Below are positions 1 to 64,000 of a stretch of 64,000 bases of DNA, one piece after another (within the stretch, counting starts at the first letter, position 1; every line of letters starts with the position of its first letter). The stretch lies in assembly GCA_963969365.1 (NCBI GenBank), contig OZ017753.1:2914001-2978000 (forward strand), in the 5' to 3' direction. The position numbers were made by a program, and so were the translations under genes. This DNA comes from Asterochloris sp. CNOR1 (taxonomy: Eukaryota; Chlorophyta; Trebouxiophyceae; Trebouxiales; Trebouxiaceae). The notes under the pieces were generated by a model, which worked only from the letters and a program-made list of their open reading frames with translations, was not told where the DNA came from and did no database searches.

Positions 1-1486
1 TTGTCAGGAGGCTTCTCAGGGTCATTCTCTGAGTCATCCTCTTCAGCCTTCAGAGCTCCCATCTCAACATCTGGTGCAGAGCTGTCCTCGCCAGCCTTTT
101 GCTGACTGGTGGGCGCCACAGTGGCTGAGGTGATTTTGATGCCCATGCGTGGTGCCATGCACAGGCATGCCACCATCGCTGCAGTCATTCCACAGAAACA
201 CAGAACAGGCACTCCAAGCCACCACAGCCAGATGCGAGCAATTGCTGGCCAGGGCGATACCACCACGCCTTCCTGGCATCTCTTTCCTCTCGTGGCAGAG
301 CCTCTGTAAGCACGCTCTGTTATCTGTAGTGGGTGACCATGGCAGTCAGGCTGGTGTAGCAAGAAAAGGTGGGCTGACAGCTGGATTGAACTGGGTTCAT
401 ACAGGCTAACCTCGACTTCAAAATAAACCGGGGGTGCATTGCTTTCTTCATTGCAGCCGTTGCTCACATAGAAGTAGAATGATGGCTCGCCTGCATTCAG
501 AACCAGGTTACTTGTAGCAGGTGGAGGGTCACTCTGGGCTTCAAGCTCAGTGTAGACTCCGTTCCGGGCACACCTGGCAGACAGACCTCCCCCGATGTGA
601 ACTGGGTGAACTTTGTGCTGTCTGACGAAGCACCCACAATATGACTTGCCTCTCCCATTATGTGCCATGCTTCTGAGGAGACGACTGATGATGTCACCCC
701 TGCCAGTGTACACAAGAGAGCAGCTCATGAAGAGCAAAGTGGCTTCTTGCTCGTGGCAACATCTGGGTAAGACACATAGCCTCACCTTGAGAGGCCATCA
801 AACCACATGTTTGCAGGCCTGTGGCCTGTTCCCCCTCGGGACAAGCGTCTTGATGCAGCGGGCAGGTGCCGTCAGAGTACAGCGATGTCACCCTGCAGAC
901 CACAAAATTCTGCAATTTGCCTGCCAGGCCCTCTGCCGGCAAGGCACAGAAAGGCTAAGTGACTGACCTGACGGCTTGGCCCACGTCACATGCGGTATTG
1001 TTGAATGGTGTATGTCCCTCAGAGTCCTGACGCATGACGTCAGCTGCGTGGCCTGGGGGCCACACATTGCTGATGCTCATGCTGTACACAAAGCCTGCAG
1101 CAGATGCGGTGCATTGACAACTATGCACAAGCAGCTAAGGGCATCTGCCACTGCCAGACCCACCTGACTGAATACGCTGAGGCTTGAACATCATCAATTG
1201 ACAGCTTGCGGGCTGGCTGATCACAGAGAGCATCGACTCAACCGGCTTCGGGGCCTGCAAAGGTTGTTCAGGACAGAATTCATTCTTGGTCACAGCAGCT
1301 CTGCTAGGTCGGCTTGCTTACCGAGTAAAGGTACATCAGGCTGCTGACAGGGGCCCACAAGAAGCCGATCACGAAGAACAGAAAGATAGGGCAGATGAGG
1401 CAAGTAAAGATGGTAGTGAAGATCGGGTGGACCTGTTTGCATTGGGGCTCACAGCCTGATGGGCTGCAGGTTTCAGTGGCAGCCAT
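1..1486 (-). CDS. Two-pass membrane protein with cysteine-containing ectodomain, C-terminus off the left edge
   Basis: Six exons join with consistent phase: 1486-1322, 1254-1164, 1094-968, 892-786, 699-574 and 490-1. The start is the ATG at 1486. The product has a short Cys-rich head (ETCSPSGCEPQCKQ), then a hydrophobic segment at about residues 25-50 (a signal anchor). A lumenal or extracellular part of about 190 residues follows, with Cys and N-glycosylation-type sites (FNNT), then a second membrane segment (WLWWLGVPVLCFCG) and a strongly acidic tail that is still open at base 1. Two membrane helices around an ectodomain followed by an acidic cytosolic tail resemble APD-type membrane RING E3 ligases, but no RING is visible here, so that is only a possibility. 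The stretch at about 250-390 could hold a further intron. The 5' end faces the EamA gene. Confidence 0.6.
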
Positions 1487-1782
1487 TCTCGGCCTTATCA
1501 CAAAACTCGAGTTTGCAACGATCTACTCAAGGTCAACTAGCCTAGACTTTCTTTCTCATGGCCAGGCATTTCTCAGCGACATTGTCTCGATAGCCTGCTT
1601 GAGCGTGGTTAGAGTGGCTCACTCATGGTGTCTGATCTGGTTGTTTCAGCTGAACACATCTGCCATCGGTCCTGGCCATGTGCCTGGGAGACAATTGGCC
1701 TGGTGCAGCAAGATAAGCAGTAAAACCACCCTGTAGCAACGCTTACTTACCAGGCCCCCAGCTTTGAGATTGCGTGGCCGCG
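1487..1782. promoter_or_regulatory. Probable shared promoter between the membrane-protein gene and the EamA gene
   Basis: This 296-bp gap separates two divergent start codons. No TATA box or other known motif was recognised. It is called a promoter only because it must contain both 5' regions. Confidence 0.4.
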
Positions 1783-4700
1783 ATGGCACCAATCTCCTGG
1801 CCTCAGCAGCAACTGGTACAGCATTGCCAAGCTCTCGCATCCATTCACAAGGACTGCCGCCAGTTCCGGTGGCGGGCCAGCATGGTACGGCACAGCAGGA
1901 GTGTGGCCTTCCAACACCTGCAGCACTGCAGAGGCTGGGCCGCCAGGGTGCAGGCTGCTGCGAAGCAGGACACCCAGCCTGCCGGCCAGCGGTCTGTGGA
2001 CTGTGTCAGCACAGGCATGGACACCGAGGGCATGGTGTCGCAGGACGAGGACGCTGGTGAGGTTTGTGGGCATATGCTTGTGGCAGGCTGGTGGCTGATG
2101 AAAGGCGCGCTGTTTCCCTCTGAGAGACGAGCCACAGGTTTTGCTGTCTGTCCCTGGCAGCAAGCTCTGTGGGGAACAGCATTCGCTCAAAGGCAAGCGT
2201 TGCACCTGCAACTCAGCTGATGCCTATGCAACAGGACGAGTACCTGTTGCACTGCCCGTCATCCCAAGGGTTGCCACAGGGGCATGTCACTCTGTGCAGT
2301 AAGAGTGTGGCATAGCTGCATGGACCAAGCAGAGTGCAGGCAGCTTTCGTGTTCAGTCAGGCATAGTGACTCCCAGATACTTGCCTCAGTTATGTGGGGA
2401 TGTCATGGTCAGGCAGTATGTCTAGCAGGGTGTCCTGGCAGGGATGACATGCTCAGCATTGAGCTCTGCATTGGACATGACAGCCAAAGTCTGACTGCAG
2501 TCCATCCTGGTAGACAATTGCATTCGCCGACAGTCCCCACTGCTGTGACCCCCAGCTGACCTGATGCCTCTTGCAGGTTCAAGCAGCACACAGCCCCGAC
2601 AGCAGTCAGAAGGGGCTGTCGATGCAGCGGTCGAGCCTGCAGGCCAGCTGGCAGCATTCCTGCTCCTCATCTCCCCATTCTTCTTCTGGGGCACCAGCAT
2701 GGTGGCCATGAAGGTGGGCTGCTAAACACCCACTGTGTGCATTCTGGGCCGCTTGCGCAGCTGGCCAGCTTTGCCAAAGTCTTCAAGCCAGTGCTGGAGC
2801 CTTGCCAGGCAGCAGCAGCATGATCATACAGTGTCCTGGGCTGCATGCCAGATTCCTCGTCCTCTCCAGGATTGAAGGCGGTCAAAGCTGCGGCTACAGG
2901 GCTGCAGTCATCAGATGCTGCGGATGTCAGGGCCTAGCATTGCAGGGTAGGCACTGACTGTACTGCCTCTTTGGGCAGAGCTTGCCATCTGGAGCGGGGT
3001 GCTTCCGGCCTGCCTGCTGCTCGCTAGGCACAAGCTGGCGCCCCACACCAGCCCCCTGTTTGTCTCTTCTGCTTGACCTGCGCTGATCCTTTCCTGCTTT
3101 CTCTGCAGGAGCTGGCGCCCCACACCAGCCCCCTGTTTGTCAGCGCTGTGAGGCTGCTGCCGGCCGGGGGTGCGCTTATTGCGTGGGCCGCTGCTCAGGG
3201 GCGGCGGCAGCCTGAGGGGCTTCAGGCTTGGGGGGCAATTGCCCTCTTTGGTCTCGTTGACGGCACAGCCTTCCAGGTGTGCCGAGGTAGTCGCCACCAT
3301 GGGGCAGCTGCAGAGGTGCTGGTCAGCATTGTTAGTTGTGATGTCATTGAGGCAAGGTGGGTTGCATGGGCAGACAGCCTTGACTGGCCTGAGGAACGGC
3401 ACGGCCTGCTAGGTGCGCCGCCACTGCTGTAGCACTGCTCAGAAGCTCCGTGTCCATATATGGATAAGGAAATCCTGCTGATTACGAGCATGCAGCATGC
3501 CTTTTCCTTTCCTTGGCTATGTTTGTATTGCAGAGACGGTAAGGCCAGCCACAATCTGAGGAGGTTATGCTGCCCGCGTTCAGCTCCATGTTGCTGCAGC
3601 CACCCTCAGGGACAACTACACCTTGCATGGAATCGCTTACATGGTGATGGCCCTTTTGGCCTGGGTTAGGGCAGAGCCTTCCCTTAGGCTGTATCATTGA
3701 GGTCCTGCACCGGCATTCCATCATGGGTCCATCTCACTCAAAGTCTGCGCATCTGCCTTGTTTCCCTTCCTAAACACTGTGTTGTATGGCATGCTGTGCA
3801 GGGCTGCCTGGCAGAGGGGCTGCAGCGCACCTCGGCCGGCCTGGGCAGCGTGATCATCGACTCCCAGCCGCTGACCGTGACCCTGCTGGCTGCGCTCCTC
3901 TTTGGGGAGCGCATCAGGCCGGCGGGGGCCCTGGGCCTGCTGGCCGGCGTGGCTGGCCTGTGCCTGCTGGAGCTGCCGCCGGAGGCGCTGCAGGGCCTGG
4001 TGCAGCAGTCCACGACAGGTGTGCCTGCCAGGGCCCTGCTGGGCTGTGCCTGCTGGAACTGCTGCTGGAGCTGCCGCCAGAAGCGCTTTGGGGGCCTGGT
4101 GCAGGAATCTACAGCAGGTGTGCCTGCCGGGGCGGCCCTCAAATGTTCTGCAGGGTCGGGCGCATAGGGCCACATCAGGTGTGCAGGCGTGCAGCGTGAG
4201 GGGTGCTGCCCTGCTGGGCTGTGGCCGCCAAAGGTGCTGCGTGGCCTGGCACAGGGTTCCTTAGCAGGTGCGCAGGGGTACAGTCAGATGGAGTGAGCTG
4301 CCCTCTCTACGTCATCAGGCTGTGGCCGCCAGGTGTGCTGCGTGCTCTGGCCGCTGAGTACAGAGACCCCTGCTGTGTGTGCTTGCAGGTGGCCTGGGCT
4401 CCTGGCTACCCAAAGGCAGCTCGCTATGGGACAGCGGGGCCTGGTGGATGCTGCTCTCAGCACAGAGCATGGCTGTCGGGACCATCATGGTCAGATGGGT
4501 GTGCAGGTGAGCCGGCCCAGCCATGCATCTATGCATGAAACTCTGCAGGGTGCCCGCAAGCGTGGCTGCAGCCAATTCGGGTTGGTGTTGCTCACATGTG
4601 TGGCTGCTGCATGAGCAGCAGAATGGGATGGCGGGGGCTGGTCCATGCTGCTGTCAGAGCATGGCTGTGAGGACCATCATGGTCAGATAGGTGTGCAGGC

Positions 4701-6133
4701 GGGCCTTAGCCCTGCACCTGTGCTCAGCACATGTGATCCACACTTGTACAGCCGCCATTTGATCTTCCAAAGCAACTTTGATGTTGCTTCTCAGCTGGCA
4801 AGCTGACCTGCGATTGCAGACAGATGACTCTCGGGAAGCCTCGCTGTCCAGCAGATACAAGTGCAGATTGACAGCTTCTGCGCTGCCGTGCAAGCCGCTG
4901 CAAATGCACCTGTTCGCTGCATTACCAGCAGGCAGAGCAGCAGCCAATGTGCTCACAGGGATGGCTGCTGCAGGATCAGCAGATTGCAGCACAAACTGGT
5001 GTTACAGTTTGCTGGACTCCTCACAGGGGCGCTTGCTTGCCTTCCAGTCAAGCTCTGTGCAGCATTGTGGGGCCGCCCAACTCTTGAAGGGCGCCACCAC
5101 TGGCACTGCCCCCCAGCGCGCTGCATGCTGGGGGGCTGCAGAACCCATCACTCCCCCTTCAAGGGTAGCCTGTGGCCTGGGCAGGTCCAGCAATGGCTTC
5201 CAGGAGTGCCCAAGCACAGCAAAAAGCTTCCCAGCAGACAGGATGACATCGAATTGGGCGTGATGGTTTGTTATAGCCAAGCAGGCAGGAACTCTTGACA
5301 TTGGACCCACGAGAGCTTCAGGCCTGAGGACACCCAGGAGAGGTCCCTCTGGATTCAGCCTGGGCAGGGCCTGCCCCTCCAAGCAGAGTTCACCAGGCTT
5401 TGTTGGGTGGCTGCAATTCCTCCAGACTGATGGTGGCCCTGAAGTGCGAGGCAAACTATTGCTCCAGCATGTCTGCTACCAAACCTTAGAACCTATAACT
5501 GCAGGTATGTGGACCCAGTGATGGCCACAGGCTGGCACATGGTGCTGGGTAGCATGCCCCTGCTGGCCCTCTCTGCAGCCCAAGAGGCCGACGAGCTCAT
5601 GCCACGCCTGGCTCAGATTACAGGTGACTGTGCCTGTTGGCACATTCGTTGCCTGTGCACATATCATCCTGCATTTTACTGTGCTGGTAATGATTGGCTC
5701 CATGCCTGAGGGGCCCACACTTTGCCTGTGTAAGATCTGCTCAATACATTGTGCACTATCTGCCGGAAACCTGCACTCTCGAGGTGGGCCTCTCGCAGGC
5801 ACCTTCCTGCATTTGCCTTGTCACATTGATCTCATGGGGCCAAAATGTCCCTCACGCTCTGCGCTCCCTGCAGGGTACGACCTGGCTCTTCTCGTGTACA
5901 TCAGCATGCTTGGCAGTGCAGCCAGCTATGGAGTCTTCTTTTACAATGCGTCCCGCGGCAACCTGACAGCCCTGTCCAGTTTGACTTTCTTGACCCCCAT
6001 GTTTGCTGCCGGCTGCGGCTACCTTACCATAGGAGAAACCCTCACCCCCCTGCAGCTAGTCGGCGCGAGCATCACCCTGGGTGGTGTTGCCCTCATCAAT
6101 GCCAAGCCTGCTGACAAGAAATGCAGCTCCTGA
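1783..6133 (+). CDS. EamA/DMT-family transporter, plastid-type (At3g02690-like)
   Basis: Seven exons join in phase to give 430 residues: 1783-2056, 2577-2713, 3109-3276, 3802-4018, 4389-4506, 5505-5623 and 5874-6133. The first 90 residues are rich in Gln, Ala, Arg and Ser and look like an organelle transit peptide. After that the protein follows the plant chloroplast EamA family closely. Motifs in order are SPFFFWGTSMVAMK, LQRTSAGLGSVIIDSQPL, MATGWHMVLGSMPLLAL, ASYGVFFYNASRGNLTAL and SSLTFLTPMFA, giving two EamA halves at about residues 105-270 and 280-420. The family is a small-solute transporter of unknown substrate, probably in the plastid envelope. The stop TGA is at 6131-6133. The introns hold decayed copies of exon edges (3033-3064, 4062-4128, 4634-4698). 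The family assignment is firm; plastid location is inferred. Confidence 0.9.
3033..3141 (+). repeat. 32-bp perfect direct repeat: copy of an EamA exon start inside the upstream intron
   Basis: Bases 3033-3064 are identical to 3110-3141, which is the first part of EamA exon 3, at an offset of 77 bp. The true acceptor CAG is at 3106-3108. The upstream copy lies in the intron and has no good pyrimidine-AG acceptor of its own. Confidence 0.85.
3967..4128 (+). repeat. Decayed copy of an EamA exon end plus splice donor
   Basis: The end of exon 4 and its donor (to GTGTGCCTGCC at 4019) recur at about 4062-4128 with substitutions and small indels, again followed by GTGTGCCTGCC at 4118. The copied donor is intact and could act as an alternative 5' splice site. 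Confidence 0.75.
4440..4698 (+). repeat. Decayed copy of EamA exon 5 end; its donor GT has become GC
   Basis: The last 67 bases of exon 5 (to 4506) recur at 4634-4698 with about ten differences. The matched stretch includes ACCATCATGGTCAGAT. At the position of the true GTGAGC donor the copy has GCGGGC. Confidence 0.75.
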
Positions 6134-6377
6134 AGCTGCGCCATCACGCTGCAGCACCTGCTACTTGATTGTCACCCTTTCTGACTGACAGCTTGAATTT
6201 TTTGGCCCCAGCTTCGAGTATTTGCAGACTGCTTTTAAAGTGCTATGGATATGAGCTTGAGGACCAGCATTCCAATCCAATGAGATGAAGTGACAAAAGC
6301 ATATGTAGGAAAGGCTGCAGAAGACCAATCAGTAGTTGTGAAGTCCACTGGCTGTGGTTGAGGCTGTCAAGCCAGGC
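6134..6377. other. Convergent 3' regions of EamA and NDUFA13
   Basis: A 244-bp gap between two stop codons. It should hold both 3' UTRs. No gene was seen. Confidence 0.5.
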
Positions 6378-8898
6378 TCAAGCACCGCCCCAGACTCCCA
6401 CATCGCGTGCCGGCGGCATCCAGTTTTTTGAGCTGTACACGCTCTTGCCCGGCTCCCAGCCATCTACACCCTCCATGATCTTTGCTTCTTGTTCTACAAA
6501 CTTATGATGGGCCTCCAGCCACCTGAAGGGCAGAAAGGTTCAGACAAGTCAGCCCTGCTGCTTAGCACCAGTCAGGCCAGACTCTGCAGCCCCTAATATA
6601 GCTGAAAGGCTACCATCTTAGCGCAGCATGATGTGCTACAGGCATTAGGGCCCTAGCACTACGGCGAGCAGCAAGCTTTTAATTGGCACTGCCCCTCTCA
6701 GCAGCTCTGGTGGCAGGGAAAATCAGCAGGCAATCACCGACAGCCAAGGCAGACCAGGTGAACTGCAAGCATCTTGAATGCACAATGTAGGCACAGTACA
6801 GCAGGCCTGACCTGCGATCTTCCTCTGCCTGCAGGACTGGCATGATGGCGTAGCGCGCCAGCTTCTTCTCAAGCTTCTCAGCTCGCCGCTCGTGGTTGGT
6901 CTCCCCCACCTGCTCAGCAGCCAAGAGGACATTGCGCACCCGCATCGAGTTGCATCTTGATTTCACTGTGTTGCATCCTGCTGCTCTGCTGTGTGGACCC
7001 ATACCGTGACAGAAGAGGTAAACACAGGCACCAATCATTACAAAGGCAAAAGTGGGGTCCTGCGTTACGCCCTGCAATTGCCATGTTGTAGCTTAGGTCT
7101 GCTTTGATGCCCTACCTCTCGTCAGGGCGTGCTGCAGCACTGTAAGGTGGTTGCTCTGTCTCTGCTCACAAAATGCAGGCCAGACGCACACCATGGGTGA
7201 AGCGCTGGTCGGGAGGGACCCCCAAGTTCCTGTCGTTGGACTGTGCAGGGTGGCCACTTGGCAAGGCAATACCTTGGCCTCACTTGTTACATACTCATTG
7301 GTACTCGAAGGGCTTCTATGGGTGGCATCTCAGCATGGATCGGGCTTCCCAGAAGGGTGACCCACCTTGTAGAAGCCATAGGCCATAATGGCAGTGGTCA
7401 CGCTGAACAGGGTGAAGCCCGTGGGGCCGGTGCTGGGCAGGCGCCGCGCAAAGCGGATGGAGGGGAACCCGCCAGCTGGGGGGCCATCTTGCAGGACAGG
7501 CAGGTCCTTTACAGACTGCAGGGGCAGGGCGCGAGCTGTTGGGCAGGGTGTCAGGCAGGGCAACCACTGCACAGCTCAGCGAACAGCCTGCGTGGAGATA
7601 GCGCCACCAACTGCTGTCTGGCAAGCAGGCAGGGCCGTCGCTGGCTGCAGAGGGCAGGGTGTCCAAGGCTGTGAGGCAGGACCAACCGCCATCGCTGCGC
7701 ATGGCAGGCTCTGCACAACATGCAGTTGGCCCCTGATTGCAGGTCGGCGCCAGTCCTTCACAGACTGCAAAGGCAGGGCATGCAAGTTGTCAGGCAGGAC
7801 CAAGCAGCGCGCACTGCAGGCGCTGCGAGGTACAGCAGTGCAGGCGATGCTGCTTCCTTACATGATGTCAAGCGATGGTCTCGACCAACTGCAGGGCAGG
7901 GCAGGACAGGGGCACAGCCAGGCGCTGGCTGCAATGGTCTTCTGGCAGGTACAGAGCAGGTGGTGCTCAGTGTTTTGTGAGAGGCAGCTGGTGCTCGTGG
8001 CTTGTGAATGGCAGGTGCTGCTCATGCCTATGTGAGGCCAAGGCTGCAATGACTGCAGGGCAGGGCAGGACAGGGGTGCGGCCAAGCAGTGGCACATCTC
8101 AGTGCCAGCTGCAATGAGACATGGGAAGGGATATGAGAGCAGCTGTGCCTTAAAAGCAGGCGCTTGTCTGCAGTGCAACTCCACTTAAGTGTCAAGCTGC
8201 CCTCTGCGGCGCAAAAAGGAGTGCACGCTGTCAGGCAGGTGCACTACATGGTGCAGCAGGTGTGCCGCAGCGTCCCTGAAGCTGCAGAAGATTTCTGCCT
8301 GGACAGCCACCTTTGACCAGTTGCATGCCGCAATCAGTCCTGGGCACGCTGCATTGTGTTGGGGAGGGTGGTGCATCGCGGGCCCTGCAGCGCTTGCACA
8401 GCCAGGCAGGCAGCACTAGCACGCTGCTGTCTGGCAGGATGCACAGCGCTCAAATCGCCTGCACTGAAGTGTGCAGCGTGCACAGCAGGCTATCTCTTGC
8501 TGGCCCCTGCAGCTCCTGGAGCAGCTCCAATTCTACGTGAAGATGCCGCATCTTACACCTACAGCCATGCCAAAACATGGCAGGCAGCATGCGGTGTACT
8601 GGACTGCACTGTTCTGGACAGATGAGCCCTCGACTGAAAGCACCAGATCTGCTGTATCTGCAAGGCAATGCTTTGTAGATGCAGTGAGGCGAGGGCATGC
8701 CTCAGCAGGCAATCACGTATCAACTAAGTGAGCCCTGCCAGCATAGCCCCAGGCATACAGGGTTCAGAGAAAAGCTTGTCGCCTGCATTGCCTGTGGCCT
8801 GACAGGGATCAGGCACCATCGCGGCCTGCGTGGCGCTGTGCCAGGCCAGGACTAATCACCTTGAGCCCTGGTCTCCCTCTCCTCAACGTCTCCGTCAT
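6378..8898 (-). CDS. NDUFA13: NADH dehydrogenase complex I subunit NDUFA13 (GRIM-19/B16.6)
   Basis: Four exons (8898-8860, 7515-7366, 6909-6812, 6522-6378) give 143 residues, the usual length of the plant subunit. The 13-codon first exon encodes MTETLRRGRPGLK and matches the plant N-terminus. It is followed by SVKDLPVLQDGPPAGG and FARRLPSTGPTGF, a membrane helix ending in YGFYK, then ARYAIMPVLQAEEDRR and KNWMPPARDV near the C-terminus. It is an accessory subunit of mitochondrial respiratory complex I, anchored in the inner membrane by its single helix. Intron 1 is 1.3 kb and carries a copy of the exon 2 acceptor and start at 7743-7775. The last codons (VWGGA) precede a TGA at 6380-6378. The gene is head to head with RPS15A. 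Confidence 0.95.
7743..7775 (-). repeat. Copy of the NDUFA13 exon 2 acceptor and first codons inside intron 1
   Basis: On the minus strand this reads pyrimidine tract, TTTGCAG, then codons for SVKDW, matching the true exon start SVKDLP at 7515. It lies about 250 bp upstream of the true acceptor. Flanking intron words (GGCAGGGC, TCAGGCAGG) are repeated as well. Confidence 0.75.
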
Positions 8899-9228
8899 AT
8901 TTGCCTCACTCCACCCCCAGGGGCACCAGCTGGGCCCGGTAGCAAGTGCCCCAGATCAGAGGAGGCAAAGCTGGGTGTGCCCTGGGTCTTCCGGACTCCG
9001 CTGGACGTTGAGCAACTGAAAACACCAGGCAGGGGCTCAGAAACAACCAGGACTGTCAGATGCGTCGAATCAACATCTAGGGTTCCTCGCCGCCCGGCAT
9101 TCCGCCTCTGCAGCAACACTCAGACCGTGGGACTCCCCTGATCCTTCTCAGCACAGGCTGATACCGGCTGTGCTTGACAGGGCGAGCCAAGGCCTGCTTT
9201 GCAGGCAGCCGAGGCAGTCAGAGCAGCC
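8899..9228. promoter_or_regulatory. Probable shared promoter between NDUFA13 and RPS15A
   Basis: A 330-bp gap between divergent start codons of two housekeeping genes. Open frames across it look like chance GC-rich frames. No specific motif was recognised. Confidence 0.45.
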
Positions 9229-11252
9229 ATGGTGCGCATTAGCGTGCTGCACGATGCTCTGAAGACTATGAACAATGCAGAGAGGAAGGGCAAGCGCCAG
9301 GCGCTTGTCAGGCCCAGCAGCAAGGTGGTGATCAAGTTCCTCCAAGTGATGATGAAGCACGGTGCGTCTGGAGTGAGGCTGGCAGCAGCCAGTGCAGGGC
9401 AGCAGAGGTTTCCCTTTGGCATAAGTTGTGATCAGTCTTGTACGCGCTGCCAGCAGCTTGGCATGTTGCATACCACCAGCCTGTGCTTCAAATCCGCCCA
9501 CTGCAGCAGCTGCTCCTGCGCCGCCGTGCTGCACCAGCCTGGCCCGAGCAGGCTGCCTAGCCGTTGGTGCAGTCTGGCATACAGGCTGCCTTGCCCCTGG
9601 TACAGGCTACATTGGCGAGGCAGAGCTGGTGGACGACCACCGGGCGGGCAAGATTGTAGTCGAGCTCAACGGCAGGTCGGCGCCAGCAAGGCAGCAGCCT
9701 ACGACAGGCTGCGTCTGAATGGCAGCAATCCCTGTCTGGCCGCTCTCAGGAAGGCAGCAGCAAACCAGAGGTGGTTTGGGATCGAAGCTGGCTAGCCTCA
9801 GGGCATAGCGTCAGTCAAGAGGCGTGCCGGGGGTTTAGGGAGGGGTGGGGGGAGCAAACGCTCATGCAGCAGCCTGTCAAGCAGCTGAGGAGTGCACTGT
9901 TCATGCCTTGGCAGCATGGTCACCTGGCAGATCAGGGCCAGGCCCAGCAAGGCAGCGCAGCTGTTATGCTGGTGGCAGTACGTCTCCACCACACCCCAGG
10001 AGGGTGGCCTAGGTGCCAGCACGTCAGCATGGGCTGTGGTTCTGGCACCTGTCCTGCACCTTGTTGTGCTTAGGCAGCAGCTCGGCTGGTGGGGCAGCAG
10101 CAATGCTGATTTTCTGTGGCAAGAGTCACAACTGCTGTGCTGGTTGCTGCAGGGCTGCGCCTCAGCATCAGAGCGGCCCTCAAGTGGCAGTATGCGGCTG
10201 CGGCGCCTTTGCTGCACCTTGTCGTGTCTGTGCTGCAGCAGCGCAGGTCGCTGAGGGTCCTGCCATTGGCAGCAGGCTGGTGGGGCAGTTGCTTCATTCT
10301 GGTACTCCCAGACACATGTGGAATCTGACTGAGGCTGAAATCTCATTGGTATCCCACCTGGCTCCAGGGTGATCTGCTTGCCATGCAGGCTGAACAAGTG
10401 TGGGGTCATCTCCCCACGCTACGACGTGCGCCACGATGAGATTGAGCAGTGGGTGGCGCGGTTGCTGCCCTCCCGTCTGGTGAGCAATACTTGCAATTGT
10501 AAGGGGTCGGCTTTGTCCTTCTCATCCTGGATGGTCTGGGCAAGGTGTGTGGGACTGGCTGCAGCTGCCCACTCCTGCTGTCGCAGCTCCTATTGGGAGT
10601 AAGCACTTTCTGCGCCCCTGTTGCCGATGATGTTCTGTCTGCTGCCTGGGTCACACCATGTGCATTTGCTCCTCGCCACCACAGGTCACAGACTCACACG
10701 TGATCCCTGCTGTGCGCTGCCTGGCTCCCGCCCTGCATGAATGCTTCTCGCAACTCAGGTTGCATCTCCTTATGAAAGACACCGCAAGGTGCTGACCCGA
10801 GCCTGCCCTCCTGCTGCTGCAGTTTGGCAAGATTGTGATGACCACCAGTGCTGGCATCATGGACCACGAGGAGGCCAGAAGGAAAAAGGTTGGAGGCAAG
10901 GTGAGCCAGCCTGCCGCGCCTTATTGCTCCACAATAATTGCAGAGCCTGCCAGCTGGGGCAGCAGCTGCAAGTAGTCGTCAGCACCTGCCCAGCACTGAG
11001 TAGATGCCCGTCAACGAGCACTTTCCAGCATGGCCCTGGCCTTGAATAGTCACACACTTAGGGTGGCCTCCGGCCTGCAACTGTGCTGCTGGACTCTGCT
11101 TCAGCTGCTGGCGCACTTTGGGCCGATGGTAGCATCTGATGTCTGCATTGTGCTATTGTTACAAACTGCGCTGGCCCTTGCAGATTGTGCCAGTACTTGC
11201 TGCTGTATGCAGATTGCAAGCTCTGCTGCAGGTGCTGGGATTCTTCTACTAG
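9229..11252 (+). CDS. RPS15A: 40S ribosomal protein S15a (uS8)
   Basis: Five exons (9229-9361, 9606-9675, 10389-10479, 10823-10900, 11232-11252) give exactly 130 residues, the universal length of eukaryotic uS8. The protein starts [18 protein letters not shown] and continues with [59 protein letters not shown] and the invariant end VLGFFY. It is a small-subunit ribosomal protein that binds the central domain of 18S rRNA. The last exon is only 21 bases. One usual Gln at the exon 3/4 join is Leu here (SRLFGK), which depends on the CAG acceptor ending at 10822. Intron 2 contains internally repeated segments at about 10050-10280. Confidence 0.97.
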
Positions 11253-11328
11253 ACGAGGCACAGCAGCGTGTGAGGATGGAGCTGCTTGAACTTCTTAGAT
11301 GTTATCGCCCAACAATGATTCATGTTGC

Positions 11329-11333
11329 TGTAA
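11329..11333 (+). terminator. Candidate polyadenylation signal TGTAA
   Basis: TGTAA is the usual green-algal poly(A) signal. This one lies about 77 bases after the RPS15A stop codon. It is a five-base match, so chance occurrence cannot be excluded. Confidence 0.35.
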
Positions 11334-11445
11334 ACAGCTGCCACTCATAGGCTGCAAGCAAGAAGGGGAGGGGAAGGTTTGCCTATTCACCACCTAAAGG
11401 ATTACTCTGCCTGTCACGAGATCGCAGCCTTCGTGTGCAGCCAGC

Positions 11446-11652
11446 ATGTCCCAGCCAGGTATTCAGCCAGGCAATGCAAGTGAGCCTCCCACGAAATTTG
11501 GAGTTAAGGGGGCCAGAGTGCTGCCAGGTGAGCATGTGGATCCTGCAGGCACGTCACCCAGAGGGCCACTGATGCTTGCAGATGCCAACTTACAGTCAGT
11601 GCTGCTGTTCTTTGCAGTGGTCATTGTTGGCCTGGTCGGCTTCATCGGGTGA
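11446..11652 (+). CDS. Small tail-anchored membrane protein, 68 residues, unrecognised
   Basis: A single open frame from an ATG starts MSQPGIQPGN, has a hydrophilic Pro/Gly-rich body, and ends in one strong membrane helix (SVLLFFAVVIVGLVGFIG) directly before the stop. It sits 193 bp after RPS15A on the same strand. The helix at the extreme C-terminus suggests a tail-anchored protein of an organelle or ER membrane. The stop lies within GGGTGAGC, which could instead be a splice donor, so further exons are possible. No family was recognised. Confidence 0.5.
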   Translation: MSQPGIQPGNASEPPTKFGVKGARVLPGEHVDPAGTSPRGPLMLADANLQSVLLFFAVVIVGLVGFIG

Positions 11653-12280
11653 GCTGCAGCTGAGGTTGGCCTGACAGCTTATGGTGGCGGCTTAGCACTG
11701 CACTTTTGACAGTGACGGAGAGCCTGCCCATCATCATGCCGTGCATGCCAACATAATGGAAGCAGCACAGCATGCAGGAGACCTGCATACCAAAATTCTG
11801 TCCTGCTGGCCCAACAGCGTCCGTGGGCCTGATGCTTGCTCATGCCTGCAGCTATACACTGTGGACAGGCTATGGCAAAAGCTCAGCGGTGCCAACCACC
11901 CAGGAGAAGGGACGGAATTCTTGACGCTTGGCCAGGACTCATGTGTCCTGCTAAAAAGGAGCTGCATGGCTCCTGCAGTATCTAAGCGTTTTGTGAACTG
12001 CTCAGATAGACCCTGAGGCAGCTGCTGTTGCTCAGCAGCAATTGCTGTCGGCAAGCAGCAACCTGTCTGCTCTCTGAATCAACAGATCCTGCATGTGACG
12101 GTCTGTTTATCCTGATGCTGCTGCTGCTGCTTGGAGCTACATCGCCGCTGAAGCTCACCATTGGCACCCTTAATTTTTTGAGAAAGCATTTATTTTCAAC
12201 ACGAGTTGCTAGTTCGAAGGGTAACCCCGCGGTTGTGTTGCAATTGCCTGTTGCCGTGGTCCACACCTGGCTGCACCATA
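11653..12280. other. No gene seen
   Basis: No conserved frame was found between the small membrane protein and the F-box-like array. The end of this stretch resembles the upstream regions of array copies 2 and 3. Confidence 0.4.
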
Positions 12281-12281
12281 T

Positions 12282-13335
12282 CTCGGCAGGATCTGGCAAG
12301 CCATCTGGTAAGCTAAAATCGTGATAAGAAAGCATCATCACCATTCTTCTCAGGTGCTGCCCCTTGCTGGACATGTGCAGACACCTGCTGATTAGCCAGC
12401 CAGCCCCTTGCTGGCCATGGATGCCGAGGCTCTGCAGCTTGTTTGGGCCAACTGCACCTTTGGTGCCAAAGCCGCACTGGCATGCACCTGCCGTAGGCTG
12501 CAGCAGAAGTCTCAGGGCTGGTCGTGGGGCAGAGTGCCCTCACAGCGATGGCAGCAAGCAGGATTTCAGTGGTGGCTGAGTTACAAAAAGCTCTCATGCT
12601 GGAATGAGTATGTGGTGCAGACGAAGGGGTCAATGGACAGGGACGGCGATTATGAGGCTGCTGAGAAGGTGCAGGCAGCATGGGAGCCTGGACTGGGGAA
12701 GCTCACGTCCCGCTCACCGGCAGGTGTGAAGCCAGCCCTCCCCTTGCAGTGAATAGGGTTGGGAGCTTCAGTCACGCATATCCCTGCAGATGCTGGCCTC
12801 TGTGCAAAGATTGGGCAGAATGCTGCTGGAGCCTCACCATCTCACTGCCACAACTGGGTGCGCTTTACAGGCTGGTGACGGCCGAGCTGAGTGCAGGCCT
12901 TGCTGGTGATTTCCTCAAACTAACCTCATCCCTGCCCTGCGTACTGCAGACGTTGGCTACGACCCTGTCACATGCAGCGCAGCGCTGTTCCCGGACAAAG
13001 ACGCTTGGCTCATGTCGGGATCCGCCACCTATATGCCAATGTTCAGGGTCATCTCCTCCCCCATGCTGCTGTACCGCTTGAGGTGCCTGATCCCATCCGG
13101 TAAGGTGGAGCAGTCGGACGGTTACAAGGGAGTGTGGCACGTCTGCCTGCGGCACAGACGCACTTCTTACCAGGCTGACTTTGGGGATTGCAAGGGTGGC
13201 GCCAGGATCAGTGCAGACAACTCCTTGGAGAAGGACGAAGCAGCCACACAGGACCTGCTGGACCTGGTTGAGCTGCTCTGCAGTGACTGCTGCCCCCACA
13301 CATATGACGGCACAGTGGCTGGATGCATCGCGTGA
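12282..13335 (+). pseudogene. F-box-like tandem family, copy 1 (start codon lost, early stop)
   Basis: The expected structure is a tiny first exon, exon 2 (12354-12723) and exon 3 (12950-13335). The first exon of copies 2 and 3 starts with ATG; here the aligned codon is ATA, followed by a GTAAGC donor. In exon 2 the aligned frame meets TAG at about 12391, where copies 2 and 3 have AAG or GAG. Downstream the frame is fully open, so an internal start at ATG 12417 (MDAEALQLVWAN) would give about 230 residues. The N-terminal block ALQLVWANCTFGAKAALA and CTCRRLQQ resembles an F-box helix set (Leu-rich start, Cys-Arg-x-Leu). The C-terminal domain contains YMPMFRVISSPMLLYRLRC and ends TYDGTVAGCIA. 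No function beyond F-box-like can be claimed. It is either a shortened gene or a pseudogene. Confidence 0.6.
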
Positions 13336-13795
13336 CGGAGCCAGTCATAGCAACTGACCACCAAGAGTCAGGCTGGTCTGCTGCCAATGACAGTCTTGTC
13401 CCTATCTGTGAAGTGCTTCAGACTGCAAAAGCCCACTGCTTGCAGCATCAGTTGCAGCAGTGCAAAAGGTTCATTGTGGAGGAAAGCTGAGCAGGGTTGG
13501 TCAGATGAACCTGCTGCTGCTGCTACCACTTAGTCAGATATGTGAGAAGTCTTACCACACTTGAGCACTGCTGATGGGGGCCAATGCTTCCTCAGGCCCT
13601 GTGTCAATCTGAAGGTGACATTCAGGTAACCTATATTGGATGCCTGTGTCGCACGGTCAAGGTCGTCTTACAACGACTTGACAGTGCTGGCCGTCGCTCT
13701 TAGGCGCCTCAGCGGTGCCAGCGCGACCCCGCAAATCCCAAGACGAATTTGCAGCTGCCTGTTGTCCATACCTCCAATATTTAAGCACAAAATAC

Positions 13796-14893
13796 ATGTC
13801 TCAGCAGATGCTGGTGAGCTATACACGGAAGCCGTGAGAGATCAGCATAAGCCTGAAAACTGACACCAATCTTCTCAGGTTCTGCCTCCTGCTGGGCACA
13901 TGCAAACACCTGATGACAAGCCACCCAGCCCCTTGCTGGCCCTGGATCCCAACGCTCTGCAGCTTGTTTGGGACAGTTGCACCTTTGGTGCTAAAGCCAC
14001 GCTGGCATGCACCTGTCGCGAGCTGCAGCAGAAGTCACAGGCCTGGCAGTGGGGCACAGTGCCCTCACATCAATGGCGCAAGGTCGCATTTCACTGGTGG
14101 CGGGGCCACAGGGGGCTGGCGTACTGGGGCGACCAGTTCGTGGTGCGGACGCCTTTGTCAATGGAGAGGCAGGGGGACTATGAGGCCGCCGAGAAGGTGC
14201 AGGCAGCGTGGGAACCTGTTCATGAGTGGAAGCCTTTCCGCTCTGCGCCAGGTGTGAAGCCAGCTGGTTGTCACCTCCCGTTGCAGTGAACAGAGCTGGG
14301 GCATTGCCTGCAGGTGCTGGCCTGTGTGCAAATGGAGCACTGAACAGCCTACTGCCAAAATTGATCTCCTCACTGTCATGACTTTGCATGCTTGTTGGGC
14401 TCATATTGGCCAAGCTGACTGCAGACCTTGCTGGTAGGGCCCTCATGCTGATTGTACCCCTGCCCTGCACCCTGCAGGCATTGGCTATGATCCTGTCACG
14501 GGCAAGGCAGCATGCTTTCCTGGCGGGAGCGCTTGGGCCATGCCAGTGTCGTCCACCTACATGCCCATGTATGAGGTCATCTCCTCCCCCATGCTGCTGT
14601 ACCGCCTGAGGTGCCTGTTCCCCTCCTGTGTGGTGAAGGAGGTGGACGCTTACAAGGCAGTGTGGGACGTCAGTCTGCAGCACAAGCGCACACACTGCCG
14701 GAGGAGCACAAGGGTGCCGTCAGGGTCTGTGGGGACGCATCCATGGACAAAGCCGCCACACAGGACCTGCTGGACCTGGTTGCGCTGCTCTGCAGCGACC
14801 GCTGGCCCCATCCTTATGACGGCACCGTGGCTGGATGCGTTAAGTGACGAAGCCAGTCACAGCTGCTGGTGTGGCAGGCCGCCAGGTGTTTAG
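13796..14893 (+). CDS. F-box-like tandem family, copy 2 (C-terminus frameshifted)
   Basis: Three exons: 13796-13813 (MSQQML), 13879-14251 and 14477-14893. This is the only copy with an intact start and exon 2: VLPPAGHMQTPDDKPP, then ALQLVWDSCTFGAKATLA, CTCRELQQKSQAWQW and QGDYEAAEKVQAAWEP. In exon 3 (GIGYDPVTGKAACF, YMPMYEVISSPMLLYRLRC) a 10-base deletion near 14700, relative to copies 1 and 4, shifts the frame. The natural C-terminus (DLLDLVALLCSD, YDGTVAGC) is then in another frame and translation ends at 14893 with an unrelated tail. The loss shows either recent decay or tolerance of a changed end. The unit repeats about every 1.5 kb. Confidence 0.6.
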
Positions 14894-15268
14894 GCTGTGA
14901 TCTACCCTTACCTCTGCTGCCAATGGCAGTCATGTGCTGCTCAATTAGATTATGGAGTGATCCAGAATGCAACACCCATTGCATTACCATCAGGAGTGAA
15001 AAATCTTAGAGCTGCTGGCAAGCTAAACAATGTCTACAAGATGAAGCTGCTGCTGCTGGCCCTGCTGCCCACTGAGGTGATTTGGTGAAGGTGAACATTC
15101 AAACCTATTCTGCTTCATGTCACATGAAGAAGTGCGTCGCAATAACCGCCACAGCAACTTGACAGTGCTCACTGTCACCGTGGGCGTCTCTGACGCTCCA
15201 AAGGGCGACACCACCGGCTCCACACCAATACCGCAGCTGCCCCGACCAGGTCGGCCGCACAACAAAAC

Positions 15269-16033
15269 ATGTATCAGCAGGCTCTGGTGAGCGATATGTG
15301 GCAGCAATCAGCATGACCCGAAAGCATATAACCAATCTTTCTTAGGCCCTGCCCCCTGCTGGCTATGTGCTCTGCTGGCTATGTGCCCTGCTGGCTATGT
15401 GCAGACACCTGATGATGAGCTACCTAGCCCTTTGCTGGCCATGAAGTCCCGCAATTTGCAGTTTGTCTGGGCCAAGTGCACCTTTGGTGCCAAAGCCGCG
15501 CTGGCATGCACCTGCCGTGAGCTGCGGCAGAAGTCTCAGGCCTGGCAGTGGGGCAGAGTGCCCGGACAGCAGGAGGATGCATTTCAATGGTGGCTGAGCC
15601 ACAGGAGGCTGGCACATTGGAACGAGTTTGTGGTGCGGACGTCTGTAAGCATGCCAAGCCAGGGAGACTTTGAGGCCGCTCAGGAGGTGCAGGCAGTATG
15701 GGAGCCTGGACAGGGGAAGGTCATGTCTGGCTCTCTGCCAGGTGTTGCCCACCTGCTTTTGCAGTTACTAGAGCTTGGGTTTGGTGAAGTGTCGTGGGCA
15801 GATGCTGGCCTGTGTACAGATGCAGCACTGAGCAGCCTGCTGCCTGAGCCCCATCATCTCACTGTTATGACTGGGTGCGCATGTCGGGGCGATGACGGCC
15901 AGCTAATTGAAGTCGCCCCTGCACCCGGCAGACATTGGCTATGAACCTGTCGCGGGCAAGGCAGCTCTGCTACCCCCCTCTGACGATAGGCCCACCACCT
16001 ACATGCCGATGTCCAGGGTCATCTCCTCCGGCA
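15269..16033 (+). pseudogene. F-box-like tandem family, copy 3 (insertion in exon 2, truncated in exon 3)
   Basis: Exon 1 is 15269-15286 (MYQQAL) with a GTGAGC donor, exon 2 is 15346-15741 and exon 3 starts at 15932. A 16-bp unit is present three times at 15354-15401 where the other copies have one, adding 32 bases and breaking the frame from exon 1. An internal ATG at 15381, created inside the repeat, restores the frame (MCPAGYVQTPDDELP). Exon 2 is otherwise intact (CTCRELRQKSQAWQW). Exon 3 (IGYEPVAGKAALL, YMPMSRVISS) stops being homologous at about 16030, where it joins the middle of copy 4. Confidence 0.65.
15354..15401 (+). repeat. 16-bp unit in three tandem copies inside array copy 3
   Basis: The unit is CCCTGCTGGCTATGTG (second copy CTCTGCTGGCTATGTG), at 15354, 15370 and 15386. 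Copies 1 and 2 of the gene family have only one. Confidence 0.9.
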
Positions 16034-16853
16034 GCAGTCTCAGGCCTGGCATTGGGGCACGGTGCCCACACAGCGATGGCGGGAGGTTGCCATCTGGTGG
16101 CTGAGCCACAAGGGGCTCGCGTGGTGGCGCGACCAGTTTGTGGTGCAGCCGCCTCTGTCCATGGAGATGCTGGGGGACTATGAGGCCGCTGGAAAGGTGC
16201 AGGCAGCATGGGAGCCCGGAAAGGGGAATCCGCAAGGTACAGCCAGCTGACTGCACTCCTCCTCTTCATGCAATGAGCAGCCTGGGGTGGCCAGGCGTTG
16301 CCTGGTGCTGGCCTGTGTGCAGATGTAGCACTGAGCAGCCTGCCGCCTGAGCCTCATCCTCTCAGTGTCATGATCAGGCGCGCTGTTTGGGCTGATGGGG
16401 GCCCAGCTGACTGCAGGCTTACTTGGGAGTGCCCTCAGGCTGACCTTGCCCCTGCGTCCTGCAGACCATTGCTATGTCCCCTCCATGGGCTACAATCCTG
16501 TGACAAGTGAGGCAGTGCTGCTACCCTACTTTGGCGACACGCCAGCCACCTACATGGACCTGTCTGAGGCCATGTCCTCCCCCATGCTGCTGTACCACCT
16601 GAGGTGCCTGTTGCCATCCTGTGAGGTGGAACAGGGGGGCGGCAAGGGAGTCTGGACTGTCACCCTGTGGCACAAGCGCACACACTGCCAGGCAGGCTTT
16701 GGGGATCACAATAGTGCTGCCACAGTTTGTGGGGACCTATCCCTGAAGAAGGACGGAGCAGCCAGACAGGCTCTGCAGGACCTGATCAAGCTGCTGTGCA
16801 GCGACCGCTGCCCCCAAACATATGACGGCTTGGTGGCTGGATGCATCGCGTGA
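16034..16853 (+). pseudogene. F-box-like tandem family, copy 4 (5' half deleted, fused to copy 3)
   Basis: The sequence enters in mid exon 2 (QSQAWHWGTVPTQRWREVA), out of frame with copy 3 upstream, and keeps the rest of exon 2 (QGDYE-like segment, KVQAAWEPGK) to about 16239. A complete open exon 3 follows at 16465-16853 (MGYNPVTSEAVLLPYFG, SSPMLLYHLRCLLPSC, ending DGLVAGCIA). Exon 1 and the F-box-like part are missing. The junction is what unequal recombination or deletion between neighbouring copies would leave. Confidence 0.65.
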
Positions 16854-17267
16854 CGGAGCCAGTCACAGCGACTGGTGTCACACTGCCGGGCTTGTGGCTG
16901 ACAGGGCTACATCCTAATCTGCTGCCAAGCAAAGTTTTGTGTCGTCAAGCAAGCTTGTCATCTTGACTCAAGGTGTGAACAAGCAATGCTATCGTACCGG
17001 CAGTGCAAACTTTCACTTGCAGAAGAGCTGATCAAGGACCAAGTGAACTTTCTGCTGATGGCCTGCAGGCCATATGAAGCCTGAATGGTGTGTGAAGCCT
17101 CACCACACTCGAGCAGCTGCTTGTTGGGCCAGTGCAGATGCATGCAGGTTCCACGGGCAAAAAGCATGCATCTGCCCTGGCCCAACCAGCAGTTGCAACT
17201 TCCTATACTTGTTTGTTTGAACTGCCAAGAAAGTGGCATCCAAATCCTTTTTGTCTCGCCGTCATGT

Positions 17268-17322
17268 ATTCAGCAGCTGGTGCCCTCATCTGATGACTTT
17301 GTTGTTGGATACATCGCGTGAG
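17268..17322 (+). pseudogene. Remnant of a fifth F-box-like copy (last codons only)
   Basis: A short frame ends in DDFVVGYIA and a stop, aligned with the array ending YDGLVAGCIA. The downstream bases (TGAGGGAGG) resemble TGACGGAGCC after copies 1 and 4. Only the terminal stretch is recognisable. Confidence 0.45.
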
Positions 17323-17538
17323 GGAGGAATCAACATCTGACAAGGCCCTCGTTCACAGGCCCAGAAGGACACAGTTCGATTGATTTGTCTGCCACCAGTG
17401 GAAGCATGTAGCTTTTAAGCTTCCAGGCCAAGCTTGACTGGGATGCATTGCGAGGTTGTCAAATGCAGATATCAATTGTGGCCACAAGAACTGCTGCACT
17501 GTGAGAATTCACTAAAACTGAAGTATCAAAGCCTGGCT

Positions 17539-20500
17539 TCAAAGCTTAAAGGCAGCAGCAGGCCGTGTGCCTCCCAGTGCATTGGCCCCTGGCTTTGCTC
17601 TCTTGTCAGTCCCTGCCTCTGCAGCATCCCGCTGCTCCTGCAGGTGCTTGAAAACCGCGCCTGACTTGGTGTAGTCCATCTTTTTGGCCTTCACAGGGGC
17701 TGTGTCCTTGGTGCCCTTCTTCTTCTGCTTGGCAGCCTTGGCAGCAGCTGAGTCATCTGCCTCAGACTTGCGGCCAATAATGACAGCCTCGCCTCCCAGG
17801 TGGGATGGCTTCAGGCGCTTCTCACCAGCCTGCACGGGCCATGCAGCACTGCTGAAAGAGTGCAAACAGCTGCTGCGAGGCTGCTGCACACAGCTTCCCG
17901 CCCCAGTCGCACTGCTTCAGGGGCTTGTGCATGGCCTGAACGGGTTACACTTGCTCCATTGCCTGCAAGATCCCCTGCGAGGCTGCTGTACGCAGCCTCC
18001 CCGCCCTTTCAATGTGTTCTAAGTGTTTGACCTGCATGAGGGCTGGATGGGGAGGAGGGCCTATGCAGGTTGATCACTTGAAATGGTCACGGCTGCGAGC
18101 AGCATGCCCTCCCACAGGAGAACTGAACAGGCACGCAGCTGTTGCCATATAATACGGTGGAAAGCAACTTGAAAGCTATACTGCTCTCATAGAGTGCTTG
18201 TGCGTAGCAAGCAAGAACACGCATACCAAAGAAAGTGCAAGACTTTCCTTTCTGACAGAGAAGAGTTGAACAACATTGCGTGGCAGTCCCTGGCAACCGC
18301 TCTTGCATGCATGTGTGGAGAATTCTATGTGGGAAGGGTACAGGGGCCTCTGCTTGCCTGCCAGGGCTTTTGCTGGAGGGTGAGTACTTTTGCTGGGAGG
18401 GGCACAGGAGCACCTGTGGCGGCTGCCAGCCAGGTCACCACAGTCACAAACCACACAGCCAGCACAACTGCAGCTCGCACGGACCCATGGTCACACAGGC
18501 AGCTTGAAGGTTTCCATGCCCAACTGATTGCACCTGGGCATCAAGTATGATGGAAGACTGCAGTGTGCACAGGCAACTCCCGCGCAGGCTAAATGATGTA
18601 GGCGTCCCTGTCTGCTCTGCAGTCTGTGCTTTGACCATGCATGCAGCTCGAGAGCCCAGCCCTGCACGGATTAAGGCAAGGGCAGGAGGTGCCACACTCC
18701 CTGAGGCAGGCCTGATATTCTTGTTTCGCCAAAAACACTTAGGTTCCTTTTCTGCCACTCCTTCTGGCTCCAGCCACAAAGCAGAACGCGCAACACAACC
18801 CCCGCGAGCCGCCCACCTGCCCCTCCTTCTCCTTCTTGCCCCCACGCTTGCGCTTGGCCCGCGCTGCATGGCGCTGCTCGCGCGTCAGCTCCTCAGCAGT
18901 GCGCGGCTGTCCATGCTGGCTGCTGTGGAAGACCTCCTCAGGGGCACGCATGGTGGCCTCAGAAGCCACCTGCAGAGGAGGGGGGCAGCCAGATGTGGCA
19001 GGCGTGTAATGGATGCAGGCATCTCCACATAAAATCCTTAGATGCTCCCTGCAGATGAGAGGCAGGCAGCAGAAGTCTGGGTGCACGACCTGACATGCAG
19101 TTGCAGCAGGCTGGTGTTGAGATTCAGATGTCTATGCACTACGCATCCGTCCTCAGTGCAGCCAAGCTGGGGGAGGCCTCAGATGCCCCCTGCAGGAGGC
19201 AGGCACACGTCTGTCAGGCAACACAGCACGGCTGGCGCACACACCATTGCACGCTGTACAGGCAGCTGAAGGTGGTAGACAGCAGTGGTCTGAAGGCTAC
19301 CCAAGCCGGTGCACCATGCATCTGCAGCAACACAGCCGCATGTTGAGCTACCCTGCGACCTGCAGTCAAGAGACAGGCAGCAGATGTACTGGTTGCTCTG
19401 AGCTGGCAGAGCAACGCTGCTGCAGCGCCACCCTCCAAGCCATGTGTGGGGGTTGGCATGTGATGCGCAACTTGCTCAGGAGCAGCTTTGGACCCAGCAC
19501 CATCCAGCTCGTCTTATACTTGTGGACCCGCCCCCATCCCCCGCAGGCCAGGCCAGGGGGCTGGAACATCTGAGTGCACCAGGCCACCACCGTTGTGCTC
19601 ACCGCCTACAGCCACTCTGCAAAAGATGCCGCCAACATTTCACCTGTGGAGCCACCTCCTCCATGGCCAGGGCCGGCACATCTGAGCGCACTTGCAGCTC
19701 CTCCAGCACCGGCTTGGGGGCAAAGTGGAAGTGGGTCAGGGAGTCCAGCTTAACAAACAGCTCGCGCATGAGGCGGCAGGCCTCGTCACGCACAGGCTGA
19801 TGCCTGTCGGCCGCTGAGGTCACCCCTGTGGCCGCCGAGACGTACTGCTCCTCATACAGCTCGCCCAGACCCTGCGGGGGAGTGACTTGACTGGTCAGCA
19901 TCTGCAGCCTGCTGGCGCCGTGTGGTGGCAGAGCCATACTGGACCCTGTAGAGCTTCCCAAGGCCCTGCTGGCAGGCAGCCTGTTTGGCCAGCCCCTGCA
20001 GCCCGCTGGCGCTGTGTGGTGGCTGAGTCATGCTGGACTTGCACAGCTCGCCCGGGCTGTGCCGGCAGGCAGCTTATTTGGCCAACACCTGCAGCCCGCG
20101 AGCGATGTGTGGTGGCTGAGCCGTGTGGGCGCTGGGTGGGCAATGCGCAGGGCCAGGCCTCATGTCTGCTGCAGCTCCTCAGCAACAAACCCAGGGATGG
20201 ATGTGTACCTTTGTGCTCCTCTTGTCGTCCAGCTCCACAACAAGCTTCTGCTTCTCAGGCGGGGGAGGCACCACCTTGGGGGGATCGTCAAAGCGCTGGT
20301 CAGCAATACGCTGCCTGCAGTGAAGTCCAGCCAAACCTTCAAGCTGTGGCGTCTGTCACCCTTTTGGAGCAGGCACTGCAGGGTGCATGCACAGAAATGT
20401 ATAGATGCAGGCCCTGTGCGAGCAGACAGCGCATGACAACCATCTGGCAGGTGCTGGCTGCTCAGAGTTTTTGTGATGTCCCCCGCAGCAGCGCTGCCCT

Positions 20501-23500
20501 AGTGTTTAAATGTGTGGCTGACAGGACCTGCATCTCTGGCACTAACTCAAAGTCACTAGCACAGCTGCAGCTGCTCTCATCACCCCACGGGCTGCAGCTG
20601 CTCCCACCCCCCCAGAGGCTGCACCTGCCCCCATCCCGGCAAGGTGGCAGCAGACCTAGTGAAGCAGCAGGGCGCTCCACAGCAGCATGATGGTACCAAC
20701 ATGCGGCAGCTGCCCCCGTGCCCTCCAGATGGCATGAGATCAGGCACAGCAGCAATGTGCCCTGCTGCAACGTCTTCACACCAGCGCCCCGCAGGGCTCG
20801 CACCAGAATTGCACTGGACACAAGCTGCTAGCAACAGCCTTCCAGTCACAGAGTGCATGCTGGACATGCAGAAGCGGGCTGCCTCCAGAGCCCACCTCAA
20901 ACACAGCACTGGGCAGTTCCGTCTACTTCATCCAACTCCCAGGGAGGGCGATGGCCTCTGTGATTACCCGTGCACCAGCCAAGTCACAAAGGGAGGCAGC
21001 CGCGCCCCAGCGCTGAGCTCTGTCTGCACTCACTGGCGATGCAGGGCAGCATGACTCACTTGATGAGATCCTCCAGGCTGGCAGTGGCCTCCTCTGTTGG
21101 CTGGGGTGGCGGCTTCACCTGGCGGTCAAAGTCAAGGTCAACCTCCAGGGCACTGTTCAGCGGGCGCTGGCCTGCATAGCAGAAGGTCCTCCAAGGCAGC
21201 TCAGGAGACCTTCTACGGCTTCTCAGACTTCCACAAAGACATCACACAAGGAGCTAGCTGAAAGGCAGTCTTGCCAGGCAGGTGCGCTGCTGCCAGCACC
21301 CTAATCCAGGCAATCCTGCGGATGATCCTGCTGCGGTCGAGGGGCAGTAACATGCAGGCAGGCGTCAGCTGAACCAACAACACCCAGCTGCAGTGGGCTG
21401 GAGAGCCTGCATAACCTGGCAGGAAATGCAGGCCTATGGGGGAACAGGTGAAGGGAACAATTTTGCTGCAGATCGCAAACCCATGCAGAACAGTGCCTTG
21501 AACAATCACTGGCGTGGCCACAATCTAGGAGCATGCCTTGCCTCATAGCGCAGCTAGGCCTGGCAGAGCTGCTCTGCAACAGCACAGAGCAGAAGAGGCA
21601 CTGGAGCGCCATGCACCAGGCCGCCAGCTGAACCAGTGCGAACCCTGCAGGGTGTGCCTTGGGCCAGGCCGGCACTTCCTGGGGGAGAGCCGCCAGGTCC
21701 TGTTGCCCCAAGCAGAGGGGCCTCCTGCTCATGCCCAAAGCAACACCGGACAATTCTGTGCTTGTGAACAGTAGTCACCTGCAACAGCCTCCCCTGTGCC
21801 ACACATCTCCTGAACCTGCCATCATCTTTGCCAGCCTTGTCCTGCACCCCTTTGCTAGGCAGCTTTCCAGACAGGCTGCACCCGCCTATGACCACTTTTG
21901 GGCTTACTGGGGTTAAGATTTGGCCCGCAAGCATCTGTCCCGCGAATTTTTCACCAATGCCAGCCAACCCCTTGACGATCCAATCCGTTCAAACCAAGGC
22001 AGCCCTGCCCTGTAACAGTGTGCAGGGGCACATCAGCAGGCCTCACCATCACCAGCAGAGGCAGCCCTGTAGAGCCCTCCTGCACATGCCCAGAGACTAT
22101 TGCCGCCAACGTGGGATATACTTAAATATCCATGAAGTCCTCACCTGCGCCGGCCTCCCCCTTCAGGAACCAGTCCTTCTCCCCGATGTTCTCTGCCTCC
22201 AGACGCGCAATGCGCTCCTGCAGGCGGGCCTGCCGCCGCTCATGCTGAGACAGCCCAGCCCTGTCTGCCCCAGGGCCTGCCTCATCAGCCAGAGGGTCGC
22301 CCTGGCCGCCGCTTGGCGCTGTCTCCCTGCAGGACGGGGCAGACTGCAGTGGGCAATAAGCATGCCCTGGCAACAGTCTGCTGCTTGGCGTGCCGCCACA
22401 AGCCATGTGCTGATGGGTCCTGCAAGTGGCTGCTTGATGCTTGGTGTCAAGCACACAGGTCTGGACTGGCAGTCCTGCACAGGAAGCAGCTCGTTCTATA
22501 GAGACATGGGGCCATGCCTTTGGTGTCGCAGACACAAGTCATTCTTCCAAAGTCTGTGTTGCTCAGTAAAGCAGATCTGCATCCTCCTCGCATTGTTGCC
22601 TTTGCCATGGCTCTTCAGCTGCTGTGCAGCGTCGGCTGGTTCTGCCAGCTGAGATGTGCCGCTGCATCGTCACATGTGCTGCTGCTGCATGGCACCTCCA
22701 AGATTGCCAGCCAGGCAGGCCAGATGCAGGCTGCAGCGCCCACCTGGCACCCCGCTGTCGGGCCACGGCGTGCTCCCCAAAGAGGCCCATGTCGTCGTTC
22801 AACTCCTCTGTCAGCCCCCCCTTCTTGTCAGAGAACTCCGCCTCGTCCTCCGACAGCCCCTCCAGCCCCTCAGCTGCATTCGCATCTGCACCCAAGTCAT
22901 CATCCTCCGCGCTGTCCTCCTCTTTCAACTGGGCCTCGCCAGCATCTGTCTGGTCGGCTGCCTCTGCAGCAGGAAGCACAGGCTGGTCATCAATCACAAA
23001 GGATATGCCAGTGCTGACTGAAAAGTAGGCTGGTGTCGCAAGCAGCTGGCTCACCTTGGGTGCCAACGAGGTTGCTGTGCATGGATGTTTGGCGAGACCA
23101 GCCAGCAAGCCCACTTGCTGAGGGGGGCTGCAGCCGCCCTGAGGCGCACTGCAAGCCTCCCTAATGCACTGCGGTCAGTAGCCCACAACTTAAGGGATAC
23201 TGAACATAACTCTGGTTGCCTCAACTCTGGAACAAGGCTGAGACAGACCTTGGGCCCCAAAGAAGTCGTTGTACATGATGTCCTCCCCGCCCTGCAGCTC
23301 ATCCTCATCCATGTCCTCCACTGCCCTCTTCTTCCCTTTGCCTCTCCCGGCCGGTCTCCTGCAGCAGGGCAGAAGTGAGTTGGGGACGAGCGACTGCCAT
23401 CATACAGGACACTTCACCTGCCAGCTCAGGCCCTGCAGTACAAAGGCCTCTCTCCCCAGCCTGCTGGCTGCTAGTACTCTCCAGGGATGAGCTGAGTTGC

Positions 23501-26500
23501 AGCAAGTTGACTGCAGTAAGCAAGGGCTGGTCCCTAGAAGGTACTTCAGCTGCTTGCATGCAGATTAACAGCAGTGGGCTGCACAAGCTCTGCTGCACAA
23601 GAGGTGCTTGGCATCTCATCTGCAAGCAGACAAGGTGAGTTGCCAGACTTTGAGGATCGTGCCATGACCACCACCCACATACAGCAGCTTGCAAAGCCAG
23701 GGCACACCTTCTCTGGCGGCCAGCTAGCTGGTTGCTGGCCTCCAGCAAGTCATCCAGGTCAGCATCTGAGTCTGCGAGGGCGTCATCTGCTTCACCCAGG
23801 TCAAGGCTGCCTTCATCATCTGACCCCGCAGCTGCTGGGTCCTCCAGATCTGTAGCACAAAGAAGTAGAGTGGGTTCCAGCATTGCCGCAAGTCTACACG
23901 GACGCAAAGCAGCCCTGCTGCAACCCCAACTTACTCTGTAGCAGTCCATGACAAGCACTGCAGAGCTTGATAAAGGGTTCCAGCCCCCCCAAGAGCAGCC
24001 TGCTAAAGTGAACTCAACAGGCAATGCAGCAGCACAGCTCATGCTTGGCAGGCAGCAGACAGGTGGTGTGCCAAAGCAAGACATGCTCAATCAAAGGACA
24101 TGCAAAGCAACTCTGTGCAGAGCCATTCCACATCAAGGGGACGTATCAGCAAGAGTGAGTAAGGCATGCATGCGGGCACCACCCTTCTTGCGCCAAGTGA
24201 GGACCTCTACTGGCAAGATTGCAAACGGCACGTGCAGCAGCTGACCTGCACCCAAGAGACCTGCCGCATCCTCATCCTCTCCGCCTTCCTCTGCAGCAGC
24301 CAGGCGCTCTGCATCCTGCAGGAACTCCTCCATGTCTGCCAGCCGCAGGAACCTGCAGCATGACATGCATGAGCTCTTGCCATGCACTTAGTTGGTGTGC
24401 TCACATCAAGGTGTTTACGTGAAAGGCATTGCTTGGCTGATGTTTGCAGCCAATGCCATACTGCAGGCATTGCCTTGCGCCGCACTCACAGCTTGCACAT
24501 GCTGCAGCAACAGGCTGGAGCTTCAGCCAACTTGGCTGCAGCCACAGCCTGCATGCTCCAGCCAACTTGGCTGCAGCCACAGGCTAAATGCTGATGCATC
24601 ATGTCTATGCATGCTCAAGAAATTCAGCACTGCGCGATCAAGTCCACAGTTGAGTGCTTTGCAGGGGCTGCCCCAGGTCAGCACAAGCAGGCCAGCACCT
24701 CCAAAGCTGCAGCACTGGCCTCTCACCTGTCTTCTGTTGGAAAGTGCCCCTCTGCAATCTTGACAGTCCTCCCTTGCCTCCGCTTGGCAGCTGGGCGCTC
24801 TTCCAGATCACTGGCAGACTCCTCAGCATCCTCTGCTGCTTCATTGTTGAGTTCTGCCTGCTCATCTGTGCTGTCATCGCTGGCGCCAGCCCCCTCCAGC
24901 AGATCTGCAGGGCAGCAGAAAACCTCAGCAAGCCTACATGAGAATGTCAGGTAGAGCCGACAAGGCAGTGCATCAGCTCCCAGGGCTGCGCCCGGACACA
25001 GTGAGCGCCGTTGTGCTGGCTTACGTTGCGCTGGGGCAGCGTTTGCCGCGATTTGAGAGGGTGTGCAGTCTCGCGCAGCAGAGACTGGCCATGCAGCTCC
25101 CCAGAAAGCAGCTGGCCTGATGCACCTGTCACTCTGCTGGCAGCCCATTGCAGGTCAGTGCCCCGGGACAACATCTGCTGGCTGCCCCTCCAACTGCAGC
25201 AGCAGCGCCATAGCAAAGCGGCCCTGCACCAGGGGCACCCTCCTTCCTGAGCCTTCAGAACCAGCAGCCTGGCTTTGGTGCAGCCAAGCAATCTGCTGCT
25301 GCTCCAGCACCTGGCTTGTTCCTCTCCAACCTTGTACCACGTCACCAGCTGCCCCACAGGCCGGCCGGCCAGCCCTGACGTAGCCCAGTGCCAAGTCTCA
25401 GAGTAGCCCGCTGCCAGCAGCTGCTGATCAGGCAGCAGCAGCAGCAGCAGCCCTGCAGGCGGGCCAACAGGTCCCAGCAGAACCCAGATGGCAGGTCTCA
25501 GTCTGGCCCACCCACCTTCCAAGTCCTCCTCGATGTTCGGCAGCAGCAGCCGCGGCTCGCTGCCGGCCTTGCGCAGCAGCTTGCGCACACGTTTGAGATG
25601 GGGCACAGTCGCTTGGTCCAGCTGCAGCCAGATCTGCTCCGCATCGAATCCGTCCACATAGAGCTCCGGCAGGGCGCCAGTCGCTGCCAGGGATGGTGCA
25701 GCAACCGCCTCGCCGGTGCCGCTGGCTTCGGCATCCTTGCCATGGGTGGCAGGGCCTGGGGCGACCTGGTCAAAGAGGGTCTGCAGCAGCAGGGCCAGGC
25801 CTCAGCAGGCAGTGCAGGCTGCAGAACATCTGCTTGCACAGATTCAGGGAAGGGTGTGTTTTGTTTTCTGATGAGCGGCGGTCGACCGGGGGCTGTCAGT
25901 CTGGCGCATGCAGCTGCCTGGCTCAGGGCAAGGCAGGTGGGTTGCCAGTGCAAGTGGCCGGCATGTACCTTCCTGCTCAACTCTTGCCTCCTGCACGTGT
26001 AAGCGTGCAATAAACAGGTTGCAAAGCAGGCCCACCTTGGCAGCCAGGCGTGCAAGCTCAGCCACTTGCTTGGAGGGCTGGAGGTAAGCCTGGGGTCGGC
26101 CTGCAGCCTCGTCAAAGGCATCCAAAGCAGCCACCGCCTCAGGAGGAAACGCCTCCATGTCTGGCATGCCATCCGAAGCGGTGGCATCGTCATCAGAGGC
26201 TGCACGAGGGCATTGCACATGGGGGTATAAGCAGGCAGCAGTGGGCTGCAGCTCTGGAAGCACTGCACAGTGCACTTGCAGATCACACAAGCCTGCACGA
26301 GGTAGATGCTTGAGCACAAAAGCTTGGCAGACACCACATGCCTTCATGCGCGCAGTTGCAGCTGTTGTATGGCCCTTAAGGACTCAGTGCAAGCGCACCT
26401 GAATCGCCTTCCTCACAGGGAACACCCTCAGGAACCTCTGCGTCTCCTGCATCTTCTCCTATGTCCTGCTCTTCATCACTACCTGCTGTTCCTGCTTCGC

Positions 26501-26994
26501 TGGCAGGTGCAGGTGCTGGGCCCTGAGCTGCAGCCCTCTCGGAAGGGGTCCTGCTCTTGGAGTCGCCTGACGCAGCTCGGCTCCTTGTGGTGACGCGAGG
26601 GCTGGCATCAGCTGCCTCTGCAGCAGCCTGTGCTCCCGCTGAGGTCCCCTTGTGCCGCCTGCCCCCCTGCTTGCCAGTCTGCTTGCCCTCTTCTGGAGTT
26701 GCAGGCGGCAGCTGTGCATTTGCAGGGTCCTGAGGCTCTGACTGTAAGGTATCTGCTGCAACCTGTGTCTCTGGCTGCTTACGCTTCCTGGTGGCTGGCC
26801 TCTTGGCCTTGGGTTGCTCAAGCCCAGATGTTGCCTGCACACACAAACACATTCTGTTGCCCTCTGACATTGCCTGGTTTGTGTCTCCGATGCCAGTCCC
26901 GCAGCCAGCCAGGCCGGTCATTCTGCTCCAGGGCAGCTCATCTGATAACAAGCAGTCTCACCTGAGCCTTGAAGCGCTTTGACAGGCCAGGCAT
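17539..26994 (-). CDS. MPP10: U3 small nucleolar ribonucleoprotein MPP10
   Basis: Fifteen exons join in phase to 908 residues: 26994-26962, 26834-26399, 26199-26036, 25780-25516, 24904-24727, 24352-24246, 23849-23708, 23358-23249, 22963-22744, 22326-22145, 21171-21060, 20314-20209, 19871-19644, 18969-18817 and 17829-17539. The product starts MPGLSKRFKAQ. It carries the family landmarks in order: DAEQIWLQLDQ, several acidic tracts (DEDEL, DDLGAD), ADMEEFLQDAERLAA, FFGAQ, GEKDWFLKGEA, RPLNSALEVDLDFD, LEDLIKQRIADQRFDD, LGELYEEQY, KLDSLTHFHFAPKP, VPALAMEEVAPQ and a basic Lys-rich tail. MPP10 is a scaffold of the SSU processome with Imp3 and Imp4 in the nucleolus, needed for 18S rRNA processing. 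It is longer than plant relatives mainly through low-complexity acidic and Ala-rich insertions. It is head to head with the bZIP gene. Confidence 0.93.
19857..20130 (-). repeat. Tandem 93-94 bp copies of an MPP10 exon start and acceptor
   Basis: The 5' edge of the exon at 19871 (CAGCTCGCCC on the plus strand at 19857) recurs at 19951 and 20044 with its flanks, for example the word GGCAGGCAGC followed by TTTGGCC. On the minus strand the copies lie in the intron just upstream of the true acceptor. Confidence 0.7.
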
Positions 26995-27133
26995 TTCCTT
27001 GTGAAGAGTGTAAGATGCTTGATCGCATCAGCTGCTCGGGATTGGTGACCTAGTGAGCAACCCCCAGAGGGTTTGGCCTCAACGTATTCCTTCTCGTTCA
27101 ACCGTCCCAGCACGAGATTGCTTTGCGAGCACC
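26995..27133. promoter_or_regulatory. Bidirectional promoter region of MPP10 and the bZIP gene
   Basis: Only 139 bp separate the two start codons, both of which are well supported. The gap contains GATTGGTGA, an inverted CCAAT-type word, at about 27034. No TATA box is evident. Confidence 0.5.
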
Positions 27134-30100
27134 ATGGATGCTCAGTCAGCTCTTGAGGCCCCCATCAACATGGGTGGGAGGAGCGCCGAGACCTCACTGC
27201 CCTCAGTCTTCAGCTTCGCAGACCTGAGAGCGACAGATCTGGTGATGGAGGACCAGCTGGCGCAGGCGAATGCATCCGCGGCAGGTCAGCAGTCAAACTC
27301 TGCTGCAGCGATCTGGGGCTGGCCTGAGGTAGCAGCCAGCCAGGGAGTGCATGAATGCCTGGAAGTTGTGCTATCAGAACCACTTCCAGAGTAGATCTGC
27401 ACCATTGGCACATGCACCCAGTGGCAAACCACATCTACAGGGTATTTTCCAGACATGCAGCATGGCCTGGAGCATCCAGCCTACCAGCATTGCCACACTG
27501 GCAGCTGTACCAACTTGCCATGGGCCTATCGTGTATGCATCATGTCCAGCTTGCAGGTGCAATTGCAGTACACTTGGCCTTGGACCCGCAGCACTGCCAT
27601 CTGGGAGACATTGCAGCTCAGGTTGGCATAGGCTGCAAGAAGGTGCCGGCGTCTGCTGATGTTATGCTTGGCATGGCGATGTGTTTAACTTTTCTGGGGA
27701 TGGCACCCTGTTGTGACGCAGGTCCACCGCCAGCATGTTGGGCTGCACAGCCTGCACGTGCGATATGCACTTGGTTAACGAATGACCACTCTGGTCAAAG
27801 CCGCGCCATGCGCAATCGACAAGCTACTGTTGCCACGTCCACATGTCCATCTTGGGGCCTGCCCGTGGCCCTGGCACATAGCAGGCATTGCTGCTGAAGT
27901 GTATGGGTCGCTCCAAGGGGGATCTGCCTATCGCGCAAAAAATCAGTACTGTCATCCGTCATGACGCATGCAACTTCCAACACCTGTCACAGCTTCAGCT
28001 GCCCCTTATCAACATTCAGATCCCCAGCAAGTTCATAAGCCCCTCCAGACATTACTCAGCTGGCAGTCAGCCTCCAGGACCTGCTCAAGGCGCCAGCTCA
28101 TCAAAGCAACCCTCCTTTCTGGGTGTGCTGCAGATTGCCAGCCCGCACAGGAGGCAGCAGAGCTTCTCTACAACTCCACAGTCAGCAGCCACATCAGGCG
28201 TGGGGCCAGCATGCCCACCACCTTTGCGCCGCCCGGCAGACAGGGCAGCCCCAAGGAACTCACAGCTCGCCGCAGCAGCTGGCCCTCTGAGCTGCCCCAC
28301 TCTGGCATGGCTCTCTTTGCGCGCCCTCAGGTGAGGTTTGGCTGCACTTTTGGCAGCAGCAAGGCTGCGTCCACCCTGCAAGTGTGGCGCAGCATTGCCC
28401 TTGACAACATGCCTCCTCAAACGTGCCTCAAGAGAGTTAGCTGTCTGGCTGCCTGCAGACAGGGGATCAGGATGCGCTGGCTGGTTGCCTGGCGGGGTGC
28501 CTGGGCATCCAGCAGATGCAGATGCTGCGCGGGGCTGCTCAGTATCCTGCCAGCGGCAACCTCAATCGTGGGAGGGCAGCCCTGTTTGCTCAGAGCGGCA
28601 TGCTGAACACTAATGGTGAGACTTTGTTTACCTTGAGGTGCATGCTGCCACAGCCCAAGAGAGGGTGCTGCCACAGGCCAAACCAAACATGTCGTGCTAG
28701 ACACAAACAGAGGGATCCTTGTTGCCCCAAGAAGGGGTGCACTGCCAAAGGCAAGCTGTGCAAGCCTTCTTGCCCAGAGAATGGGCATGCTGCACACAGA
28801 AGGTGCGGCCCGGCTGTCTTGCTGTGGCCAAGACCCGGCCTTCACAAGCAGTGAGGCATGACTGCAGGCAGGACACACGCTTCTCTGAAGCACTCCCTAA
28901 ATGCCCCTGAGCAAGTGCTGCCCTCATGGAGATGCTGCATCCATGCACGCATGCTGCGTGTGCTGGCCAATCTTCAGATATGCTGGGAGGTATGCCTGGC
29001 AACCTTTGTTTCATGGCACATCTTCTTGGGTTTACCAGCTCCTCAGCCTTGACAATTTTGCTACTCATCCAGCGTGCGAGAGCATGAGCACACGCAACAG
29101 GGAGTGCTGCTACACGTCCAGGGCTGATCAAGCAGACCTGCTGCCGCTGGGCGGGCCATATCCACCGGCACCACAACATTCACAACATGGCTCAACCTGC
29201 AGGTCAATCCACCCACACGTTCGTGGCCCACACAAGCAACTTGTCGCTAGCAGCCAGACCTGCAAACAGCATTGCAATGAATCAATGCAGGCTGTATGCA
29301 GGGCGGCAGACCTGCCCACGGTCTGCAAGTTCTGTGGCGGCCAGAAGCACTCTGGGTTAGCCTGTCCTCCAACTCATGTTGCTGTGCAAGCTGCATGCTA
29401 GGCAATGTCAGACCCACAGCCTGCAACTTTGTCAAGCAAAAGCAGCCTCAATTTGCTTGTGGATCCTTGTTTGCCCCCACGGCAGGCTGCGGCCGGGCAG
29501 ATCAAGAGCACTCTTGGCGCTGCCTAGGCTGCAAGCCGCGGCAGACAGGCCCAGCGCCTGCCACTTCCGCCAGCCAGAGGCACACATGTCAATCGCAAAG
29601 CATTGAGCGATAGAACTGACCGCTTGACTTGTGTCTTTGTGCAGGTTGCATGCCGGGCAGTGACCAGACTCAGGGCCTGCAGCCCTCCCCACTGGCCCCT
29701 GCCAATGGCGCCAATGGCATGGAGGGCGTCGAGCTGAACTGCAGTGGGGAGTCCTGGCAGCAGGGCGGGGAGATGGACCTCAGCACTGCCAGGTGCGTGC
29801 CTTGACCTCTCTGGCGCCTGCAGACAAGTGCCACTGGGTGACACAACTATGCACCAGGGCAGCGAGAGGGTCATCAGCCCTGCCAGGTACGTGTGCCCCT
29901 GTTCGGCGCCTGCAGCATGTGCCACGAGATGAATCAATGCCTGCATCAGGGCAGGGAGAGGGACCTCAGCAATGCCAGCCGCCTGTGTTGACCATTTTGG
30001 TGCCTGCAGCATCTGTCACTGGGAAAATCAACCATGCAGCAGGGCCCTTAGCACTGCCAGGTGTGTCTGTGTGTGTGTGCAACCTGACCAGTTGTGTCCT

Positions 30101-33100
30101 GGAGCCCTCCAGCTTCTGCCAACCCTGTTTGCCTGCTGATGGCTCTGAGGGCTGTGCGGCATGATGGGGAGAGGGATCTCAACACTGTCAGGCATGACCT
30201 GCGCAGCACAGCCTGCAGCACGCGGCTGTCAGCAACCCTGTCTGCCGGCCTGTGGGGTTGTGAAAAAAGAGGGATTGCAGCTCTGCCAGGTACACGTATG
30301 ACTCAGCCACCACGCTGCTTGGCCCTCAGAGCCATCAGCAGACATATCAAGTTGGCCTCCATAGCTGCAGCCAACTCCATGTGCCTGCTAATGGCTCTGA
30401 GGGCCATGCAGCGTGGTGGGGAGAGGAAGCTCATCATTGTCAGGCATCTGCTGAGCTGTGCGGCTTGGCATGGCCAGGGCTGTGCAATTCACCTGCACGA
30501 TGGCTGGCAGAGACAGTCGCCAGCACGTTGGCCTGCCACTGGCTGTCCTCCAGCTGTCTGCATGCCGTGACATGTTCAGAGGGTCAGCAAGGACCTGTCG
30601 CTCTTGGTCAAACACGACAGGCTGCATTGCACTGCGCTTCCTCTGTGCCTGGGCCAGCGCTGCAGCGCACCTCATCAAGCATGGCATCCACCTCCTGTCC
30701 CACAGGCTTACCCTTCCATCGTGTTGCTCCTGCAGGACAGCTCATGTTGACTGCTCTGCTCATTCAAACCCTTCATCAATACCAGAGGGAAGGTCCCTTT
30801 TTCCCTGTTACCCTGGTGCCCCTGCAGGACGGCCATGACAGCGGCACAGCAACTCAACTCTCAGCCTAGCCTCTGCAGGACGGCTGCCAACAGCCATAAC
30901 AGCAGCTCAGCGTGCGGCTCCTCAGACGAGGACTTTGAGGGAGACATGAGGAGCCGGCGCAACGGTGCCAGGGGCGCGGGGCAGCATGTGCACAGCTGGG
31001 AGGTGGGTGACGGTGCCCTACAAGAGACCAATACATGCGACATGATGAGGGGTCCTTTAGTCCGTCAGGGCAGCATGTGCACAGCTGGGAGGTGGGTGAC
31101 GGTGCCCTACAAGAAGCCAATGCATGCAACATAATGAGGGGCCTGTCTCTGATGGAATGCCTTTGCATTTCAAATTCTCTTCCAGCCTCGTGAACAGCCC
31201 TGTACCCACCTGCTCTAAGGCCCAGGGCCCGCTGCACAGGCTCCGGGGTGCACAACTGGGAGTGTCATTGGCAGCGCCCAACAAGGGGCCATAGCGTGCA
31301 AAGTGCTCAAGGGCAAGGGGCCAGGTGGGAACAGCCTGTGATGCCTCAACGCTTTCAAAGCGCTTGAACGCAGTGCTGCGGCTTGCAGCCGCATTGCGTT
31401 GCTGCCTCTGCCACAACTTATCGTCCAGTGTCTTGCCTGGTGTCTCCCAACACCTGATGTCTCCAGTGTAGTCCCCACCTGCATACAGCATGTCCTGCCC
31501 TGTCTCAAAGTCTCATCATTTGTGTCGAAAACATCGAAAGCTGGGATCTGCTTGCCTGCAGATTTATCTGGACCCCCAAGCCATCAAGCTGGAACCGCCT
31601 GGCAGGCAACCTTATCACTTTGTAACCAGAAAGTTGGAATCTGCTGGCCTGCAGGCTCACCCGGACCCCCTAGCTGCCCCTTGCATCAAGCTGGAACTGC
31701 CTGTTTGGCAGCCTTTTGACTTCATCACACTCAAAGCTGGGATCTGCTGGCTTGCAGACTCGCCTGAACCCCCAAGCCCCTTGCATCAAGCTGGAACTGC
31801 CTGTCTCAAAGCCTCATTACTTATAGAAGCAGAACATTTGGACCTGCTGGCCTGCAGGCCCACCTGGACCCGACGCTGCCCCCGGGGGAGATGAAGAAGA
31901 TGCGGCGCATGCTGAGCAACCGGGAGAGCGCGCGACGCTCCCGCCGCAGGAAGCAGGCGCACATCGCGGTGGGTGGGGGTCTTGGCGTGCCTCTCCAACG
32001 CCTCTCTGCATAAGGTCTGTGCGTCAGGATGGATGTCGCTTCCGGCCCAGGAAGCAGGCGTACCTCGTGGTGAGCGGGGTTGCCCCAACCCTGAATTCTT
32101 TTGGTAGGGCCGCAGTGCCAGCATGAGGCAGGCGCTTGCACAAATTGCAGTGGGGGCGACAGGCTGGCTGCCTTGCAGCAACAGCCTGCATGGTGTTCAG
32201 AGACATCTGCATATGAAGGAGGTGGGGGCATGCGCACTTCAGTGTCAGCGGGGGCTGTGGGCAGCAGGCTGCTCGTTTTTTTATTTGCACTTGCGGGGCT
32301 ATGTGAGTGTGTTCAGTGCGCCTCTGCCCCTGGAATGGGCTTGCATACAGACACTGACTGGAGTAAGAGAAATGGGCAGCTTGTGGGCCCTGTTTTGCAG
32401 TCTGCCAGATCTCAGCCTAAGTCTTGACCTTCTTTCTGCTGTGCCTGCCTGCAGGGACTGGAGGACCAGGTGGCCGCCCTGCAGGCCGACAAGCAGCGCC
32501 TGGCCAGGGAGAGTACCCAGATGGCGCGCGCGCTGCGTGAGGCTGTGCAGGCGCGCAAGCAGGCGCAGGCGGAGGTCGCGGCCGCACGAGCGGCGCTGCA
32601 GCAGGCCCAGGCTGTGGCCTGGGGCACTGGCATCCAGATTGGTGAGCCTAGCTGTTGTTCAACTCACAGGTCGGCCTGGAGCGATGGCACCCAAGTGGGT
32701 AAGCCTGGGTTCTGATGGCCCAGGCTTGATGTGTGTCAAGTAAAGCTGCCAAGCCCATCTCACAACAGCGAAACCTTTCTGCCATGCTGCAGACGGGGAC
32801 CTCCTCAAGTTTCCCTCAGCAATGCGCACCACCACTCACCTTGCAGACACTCCAACATGCTCACCTGCCTTGCTGCAGACTGGGAGCTCACAGAGACCCC
32901 TTCAGATGTTTCCCTTCTTCTCTTTCAACTGGAACCAACTTCCTACTCAGCCACACTTCCCACTCACCTTGCAGACACTTCAATGTCCTCTCCTGCCTTG
33001 CTGCAGACTGGGAGCTCACTGAGACCCCTTCAGGTTTTTCCCTCCTTCCCTTTGAATTGAACCCCACATTCCCACTCAGCCACACTCCCGCCACGCCTGC

Positions 33101-33878
33101 AGGCGGGGAGCTGCTGACCTCCTGCCTGCACGATGAGTACCACCGGGGCGGCAGCTCGGGCAGCGCGACAGTGCACTGCAAGGTGCCACCACCCCCTGCA
33201 GGAGCAGCGCCGCCCTCCTTTGCCCCGCAGGGGCAGCCAGTGCTGGGTGCCACCAAGCCTGAAGCGCCCGCCAAGCCTGCCCACCTTGGCCCAAGGTAAG
33301 GGCTTCAAGATTATGCGCCTTGCCTCGTGCCCATGTCACAATGTGCAGACCGCAGAGGTCTCCTCACGCACCCTGCACTACCAACTGCTCAGATGCTGCA
33401 CAGTGCAGTGTACTCCGCTGCTTTGGATTTCTGCTGCCCACAGCAGTCATTCCACGTCCAGCAGAGACAGCTGCCACTGCAGATCAGCCAACCAGCTCGC
33501 GTCCCGCATGCTGCATCAGCGTTCCTGCAGCAGCAGCCACTTTGGTCCTAGCATGGCAACCCTCTTGAGTCCCCGTGACTGCAGCAAGCGCCTGACTGAT
33601 CGCCTCCTTCTGCCACTGAACCTCTGGACCACTCCACTGGCCCCTAGACCCTAAACCCTGTACGCCCTAGCTGGTGCGCTTTGACCCACCCCAGGGTCCC
33701 TGGCATCCCCTGCAGGACTCGGCGGGCTGCCACAGAGGCAGAGGCGCCAGCCTGCGGCAGCTCGCCGGCTGCTGCAGCCCATTCGGCAGCGGGTGCCGGC
33801 CAGAACCCTCGAGTCCAGCCCAGCCCCACTTCTGGGCCCCAAATGCAGCAGCCTGGCAAGCGCACCCGCATGAAGTGA
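27134..33878 (+). CDS. Basic leucine-zipper (bZIP) transcription factor, 476 residues
   Basis: Nine exons join in phase: 27134-27284, 28134-28330, 28459-28615, 29645-29792, 30879-31002, 31858-31968, 32455-32641, 33103-33295 and 33716-33878. The product starts MDAQSALEAPINMGGRS. The basic region at about residues 265-290 reads KKMRRMLSNRESARRSRRRK, with the canonical N-x7-R. A zipper follows with Leu or similar at heptad positions (GLEDQVAALQADKQRL, then RALREAV). The N-terminal 250 residues are Ser/Gly/Gln-rich with an acidic patch (SSDEDFEGDM), possibly regulatory. The C-terminus is Pro/Ala-rich and ends in a basic KRTRMK. It should bind ACGT-core DNA as a dimer in the nucleus; its targets are unknown. 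Several introns carry multiple copies of neighbouring exon edges, so alternative splice forms are likely. Confidence 0.92.
29755..30450 (+). repeat. Ladder of decayed donor-side copies after bZIP exon 4
   Basis: The exon 4 end GACCTCAGCACTGCCAG, with donor GTGCGTG at 29793, recurs downstream at about 29887, 29976, 30060, 30190, 30290 and 30440. Each copy keeps GGGAGAGG-like sequence and (T/C)GCCAG or GTCAG. Some keep an intact GT donor (GTACGTG, GTGTGTC, GTACACG) and others have GC. Confidence 0.75.
30981..31114 (+). repeat. 45-bp perfect direct repeat: bZIP exon 5 end plus donor
   Basis: Bases 30981-31025 (exon end, donor GTGGGTGACGG and intron start) are repeated without change at 31070-31114, an 89-bp offset, with near-identical flanks. 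Both donors are equally good. Using the second would add 89 bases and shift the frame. This is the youngest exon-edge duplication in the window. Confidence 0.9.
31550..31870 (+). repeat. Three acceptor-side copies before the bZIP basic-region exon, about 99-bp period
   Basis: The real acceptor and exon start (CCTGCAG, then codons for AHLDPTLPP, from 31851) recur upstream at about 31552, 31651 and 31750. The copies read CCTGCAGATTTATCTGG, CCTGCAGGCTCACCCGG and CTTGCAGACTCGCCTGA. The intervening CATCAAGCTGGAACTGCCTG is repeated too. Confidence 0.85.
31935..32085 (+). repeat. Donor-side copy after the bZIP basic-region exon
   Basis: The exon end AGGAAGCAGGCGCACATCGCG, followed by GTGGGTG at 31969, recurs at about 32047-32075 as AGGAAGCAGGCGTACCTCGTG followed by GTGAGCG. 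The copied donor is intact. Confidence 0.75.
32787..33120 (+). repeat. Three acceptor-side copies before bZIP exon 8
   Basis: The true acceptor and start (GCCTGCAG, GCGGGGAGCTGCTGACC at 33103) are preceded by TGCTGCAGACGGGGACCTCC at about 32785 and by TGCTGCAGACTGGGAGCTCA at about 32874 and 32999. The last two copies share about 120 bp of nearly identical sequence. Confidence 0.8.
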
Positions 33879-34942
33879 GGGTGCCATCCGGGCGCTGAGC
33901 CTCCCAGTTCCAGGAAACAGGCCACGCAGCTGCCCTTCCCCAAGACCCCAGGCAGACCCTCGCAGCCATTAACCATCCTCGAAAGGGAGACCCATCCTGT
34001 ACAGCGATGTCCACTGTCGGCGTGCCCTTAGGTCATCAGATTTCTGCCCAGCCTTGCGCCCCCATAGGGCAGCCAACATCCATGAAAGTCCTGATCAGAA
34101 CTTCTGCCTCATGCTTGAGCAAGAGAATGTGGTGCCCTCATTCCTGAGAGAGACGCCCCTCGCATCCAATCACAGACAGCTACCCCTGCAGATGCACTGC
34201 ATGGACTGCCACACTGCTGAGAGCGCCTTGCCGCAGCCGACCTTGCAGAAGTATGCAATGATGTTGAGTGTCTGCCATTCTTGCCTGTCTTTCCTCACTG
34301 ACACTCAGATTTTGTTGTTTTCACGTGGTGCTGCCCCAACCCTGTGGGACCCGCCATGTTCCTTTTTCTCCTGGTTTCAAAGAATGTGCACTCCCACATG
34401 CATTGTCCACTTGCGGAGTCTCACTCGAGTTTTGTGGCCCTGTCCCTCCCATGCCAAGAAGTCATGCTGGTAGAGGTTATGCTGGAGCTCAGCTGGCTTC
34501 CCAATTCGCATGCTGCCAGCCTAGTCTCTACCCTTGAGTGTCCAAACAATGCATTCTGCATGATGAACGCACCATGATGCCCTTCAAGTCTCAGCCCACA
34601 GCTGCCAGGCCCTGCCTGTTGCAAACAACTGATGCAGTTGCCTTAATTTTCTCTGCGTATTTGCATTAGCGGATGCCAGCTTCCTGTGGTTCATTGTATC
34701 AGTGAAAGCTGGCTGTTGTGCCTCATCGCTGTTTCCAGTGCATGTCCCTCCTCTAGGACTGCTAATGCATGCTAACTTGAACGCTTGCAAGCCAGGGCAT
34801 CATGAAATTAGTTGATAAGGTCAGGGAGCTGGTGGGCTTGGTACAGCAAGGCATTGTTCTACATATGGTGGCAGCCCGGCCTTGACCAATAAATGATGTT
34901 GGCCTGCCTAGCGGCGAGCTCGGTCCAGAGAGGAAGTTTGCC
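33879..34942. other. Convergent 3' region, no gene seen
   Basis: About 1.06 kb between the bZIP stop and the armadillo-gene stop on opposite strands. Open frames here are short and show no conserved motif. It probably holds two 3' UTRs. Confidence 0.4.
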
Positions 34943-37900
34943 CTACATGGTGGCGGCCTGAGCCAAGGCAATCCCCAGCTGGCAGATTGCGTTGCTGGCA
35001 GAGAGGGTCTTTTCATCGTCTGCAGAGCACAGCAGGGCTGCCAGGCTCTCGCAGAAGCCGGGCTGCAGGGCAAAGGCGGGGGCAAGAGAGGGGTGGTCGA
35101 ACAGAATGTGTGCCACGTGCTCTGCGGCAGAAGCTTGCATTCGCAGCTCCACGCACTGCAGCAGCTTGGTGATGACGCCGGGGGCTGAGGCATAGGCCAC
35201 GAATCTGGACGCATGGTCCGGCCTTGTCGTCAGCCAGTACTGTAGCGCCCGCAGGGAGTGGGTCTGGGTCCTGGTGCGTCCGCAGGCCAGCAGGGCCAGC
35301 AGCCTTCGCAGCAGCTCAGTGTTCCCCACAAGGGCCTCCGCGCTTGCGGTGTCAGCCCAGGCCAGAGCCCCCAGTGCGGACGAAGCTGTCGCGGCCGCCT
35401 CCTTCCAGTCAGGGGCATCGCTGGCAGGCCGCAACAGGGCAGCCAGCGCATCAAAGAGCCCGGGCTGGGCCGTGAAAGCGCCGGCCTGCAGAAGACATGA
35501 TATGCTGCCGCAGGTGATAGGAAGGACAAATAGGGGCATGCCTGCAACCAAATCAAGACACAAGCCTACAGACAGGCTGTTTGAAAACAGAACATGCTGC
35601 TGCAGCTGTTAGCAAGGGCAGTCAATGGCCTGCCTACTTTGATTTGAGGACACAACCGAGAGCAGCAGGCCGCCACGGCTTGAGGTCAGCCACGATGAGG
35701 CATGCAAAGGCGCTAGAATTGCGCTTTCACTTTGTCCCGTTGCGAGTGGTGACATCATGCACACTCACCCACACCTACAGATCTGGCTTGACCCATAGAC
35801 TTGGCGCAACACACCAGCTGTGCCGCCCGAGAGGGAACAGCTGTGACAGAGCAGGTGACTATCTGCATTGCCCAGTTGTGCTGTATGAGAGATCTTCCAC
35901 CTGCGCCCACCCACCCCCCAGACTTGTCCCCCCAAGCCCACCCCTCTCGCCACAGGGCCAGAAATCTTGCCGGCAGTGCTTACCTGGTTGGGCACAGCCA
36001 TGACAAGGCGTGCGATGGCGTCTGAGGTGCCTGTCTGCAGCGCGCGGTCACCCCCCGTGACGAGTTCCACCAGCCTGGCGGGCAGCCCCTCCACCGCCAT
36101 CAGCTGGCTGCTGCGCGCCTCGCTCTGGTCAGCGAGGGAGGCTGTCAGAGAACCCCCGCAGCTTTGCCTGATAGGGTCCTGTAGGCAAGTATCCATATTG
36201 TTTACATTATTCACTTAGTGCAGGCTGCTGAAGGGTATGATCATTGCTAGCAGCCAAGTATCCAAGCTATTCACTCTATTTACTCATTGTGAGCTGCTGA
36301 AGGGTATGATTGATTACTGCTAGCAGCCAGCTGAAGCAATATGGTCACTTCAAAGGCAGATGCCTGCAGTTTGAGTCAACCCACCTGGTCAAAGAGGAAG
36401 GTGCGCACCCTGGGGAGCATGCCAGGGCTCTGAATGAACAGTGTGGGTGCCAGCCTCCCACGCCAGCACAGGCTGGAGATGGCAAAGGCGCCTGCATCAG
36501 CGCACTTTGGGCTGATATGAGTTGTTCGGCATCAGGGAATCGTTCAAAGGGTGCTGCGAGCCTGGCAGTGCACTGTTGCAGCCGTATGTGATGCTTTTCA
36601 CCTGAGCCAGTAACTCAGCATTGCCAGAGCCGCCTTCACCAAGATCCCAGTCACAGATACTTGCCAGGGCAGATGTGCTCTTGGCTCACGCATCAGCAAG
36701 CTGAGAGGACCCAGAACTGATGCGAACCCTGCTGGCCAGCCTGACGACCAGCCCAGCTGTGGACCTCTTGCCAGCCAGCTTTCCATCTGGGAGCCACTTG
36801 ATGGTCTGGTGTTGCATCAATGGGTCAACTTGCCCCACCAATACCCCTCAGCCAAAAGGACAACATGTGCACACCGGGTTGACTGCTGTCTGCACCTGCC
36901 AGGCATGAGAGGGCCAGGCAGCAACACACCCAGCAGGGTTCCCACCTGCGCGCTGCACGCGGCTGCACTTGTCCGGGTCCAGTAGACGTAGCAGCCCGTC
37001 ACGCAGCTTAGGGCGCTGCATGAGGGAATGTGCGTCCCCGCCTTCATAGGCTGCCAGCCACTCGACTGCCCGCGCGGCTGCCCTCAAGGTGTAGGGGTCA
37101 TTCGAGTCGAGCAAGGCCACTAGCCGTGTCACCAGCCCCGCATCCTGCACGGCAGAACGACTGGCGCAGTCAGATCTATCAATGTCAGATGCAAGTGCAG
37201 CAAGGCGGCTGAGACGGGGAGAGACACACACACCACTTGTGCTGTGTCAAGTGCACAGACCTTGCCAGCAAAGCAGCCGAGCCTCCATCTGGGTTCACAG
37301 GCTGCTCACCCGCATGACCAGCCCAGCTGCCTCCTTCCCCTGCTGCGCGTACTCTGACACAGCCAGGGCCACACTCTGCTTTGTGGTCTGGCGCCCGTTC
37401 TTCAGCAATAGGCGCAGCTGCCTCAGGGTGCACCCATCCAGCTCCCTCGCACCATCGCCTGCAGCAAACATGGGTCAGGCTGTAAGCAGGTGCATGGGGG
37501 TTTAAGGTAAGAGGCTGCACACGTCTGGCACAGACCCTCCAGAGGAGGCTGTCTTGGCAGATGTGACTTGGGGCAGGCCTGACTCCCTAAGCAGGTTCCC
37601 TCTGCATCTCTCTCCTTCCAGGCAGCAGGCCTGAGGCTGGCAGTTTGAGCCAGCAGTGATTCTGGTTCTTCTCTTCCTGCCTGGCGCCTCGACTTAGAAT
37701 GGGGCTGTCATGCAGACGGCCAGCGCACAAGTTACAAGCAGCCAGCAAACCAACAGGCAAGCTGCACTGTCCACAGTGCTTTAGCCAGTTTCAGCAGTGC
37801 TTCTCACCGCCTGACGCCTTGAGTTGGAAGAGGTCTGCTGTGGCAAACAGCCAGCGCAGGGCCTCGAGGCAGGCGCGCTTGGTGGGCTCGTCAGGCATGG

Positions 37901-40900
37901 TGGTGACCAGCCCCTTCAAGCGAGCCACCAGGGCCCTGTCCTCCATGAGAGGCCCCTTTTTTGAGATGTTGGCCTGCAACAGGAGCACAGCCAAATCTTA
38001 AACAAGGCTGTGAGGGCAGCACCTCTTGCTGTCCTCCATGAGAAGCTCCTTCTTTGGGATGTTGGCCTGCAGCAGGAGCAAGTCCAATCCCTAAGGCCTA
38101 GACAAGACTGTGAGAGCAACTGCTCTTGCTGGGCCCTGTCCTTCATCAACGGCCCCGTTTTTGACAGGTGGGCCTCCAGGAGGAGCACAGCGGATTTGGC
38201 GCGTGTTTGCAGGGTGTGAAGGAGCGCAGTAAGGAATATCACCCCCTGGTTGGCTCAGTGTTTCATCAGCAGACCTTTCTTTAACTTGTTGGCTTGCAGC
38301 AGGGGCACAGCAGGTCTTTTGTCTGATTGCCATGGCAGGCACGAGCGGTGAGATCCAGGATGATGTTGATGTGGTTAGCACCAGCAAGGACAGGCGGCCT
38401 CAGCAACCCAAATTCTTCATCCGAATGGCCGGTTTGCTGTGTAGGTGCAGTAGCCCTGACTGGCCAGCTTGCTGCAGGTGCAGTAACCCATCTGTGGGCA
38501 GTCATCAGAAAGGCTGTGAGCTGCCTCACCTGGATTGCCAGCTTGCTGTAGGTGAAGCAGGCGGCCCGCAGCAGCTCCATGTTGCAGGACTGCATCTGCA
38601 CAGCCAGCGTGGGCAGCAGGCCGGGTTGCAACATCCAGGCATTGGCCGAAGCTGCCCCTTCAGAACTGATCAGTGCCTCCACCGCCCAGGTGGCGCAAGC
38701 CTCCACCTTCCAGCAGCCTGCAGTTCATAAAGAGCACCCAGCTTGAGGTACAGGGGACACTGACTGTAGCTGCGATGCCATGCCATGCGCTTATCCCCTT
38801 TCCCCTTGATCAGCACCTCCGCCGACAGTGGAGCCCTCCAACTTCCAGCAGCTAGCATTGCAGAGAGGATATGGCGTTGCCTAATTGAGGCAGCACTGGC
38901 TTAGTTTGCTTGTGGTTGTGGTTGTGGTGGTGAGAGTAGCAGCCTGTGAATGTGACTGTGCCTGACAGCCACCCCACCCCTGGCAATCCTGAGCCTGACT
39001 CCTGTCCTCATCTGCACTCCCGAGCTTTACCAGGCGGCTTGGCAGCCCCTTCTGGCTTGCCTGTGCTGCTGTGGTATCTCTGTTGACTACTGCAGAGAAC
39101 TAGGTGCACCTGGCAATCTGAAGGCCACACTGTCCCCGCAATGTCCCTGGCAAAAGTCATTTTGCCTGTACCTGCGCTCATGAGCTCCACCAGGCGGCCT
39201 GGAAGTCCCTTCTGCTGCAGCAGCAGCCCCGCGTGGGCCTCACTGGTGCGCGCCAGCGACACAACGGCCGCGCTGGCCCCCTCCTGTGCCTCGGGGGACG
39301 GGCTGCCCAGCAGGTGCTGCAGCTGCTCTGCCAGGGTAGCCATGCTGGGCAGCCTGAGGCTCTCCACTGCAGACGTGGGCTCATGGGCAAAGTGAGCCAC
39401 CGCAGTGACGGCTGCTGAGGCCACAGGCTGGGCGGGGTGGTGCAGCAGGGCGATCACTGCAGGCAGCAGGTTGGGGCAGCGCAGCAGGGCCTCGCGGGAG
39501 GTCGTGCTGTGCTTGGCCAGCGCGTGGACCGCCCAGGCTGCGTTGTGCTGGATCTCCTCGTCGTGGCAGGCCAGCAGCCGCGCCAGGCTGGGCAACAACC
39601 TGCATGTGGGTGCCTGGACTGAGGCAGCCTGCGGCGTCAGGCGGCATCCTGCTGCATCTCTGCATTGTGGCAGGCCAGCAGGGGCACCATGCTGGCAGTT
39701 GAGATTGAGGTGAGGCAGCATGCGGCGTCTCCTTGGGAACCTCCTGTGTGCGGCATGCCAGTCAGTCATGACGCCAAGACAGCAAACAGCATCAAGCAAC
39801 ATAGTATGAACCCCAGAGTTGTGGCAGGGGCCTAGGCAACCCAAATACAGAGGAGGCCATCCCTGAGACCTGCGGGAGGACGAACTTTTTGCCCCCTGGC
39901 GGTGCAGGCAGGCTGACTGGCAAGAACCAGGGTGGCCTGTGGCCCTCACCCTGGCAGCCCCAGCAGGTGCTGCGTGTGATCAGAGCTGGACAGGGCAATC
40001 CAGTAGACGAGGTCCAGGCAGGCGCGTATCATCGGCAGTGCGCCCTGCGCGATGAACCAGGCCATGCGCATCAGCAGCTCCTCAGCCTCCACCAGGATGC
40101 CTGCACATCAGGTGGCAGGGGGCATCCTGGCAAAGTGGGGTGGGTGAGCTCACAGTCAGGGCAAGGTGCTTCCACAGCAGAGACATGGGCGAACTTGTAG
40201 GAGCTTGGCGGGAGGGCAGCAGCATCTGGCCCGCACCAGGACGCCTGCACAGCAGAGCTGCTGTCAGCCTGCATGCAGGGCAGCTGAGTGGTGTCTTGAC
40301 CTGCTGGACTTGGCGGCTCAGTGGCAGCAGCTTCTCAGCCTCCACCAAATTGCATGCACAGAGGCATATCAGTGCTTGGGGAAGCTTTGCAACCTCCCTG
40401 CTGTGAGGCACCAGCTGGCTGCGTGATCTAGGGCAAGCGCGACCAGCAGGCACAGCAGCCATTCCCATGGTAAGCTGGATGGGCCCCTGTTCAGATTGTA
40501 CAGCCAGGCCTGGCAGACATCTGCAGCACAAGCTCACCTGCCAAGTGCCCGTCATTGCGTACAAGGGCGGCCATCGCACGCACAGCGCCGCAGGCTGTGG
40601 GGGTGGGTGCCACCAGGAGGCGCCCCAGCCGCCGCAGAAGCGCTCCCTGCTGGCGCGAGGTCTGCCACTGGTCCACCTTGGTGCACAGGCAGGCCACCAC
40701 ATGGAGGGCTGCCTGCTGCTCCTCGGGAGAGCCTGCAGCAGGGGAGGCGCACATTGAGGATGCAGAGCGTTTGAGTCACTGTCTCGAGACGGCATGTACT
40801 CCAGGCATGCCAGACCAGAGCTGCCTCGCAGCGCAAGAATGCAAGCATCCCGCTGCCAGCTCGGCTCCCCTCAGGGCCAGCTTCATGCCTGCCAGGGCCT

Positions 40901-43468
40901 GCACACCAGGCCGCTGGCACATGTTCGGCCTCACCTCCTCTGAAGGCCATCTGCATGGCCACCATGCGCAGGGTGGTGCGCTGCAGGAATGCCTCCACCA
41001 AGCCAGCCTCCTGCTCTACAGCCTCCGCCACCGCCCACAGCCCCGCCATGCGCACCGCCGCGCTGCGGTGCTGCAGTCAGGAGATTGGGGTCTGCAAGAC
41101 CTAGATGCTGGCAGCCCAAAGCTGGCTATGCACCCAGCAGTGTTGTCGCGGGGCAGACTGCTTCAATGTATTGATCAGGACGCGCTTGACAGACTGACAG
41201 GAGATCCACCAGAAGATGCCATTGAAAGAGTTTGCAACAGGCAGGACAAGAGCTACCAGTTGTTGATCTGTAGCTGTGATAAAGTGTGAGGCTGCCTTGC
41301 ACAGGAGCGCACAGGGGTTTGCCAGACAGCTGGATGTCGCAACTGCCACGCACAGATGGCCTTGGTGCCTCATGCAACTGTTGGGCTGCGTCTGAGAGAA
41401 GGCTGCAACGCCCACCTGCAACATTTGCGTGAATGTCTCGCTGAGGGGCCCTTCATGCCCCTTGAAGACGGCGCCGGTCCAGGCAAAACTGCTGCGTAGG
41501 AGCAGGGCCAGGCAGGCTGCCCCCACACACTGCAGCTCCGCAAGGGGGCTGCCTAGCATGTTGCGCAGCTCAGCACCTACCTCTACCACCTACATGGCAG
41601 ACGGTGACCATTGGCAAAGACAAAAACCTAAGCGCTCAAGAGCTCTGCCTGCAACACACCACCAGCACGCATGGCCTCTGAAGAGGGCCCCAGCATGAGG
41701 GGCAGCCTCCCACAGTCTGAGCTGCAGATTGCAAACCCACTATGTTGGCAGCCCAGCCCGTCCTCACATGAAACATATCATCAGGACAGCTGGCCGCTGC
41801 CCAATTGCCTTGCCTGCGCCATTGGCCGCCCACACGACACTGCTGTCCCCAGAAGACTGCTGTCGCAGCCAGTGCCCACATTCTGGCAGCACACGGTGCA
41901 AACCACAGGCCTGAAAACATAAGGACCTCTCGATTGCAGGGGAGCCACAGCCAGCACACTGACGTGGCAGCCCACCAGGCCACCTCCCCAGGTGTGCTCA
42001 CATCTCCATCAAAAGGGGACTGGCGAGTGGCCTCAACAGCCCGCACTGATGCCTTAAAATGCATCAGCCAGCAGGGCCAGATCCTCTGGCTCACTGTCAG
42101 TATAGTGGCCAGGCTCCACTCAGCCAGACAAGGCCTCCTTGACAATGGGGCACAAGGCTACCAGCCAAGCCCCAGCTGGGCTCACCTTGTCATTGCAGGG
42201 GCACTGGCTGTTGGCCTCATAAGCCTCGTCCTGCAGCTCTGAGCTGAGGTACTGGTGCTGGGGCTGGGACAGCAAATGCACAAGCCCTTTGGCCAGGCCA
42301 GATGGCTGGTGCACTGCATGTGCCTGCAGGAGAGATGTCCCACTTCAACATTGAGGTTGCAAAGTGCTTTACAGGCTCAGTCAGCCTTGTGAGTGCTGTG
42401 CCGGTCGGCAGTATAGCTACCGCATGAGCATGGCCTGCCAAGACAGAGTCGTAACGTGGGCAGGACAAGAGTTTGAACTTTGGGCATGGTGTGGATTCAG
42501 CGGGGGCCCATGAGGCTGGGAGCCAAGCTGGCAGCAAGCAGTCACTCGGAAGCCTGTCGCACCTGCTGAGCATGCTGCCTCGCGATCAGGCAGGCCAGGC
42601 GAGCGCCCGCAGCCTGGACCCGCTTGCTGGGGCACAGCAGCAGCTGCAGAAGGCCCTGTGCCAGGCCCGTCAGGCGCACCAGGCGGGGCGCAAGTTCCCC
42701 CGCAGCCGAGGCGTACCGGCTCAGCGCGGCGACTGCAGCCAGCTGGTGGTCTGCCTCGCTGGCCCCCAGCAGCCTGGCCAGCCTCCCAAGGCTGACTGCT
42801 GGCTGGCAGAGGGTGCAGGCCACTGCTGGGCATAGGTGCATGGCGTGGGCCAGCCTGTGGGCGGCGGCCGCCTGATTTTCCACCTGCAGCGATGCCAGAA
42901 GGTGCCCGGCAGCCCCCTGAGCCGCCGCAAGCTGCTGCCGGGCATGCAGCAGTCCGAGCAGGCCTGCAGCCCTCAGCTGCTTTTCTGCCAGCCGGCGCTC
43001 GTGCCCCCTGGCCGCCCTGCGGTGGCGCTGCAAGTCAGGCCGCCTGGCCTGCAGGCCCCGCGGTCCAGCAGACACTGCACACGGCTGCAGGGCAGCATGG
43101 CATCAGGCTCAATTGCTTGCACGAGTGGGGCAGCTTTGATTCGGCGCAGGGCAGAGCGTCAGTGGAACGTGTCTCACCTGGAGCCAGACGCAAAGCACGC
43201 CACACAAAGCCAGGACAGCTCCAAGCTGCTGGGGCATGCCCATCTGTGAGAGTCCACCTGTGACCGAGCCCTGCGCGCTGCCAGCCTGCTGCTGCTGATC
43301 GACAGCAGCATCACGGCTGTGCGCTTCCAGTGTGATGGGAGCTGGCCGACTGTGCCCGCCGCTGTTGAGGCCTTGCCTGGGAGCATGCTGGGCAGCATCT
43401 CCTCCAGGGCTGTCAGCTGTTGCGGCCAGTAGGGGCAATCTGCTGGCCACTGGTTCAGTGCTCTGCAT
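34943..43468 (-). CDS. Armadillo/HEAT-repeat protein, 1115 residues, family not identified
   Basis: Fourteen exons join in phase: 43468-43258, 43074-42563, 42323-42186, 41589-41416, 41070-40935, 40732-40538, 40100-39950, 39599-39172, 38717-38530, 37973-37808, 37458-37310, 37144-36946, 36141-35984 and 35485-34943. After a low-complexity N-terminus (about 75 residues, Gln/Ser/Ala-rich) nearly the whole protein is helical Leu/Ala-rich repeats of about 42 residues. Clear armadillo signatures include HNAAWAVHALAKHS, NLLPAVIALLHH, GTSDAIARLVMAVPNQ, GLPGRLVELMSAG and HSLRALQYWLTTRPDHASRF. Such proteins are protein-binding scaffolds (importin-like, chaperone cofactors, ubiquitin ligase adaptors); no catalytic domain is visible. 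The start ATG at 43468 is the weakest part of the model. Confidence 0.8.
37959..38310 (-). repeat. Three acceptor-side copies before an armadillo-gene exon
   Basis: The exon starting at 37973 (minus strand CAG, then codons ANISKKGPLMED) is preceded by copies at about 38031-38080 (ANIPKKELLMED-like), 38141-38190 and 38261-38310. The nearest copy retains CAG, reading frame and the MED codons, so it could be spliced as an alternative exon start. Confidence 0.8.
38805..38865 (-). repeat. Acceptor-side copy before the armadillo-gene exon at 38717
   Basis: On the minus strand GCTGCTGGAAGTTGGAGG and GGAGGTGCTGATCAAG match the true exon start GCTGCTGGAAGGTGGAGG and GGAGGCACTGATCAG. A CAG-like acceptor remnant is nearby. 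Confidence 0.7.
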
Positions 43469-44190
43469 GATGCCACTGTCACTGTAGTGCCGTCACGGCA
43501 GCCTGCAGATCAGTCACAACCAGCATCAGCATGTGCACACCCCACCTTGGAAGAGGCATGCAGGTCTGCGCATGCTCTGACGAGTGAAAGACTGGCCACC
43601 TGACCTCTGTATGGTCTTGCTCTGAGACAAGAGCTCTGCAGGTTTCAGCCTAGCATCTGATGTACCATGAAGCTTCCTGCCTGTTCCGACAGTCGTGCTG
43701 TGGGAAGTGACCAACAGCTTCCGGACAGGGCATCTGTGTGCAGCTTCCCGTCACGATGAGGCAATTCGCTGTCCAGCATGAGCGCGCGAGCTGGAGAAGA
43801 CCTACCTCAGATCACAGGCATGAGGGTCCTCTCACCCAGAGGCATGCAATCTGCCTCTTGTGCAATCACAATGGACACAGCGGTGCGCCTCTGTCAGGGC
43901 AATCGCGAAACCTTCATGACAAAGAAGGTAAGGTGCCTTGCAAGGAACACGGCATGGCGATCAGTGCTGTGAGGCATGGTGAGCATTGCAGTGGCTTACA
44001 GATGGTCTGGATATGCTGTGGAAGCCAAACAACATCAAAGTCATGTATACAACTGCAACATTCAGCAACGCATGGCTTCTCCAGGGCAAACGCAGCAAGC
44101 CCTGGCCATCGGGGCAACATCAGATGAATGGTGCAGCACCTGAAATGCCATCAAAGTGGACATGAAGCAAGTGATGTTCAATTTGCTCAT
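43469..44190. other. No gene seen between the armadillo and peroxiredoxin genes
   Basis: This 722-bp stretch lies between two genes on the same strand. It should hold the peroxiredoxin 3' UTR and the armadillo-gene promoter. No conserved frame was recognised. Confidence 0.4.
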
Positions 44191-47100
44191 TCACTTGCTG
44201 AGCCCCTCCGTGAAAATCTTCTTCAAGTCCTCGCTGATACCCTTCTGCCCGGGCTTCCATGTAGCAGGGCATGCCTCCCCATGTTCCCTCACATACTGCA
44301 AGGATACAGAGGCGCAGGAGTAAGAGCATGGCTGCGAGTATGCGTACGCCGAAGCAGACTGCTCACAGGCACAGTCCTCACAATCCCAGAGGCATGCGGC
44401 AGAGGTGCGGACAGCAGCCACAATGCAGGGCACAGCATTTGTGCTGACCCCACAAGCTTCACTGGACATCTGTATCAGGCGCTCGATGCTGGTCAGGCAC
44501 GCCACAGCATGGTGATAGGCATGTCTCCTGGAGAAGCACTGCATACCTGCAGAGCCAGCAGCACCCGCAAAATCTCGTCCATGTTCCTGCCAATCTCAGC
44601 ATCGTTCACCAGCTGCGAGGCAGTCAGCAGGTTGCATGAACATTGCAGCTGAGCTGGCAAACTTTCGCAAGCAGGCTGTCATACAGTGTCAGCCTAGAGC
44701 CTGCTGCTTGAGTCCAGGTAGCATGCCAGCAGCAGTCAGGCATAGGCACCTTGCGGGGACTGCCAGCAGGCAACAGCTGATGTACCCATGTCGTAGGCAG
44801 CAGAAGGCAGCAAAGGGGAGCCAGCCAGCCAGCTTCCACGTGAGCTTGTCACAACATGCCCAGCCCAAACACAGTGCAGCACAGATAGCACTGCAGCCAC
44901 ACAAAAGACAGTCACCAGCCAGCTGGGTGCCTTGCCCTCCACCTGAGGGTGGTCGTCCAACCCAGACACAGTGCAGCAAAGCCAGCAGAGCAGCCGCGCG
45001 AAAGGCAGTCATCAGCCGGTTGCAACACATTCCACCCAAGGGCCTTAGGTGGAGCGTGAGGCATTCAGCTGGCTGGTGATTGCCTTCCGCGCGGCTGCTG
45101 TCACAGCTGACGCAGCTCAGATACAGTGCAGCGTAGGAAGCAGAGCAGCCATGCAGACACCCCATCACCAGTCAGCTGATTGTCTCGTGTCCCCCCCACA
45201 CGTGACCCAGCCCAGAATGGTGCAGCATTGCCAGCAGCGCTGCCAGGAGGAAAGCAAGGCGCCAGTCAGCTGACTGCCTTACCTTCCACCTAAGAACGCC
45301 GTCAGGGTCAGTGATGAAGGTGGCCCTCTGTGCAAAACCAGCGTTGTCGCCCTCGTCAGTCAGCACCTGCAGCAGGGAGCGGCCTCAGGCATGACATGTG
45401 TGCTTGCAAGTGAAAGCAGAGGTGCCCTCAGCACAATTTGAGGGCAGCACAGCATTTCTGGCGCTGGGTGCCCACTGAAGAGGGCATGCAGCAGCATTGA
45501 GGGTGTGCTGTGTACAAAACATGACAAGACAGCAGCAGAGGCAACGCAGCTGCGGCACTGGCAGTACCAAAACAGAATTTTCAGAGATGCAGCACTGCCC
45601 GCTGGCAACTGCACTACATGGAGCATCAGGGTGTGGGAGCGGCTGTATAGGCTGTGTCAGACATGCAACTAGAGAAGGCAGCAACTGTGGCTGGCTGACC
45701 TCGTACTCTGCTGAGATCCCCTTGGTGATGTCAGACAGCAGCGGGTAGTTCAGCTTGACGCCTGCATGCGGCACACGCTGCATCAGCAACGACTTCTACA
45801 AATTGTGAGGACAAGGCAGGGCTCCAGGCTGTGCTGTATGCCAATAAGCTCATGAGACGCCTGCTAGTGCACAGGGACCCGTGGAGGCAGCGCTGATTCA
45901 GCAGCAAGACACCAGCATGTCTGGTGCAAGGGCATCTGCCAGCAACATGCCAGCATGTCGAGCACTGAGGCTGCTGCCAGCCACACACCAGCAGCCCTAA
46001 GGCTGTTGCAGAGATACAAGGCCTCATGCAGAGACATCAACCAGCAGAAGGTTGACTGCCAGCAGCACACCAGCAAGTCTGGCCCGGGCTGCATGCAGTG
46101 TGTTGCATTGCAGCACAGCTGTTGTGTGACTGCATGTTTACATGCAGCACTCACCCAAGCCGTTCTTCTCCTTGGGGGTGTGGATCCAGGCCAGGTGGTC
46201 ATACACAGAGTCTACAGAGCAGGCCACCACCTGCCGGCCACCAGCAGAGGATACTTGGAAGGGGTTATGAGCAAGACAGACGCAAAGGGCATGCCACAAG
46301 CTGCAAGCAATCACCACTGGGCAGCTGATGAGGGTTCTTGAGCAGAGCACAGCCTCCAGATAGCACAGAGCAGGCCACTGTTTGAAACCATGTGACATGG
46401 ATTGATACCCTGGGTGAGACGACGTCCAAACGCACCAGAGCAAGGCCATGGTTTGTGGCAGATATGGCTGGGAGATTCCCAGCCACCTCTGTGCAGCAAG
46501 TGCACAGCTACAGTTATGCATGTGCAATGAAGCCGCGCCAGCTGTATGCAAGGTGAGTCATGTCGCTGTGGACTCCACAAGCCTGAATGGCTAGGCACAC
46601 TGTGCATAGGCTATGCACACTGTGCCAGTGTGCCTAGCCTACACACTGTGCCAGTGTGCCTAGCCTACACACTGCTCGCCCAGCCTGCAACAAGCTGCTG
46701 ATGGCTACACCACCATTCACAGGTGCACTTCGGGACGCTGCTGTGGGCTGCCAAAGCTATGTGCGGTGCTGGTTGGCCAAGGTGCGGGCAGGCTTCTGTG
46801 AGAGATGCAGTGCGAGCATGTAGCTGTGACGGATGCAGTGCTCACATTCTGCGTCCACAAGTTGTGAAATCAGGGCATGAGCACTGCATCCCTCACAGCA
46901 CCATACTACTCTGCCTCGCTCACAGCAGCATGCTGCACCTTGGCAACTGCAACAGCCAGCTGTGCGCAATGTGCACTGCAGGGTCAGGTACAGCGCTTGG
47001 ACGACGGCAAGACAACGCGCTAAGCGCATTACACTGCTGACCTCAGCACTATTACTCTTGAAGTCCTTGTCCAGCCTGCCTGCTATCTCCCTCAGCTCTG

Positions 47101-47799
47101 TCGGGCACACAAATGAGAAATCTGCAGGCTGCAGCAGGCCACAAATGGTTTTAGTTGCCCACTCCGGTGCTGACTGGCCCACAAAGCATGCTGGAGCGCC
47201 AGCAGCAGAACCAGGGCAAGCCACTCTGCAGCTGTAGGGTGTCTGCGGGCTGTGTGTGGTTTGGGGTGGGGCAGGGTGTCAGCTTGTTGTCGCCGCTGAG
47301 TGAGCGCTCAGGCAGGAGTAAAAGTGACTCACATAGAAGATCAGGATGAGCCAGCGGCCTGCTCAGGGGGACACACAGGTCAGGAGGCGCATGTAGGGGG
47401 CCCGGCACTTATGACAGCATGCAGCACGACGCAGCGCTGACTTGGCAGCCTGGTTTTTGGGCAAACCCACCCTTGTAGTCTGAGCTGGATATGTTCTTGA
47501 AGTCTGTAGAGTTCACCACAGCCTTTCCCTCCCAGGCTGCAGCAGCAGTGCCTTGTGTGTCACTTGTGTGCACCGCCTCAGCACGAGCATCACAGGCACA
47601 GGGCGACCTGGCCCAATGGAGGGTGCCAGCAACTGTGCAAGGGAGCAGATCGAGGACCGGCTGAGAGATCACCTGGTGCTGACTTTCCCACCTGGCTCCT
47701 GCTTGTGTTCAGGATCCCAGTCATGACAGACCTCCTTGTCAGTTGTGGGGCAATTCTGATACCTGCCGTTCTGCACAGCCGGAGAGCCTGCATGTGCAT
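44191..47799 (-). CDS. AhpC-type 2-Cys peroxiredoxin with probable mitochondrial presequence
   Basis: Nine exons (47799-47673, 47536-47471, 47358-47333, 47128-47042, 46230-46155, 45761-45700, 45366-45283, 44612-44547, 44295-44191) join in phase to 232 residues. The first 35 residues, MHMQALRLCRTAGIRIAPQ followed by LTRRSV, are basic, lack acids and look like a mitochondrial presequence. The peroxidase core follows: [32 protein letters not shown] with the peroxidatic Cys, VVACSVDSVYDHLAW, NYPLLSD, FAQRATFITDPDGVLRWK and EIGRNMDEILRVLLALQ. The resolving Cys is in YVREHGEACPATWKPG. The PADF-x-FVCPTEL and GEACPATWK blocks are closer to bacterial AhpC than to plant chloroplast 2-Cys peroxiredoxin. 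It should reduce peroxides using a thiol donor. One exon is only 26 bases. Confidence 0.88.
44820..45290 (-). repeat. Repeated exon-end/donor copies in a peroxiredoxin intron, one of them inverted
   Basis: The exon ending at 45283 (minus: CTTAGGTGGAAG, donor GTAAGG, then CAGTCAGCTGACTGG) recurs degenerately at about 44930 and 44835 in the same orientation. At about 45047-45090 it recurs in the opposite orientation: CTTAGGTGGAGCGTGAGGC lies on the plus strand. The inverted copy can pair with its neighbours. Confidence 0.65.
46589..46676. repeat. 14-bp inverted repeat joined to 26-bp tandem repeats in a peroxiredoxin intron
   Basis: GGCTAGGCACACTG (46589-46602) is the exact reverse complement of CAGTGTGCCTAGCC at 46626-46639 and again at 46652-46665. 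The latter two belong to a 26-bp tandem unit. The pre-mRNA could form a strong hairpin. Confidence 0.85.
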
Positions 47800-48105
47800 G
47801 AACTTTGACTGAAGTCAGAACTCTAAACCGATTTCCTGCAGGCCCAACAAAACGTTGGCAGGTTCTTGTGCAGCATGGACCTGCCACGGTGCCTGTCAGG
47901 CGCGCAAGCTACATGCAGCAACCGTCCAACCCCCTCCCAGCCTATGACCGGGCACAGACCACACCTGCAGCCTCCCAGTGAGATTCTAGACTTGCAGCAC
48001 GAATCTCTGAACACCCAGTTGCCTACCTGCATGGCCTGAACACAGTGGGTCCCTGCAGGCCGTCATCCGCTGCAACCATGCAGTGTAACAAATGAGGGCA
48101 AGGAG
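47800..48105. promoter_or_regulatory. Probable shared promoter of peroxiredoxin and the S1-domain gene
   Basis: About 306 bp between divergent starts. An acceptor-like CTGCAG at 48055-48060 followed by an open frame suggests that the S1 gene may have an upstream transit-peptide exon inside or beyond this gap. Confidence 0.35.
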
Positions 48106-51100
48106 ATGCGCGTGGACGGCCTGGAGACGCCTAATGACTCAGACTACATTGAGTTAGATCAGCTGCAGGTGCGGCCCAGCAAGGTTTGCATGCTGCCAAA
48201 GCCGCAGGCATTGCTCTGCAAGCCCGCCTGCCTGGCGCAGGCCCTGGCTGCATCTGCTGCCTTAATTGCTGGCCATCCAGTGTTTCCACGCTGCCCTGCC
48301 TGCTGTGTGTCACCCAGATCAAGCCACAGCATTGTATAACTCTCGACCCCTGAGCACAGGCTTCAGTCTGTTCGCTTGCTTGCACGGCTGGCTGCATGAG
48401 GTGCAGTGGACTCCAGTGCTGCTGCTCAGCTTCAGCGGCTGCAAGCATGCTCAGCAGCAGCAGCTGGGGGCTGCTCAGCAGCAGCAGCTGGGGGCTGCTC
48501 AGCTGCAGCAGCCATGGGCTGCTCAGCTGCAACAGCCATGTGAGGTTACCGGCATGTCTGCACAGGCATGTGATTGGATGAATCTGCCTCTGCTTCGCAA
48601 TGCAGATGCCTGACCAGTTGCCGGGCGAGCATCCCTCGCTCGCGTTCCAGCCACTGGAGCGCAGAGTGGACCTGACAGCTCTCGAGTACATGGATCTTGA
48701 GGGAGAGGACGCCATCAGCGTGCCCGAAATGAACTACTGGTTCACGTGCCCAGAAGGTGATCCCTGCTTTGAATGGCCAGCACTGGTGCACTTGGCAGCT
48801 CAGTCGAGCTAGCTGAGCAGCCTGCGCACCCACTCTGGGCAGAGCATGGTGAGCAGCCCTGTTGTGTGGAAAAAGCTGATGAGCACCTGAGAGGCCCCCA
48901 TGCTGGTAAGCACTGGCTCATACATGGCACCAGTGAGCTTAGCAAGACTGCTGCCCCTAGAGAGCACCCTGAGCAGCTGTGAAGCACATGTTGCAGCCTG
49001 TTCTGTGATTGGCCGTCCGACACTGAACAACTGTGCTCTGATGGCTGCCCTTTGCTGATGTGAGCAGCCTGGACGCCTGCAGTGGCTCAAACCTCAGGGG
49101 TGCCTGCTGCTGCACAGATGATGCGCTTGCTGCGCCCGGCTGCAATGGTCAGCCTGGGTGGCAGCAAGGTCTGTGCCAGAACGAGGCATGGAAAATGAAC
49201 CCGCAGCGCTCCTCTGAGCAGGCCACGCTGTCATTGTTGTTATTGCTGCTGCATCGTCGGCATTGTCGACATAACTGTCGCTGCGCACCTGCAGGTGGCT
49301 GGGACAAGCGGACGAAGCGTTTGCTCAAACTGAAAGAGGTCCCCTGGGAGATCTCAAACAGCAGGAACCCTGGAGAGGACAGGGTGAGCCTGGCAAGCAG
49401 TGCACAATGCATAGACGCCGATCGCCCCTGTGTGCAACATGCGCACACACCCTGTAGGGCAGTCATCCCCTGTGTGCGCCGGCAGCCAGGCTGAAGAGTG
49501 TCGCCCTGTCTGCAGACACCCCTGTCAAAAGTAGAGGTGGGAAAGCGCTACAAGGGCCCCATCTGCAAGATGATGCTCATCCATGGCGTCTTGGTTGACA
49601 TTGGGGCTGAGAACGATGCGTGAGTCGGCACCCACTTTGGTGCATCTCACAGCAGGCAGCGTTGACCTCCAGGCCAATGCTTGAGCCGCCTCTGGCTGGC
49701 ACCTGCTGGCTGAACCCTGACTCCAGCCCGGACACTGGCAGAGTGTCAGGCATCATGTGCGGTACCCTGATCAGGCCCCCTGCGGTGCTTACCTGCATGC
49801 ATGCTGCTCACTCTGACGTGCTGGTGAGCACAGGGGGCAGGGAATGGCGTTCACACAGATGATGTCCCCGCACTTGACCTCCTGCAGCTACACACCAGCG
49901 GCACAGGGCCTGCCTATCTTCTGAAGCACAGCACCGTCCCTCCAGGCGGCAAGCTATGTCTTGCAGTTGCTGCTCATAAAGTCAGTGCTGACTGCGCTGA
50001 CTGTCTGGGGTTGCAGGCTCATCCCCATCGGTGAGGACGCATGGATGGATGACCCTGGGCAGAAAGCTGTCCTGTGGAAGCATTTTGAGATGGGGAAGGT
50101 GGTCACCGTCAAGATCCACAAGGTTAGCTAAGTCTGAGCCTACACCATACGCCTGAGGCGACATTTCTTTCTGCATTGCTCCGCCCGTGACACCTTCAAG
50201 GCCAGCTGTGGGGCAATTCATGCACGTGCATGGCCTGCAGCATGTGACTCGAGCTGATACACCACCGTGCTTGCTGACACTGCATATGGCAGGGCCACTC
50301 ACACCAGCTGTGGAAGTGCTGGTTCAGACAGTGTGAGCACCGGCACTGGCAACCAAGAGTGCCATGCCGTGACAAGCCACTTATGCCCTGTGTTGCAGGT
50401 GGTGGACTCGCCCTACTGCAGATTCCCCATCATTGCCGAGCTGGTCACCACAAGCCGGCCCCTCAAGGCAGCAATGTGAGCATCCCCTGTATGTTGGAGC
50501 ACATCTCACAGTCCACTGCTAATGGCACACTGTGGTTGGCGTGGGATCGACCTGCTGGCAACCCCCATCCATTGCACTGCATTTTGGTGTGGCTTTCTGC
50601 CTGCCAAGGACCCCACAACAAGTCACGTGCTACCCAGGCTGACCGGGCCCAGAAGCGGTCCAGGCCTTTGCACTGTGCATGTGAATATTGGTCTGGTGCA
50701 CCTGCTGGGCAGCTGTCCAGGATGTTTAAATCGCTTGAGTGTCTCGTGGTGGGGCCGCTTTGACCTGCCCACCCCTGCTCAACAACATCAGTCCTGCTCC
50801 CCTGCAGTCCCCCTGTGGAGGATTATGAGCCTTCATATGACCTGTCTGGCATCTCCAGCATGGCAGAAGCAGTCAGGATCACAGGCAGGGAGATGCCACC
50901 AACAGAGAACATCAACCAGACGCTAGGGGAAGATTACAGCTGGCTGGTGAGTGCTTGTGAGCCCTCAGATGCCACTGCATGCATGTTGCAGTTGCCAAGC
51001 CCGGTCCTGTGAGCGTTTGACAGCCCCATGCATTGGGCAGCAGCAGCGCTCATGGCACTGCCTGCATGCTGCGTTCAGCCATGTGACCTGTGTGACTGTT

Positions 51101-51282
51101 GGAACATCACCACGCCAGCTCTGCTGCAGATCACCGCAATGGAAGAGGACGGAGAGATCACTGAGGAAGATCCAATCGATCCAGAAAACCCTTCACCCAG
51201 ATGGACCGTGCCTGAGTACCCTTCAGATGATGAATTCCCTGAGCAACTTGCAGAGATGCTGACTGCTGTTGCCGGCGAATAG
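48106..51282 (+). CDS. pTAC10-like protein with S1-type RNA-binding domain
   Basis: Eight exons (48106-48168, 48606-48756, 49295-49383, 49516-49619, 50017-50122, 50399-50475, 50808-50946, 51130-51282) join in phase to 293 residues; an upstream exon may be missing. The middle contains an S1-like barrel: GKRYKGPICKMMLIHGVLVD, IGAENDALIPIGEDAW, FEMGKVVTVKIHK and YCRFPIIAEL. The same order (VDIG, P-I-G-x-D-W, V-x-V-x-I, FRFPLEL) occurs in plant pTAC10, a component of the plastid-encoded RNA polymerase nucleoid. Upstream are MNYWFTCPEG and KEVPWEISNSRNP; the C-terminus is acidic (EEDGEITEEDPIDPENP). It is much shorter than land-plant pTAC10, so a separate S1-domain family is possible. Plastid location is inferred. 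Confidence 0.7.
48448..48543 (+). repeat. 24-bp minisatellite, four tandem units, in an intron
   Basis: Units start at 48448, 48472, 48496 and 48520. The first two are identical (TGCTCAGCAGCAGCAGCTGG then GGGC) and the last two are diverged CAGCTGC variants. Confidence 0.9.
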
Positions 51283-51762
51283 CTGCTTATATTGCCAGTG
51301 GCAGGCATGCGCCTGTCTTCAATTATATCCTTTCTGCTCATCCCTTCTGCTGTTTGTCAAAAATCACAAACTACACTGGACTGTTTTCATGAACATTCAG
51401 GCACGGCAATCTGACAATCGGAATTCGCCACTGCCCCACTGCCATGCTGCTCAAAGTTTGACTGCCTTTAAATACTGCATTTACATTCACATGCAATGTC
51501 AGGAGGCCAGATGCATTCCTCCGAAGGAGCTCCGAGTCTGCCACATGTTATTCTGCAGCAGAAATGTGAGAGCATACTTGCAAACATACTGCCTCTCAAT
51601 GCATGGTGGTCATAAGCAGGTCTGAACCTTCTGCAAGGCTGAGCTCTGAGGTGGCACCGATGCAGGGTTTCCCAGAGACCTCCAATCAGCACATGCCATC
51701 ATCCATGACAGCGTCAGCCACAGTCTGCTGCTGGTCAGGGGCAGCACAGTCACTGCCTGCAG
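51283..51762. other. Intergenic or 5' part of the RMC1 gene, no firm exon seen
   Basis: This 480-bp stretch separates the S1-gene stop from the first supported RMC1 exon. It should contain the N-terminal exon or exons of RMC1 (about 60 residues in the family), but none could be fixed. Confidence 0.4.
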
Positions 51763-51781
51763 CTGGTCCGGCGACAACAGC

Positions 51782-54700
51782 ATGAGGAGTTTTGATGCAG
51801 GGGAAGGGCCCCCCATAGCAGATGCTAGGCTGTCCCCTGATGGCACGCTGCTGGCTGTGCAGCGCAGTGCTGCCCAGCTGCAGGTGAGTGGCTGCATGGG
51901 CTGCTTCTGGCTGCTTGCAGCCACCAAGTACATTGCAGCAGGGACCAACGACCTTGGGCCTGCGTCTGGCTGCTGGGAACCACACTCACTACTGCTCTAC
52001 AGACCAGCAGCACCAGTGGCCTGCTTCAGCCTGATTGAAGCATTCGCAGCATTGCTGTGCAGATTACCTGCAACAAGCGCCTGCGTCAGCCTGTTACAGG
52101 CACATCAAGCATTGCTATGCAGATGATGGGCAGCTGCAGGCTCCCCATGCACTGCTGTGTGGATCAGCAGCATCAAGATTTGCATCAAGCTGCTTGATGG
52201 CTCACTCAGCATTGCTGAGCAGCAGCAGGGGCCTGCCTCAGCCTGTATGTAGGCGCACTGCACATCTTCTCTGCGGGCTGCTTCAGGCTGCTCGCGGGCT
52301 CTTTTGAGAAGCGCTACACGTGTGCTGGGCACAAGCGCTTGTGGCTGCTGGCAGTCTCATGCAATGCATGCACCGGCCAGGAAGGCAATTGGTACTGAGG
52401 GCTCGCCGCCCTTTGCTATCCTCCTGAAGCACATTCATCTGTTGGGAGCAGGCACAGGCCATACTGAGCTGAACATTGAACCTGCAGGTGCTGCAGCAAA
52501 GTCGCAACAAACTAGCTTTCGGGACGCCCTCCAGATTCAATCGTCATGTGGTCATGCCTGCAGGTCCTGCAGCAGGGCAGCGACAAGATGTTTGTGCAGG
52601 CGCCACGGGCACGGAGCCCACTGCTGGGCTTCTGGTGGCCTCAGGGGGGGACCTGTAGCCTTGTCATGGCCACAGCCCAGGCAAGCAGATGCACAGAGCA
52701 GCTCCCTCTCGAGTTGCTGCAACATCAACTATGGCTGTTGCGCCTGTCCTAGGTATTGACACCTGTGCAATTGATGACAATGGCGAACACACCTACAGCT
52801 GCATGTCATTTGGCAGCAGCATCGATCGGGGCATAGTACAGCGTGCCCTTCAAGACGCTGCTGTCCAGCAGTTCACCCATGCTGGCAGGCTGTTGACGGA
52901 TCAAGCAGGTGACCCACAACATCATGCTCTGCCATGCCCTACACGTCTGGCCTGCAGGGCTATCGCTGCATGGCGTAATACCAATGCACTGCAAGTCTGC
53001 TCCGCCCTGCTGTGTGGAGACTGAAATTCTACAGCTGCAGCCCGAGCAATGTGGCCAGGTGCTCATCCAGCAGCGCTCCCACCCAAGTCTCAGCATCTGT
53101 TGGTGAAGTATGAAGCCTGTCCTGGTCGGAAGGCCGCCACCTTGAGCACTGCAAAGTATTGCGCCCTGCACAGTGCTGCGCCCTGCAAAGTGCTCCGCCC
53201 TGCCCCCAGAGAATTGGAGCTGCATGATTTCATACAATCTGTTGTGTAAGCGGCCAGGCCCTGCTGTGCAGGGGCTGGAGCTGTACGGCCTGCAGCCCAA
53301 GCAGCAGGGCCTGGCGTACATAGAGAGGCGCCCCCACCCGGTGCGCTGGTGCAGCTACAGCCATGAGGCGCGGATGGCACTGCTGGGCACAGGGGAGGGC
53401 GGCCACTGGGTTCAGGTGACTAACCAAACATACCCAAAATTGTGGTCATGGGACAATCAACAAAGAGCGGTGCACGAGACCTGCACAGAACACAGACCAA
53501 GATCTGCATGGGGCCTGACACACTGGCGGGTGCCAGGTTGTTTGGTGTACAGACCTGCGGACAGACTTCTGGGCATGGCGCAGGAGGACACGGACATCAG
53601 GGCTACTGCTGTTGTAGTCAGTGGCCTTGCAGGGGACAGGGGAGATAACTTCTTCTGATTCCTGGTGACCACGAGTTCAAATTCAACAGAGATCGGGCTG
53701 GGCATGCAGAATGACCCACCTGCTGGTGCCTGAAGGGTGCCTGCCAAGCTTTTGTTGGCCTCTTTTGCCACAGAAATTAGGAATCGCCTGATCCAGGCGG
53801 GTTGCAGGTCTGCTGCACATTCTTCTGGACCACCACATTCAGGCAGGGAAGTTTGGGTGGTCCAGGTGGAGGGAGGTCTGTTTCTGGATTTTTCTGCCTG
53901 CACACCAGCAGGTTGTGTGCAGCAGCATCTCTGCCTGCGATGTGTGCTGTTTCCGATCCCATGTATGTAGCAGCAGACTTAAGTAGCCCTACATGTAGCT
54001 GGACGTGTGCAGCAGCCATCTGTGCCAATAACGTACGCAGTCACTGAAAGCTTTGTATGCAACACTGATTTGTGCTCACCTTACCTGCAGGCATACCAGT
54101 TTGCAGAGGCGGGGGTCGTGCGGCTGCCTCCTTTTCAGGTGCGCATTGCTCTGATGTCAGTAAGAATCCTTGTGCAGTGTACACACAACCACTCAGGCGT
54201 CGGCTTATCTGGTGTCTCAGTGTCCTGCAACGCTGACACCTGTGCACAGCTGCCCACAAGGCTCCTCTGCCTGCACAGCTGCTCCTGCACCTGACCTGAC
54301 GACTGCTGAGCCACTGCCAAGACCCAATGTTCCAGACGACTGGCTGCACAGCGTTCCTCATCCGTATGGAGCAGCAAACTGCTACACAGGTGCAGCTCAT
54401 CAACAAGGCACATAGCACACCAAGGAACGCGTTGCCATTCCCTGCACAATACAGGTTTCAACCTCTGAGCCTGAGCAGTGCGGTTCCCCCCACCCTCTTC
54501 CCGAGTTTGGCCCACACAATGTGCAGCTGGTGACCATGTACGGCCGCGTGTACTGCTGCCACCTGGACGCCATTGGGCAGCGGGTGCAGCTTTCCCGCAT
54601 TTACAAGTGAGCTGCTTGGAAGGCCTGACATGAGATGCATGCATGCATGGCTGCCGCCTAGACGCCAGTGGACAGCAGGCTGTAGCTGTTTCTCATTTAT

Positions 54701-57700
54701 GAATGTTCTGAGGGACCTGGCTTGACATGCATGCCTGAGTGGAGGGACAGTACATGGAGGCCATCTGCACCTACAAAGGAGCATGTGGCGGTGCCTGGCA
54801 CTGGTGCTCGCATGTGATGCTGCCAGCTGAAGAGCAGCAGACGAGTGCATTTTCAAGAAAGCATCAGTGGGTCATTGACAGGTGTGGGCTGGGTCACGCA
54901 GCGCCCTCTCATTTCAGCTCCCTTTGTTCTGGGCAGGGTTGCAATGGGCCTGCACTTGGTCCTGGACACAGCAAGACTGAGAGCAGCAGCATAGGGCTGA
55001 GCATCCTGACAGCCAGATTCTGAAGATGTGCAGGGACCTCATTGCCCTGCACACTGAGAGCAGCAGCAGCACCCCAACACTGTGCCTTCTGTGAAGTCGG
55101 GCAGGGACGCTATGGTCCTGTAGCTTCACACTGGAGACTGAGAGCAGCAGCATGGGGCTGAGAACTGTGTCAGCCTAATTCCAAAGATGCATGCGTATCT
55201 TGCCGCCCTGCAGACTGCAGCAAGGAGGTCAAAACTGTGATGCGCACCATGCAGGGATGCTGTGGTCCTGCAGCTGACCCTGGAGACTGACAGCAGCAGC
55301 ATGGGTCTCAGCACAGTGGACAACCTGCTAGTGGTGCACAACCTGCGCCGAGGAACCGCTTTGCTGTTCGATGTCCTCGCTGACGGCGCATCTCCTCTGG
55401 CTGACGCATGTCCCGTGCACCAACAGCAGCTCCAGCAGGCTGACCGGGTAAGCAGTCTGTAGATCCTGCTTGGCAGCCTCCCCAGTACCCCGCTGTCTAT
55501 CGTTAAGTCACATGCAAAGCCTGCACAAGGCCTCCCGCTGCATCTGTGGGAAGGCCACAGACGTGCTTGCTGTCCACTGGTTTCCTCAGCAGCCTGCCTC
55601 TGCATTGCAATGACATGCTTGCCGGAGGGCTCCCATTCCAGCATTTTGCAACACAACATCCGGTCTGCCGCCTGTTCACTGGCGCACCCTTCCACTCACC
55701 CATGCATTCTCTTGAACGCCTGCAGGAGGACTCCCTGCCCACCAGTTCGCAGCCGCGGGCGCTGCCCCTGTCCAGCCAGCCCTCGGAGTCTCAGCTGCCC
55801 TTGGGCGCGCCCACGCCGGAAGCCCCAGGGGGTGCCATACCGCCCCAGCGCTTGCCATCTGGGCCGGTTCAGGTCAGCAGCTGCCGTCATGCTGTCTGAA
55901 CGTATGCGCGCCCTGCCTGTGCTGGGAGCGCAGGTGAGGTAGAAGCTGCTGTTGCCCTCCGATGGCTGAGGGGTGTGGTTAAAAAGTCAATGACCACCCG
56001 CCGAGGTTACCACTGAAGCAATCCTTGTTACTTGACCCCTGAGCTGCTGCGCCTGTACAGGGATGGGGACCAGGTGGGGGCCATGGTTTTCAGGGATCTG
56101 ACTGGTCTTTCAACTCACCAACCAGCTGTTCTCACTGGTCTCTCAACTCTGACTGGCCTGCCCACTCCTGAGCTGCCCGGTGGCAGGCAACACTCTGTGC
56201 GAGGCTGATTTCGCCAGGGCACTGCGCAGCGCTGTCCCTCTGCCTGGCCATGGTGGTCTGAGGCCAGGCTGAGAGTCATTGCTTGAGTTAGCCTCCCCCT
56301 GCAGTGATGCGACTGTGTGCCACGCCCCACTGGCAGGAACGAGCTCCTGCAACCTTGAACACCCCCCTTCTGGCCCTAGGGCAGGAAGGACGTACCTGCT
56401 GAGGGGCATCACTTGTGCAGCATCTCAACTGATGGCCTCCAGCCTTGTTGCAGGAGTTGGGAGTCTGCTGAGGGCAGCTCCAGGCCCGCTTTCAGCAAGC
56501 ATCACTTCCTGTTCTAGTGCCCACTGTGGGGTGATGAAGGTTGGCACTCTAGCAGCATCTCAATCGATGGCCTCCAGCTGTGGTGCAGGAGTGGGTGTCC
56601 GCTGAGGGCAGCATGCTCCAGGCCCTTCCCTCAGCAGGGCAATTCTTCCTGCCCTACAATCTGAGGTGGGATGATGAAAGGCAGCGTTCTTGCAGCATCT
56701 CTACTGATGGCCTCCAGCTATGGTGCAGGAGTGGGTGCTGGCTGAGGGCAGCATGCTCCAGGCCCTCCCTGAGCAGGCACCCCTGGACCCAAGGTGGGGT
56801 GATGAAAGGCAGCACTCGTGCACCATCCCTAGAAATGAAATTGTTGATGGCCTCCAGCTGTGGTGCAGGAGTGGGTGTCCGCTGAGGGCAGCATGCTCCA
56901 GGCCCTCCCCTCTCAGGAGCTGCCCCCGCAGGTCTGGGACTCAGCCCAGTGGGACGCCTCAGCCCTGCTGACGTACCCGAGGGGCCGAGGAGCCAGTCTG
57001 GACCTTCGCGGCACCGGCGGCCGCAGCGCACGCTGCGAGCTGCCCCGCCATGTGCTCACAGATGGGGACAGGCAGGTCAGTGGCACAAGCGCTCGCACTG
57101 CGCTCTGCAGGTTGCCCCAGCGTGTAGTCGCAGATGGAGCGCGTGACATGTGATTCCTGTATACAGAGAACGTTTGTGGTGTCTGTGAGTGGCACAGGCA
57201 TCTGCATCACATGCTGCCATGACTTGTCGCGGGTGCGTGCTGGCAGACAGGGGCGGGCAGGTGAGCGGCACAGGCGCTTGCTCCGTACCATTGAAGCCTC
57301 CCCAGTGTGATGTCACAAACAGAGGGCAGCAGGTCGGATCCATCAACTTCCCCTGTCCAGCATGGGTACTCTCGAAATGTTGGGCACTCGGCGCTGCAAC
57401 TGCCCTGCCAAGGTATTTGGAAGCCGTTGGCGGTGTTCCCAGCTTGACCCTACGCTTGTCACAACAGCACAGCAGCCTGTTGATGCTGCATGCTTTACGA
57501 ACGTGCATTTTAGTCAATAGCCATGTGCTCTGCACTGTGGACGTGGCCGCTGTTCAGTGAATGCCAACTACTGGGGCGATTAGTTGCCGCTGCTGAACAG
57601 AGTGTTGCCCTGTTCAGTGAGCTACTGTGGCTCAAGACAAGCCACTGTGGACAGGGCTCTTGCAGCATACCACACACACCAGCAACAGGTGATGCACACC

Positions 57701-60700
57701 TCTGCTGACACATGCGTCACTCCTGCAGGTCTGGCGATGCACCGTGGACGTGGCTGCAGTGGCGGCATGCATCGCAGACACGCCCGCCTGCCTCGCCTTC
57801 CTGCAGCGGCGCTCCCCTGCGCTGCACCCCACGGTCAACCTGCGTGCCCTCAGCATCGCCATTGTCAAGGTCAGTGGCTGCCTTTGTGCCTGCTGCTGCC
57901 GCATACGCCCTTTGTTGGTTGATACCTGAGCGAGCATTGGAGACACTGCCAGGGAGGGTCCGCAGCAGTTGCGGCAGGGTTTAGCGTTCAGCGCTCTCCC
58001 CTGCGCAGCACCCCACAGTCACCCTGCGTCCCCTCAGCTTCGCCACTGTCAAGGTCAGAGGCCGCTTTGCTGCCTGCTATTGCCCCATGCACCCCTCGCT
58101 GGTTGATGTTTGGGAGGCATACGGCAGCACACTTCTGCGGCCAGGGAGAATCCGCAGCATGGGGGCCGTCTTTTGGTTCAGCAATCAGCCATCCACTACT
58201 TCATGGATCTGCTGCCCACCCGTCACTATGTTTATGCTTGGGCTCAAGGCTCCAGTACACAGCCGTCTGTGCTGTACTCCCTGACGCAACTATGTGCCGG
58301 GCAGCCTCCTGACAGGTCTATCAGCTGCCAGGAGGCAGCCATTGGGTTTTGAACCCTCCTGCTCACTCTCTGCTCCTAGAGCCCTGTGGGAGGCAGGTGC
58401 TGGCATCATTTCACAGCTTACACCTTAGCTGCACCCTGCCAGCTGCAGGCTTGCGCCTGGCTGCTTGCAGTTTAGCGGCTTTACTGCTGCTTGAGGTGCC
58501 CTCCCAGTGCCAGCCAGCGATTCAGAGCTGTTGGATGCAGACAGAGGAGTGTCTCATGGCCCCTGTGGTGTATATATGTCATACCATGCAGGCTTCCTCT
58601 GCTGCTGGCTCTGCGCAAGCTAGATCATTCCAATGGCGTCCGTTTGTCTGCCAGTCACCTGCAGCCCTCACACCAGGCCTCCCTCCTGCCTGCAGAATGT
58701 CCTGGTTCACAAGCAGCCCCTGCAGCTTGCACGGGCAGCCTTCGATGCCCTCTGTGGAGCTTGCGCCACAGCTGTGGCTCGGCAGCAGCGCAAGCCAACC
58801 CAGAGCGGGGTGCCGTTGCCTGCAGTTAATGCCGGAGTGAGCCTGTTACAGTAGCCTGAAGGGCTTGACAGTGGTAGCGGTAGTCTAGACTGTGCGGCTT
58901 ATCACATTCAGCCGCCAGCTTGCTTCTCACATGACGAGTGCCAGCCTGCGTTGCGTTGCCATCCTCGCACCTGGAAGCACACTCACCTCACCATACTGCC
59001 TGAGCTCATGCACTGCTCTCTATGACAGGGAGTGCCCTGCTAAGTGCCAAAAAGAAAAGCAGCCCCACCTGCACCCTTGACCTTTCTTTGCAACCGTGCG
59101 CAACACATTGGAGCTTCCTTGGGCTCAAACCTGCACTGAGAGCGCTGTGCTCTTCAGCAAAGCCCTTGCAACAGCTCTGATCAGCCGCCTGCTGCTGCAG
59201 ATGATGCTGGAGAATGTGTTTGCGCCCTTGCTGGCCACTGGCGCCACGCCTTACCTGATGGTGAGGCCTCACCCTCTAAGAGCAGCAGCCAGTCTGGACA
59301 CAAGATACCCATCATGGGCGTGCTTCTCTGGTTGTTTAGCTATGCATGACTGCTGTCGCTTGTAACAGTTGCTGATGTCGCTTGTAGCAGTTGCTCCTGG
59401 ACAAATTGGACTTGCAGACGCAAACTTGCAGAGCAGTGACCTGCTGGCAAGCCACTTGCAGCTGCCCGCCTTGTTTAGGCAGATGCCAAACCCCGGCCTG
59501 GGTCGTACCTGGCTGAGGCTCATGCAGCGCGACAGTTGGGAGATGTGATTCACTCACTAGCACCTTGAGAGACTGGCTGAGCGAGGCCACCGCGTGATGC
59601 TGCCTCCTGTTGCTCTGAAACAGAAGCTGCGCTGAACGGCAGACAGGGCGTCACGTGCTGCCCTGCAGTTGCCTGTGTCAGCGTCGGTGAACCAGTTACG
59701 ACGGCGCAACATGCTGCAAGGGCCCTGCTGAGTTTTGCTGACTGGCGCTGCTGGTGTGGTCTGCAGCACCCCCCTCTGCCTGGCCCTGGAAAGGCATCAC
59801 AAAGTGCAAATTGACACAGCTGGTGGCTCACCCAGTGCCTGCCACAGAATGCATGAAGCTGTGTCCTGCCGTCCTGCAGGCTGCCCTAGTCGAGTACCTG
59901 GACAGCTGCAAGGTTCATGGAATCACAGCATAGAGTGCGTGAAGCCCTTTTCTGCCCGTTTACAGGCCGCCCTGGTTGAGTACCTGGACAGCTGCGAGGT
60001 TCATGGCCTCACCACTCCGTCCAGCATGCAGACCCTGCTCGTCAATCTGATGCTGGAGCTGGGTGCACAGCACCAGGTGAGCAGAGGGCGCACCAGCATC
60101 TGCTTCCTGGCAGAAGCCATGCGCCGATGCGCGCTCCGTGCTTGCGCCCTGTTGAGCCAGCCCTAGTTGGGAAGAGCAGCGGCATGAATGACGGGTGCTG
60201 ACATGCTCTGTGCTGGCCCACAGTGAGCGACCCACAGTCAATAAGAGCAGCAGAGTCATCTGGGAGTTCATGAAGGGTACTGACACAAACTGGCACTGGC
60301 CTTTGCAGGTGCCCCTGCTGCTGAGCGAGCCTTAGATGGAACAGCAGCATGTCTACAGGCCCGTTTACGCAACACGACATTGGCCTTTACAGCCACTTGG
60401 AGCAGCAGAGTGGATGGTCAGTGCTGACAAAAGCTGGCTTTTGCCTTTGCAGGTGCCACCGCTGCTGAGCAAGCCTTACATAGGAAGCCTGACACTGGCC
60501 TGTACAGGTGCTGAGCCACTCCCGGTCAATGGGAACATATACGCCAGGGGTCAGAACAAATATGGCATGATACAAGGGCGCTGATGCAACTAGACACTGG
60601 ATCTGGAGGCGCCTGCGCTGCTGAGCCACCCCAGTTTGCACAGAACAGCGGCACAAACAACAGGCGCTGACATGCTCTGCACTGGCCTCCAGGGAGCCAG

Positions 60701-61864
60701 CCAGAGTCAGAGAGAACAGCGCCATGGCTGAAGGGGGCTGACGCAACCTGACACTGGCCTTTGCAGGTGCCCGCGCTGCTGAGCCAGCCCCAGTTTGCGC
60801 AGAACAGCAGCGTGGCGCAGGCGCTGGCAGCCGCCCCACAGGCAGCGATTCCACCCCATGCTCATCAGCTGGCAGTGGACCTGCAGGTGCAGTGTGGCAA
60901 CCTGTCAAGCGCGCTGCAGACTGTATTGAGTATTGTGGGTGTGCCTAAGCCACACATACACAAGGCGTATGGCCCTTTGTGTAAGGAAGCACTGGTGACC
61001 AAGCTGCTATCCATCCTGCCACCACATTGTTGTGCAGACAGCAGTGTTTGATGGACTGGCAGCAGTGTTAGTATGCCTTGTGTAGAGGCCCACTGTCATG
61101 AGCAAATTCTACTGCTGCAGCCACGCTCGATTCTCTCTTGCTACACAGCTGTGCATCTGGGTGCAAGAGTCTCTCAGGGCTGTGCAAAGCAGTGCAGAGG
61201 TACAAACTGGCAGCCACTGTTGTGTGCGGCGCATGCAGGGACGTCTGGGCAACAGGCAGGAGCAGTGCGAGGGCCTGCTGGCTCAGGGCCAGCCCCTTCA
61301 GGTATGGTCTGCAGTGGCTTTTGCAGCATTTTACATGTTCTGCAGCATTGCTTGCAGAGCTTGATAAGCTGATTCGACAAGAGGCAGTGAGGCACAACAA
61401 GCGCGATGTGTCTGTGCTGTGTTGTGTGCGGCAGCAGCACGTTGTCTGTCGTGTGCTTTCTGGTTGCCGGTCTACCGCCTATAGCGCATGTGGGCTGCAT
61501 CGTGAGCGGCAGCAGCGACTCTGTCTGGCACATGCTTTTTCATCATGAGTCTGCCACTTGTGTCCAGCTTGGCACTGATGTGGCCTCTCTACTCCCTGGC
61601 GGCTACTCCTTGAGTGGGGCTTCTAGCTGCATGAGGCTCATCTGATGACCACGCCTGCAGGCGCTGCAGCTGGCCCAGAAGCACAAGCTCGCCACGATCC
61701 TACCTGCCCGCTTCCTGGAATGCGCGGCCCGCACAGGCAGCCTACTGAAGTTTGTGGCAGTGTACCGCACGTGCAAGGCGGCCGTGCAGCCGCCGCTGCC
61801 GCCCTTTGCCAGCCTGCTGGCCGAGTTCCAGCCTCTGTTGGACGCGGCGGCTTTATTGTGGTAG
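51782..61864 (+). CDS. RMC1: Regulator of MON1-CCZ1 complex (RMC1/Mic1, C18orf8 family)
   Basis: Fifteen exons join in phase to 649 residues: 51782-51883, 52564-52680, 53272-53415, 54091-54138, 54455-54606, 55255-55447, 55726-55872, 56869-57075, 57729-57869, 58696-58836, 59201-59260, 59966-60076, 60767-60886, 61239-61301 and 61661-61864. Family blocks in order are LSPDGTLLAVQRS, LLGFWWPQGGTCSLV, GLELYGLQPKQQ, GVVRLPPFQ, LVTMYGRVYCCHLD, IYKDAVVLQLTL, VDNLLVVHNLRRGTALLFD, AFLQRRSP, LVEYLDSCEVHG, PPHAHQLAVDLQ and ILPARFLECAARTGSLL. RMC1 acts with Mon1-Ccz1 to activate Rab7 on late endosomes and vacuoles. The first exon may begin at 51763 (CAG then WSGDNSMRSF), with a missing N-terminal exon upstream. 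Intron 2 uses a GC donor. The acceptor of exon 8 is ambiguous because it is present in four copies. Confidence 0.88.
52480..52580 (+). repeat. Acceptor-side copy before RMC1 exon 2
   Basis: ACCTGCAGGTGCTGCAGCAA at about 52481 mirrors the real CCTGCAGGTCCTGCAGCAGG at 52559. Similar words continue after both (CGCAACAAACTAGC against CGACAAGATGTTTG). Confidence 0.7.
54930..55320 (+). repeat. Three decayed acceptor-side copies before RMC1 exon 6
   Basis: The true exon start (CAG, GGATGCTGTGGTCCTGCAGC at 55255, then GACTGACAGCAGCAGCATGG) recurs at about 54935-55010, 55033-55075 and 55096-55170. The copies share ACTGAGAGCAGCAGCAT. The nearest copy has CTGTAG where the exon has CTGCAG, an in-frame stop. 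Confidence 0.8.
56445..56935 (+). repeat. RMC1 exon 8 acceptor in four tandem copies, 135-140 bp period
   Basis: CAG plus GAGT(G)GG...CTGAGGGCAGCATGCTCCAG occurs at 56451, 56586, 56726 and 56866, preceded each time by GATGGCCTCCAG. The last copy leads into the open exon. Copies 2 and 3 also have open, in-phase starts (EWVSAEGSMLQALP and EWVLAEGSMLQALP). Confidence 0.85.
57809..58056 (+). repeat. Donor-side copy after RMC1 exon 9
   Basis: The exon end CGCTCCCCTGCGCTGCACC ... GTCAAG with GTCAGTGGC at 57870 recurs 184 bp downstream at 57991-58053, ending GTCAAG with GTCAGAGGC. The copy keeps the frame and an intact donor. The intron sequence after both (GTTGATGTTTGGG against GTTGATACCTGAG) is similar as well. 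Confidence 0.8.
59874..60015 (+). repeat. Acceptor-side copy before RMC1 exon 12
   Basis: CAG 59877-59879 is followed by codons AALVEYLDSCKVHGI and then ITA and TAG. The real exon at 59966 reads AALVEYLDSCEVHGL. The copy is 86 bp upstream, with about 45 bp of strong similarity and an in-frame stop soon after. Confidence 0.85.
60300..60820 (+). repeat. Three acceptor-side copies before RMC1 exon 13
   Basis: CTTTGCAG followed by VP(A/L/P)LLS codons occurs at 60306, 60450 and 60764 (the real one). A fourth, degenerate copy at about 60607 has GAG in place of CAG but longer exon similarity (CCCAGTTTGCACAGAACAGC). Spacing is 144-157 bp. The first copy meets TAG after eight codons. Confidence 0.85.
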
Positions 61865-62030
61865 CCGCTGCTGCCGCCCTTCGCCAGCCTACTGGCCGAA
61901 TTTTAGCCCCTTATGGAGGCGGCAGCTTGACAGTGGTAGCTGTTGCTGTCACCCTTTGCCAGCCTGCTTGCCGAGCGCTCAGCACCTGCTGGAGGCAGTG
62001 GCTTGATAGTGGTGGCTGCTGCTGGATGCG
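61795..62030 (+). repeat. Terminal RMC1 exon end repeated downstream of the stop codon
   Basis: The block CTGCCGCCCTTTGCCAGCCT with GCTGGCCGAG and GCGGC...GTGGTAG (61790-61864) recurs at about 61866-61940 and 61941-62020 with increasing change. All lie after the stop, in the 3' UTR. Confidence 0.8.
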
Positions 62031-62064
62031 GCAGCCTGAAAGCGCCATCAAGATGGAGGCCGCT

Positions 62065-62602
62065 GCTGTTCAAGCTGGTGCCTGAGGGGCAGGGCTTCAG
62101 CAAGAGGGGTGTGGCAGCAGCTGAAGGACGGGACCTTCCCGCAGAGAGCACATCGCAGCTGCTGCCCTGTCCAGCACGCTGGCGAAGTCTCAGTGCCTGC
62201 CAAACTCGCATGCAGCTGCAGGGCGCTGCAGCAAGGTCATTTTCTCCCTTTTTGGGACTTCAGGAAAAGCTGGCAGCTGATGGCCAGCCAAACCTCCACA
62301 GCTTGATTTCGAGAGCGCAACATTTGCAGGCCCGTGCCGTCTGCCTTGCTAGCCTTCACTCAATGTTGCTGGCCAGAGCTGTGCTTGATAAGAAGTAGTG
62401 GTTGGAAGTCTCGCTACCTGTGAGAGATTAGACAAGCTTGCTGGGCCAGCAAAGCAAGCAGGGTCGCTCTGATTTGCCAGTTCTTCAGTAAATGAATATG
62501 TATGGTAGGCTGATGCTGCCATAGCACTCTTGAAACATAACAAATCTGTGAATGCTGCACCAGCAGGCACAGGCCAGGCGCCAGGCTTTCAGATGCCTGC
62601 AA
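62065..62602. other. Convergent 3' region of RMC1 and the flavin-reductase-like gene
   Basis: About 540 bp after the terminal repeats and before the opposite-strand stop. Only short frames, no recognisable gene. Confidence 0.4.
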
Positions 62603-64000
62603 TCAGATGCCTGCAACAGCACCGTCTTTTCCACCCTTAGGCTTGCCCTCACGCTCTCTGTCCTTCAGTGCTTTCTCAGCATCAGGACGTGGCAGGTCAA
62701 AAGTCTCAGTCACTCTGCCGTAGCTGATGCCGCCCAGGCGGCTGATCGGCTGGTACTTGTCCAGGTCCACCACCAAATTGTCAGAGTGGGGTGTCCTGCC
62801 TGCCACGCCCTCATGGATGTGCCAGAGCAAGACCTCCGCAATCAAGATGTTTGCTGTGACCTTCCCATCCCTGTAGGACCCACCAAAACAGTCTTGGACG
62901 CAACATCGCAGTCTCAGGCAACTGTACACAGTATTGTATGTATGTATTCAGTGCACCTCTGCATCGGGGGAACTGGCAACAGTGGGCACCAGAAATAGAT
63001 GGTCCCCTCGGCCAGGGCTCAGCAAGTCATGGCAATGTGTCGGACACCAAGTGAGCGCCACTTTGTGCCAGCAGGCCAGACAGATGTATAAGCACGCCTA
63101 CCTCAGGTAATGCATGGCTCCACGGGGGCAAGTGGAAAAATTACAGAAGTTAAATTTTTGCGTGAAAGCACTCACTTGTTTTTGATCTCATAGTTGTGTC
63201 TCAGCTCGCACTCCATCTGCACTGCGCTCTCCTTGACCCTGGGGGGCTTCACCTGCATCAGGTGCACAGGGCTGTTGCTTGCTGGCAAGAAAGTTCACCA
63301 GCACCTCAGTCTTTCAGCTTCACAGGAAGCAGCTTCTGGGACCTGCTGTCTGAGTCCTTCAGGGTGAATGGTGATTCAGGGGTGGGGGGGGGTCACCCCT
63401 CACAACCTCCCCATCTCACTCTCCTTGGCTCAGAACACAGTGTACGCCACTGCTGAGCAAGCTGCAGTGTGTTCGATCCCCGCCAGGCTGCTCCCGCTGT
63501 TTGGCTGCACCGCGCGGGTCGTACAACTTGCTGTTGCCCCATAATGGAGCTCACACTGCCTGCTGTTGCCCCATGATGGAGCTCACACTGCCTGCTGTTG
63601 CCCCCGCACGATGCGAGCGTGCTGCAATCCAGCTTCTCAATGGGAATGGGTGTGGCCCCACCACATTATAAACATTGCAGCTCGCTTTTGCCCTCACAAT
63701 GAAGCTCCTTGCTACCCACCTTCTGGCTGGGGATGGGGGTGAGCCCCACAAAGTCCATCTCGTCCACGCCGTGCTCAAAGGGGGTGCAGGTGTAGTTGGC
63801 CGCCTCCACAAACCAGTTGCTGATCATGTTGAGCGTGAACTGCCTGCAGGGAGCAGACAGCATGAGCCCTCAGGAGTAAGAACTGCTCCCTCTACATCGT
63901 CAAAACTGGTCAGTCGCTGAGCATGGTTTTCCTGCGGAGCAGACAACAGACTTTGAGTGCGAGCAGGTGCAGGCCGCTCCCTCCACAGTCCAGTTGGCGG
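62603..64000 (-). CDS. Flavin-reductase-like (FMN-binding split-barrel) protein, 5' end off the right edge
   Basis: Three 3' exons are visible: 63843-63720, 63252-63176 and 62870-62603. They join in phase and encode about 156 C-terminal residues, with earlier exons beyond 64000. Motifs are QFTLNMISNWFVEAANYT, PFEHGVDEMDFVGLTPIPSQ, KPPRVKESAVQMECEL, ANILIAEVLLWHIHEG, YQPISRLGGISYGRV and FDLPRP. This order (G-x-DE-F-x-x-A/V-GLTP-x-PS, then PPRV-x-ES, then LGG-x-x-Y) is typical of the DIM6/NTAB flavin reductase family, which binds FMN as a dimer and is common in bacteria and fungi. The C-terminus is a charged Lys/Glu/Gly tail. The substrate is not predictable. Confidence 0.8.
63540..63765 (-). 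repeat. Donor-side copy after a flavin-reductase exon, with short tandem repeats
   Basis: On the minus strand, codons VGPHPFPLRSW at about 63635-63670 copy the exon end VGLTPIPSQKV at 63720-63755. Next to them TGCTGTTGCCCC(A) with GGAGCTCACACTGCC is repeated in 40-bp tandem units at 63526-63605. Confidence 0.7.

Follow-up and report, generated by a model that had tools for sequence, protein, structure and literature searches.

Decayed Tandem Duplications of Exon Edges in the Adjoining Introns of Asterochloris sp. CNOR1

Introns of Asterochloris sp. CNOR1 hold diverged copies of the exon edges that adjoin them, which confirms the observation made in a first-pass annotation of one stretch of this genome. 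The copies lie beside their source in direct orientation, repeat whole units, and have decayed neutrally; they are spread over the genome, and young copies are rare in our sample. We consider it very likely that they are remnants of small tandem duplications that arose blind to exon-intron junctions, decayed neutrally, lengthened introns, and were most active in the past. The genome-wide spread, the scarcity between genes, and the predominance of old copies go beyond the earlier account.

Sample and gene models

The window is the whole 64-kb stretch at positions 2,914,001 to 2,978,000 of contig OZ017753.1 (assembly GCA_963969365.1). We analyzed 294 kb, comprising the window with its 10-kb flanks (the window set, 84 kb) and a remaining 210 kb, for which a self-trained predictor yielded 83 predicted genes and 456 predicted introns. 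The donor and acceptor consensus sequences of these self-trained models were CAG/GTGAG and CTGCAG/G, with the motif CAG/G common to both. The assembly has 21 contigs for 56 Mb, and zero N were counted in the window and 20 stretches; the few contigs and lack of N suggest a long-read assembly.

For each exon edge, the query searched in the bordering intron consisted of at most 60 exon bases and 15 intron bases. Introns of other genes and the bordering intron in reverse complement served as controls, and a score of at least 16 was taken as a match. We excluded 26 of the 456 introns (<80 bp); of the 860 edges left, 30 had too short a query, so that 830 were tested.

Copies of exon edges in the adjoining intron

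The first-pass annotation would be refuted, in its own terms, if introns resembled the adjacent exon no more than distant exons. A clear copy in the bordering intron was present for 75 of 830 exon edges, whereas ∼0.15 were expected when introns of other genes were searched. With the cutoff of 16, the window set gave matches for 11 of 98 donors and 19 of 99 acceptors, and the remaining DNA for 25 of 317 donors and 20 of 316 acceptors. Introns of other genes gave 0 to 0.1 expected matches per class (donor or acceptor, window set or elsewhere), and the reverse-complemented intron just 0 to 1. The signal was also present in Pfam-supported genes of the window set, at 10 of 72 donors (0.05 expected) and 16 of 73 acceptors (0.0 expected).

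Placement is strongly one-sided, as had been described for donor copies (downstream) and acceptor copies (upstream). Among 342 internal exons, the 3′ edge matched the downstream intron in 19 and the upstream intron in 2, and the 5′ edge matched the upstream intron in 23 and the downstream intron in 0, that is, 42 near-side versus 2 far-side copies. Repetition is likewise local: ungapped direct repeats in the window at score ≥16 numbered 33 to 60 matches per 100 offsets in bins from 12 to 200 bp, compared with 0 at 5 to 6 kb and 0.2 at 20 to 21 kb.

All eight genes named in the first-pass annotation carried such copies at score ≥16, peroxiredoxin marginally (Table 1). Some details shifted: offsets given as 77 to 190 bp span 47 to 458 bp in the window set, and the acceptor-side copy in the flavin-reductase gene exists but runs past the end of the window. 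The array reported at the 3′ end of RMC1 is real and lies over the end of the predicted coding region. A protein search for RMC1 found no match, and self-alignment of the windows revealed nothing beyond one RMC1 case.

Table 1. Exon-edge copies and related duplications, numbered from the first base of the window
Feature	Position	Strand	Copies
EamA intron	2714..3108	+	Acceptor-side copy 3017-3064, offset -77, splice site lost (AC)
EamA intron	4019..4698	+	Donor-side copy 4092-4132, offset +99, GT kept; similar units to ∼4351
NDUFA13 (GRIM-19) predicted intron	7516..8859	-	Acceptor-side copy 7753-7779, offset 249, AG kept
MPP10 intron	19872..20208	-	Array of ∼93-bp units; acceptor-side copies near 19966 and 20059
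bZIP predicted intron	29887..30878	+	Donor-side copy 29942-29987, offset 92, splice site lost; related units span 29754 to 30009
bZIP intron	31003..31857	+	Donor-side copy 31063-31141, unit 89, well-preserved two-copy case; acceptor-side copies 31641-31668 and ∼31758 (offsets ∼100 and 203)
Armadillo-repeat gene intron	37974..38529	-	Acceptor-side copies 38067, 38174, 38294
Armadillo-repeat gene intron	39600..39949	-	Acceptor-side copy 39650-39695, splice site lost
Armadillo-repeat gene intron	40101..40537	-	Acceptor-side copies 40245 and 40325-40360
Armadillo-repeat gene intron	41590..42185	-	Donor-side copy 41987-42041, GT kept
1-Cys peroxiredoxin intron	44613..45282	-	Array, offsets ∼94-97, 155, 252, 347; donor-side copy 44921-44947, score 16.0, weakest among named genes
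RMC1 intron	54607..55254	+	Donor-side copy 54650-54679 and acceptor-side copy 55128-55165, splice sites lost
RMC1 intron	55873..56868	+	Acceptor-side array of ∼140-bp units; copies 56729 and 56589, AG kept
RMC1 intron	57076..57728	+	Donor-side copy 57237-57275, offset 185, GT kept
RMC1 exon 57729-57869 and decayed tandem copy	57729..58107	+	Offset 184; alignment spans the entire exon (duplicated whole) and intron flank
RMC1 intron	59261..59965	+	Acceptor-side copy 59877-59926, offset 86, AG kept
RMC1 intron	60077..60766	+	Acceptor-side array, copies 60309 and 60453 (TTTGCAG kept) and others
RMC1 3′ end	61788..62024	+	About three 75-bp units, from predicted coding end into 3′ flank
Flavin-reductase intron	63844..64000 (to 64054 beyond the window)	-	Acceptor-side copy 63963-64028, splice site lost

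Whole units duplicated head to tail

In gapped alignments, the duplicated units are mostly 60 to 200 bp long (commonest, 80 to 120 bp) and stand head to tail across exon-intron junctions. The ratio of aligned length to unit (offset) had a median of 1.17 and a lower quartile of 0.80 over 55 cases, showing that the whole unit is repeated, and the median score was 35.5 versus 12.8 at shifted offsets in the same 55 cases. The copies are thus direct, head-to-tail, whole-unit repeats, the properties of small tandem duplications, and junction-spanning units have their second copy almost solely in the adjacent intron, upholding the tandem duplication across junctions that the first pass had proposed. 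Splicing at the innermost site also agrees with the predicted gene models, in which the exon retains the exon-proximal site. Minisatellite arrays were rejected as a description, since the seven window rows of period ≥75 found by Tandem Repeats Finder hold just 1.8 to 3.1 copies each (75 to 93% matches). A lenient repeat-finder run gave mostly short periods, with high background in a simulated control, and supports no claim here.

A process targeted to junctions, copying exon ends and splice sites into the intron, is improbable, even though several features lean that way. Coverage at the exon edge exceeds coverage 20 to 75 bp inside the intron, both in the window set and elsewhere; exon-side coverage outside the window set drops from 6 to 7% at the edge to 0.2 to 2.3% at 75 to 100 bp depth, more steeply than in a simple junction-blind model, which predicted about one-third of the edge value at that depth; and the ungapped profile drops to background ∼24 bp beyond the junction. 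Against it, 37 of the 55 gapped alignments show a duplication that took in at least 20 bp of intron as well as the exon edge (<20 bp in the other 18), and purely intronic matches are common, making up 55% of matched bases. The frozen exon would also keep junction copies detectable for longer, and we attribute the short intron reach of the alignments and ungapped profile to indels and faster intron-versus-intron decay. Junction-only copying, as the ungapped profile by itself had implied, was set aside after gapped alignment, while exon-edge coverage still leans junction-ward. The junction-specific process implied by the first-pass annotation is not borne out, and tandem duplication blind to junctions remains our preferred reading.

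Neutral decay of the copies

Mismatches between exon and copy were even over codon positions (0.241/0.223/0.241; 64 cases), and splice dinucleotides were kept in the copies at 0.72 to 0.76, versus 0.77 to 0.79 for the four adjoining exon bases. Since neither codon positions nor splice dinucleotides are preferentially retained, we conclude that the copies decayed neutrally beside a selected exon.

These data bear on two ways in which the copies might be functional. It is very unlikely that they are unannotated or alternative exons produced by tandem exon duplication, a reading favored by the whole-exon duplication in RMC1 and by position weights that put 6 of 18 donor copies and 7 of 20 acceptor copies on a par with the true site. 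The even codon mismatches and the unselective loss of splice dinucleotides speak against this, as do junction-copy offsets that show no preference for multiples of three (16/17/22 modulo 3), and tandem exon duplication with coding copies was rejected on the mismatch and offset counts. The other reading, in which the duplications serve as decoy splice sites or regulators of intron length and are maintained as such, we find highly unlikely. Roughly one-half of the copies that were mapped retain a site that looks usable by position weights (LLR > 3 for 9 of 18 donors and 10 of 20 acceptors), but their dinucleotide identity is similar to that of flanking exon bases, which argues against a graded decoy series of the kind first suggested, if it is taken to be maintained.

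Reading frame appears to matter only within exons. The offsets of exon-exon matches were all multiples of three (7 of 7, from just about five places), compared with 24/26/32 modulo 3 for noncoding matches. In RMC1, the gene finder mistook part of the decayed exon copy (58009-58053) for an exon.

Spread over the genome and intron length

The first pass had stressed the density of copies in one locus. The window is indeed unusually dense, with 114 matches in the 84 kb of the window set versus 86 in 210 kb elsewhere (about threefold), but the feature itself is genome-wide, occurring in 33 of the 76 multi-exon genes sampled. Duplications were scarce between predicted genes, so a process hitting all DNA alike is insufficient; an explanation would require more stringent selection in those regions or a cause tied to transcription.

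Detectable duplications go with longer introns, and across segments their density rises with the median intron length (rho 0.83, n = 14 segments; rho 0.63, P = 0.049, for the ten that lie outside the window set), in line with the proposal that introns grow in this way. It is extremely unlikely that the introns instead arose when AGGT-containing exon segments were duplicated (the Rogers model). The CAG/G motif common to both consensus sequences fits that model, but likeness between the two junctions of the same intron was found in 3 of 389 introns versus 2.59 for mispaired junctions (identity 0.45), with 0 at ≥0.5; the test covered 389 of 430 introns, flanks being too short in the other 41. As intron creation is at the chance level, we conclude that introns were lengthened, not created, by duplication.

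Age of the duplications

At offsets of 40 to 250, an identity of ≥90% was reached by none of the 30 intronic clusters and by none of the 61 others (of which 57 touch an exon and 4 are intergenic), with 4 exon-rich clusters left out. Under steady production, 17% and 14%, respectively, would be expected. Burst models outperformed the steady state by ∼11 and ∼12 log units for intronic and other clusters, respectively. Exact 30-mers at offsets of 40 to 600 occurred in 3 places. The simulated pipeline recovers 99 to 100% of copies up to a pair divergence of 0.2. This rarity of young copies suggests a past wave at ∼0.2 to 0.25 substitutions per site rather than ongoing production.

Some observations run counter to an old wave. 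In 7 of the 63 junction copies, the identity of the exon part is ≥0.9, over short stretches; a 72-bp match at 56561 (offset 280, outside the 40-to-250 range) is 93% identical; the bZIP 89-bp array has 93% matches (Tandem Repeats Finder); and repeats of 26- and 32-bp periods include near-perfect members. Steady production, with the young class absent through an assembly or sampling effect, is compatible with tandem duplication and is a somewhat unlikely account of the age distribution: just 294 kb was examined, and the seven high-identity junction copies favor it, whereas the contiguity of an apparently long-read assembly and the presence of the deficit in the window set, elsewhere, and in both pair classes oppose it. 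Repeat-induced hypermutation was rejected as the cause of the lack of young copies; changes from exon to copy span a broad spectrum (C>T 0.102, G>A 0.086, A>G 0.137, T>C 0.091; transitions/transversions 0.88), CpG being in excess by a factor of two (0.39 versus 0.195).

Discussion

Under the explanation that we favor, small tandem duplications, mostly of 60 to 200 bp, would hit genes irrespective of where exon-intron junctions lie. Where a unit spans a junction, the exon-proximal splice site, presumably the one spliced, would remain in use, and the second copy would turn intronic and decay neutrally; duplications within exons would persist when they keep the reading frame, as the few cases suggest. 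Repeated events would lengthen introns, and the exon edge, almost unchanged, would stay as a reference next to its decaying copies. Activity probably peaked in the past, at ∼0.2 to 0.25 substitutions per site, and then fell.

The most likely origin of the duplications is a repair process in which staggered breaks or paired nicks are filled in and the ends joined. Duplications of this type (Pol alpha-primase/CST; paired nicks) are likewise direct and head to tail; those described here are mostly 60 to 200 bp, with old, decayed copies concentrated in introns. Among the repeats listed for breakpoint microhomology, 6 had identity ≥0.88, 3 of them with offsets <40, and their edges have decayed, so that break chemistry is unreadable from these junctions.

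Several known systems are related. Rogers-type intron gain (PMC3443670; PMC4974935) likewise duplicates parts of genes in tandem together with their splice signals, whereas in this alga existing introns were lengthened. The potato study (PMC4974935) also notes an 83-bp duplication within an intron and cites internal gene duplication (Gao and Lynch 2009), which likewise occurs within genes, in some cases with whole introns. Introner elements (PMC9860276) also add sequence inside genes but are copies common to several genes, whereas the copies here match the adjoining exon; queries of exon edges plus 15 intron bases had ∼0.15 expected hits in introns of other genes versus 75 in adjacent introns. 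Tandem exon duplication and mutually exclusive exons resemble the one RMC1 exon duplicated whole; the copies here, unlike those, decay without coding constraint. Decayed exon copies may pass as exons, as in RMC1, and call for caution with gene predictors.

The lengthening of spliceosomal introns is normally hard to observe, since a stretch duplicated within an intron decays in both of its copies. If the duplicated unit crosses a junction, selection keeps the exon copy constant, and the event therefore stays recognizable and datable, so that intron growth, its rate and timing, and the rejection of frame changes become countable genome-wide. We tentatively propose, with some doubt, that an ancestor of this alga underwent a time-limited wave of small tandem duplications, which survived almost solely within introns and across their edges, and that the wave then largely stopped, a visible part of present intron length being its decaying debris. 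If the wave is real, relatives that diverged before or after it would test whether a change in repair or in selection set intron size.

Copies of exon edges lie in the adjoining introns

The genome amounts to 56.4 Mb in 21 contigs, with rbcL present on one contig, and we examined 230 kb of it in addition to the window. The rbcL protein has best matches of up to 93% identity, and the named ones, which include moss, seed-plant, and green-algal proteins, are consistent with a green alga or plant. For the 294 kb as a whole, a hidden Markov gene finder trained on this sequence converged on 83 predicted genes with 456 introns (mean exon, 161 bp; median intron, 266 bp), with a predicted splice consensus of CAG|GTGAG at donors and CTGCAG|G at acceptors. 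GC replaces GT at ∼6% of all predicted donors. Pfam supported 8 of 9 scanned proteins (RMC1, EamA, GRIM-19/NDUFA13, MPP10, bZIP, 1-Cys peroxiredoxin, flavin reductase, and ribosomal S8), and the armadillo/HEAT-repeat gene was likewise confirmed.

Each exon edge (up to 60 exon bases plus 15 intron bases) was tested against its own adjoining intron, the introns of other genes, and the reverse complement of its own intron. At a score of ≥16, own-intron matches were found for 75 of 830 edges, compared with ∼0.15 expected from other genes' introns, and reverse-complement matches for only 2. Sequence similarity at spacings of 12 to 200 bp likewise far exceeded that at 5 to 6 kb and 20 to 21 kb. Among 342 internal exons, copies of the 3' edge fell in the downstream intron 19 times and in the upstream intron twice, and copies of the 5' edge fell upstream 23 times and never downstream; the copies thus lie almost strictly on one side, in the adjoining intron. 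The first-pass annotation, which had described such copies in at least nine genes, is borne out on this point.

Lower thresholds suggest some trace of a copy at ∼10 to 26% of junctions, and 33 of 76 multi-exon genes in the sampled sequence carry at least one junction copy (an exon edge and its splice site repeated within the intron). The copies are not limited to this locus, although the window is the densest region among those sampled: 114 matches occur in 84 kb (window plus flanks) versus 86 in 210 kb elsewhere, so the original description was drawn from the richest sequence. The window (2914001-2978000 of 3108280) lies ∼130 kb from the contig end. A 10-kb stretch closer to that end (L031) is not dense in duplications, and a simple subtelomeric effect is therefore not indicated.

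Whole units were duplicated and decay neutrally

In ungapped comparison, similarity appeared to end just inside the intron. Gapped alignments of 55 cases, picked on exon sequence only, cover a median of 1.17 of the offset between original and copy, reaching at least 20 bp into the intron in 37 cases and falling short in 18. The junction copies are tandem duplications of whole units, and the earlier proposal of tandem duplication across junctions was largely right. One RMC1 exon was duplicated in full along with its intron flanks (offset, 184 bp), and an 89-bp unit of the bZIP gene was duplicated across the donor; the commonest offset class is 80 to 120 bp (30 of 75 junction copies). Copies cover exon edges somewhat more than the intron bases immediately past the junction, and their coverage of exons drops with depth more steeply than a simple model predicts, both of which may be explained by slower decay of exon-containing pairs.

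The copies decay neutrally. Mismatches to the exon by codon position were 0.241, 0.223, and 0.241 (64 cases), and no frame preference was found in junction-copy offsets; exon-exon match offsets, from about five places, were multiples of three in 7 of 7 instances. Where the alignment crossed the junction (44 of 64 cases), retention of the splice dinucleotides was 0.72 at donors and 0.76 at acceptors, similar to that of the four adjoining exon bases (0.79 and 0.77, respectively). Beyond the existence of the sites, nothing here favors the suggestion that the copies supply a series of decoy splice sites. Identity was 0.56 to 0.62 at intron bases 9 to 30 from the junction, with unaligned bases scored as mismatches, versus 0.74 to 0.81 at exon bases 5 to 30, as expected if the exon is static and both intron copies are changing.

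Duplications lengthened introns and are scarce between genes

The creation of new introns by tandem duplication has long been proposed and in part demonstrated (PMC3443670; PMC4974935). We rejected it here, since pairing the donor and acceptor junctions of the same intron gave no greater similarity than pairing them at random (3 of 389 introns versus 2.59 expected, with 41 of 430 introns dropped for short flanks). The duplications lengthened introns and did not make them. Median intron length was 596 bp with duplications (n = 43) versus 309 bp without (n = 64) in the window and flanks; in the other sampled sequence, the corresponding medians were 421 bp (n = 56) and 231 bp (n = 293). A long intron, however, also leaves more room for duplications. 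Duplication density correlated with median intron length over 14 segments, of which the window and flanks contributed four (rho = 0.83, p = 0.00025), and over the ten outside (rho = 0.63, p = 0.049).

Clusters of duplications number 105 in genes, 9 between genes, and 4 in exons alone. Intergenic sequence makes up 27 to 29% of noncoding bases, and the intergenic deficit is significant in each set (p of about 0.0001 to 0.0002); across all sampled sequence, introns are richer in duplications than predicted intergenic stretches by a factor of ∼5 to 15, according to the measure used. Three explanations are possible for this scarcity between genes: constraint acting on short intergenic sequence, misprediction, or some connection with transcription. 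Neither this scarcity nor the rarity of young copies was part of the first-pass annotation.

Young copies are rare

Our detection method recovered essentially all simulated copies whose pair divergence did not exceed 0.2. At offsets of 40 to 250 bp, however, clusters with ≥90% identity numbered 0 of 30 intronic and 0 of 61 others (57 touching an exon and 4 intergenic, with 4 exon-rich clusters dropped), versus 17% and 14%, respectively, predicted under steady production. Burst models beat steady production by about 11 (intronic) and 12 (others) log units and date the bursts to about 0.20 and 0.25 substitutions per site in each copy, respectively. At offsets of 40 to 600 bp, the 294 kb contain exact 30-base repeats in just 3 places, each of them within the window. 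Against this rarity, exon-part identity is ≥0.9 in 7 of 63 junction copies, and one 93% match was found at an offset of 280. With 56.4 Mb in 21 contigs, the assembly is contiguous enough to make loss of young copies through collapse unlikely. Because constant production and constant loss would leave young copies no fewer than old ones, production or fixation of the duplications probably fell, with altered repair and altered selection strength both possible causes.

The window also holds a gene array and short-period repeats; the latter contrast with the older 60- to 200-bp duplications.

Other repeated features of the window
Position	Feature	Details
12336-17326	About four related genes or gene fragments arranged in tandem	Repeat unit ∼1.5 kb over part of the array; 68-88% identity in matched stretches; no Pfam match in the two predicted proteins scanned
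46616-46674	Near-perfect short-period repeat (26 bp)	Within a predicted intron
63529-63604	Near-perfect short-period repeat (32 bp)	Within a predicted intron

Relation to published work

Small tandem duplications have been described as the commonest short insertions in human and given a break-repair origin (PMC8355091). Conspicuously long introns have been noted in core-Reinhardtinia algae, and the advantage of intron length in Chlamydomonas reinhardtii is called unknown (PMC8226300). Among the matches listed in searches of openly licensed papers, no report of genome-wide intron lengthening by junction-crossing tandem duplications was seen, which is weak evidence of absence. Events of this type are already known; what merits a second look in this alga is how dense they are, their confinement to genes, and the age profile they appear to have.
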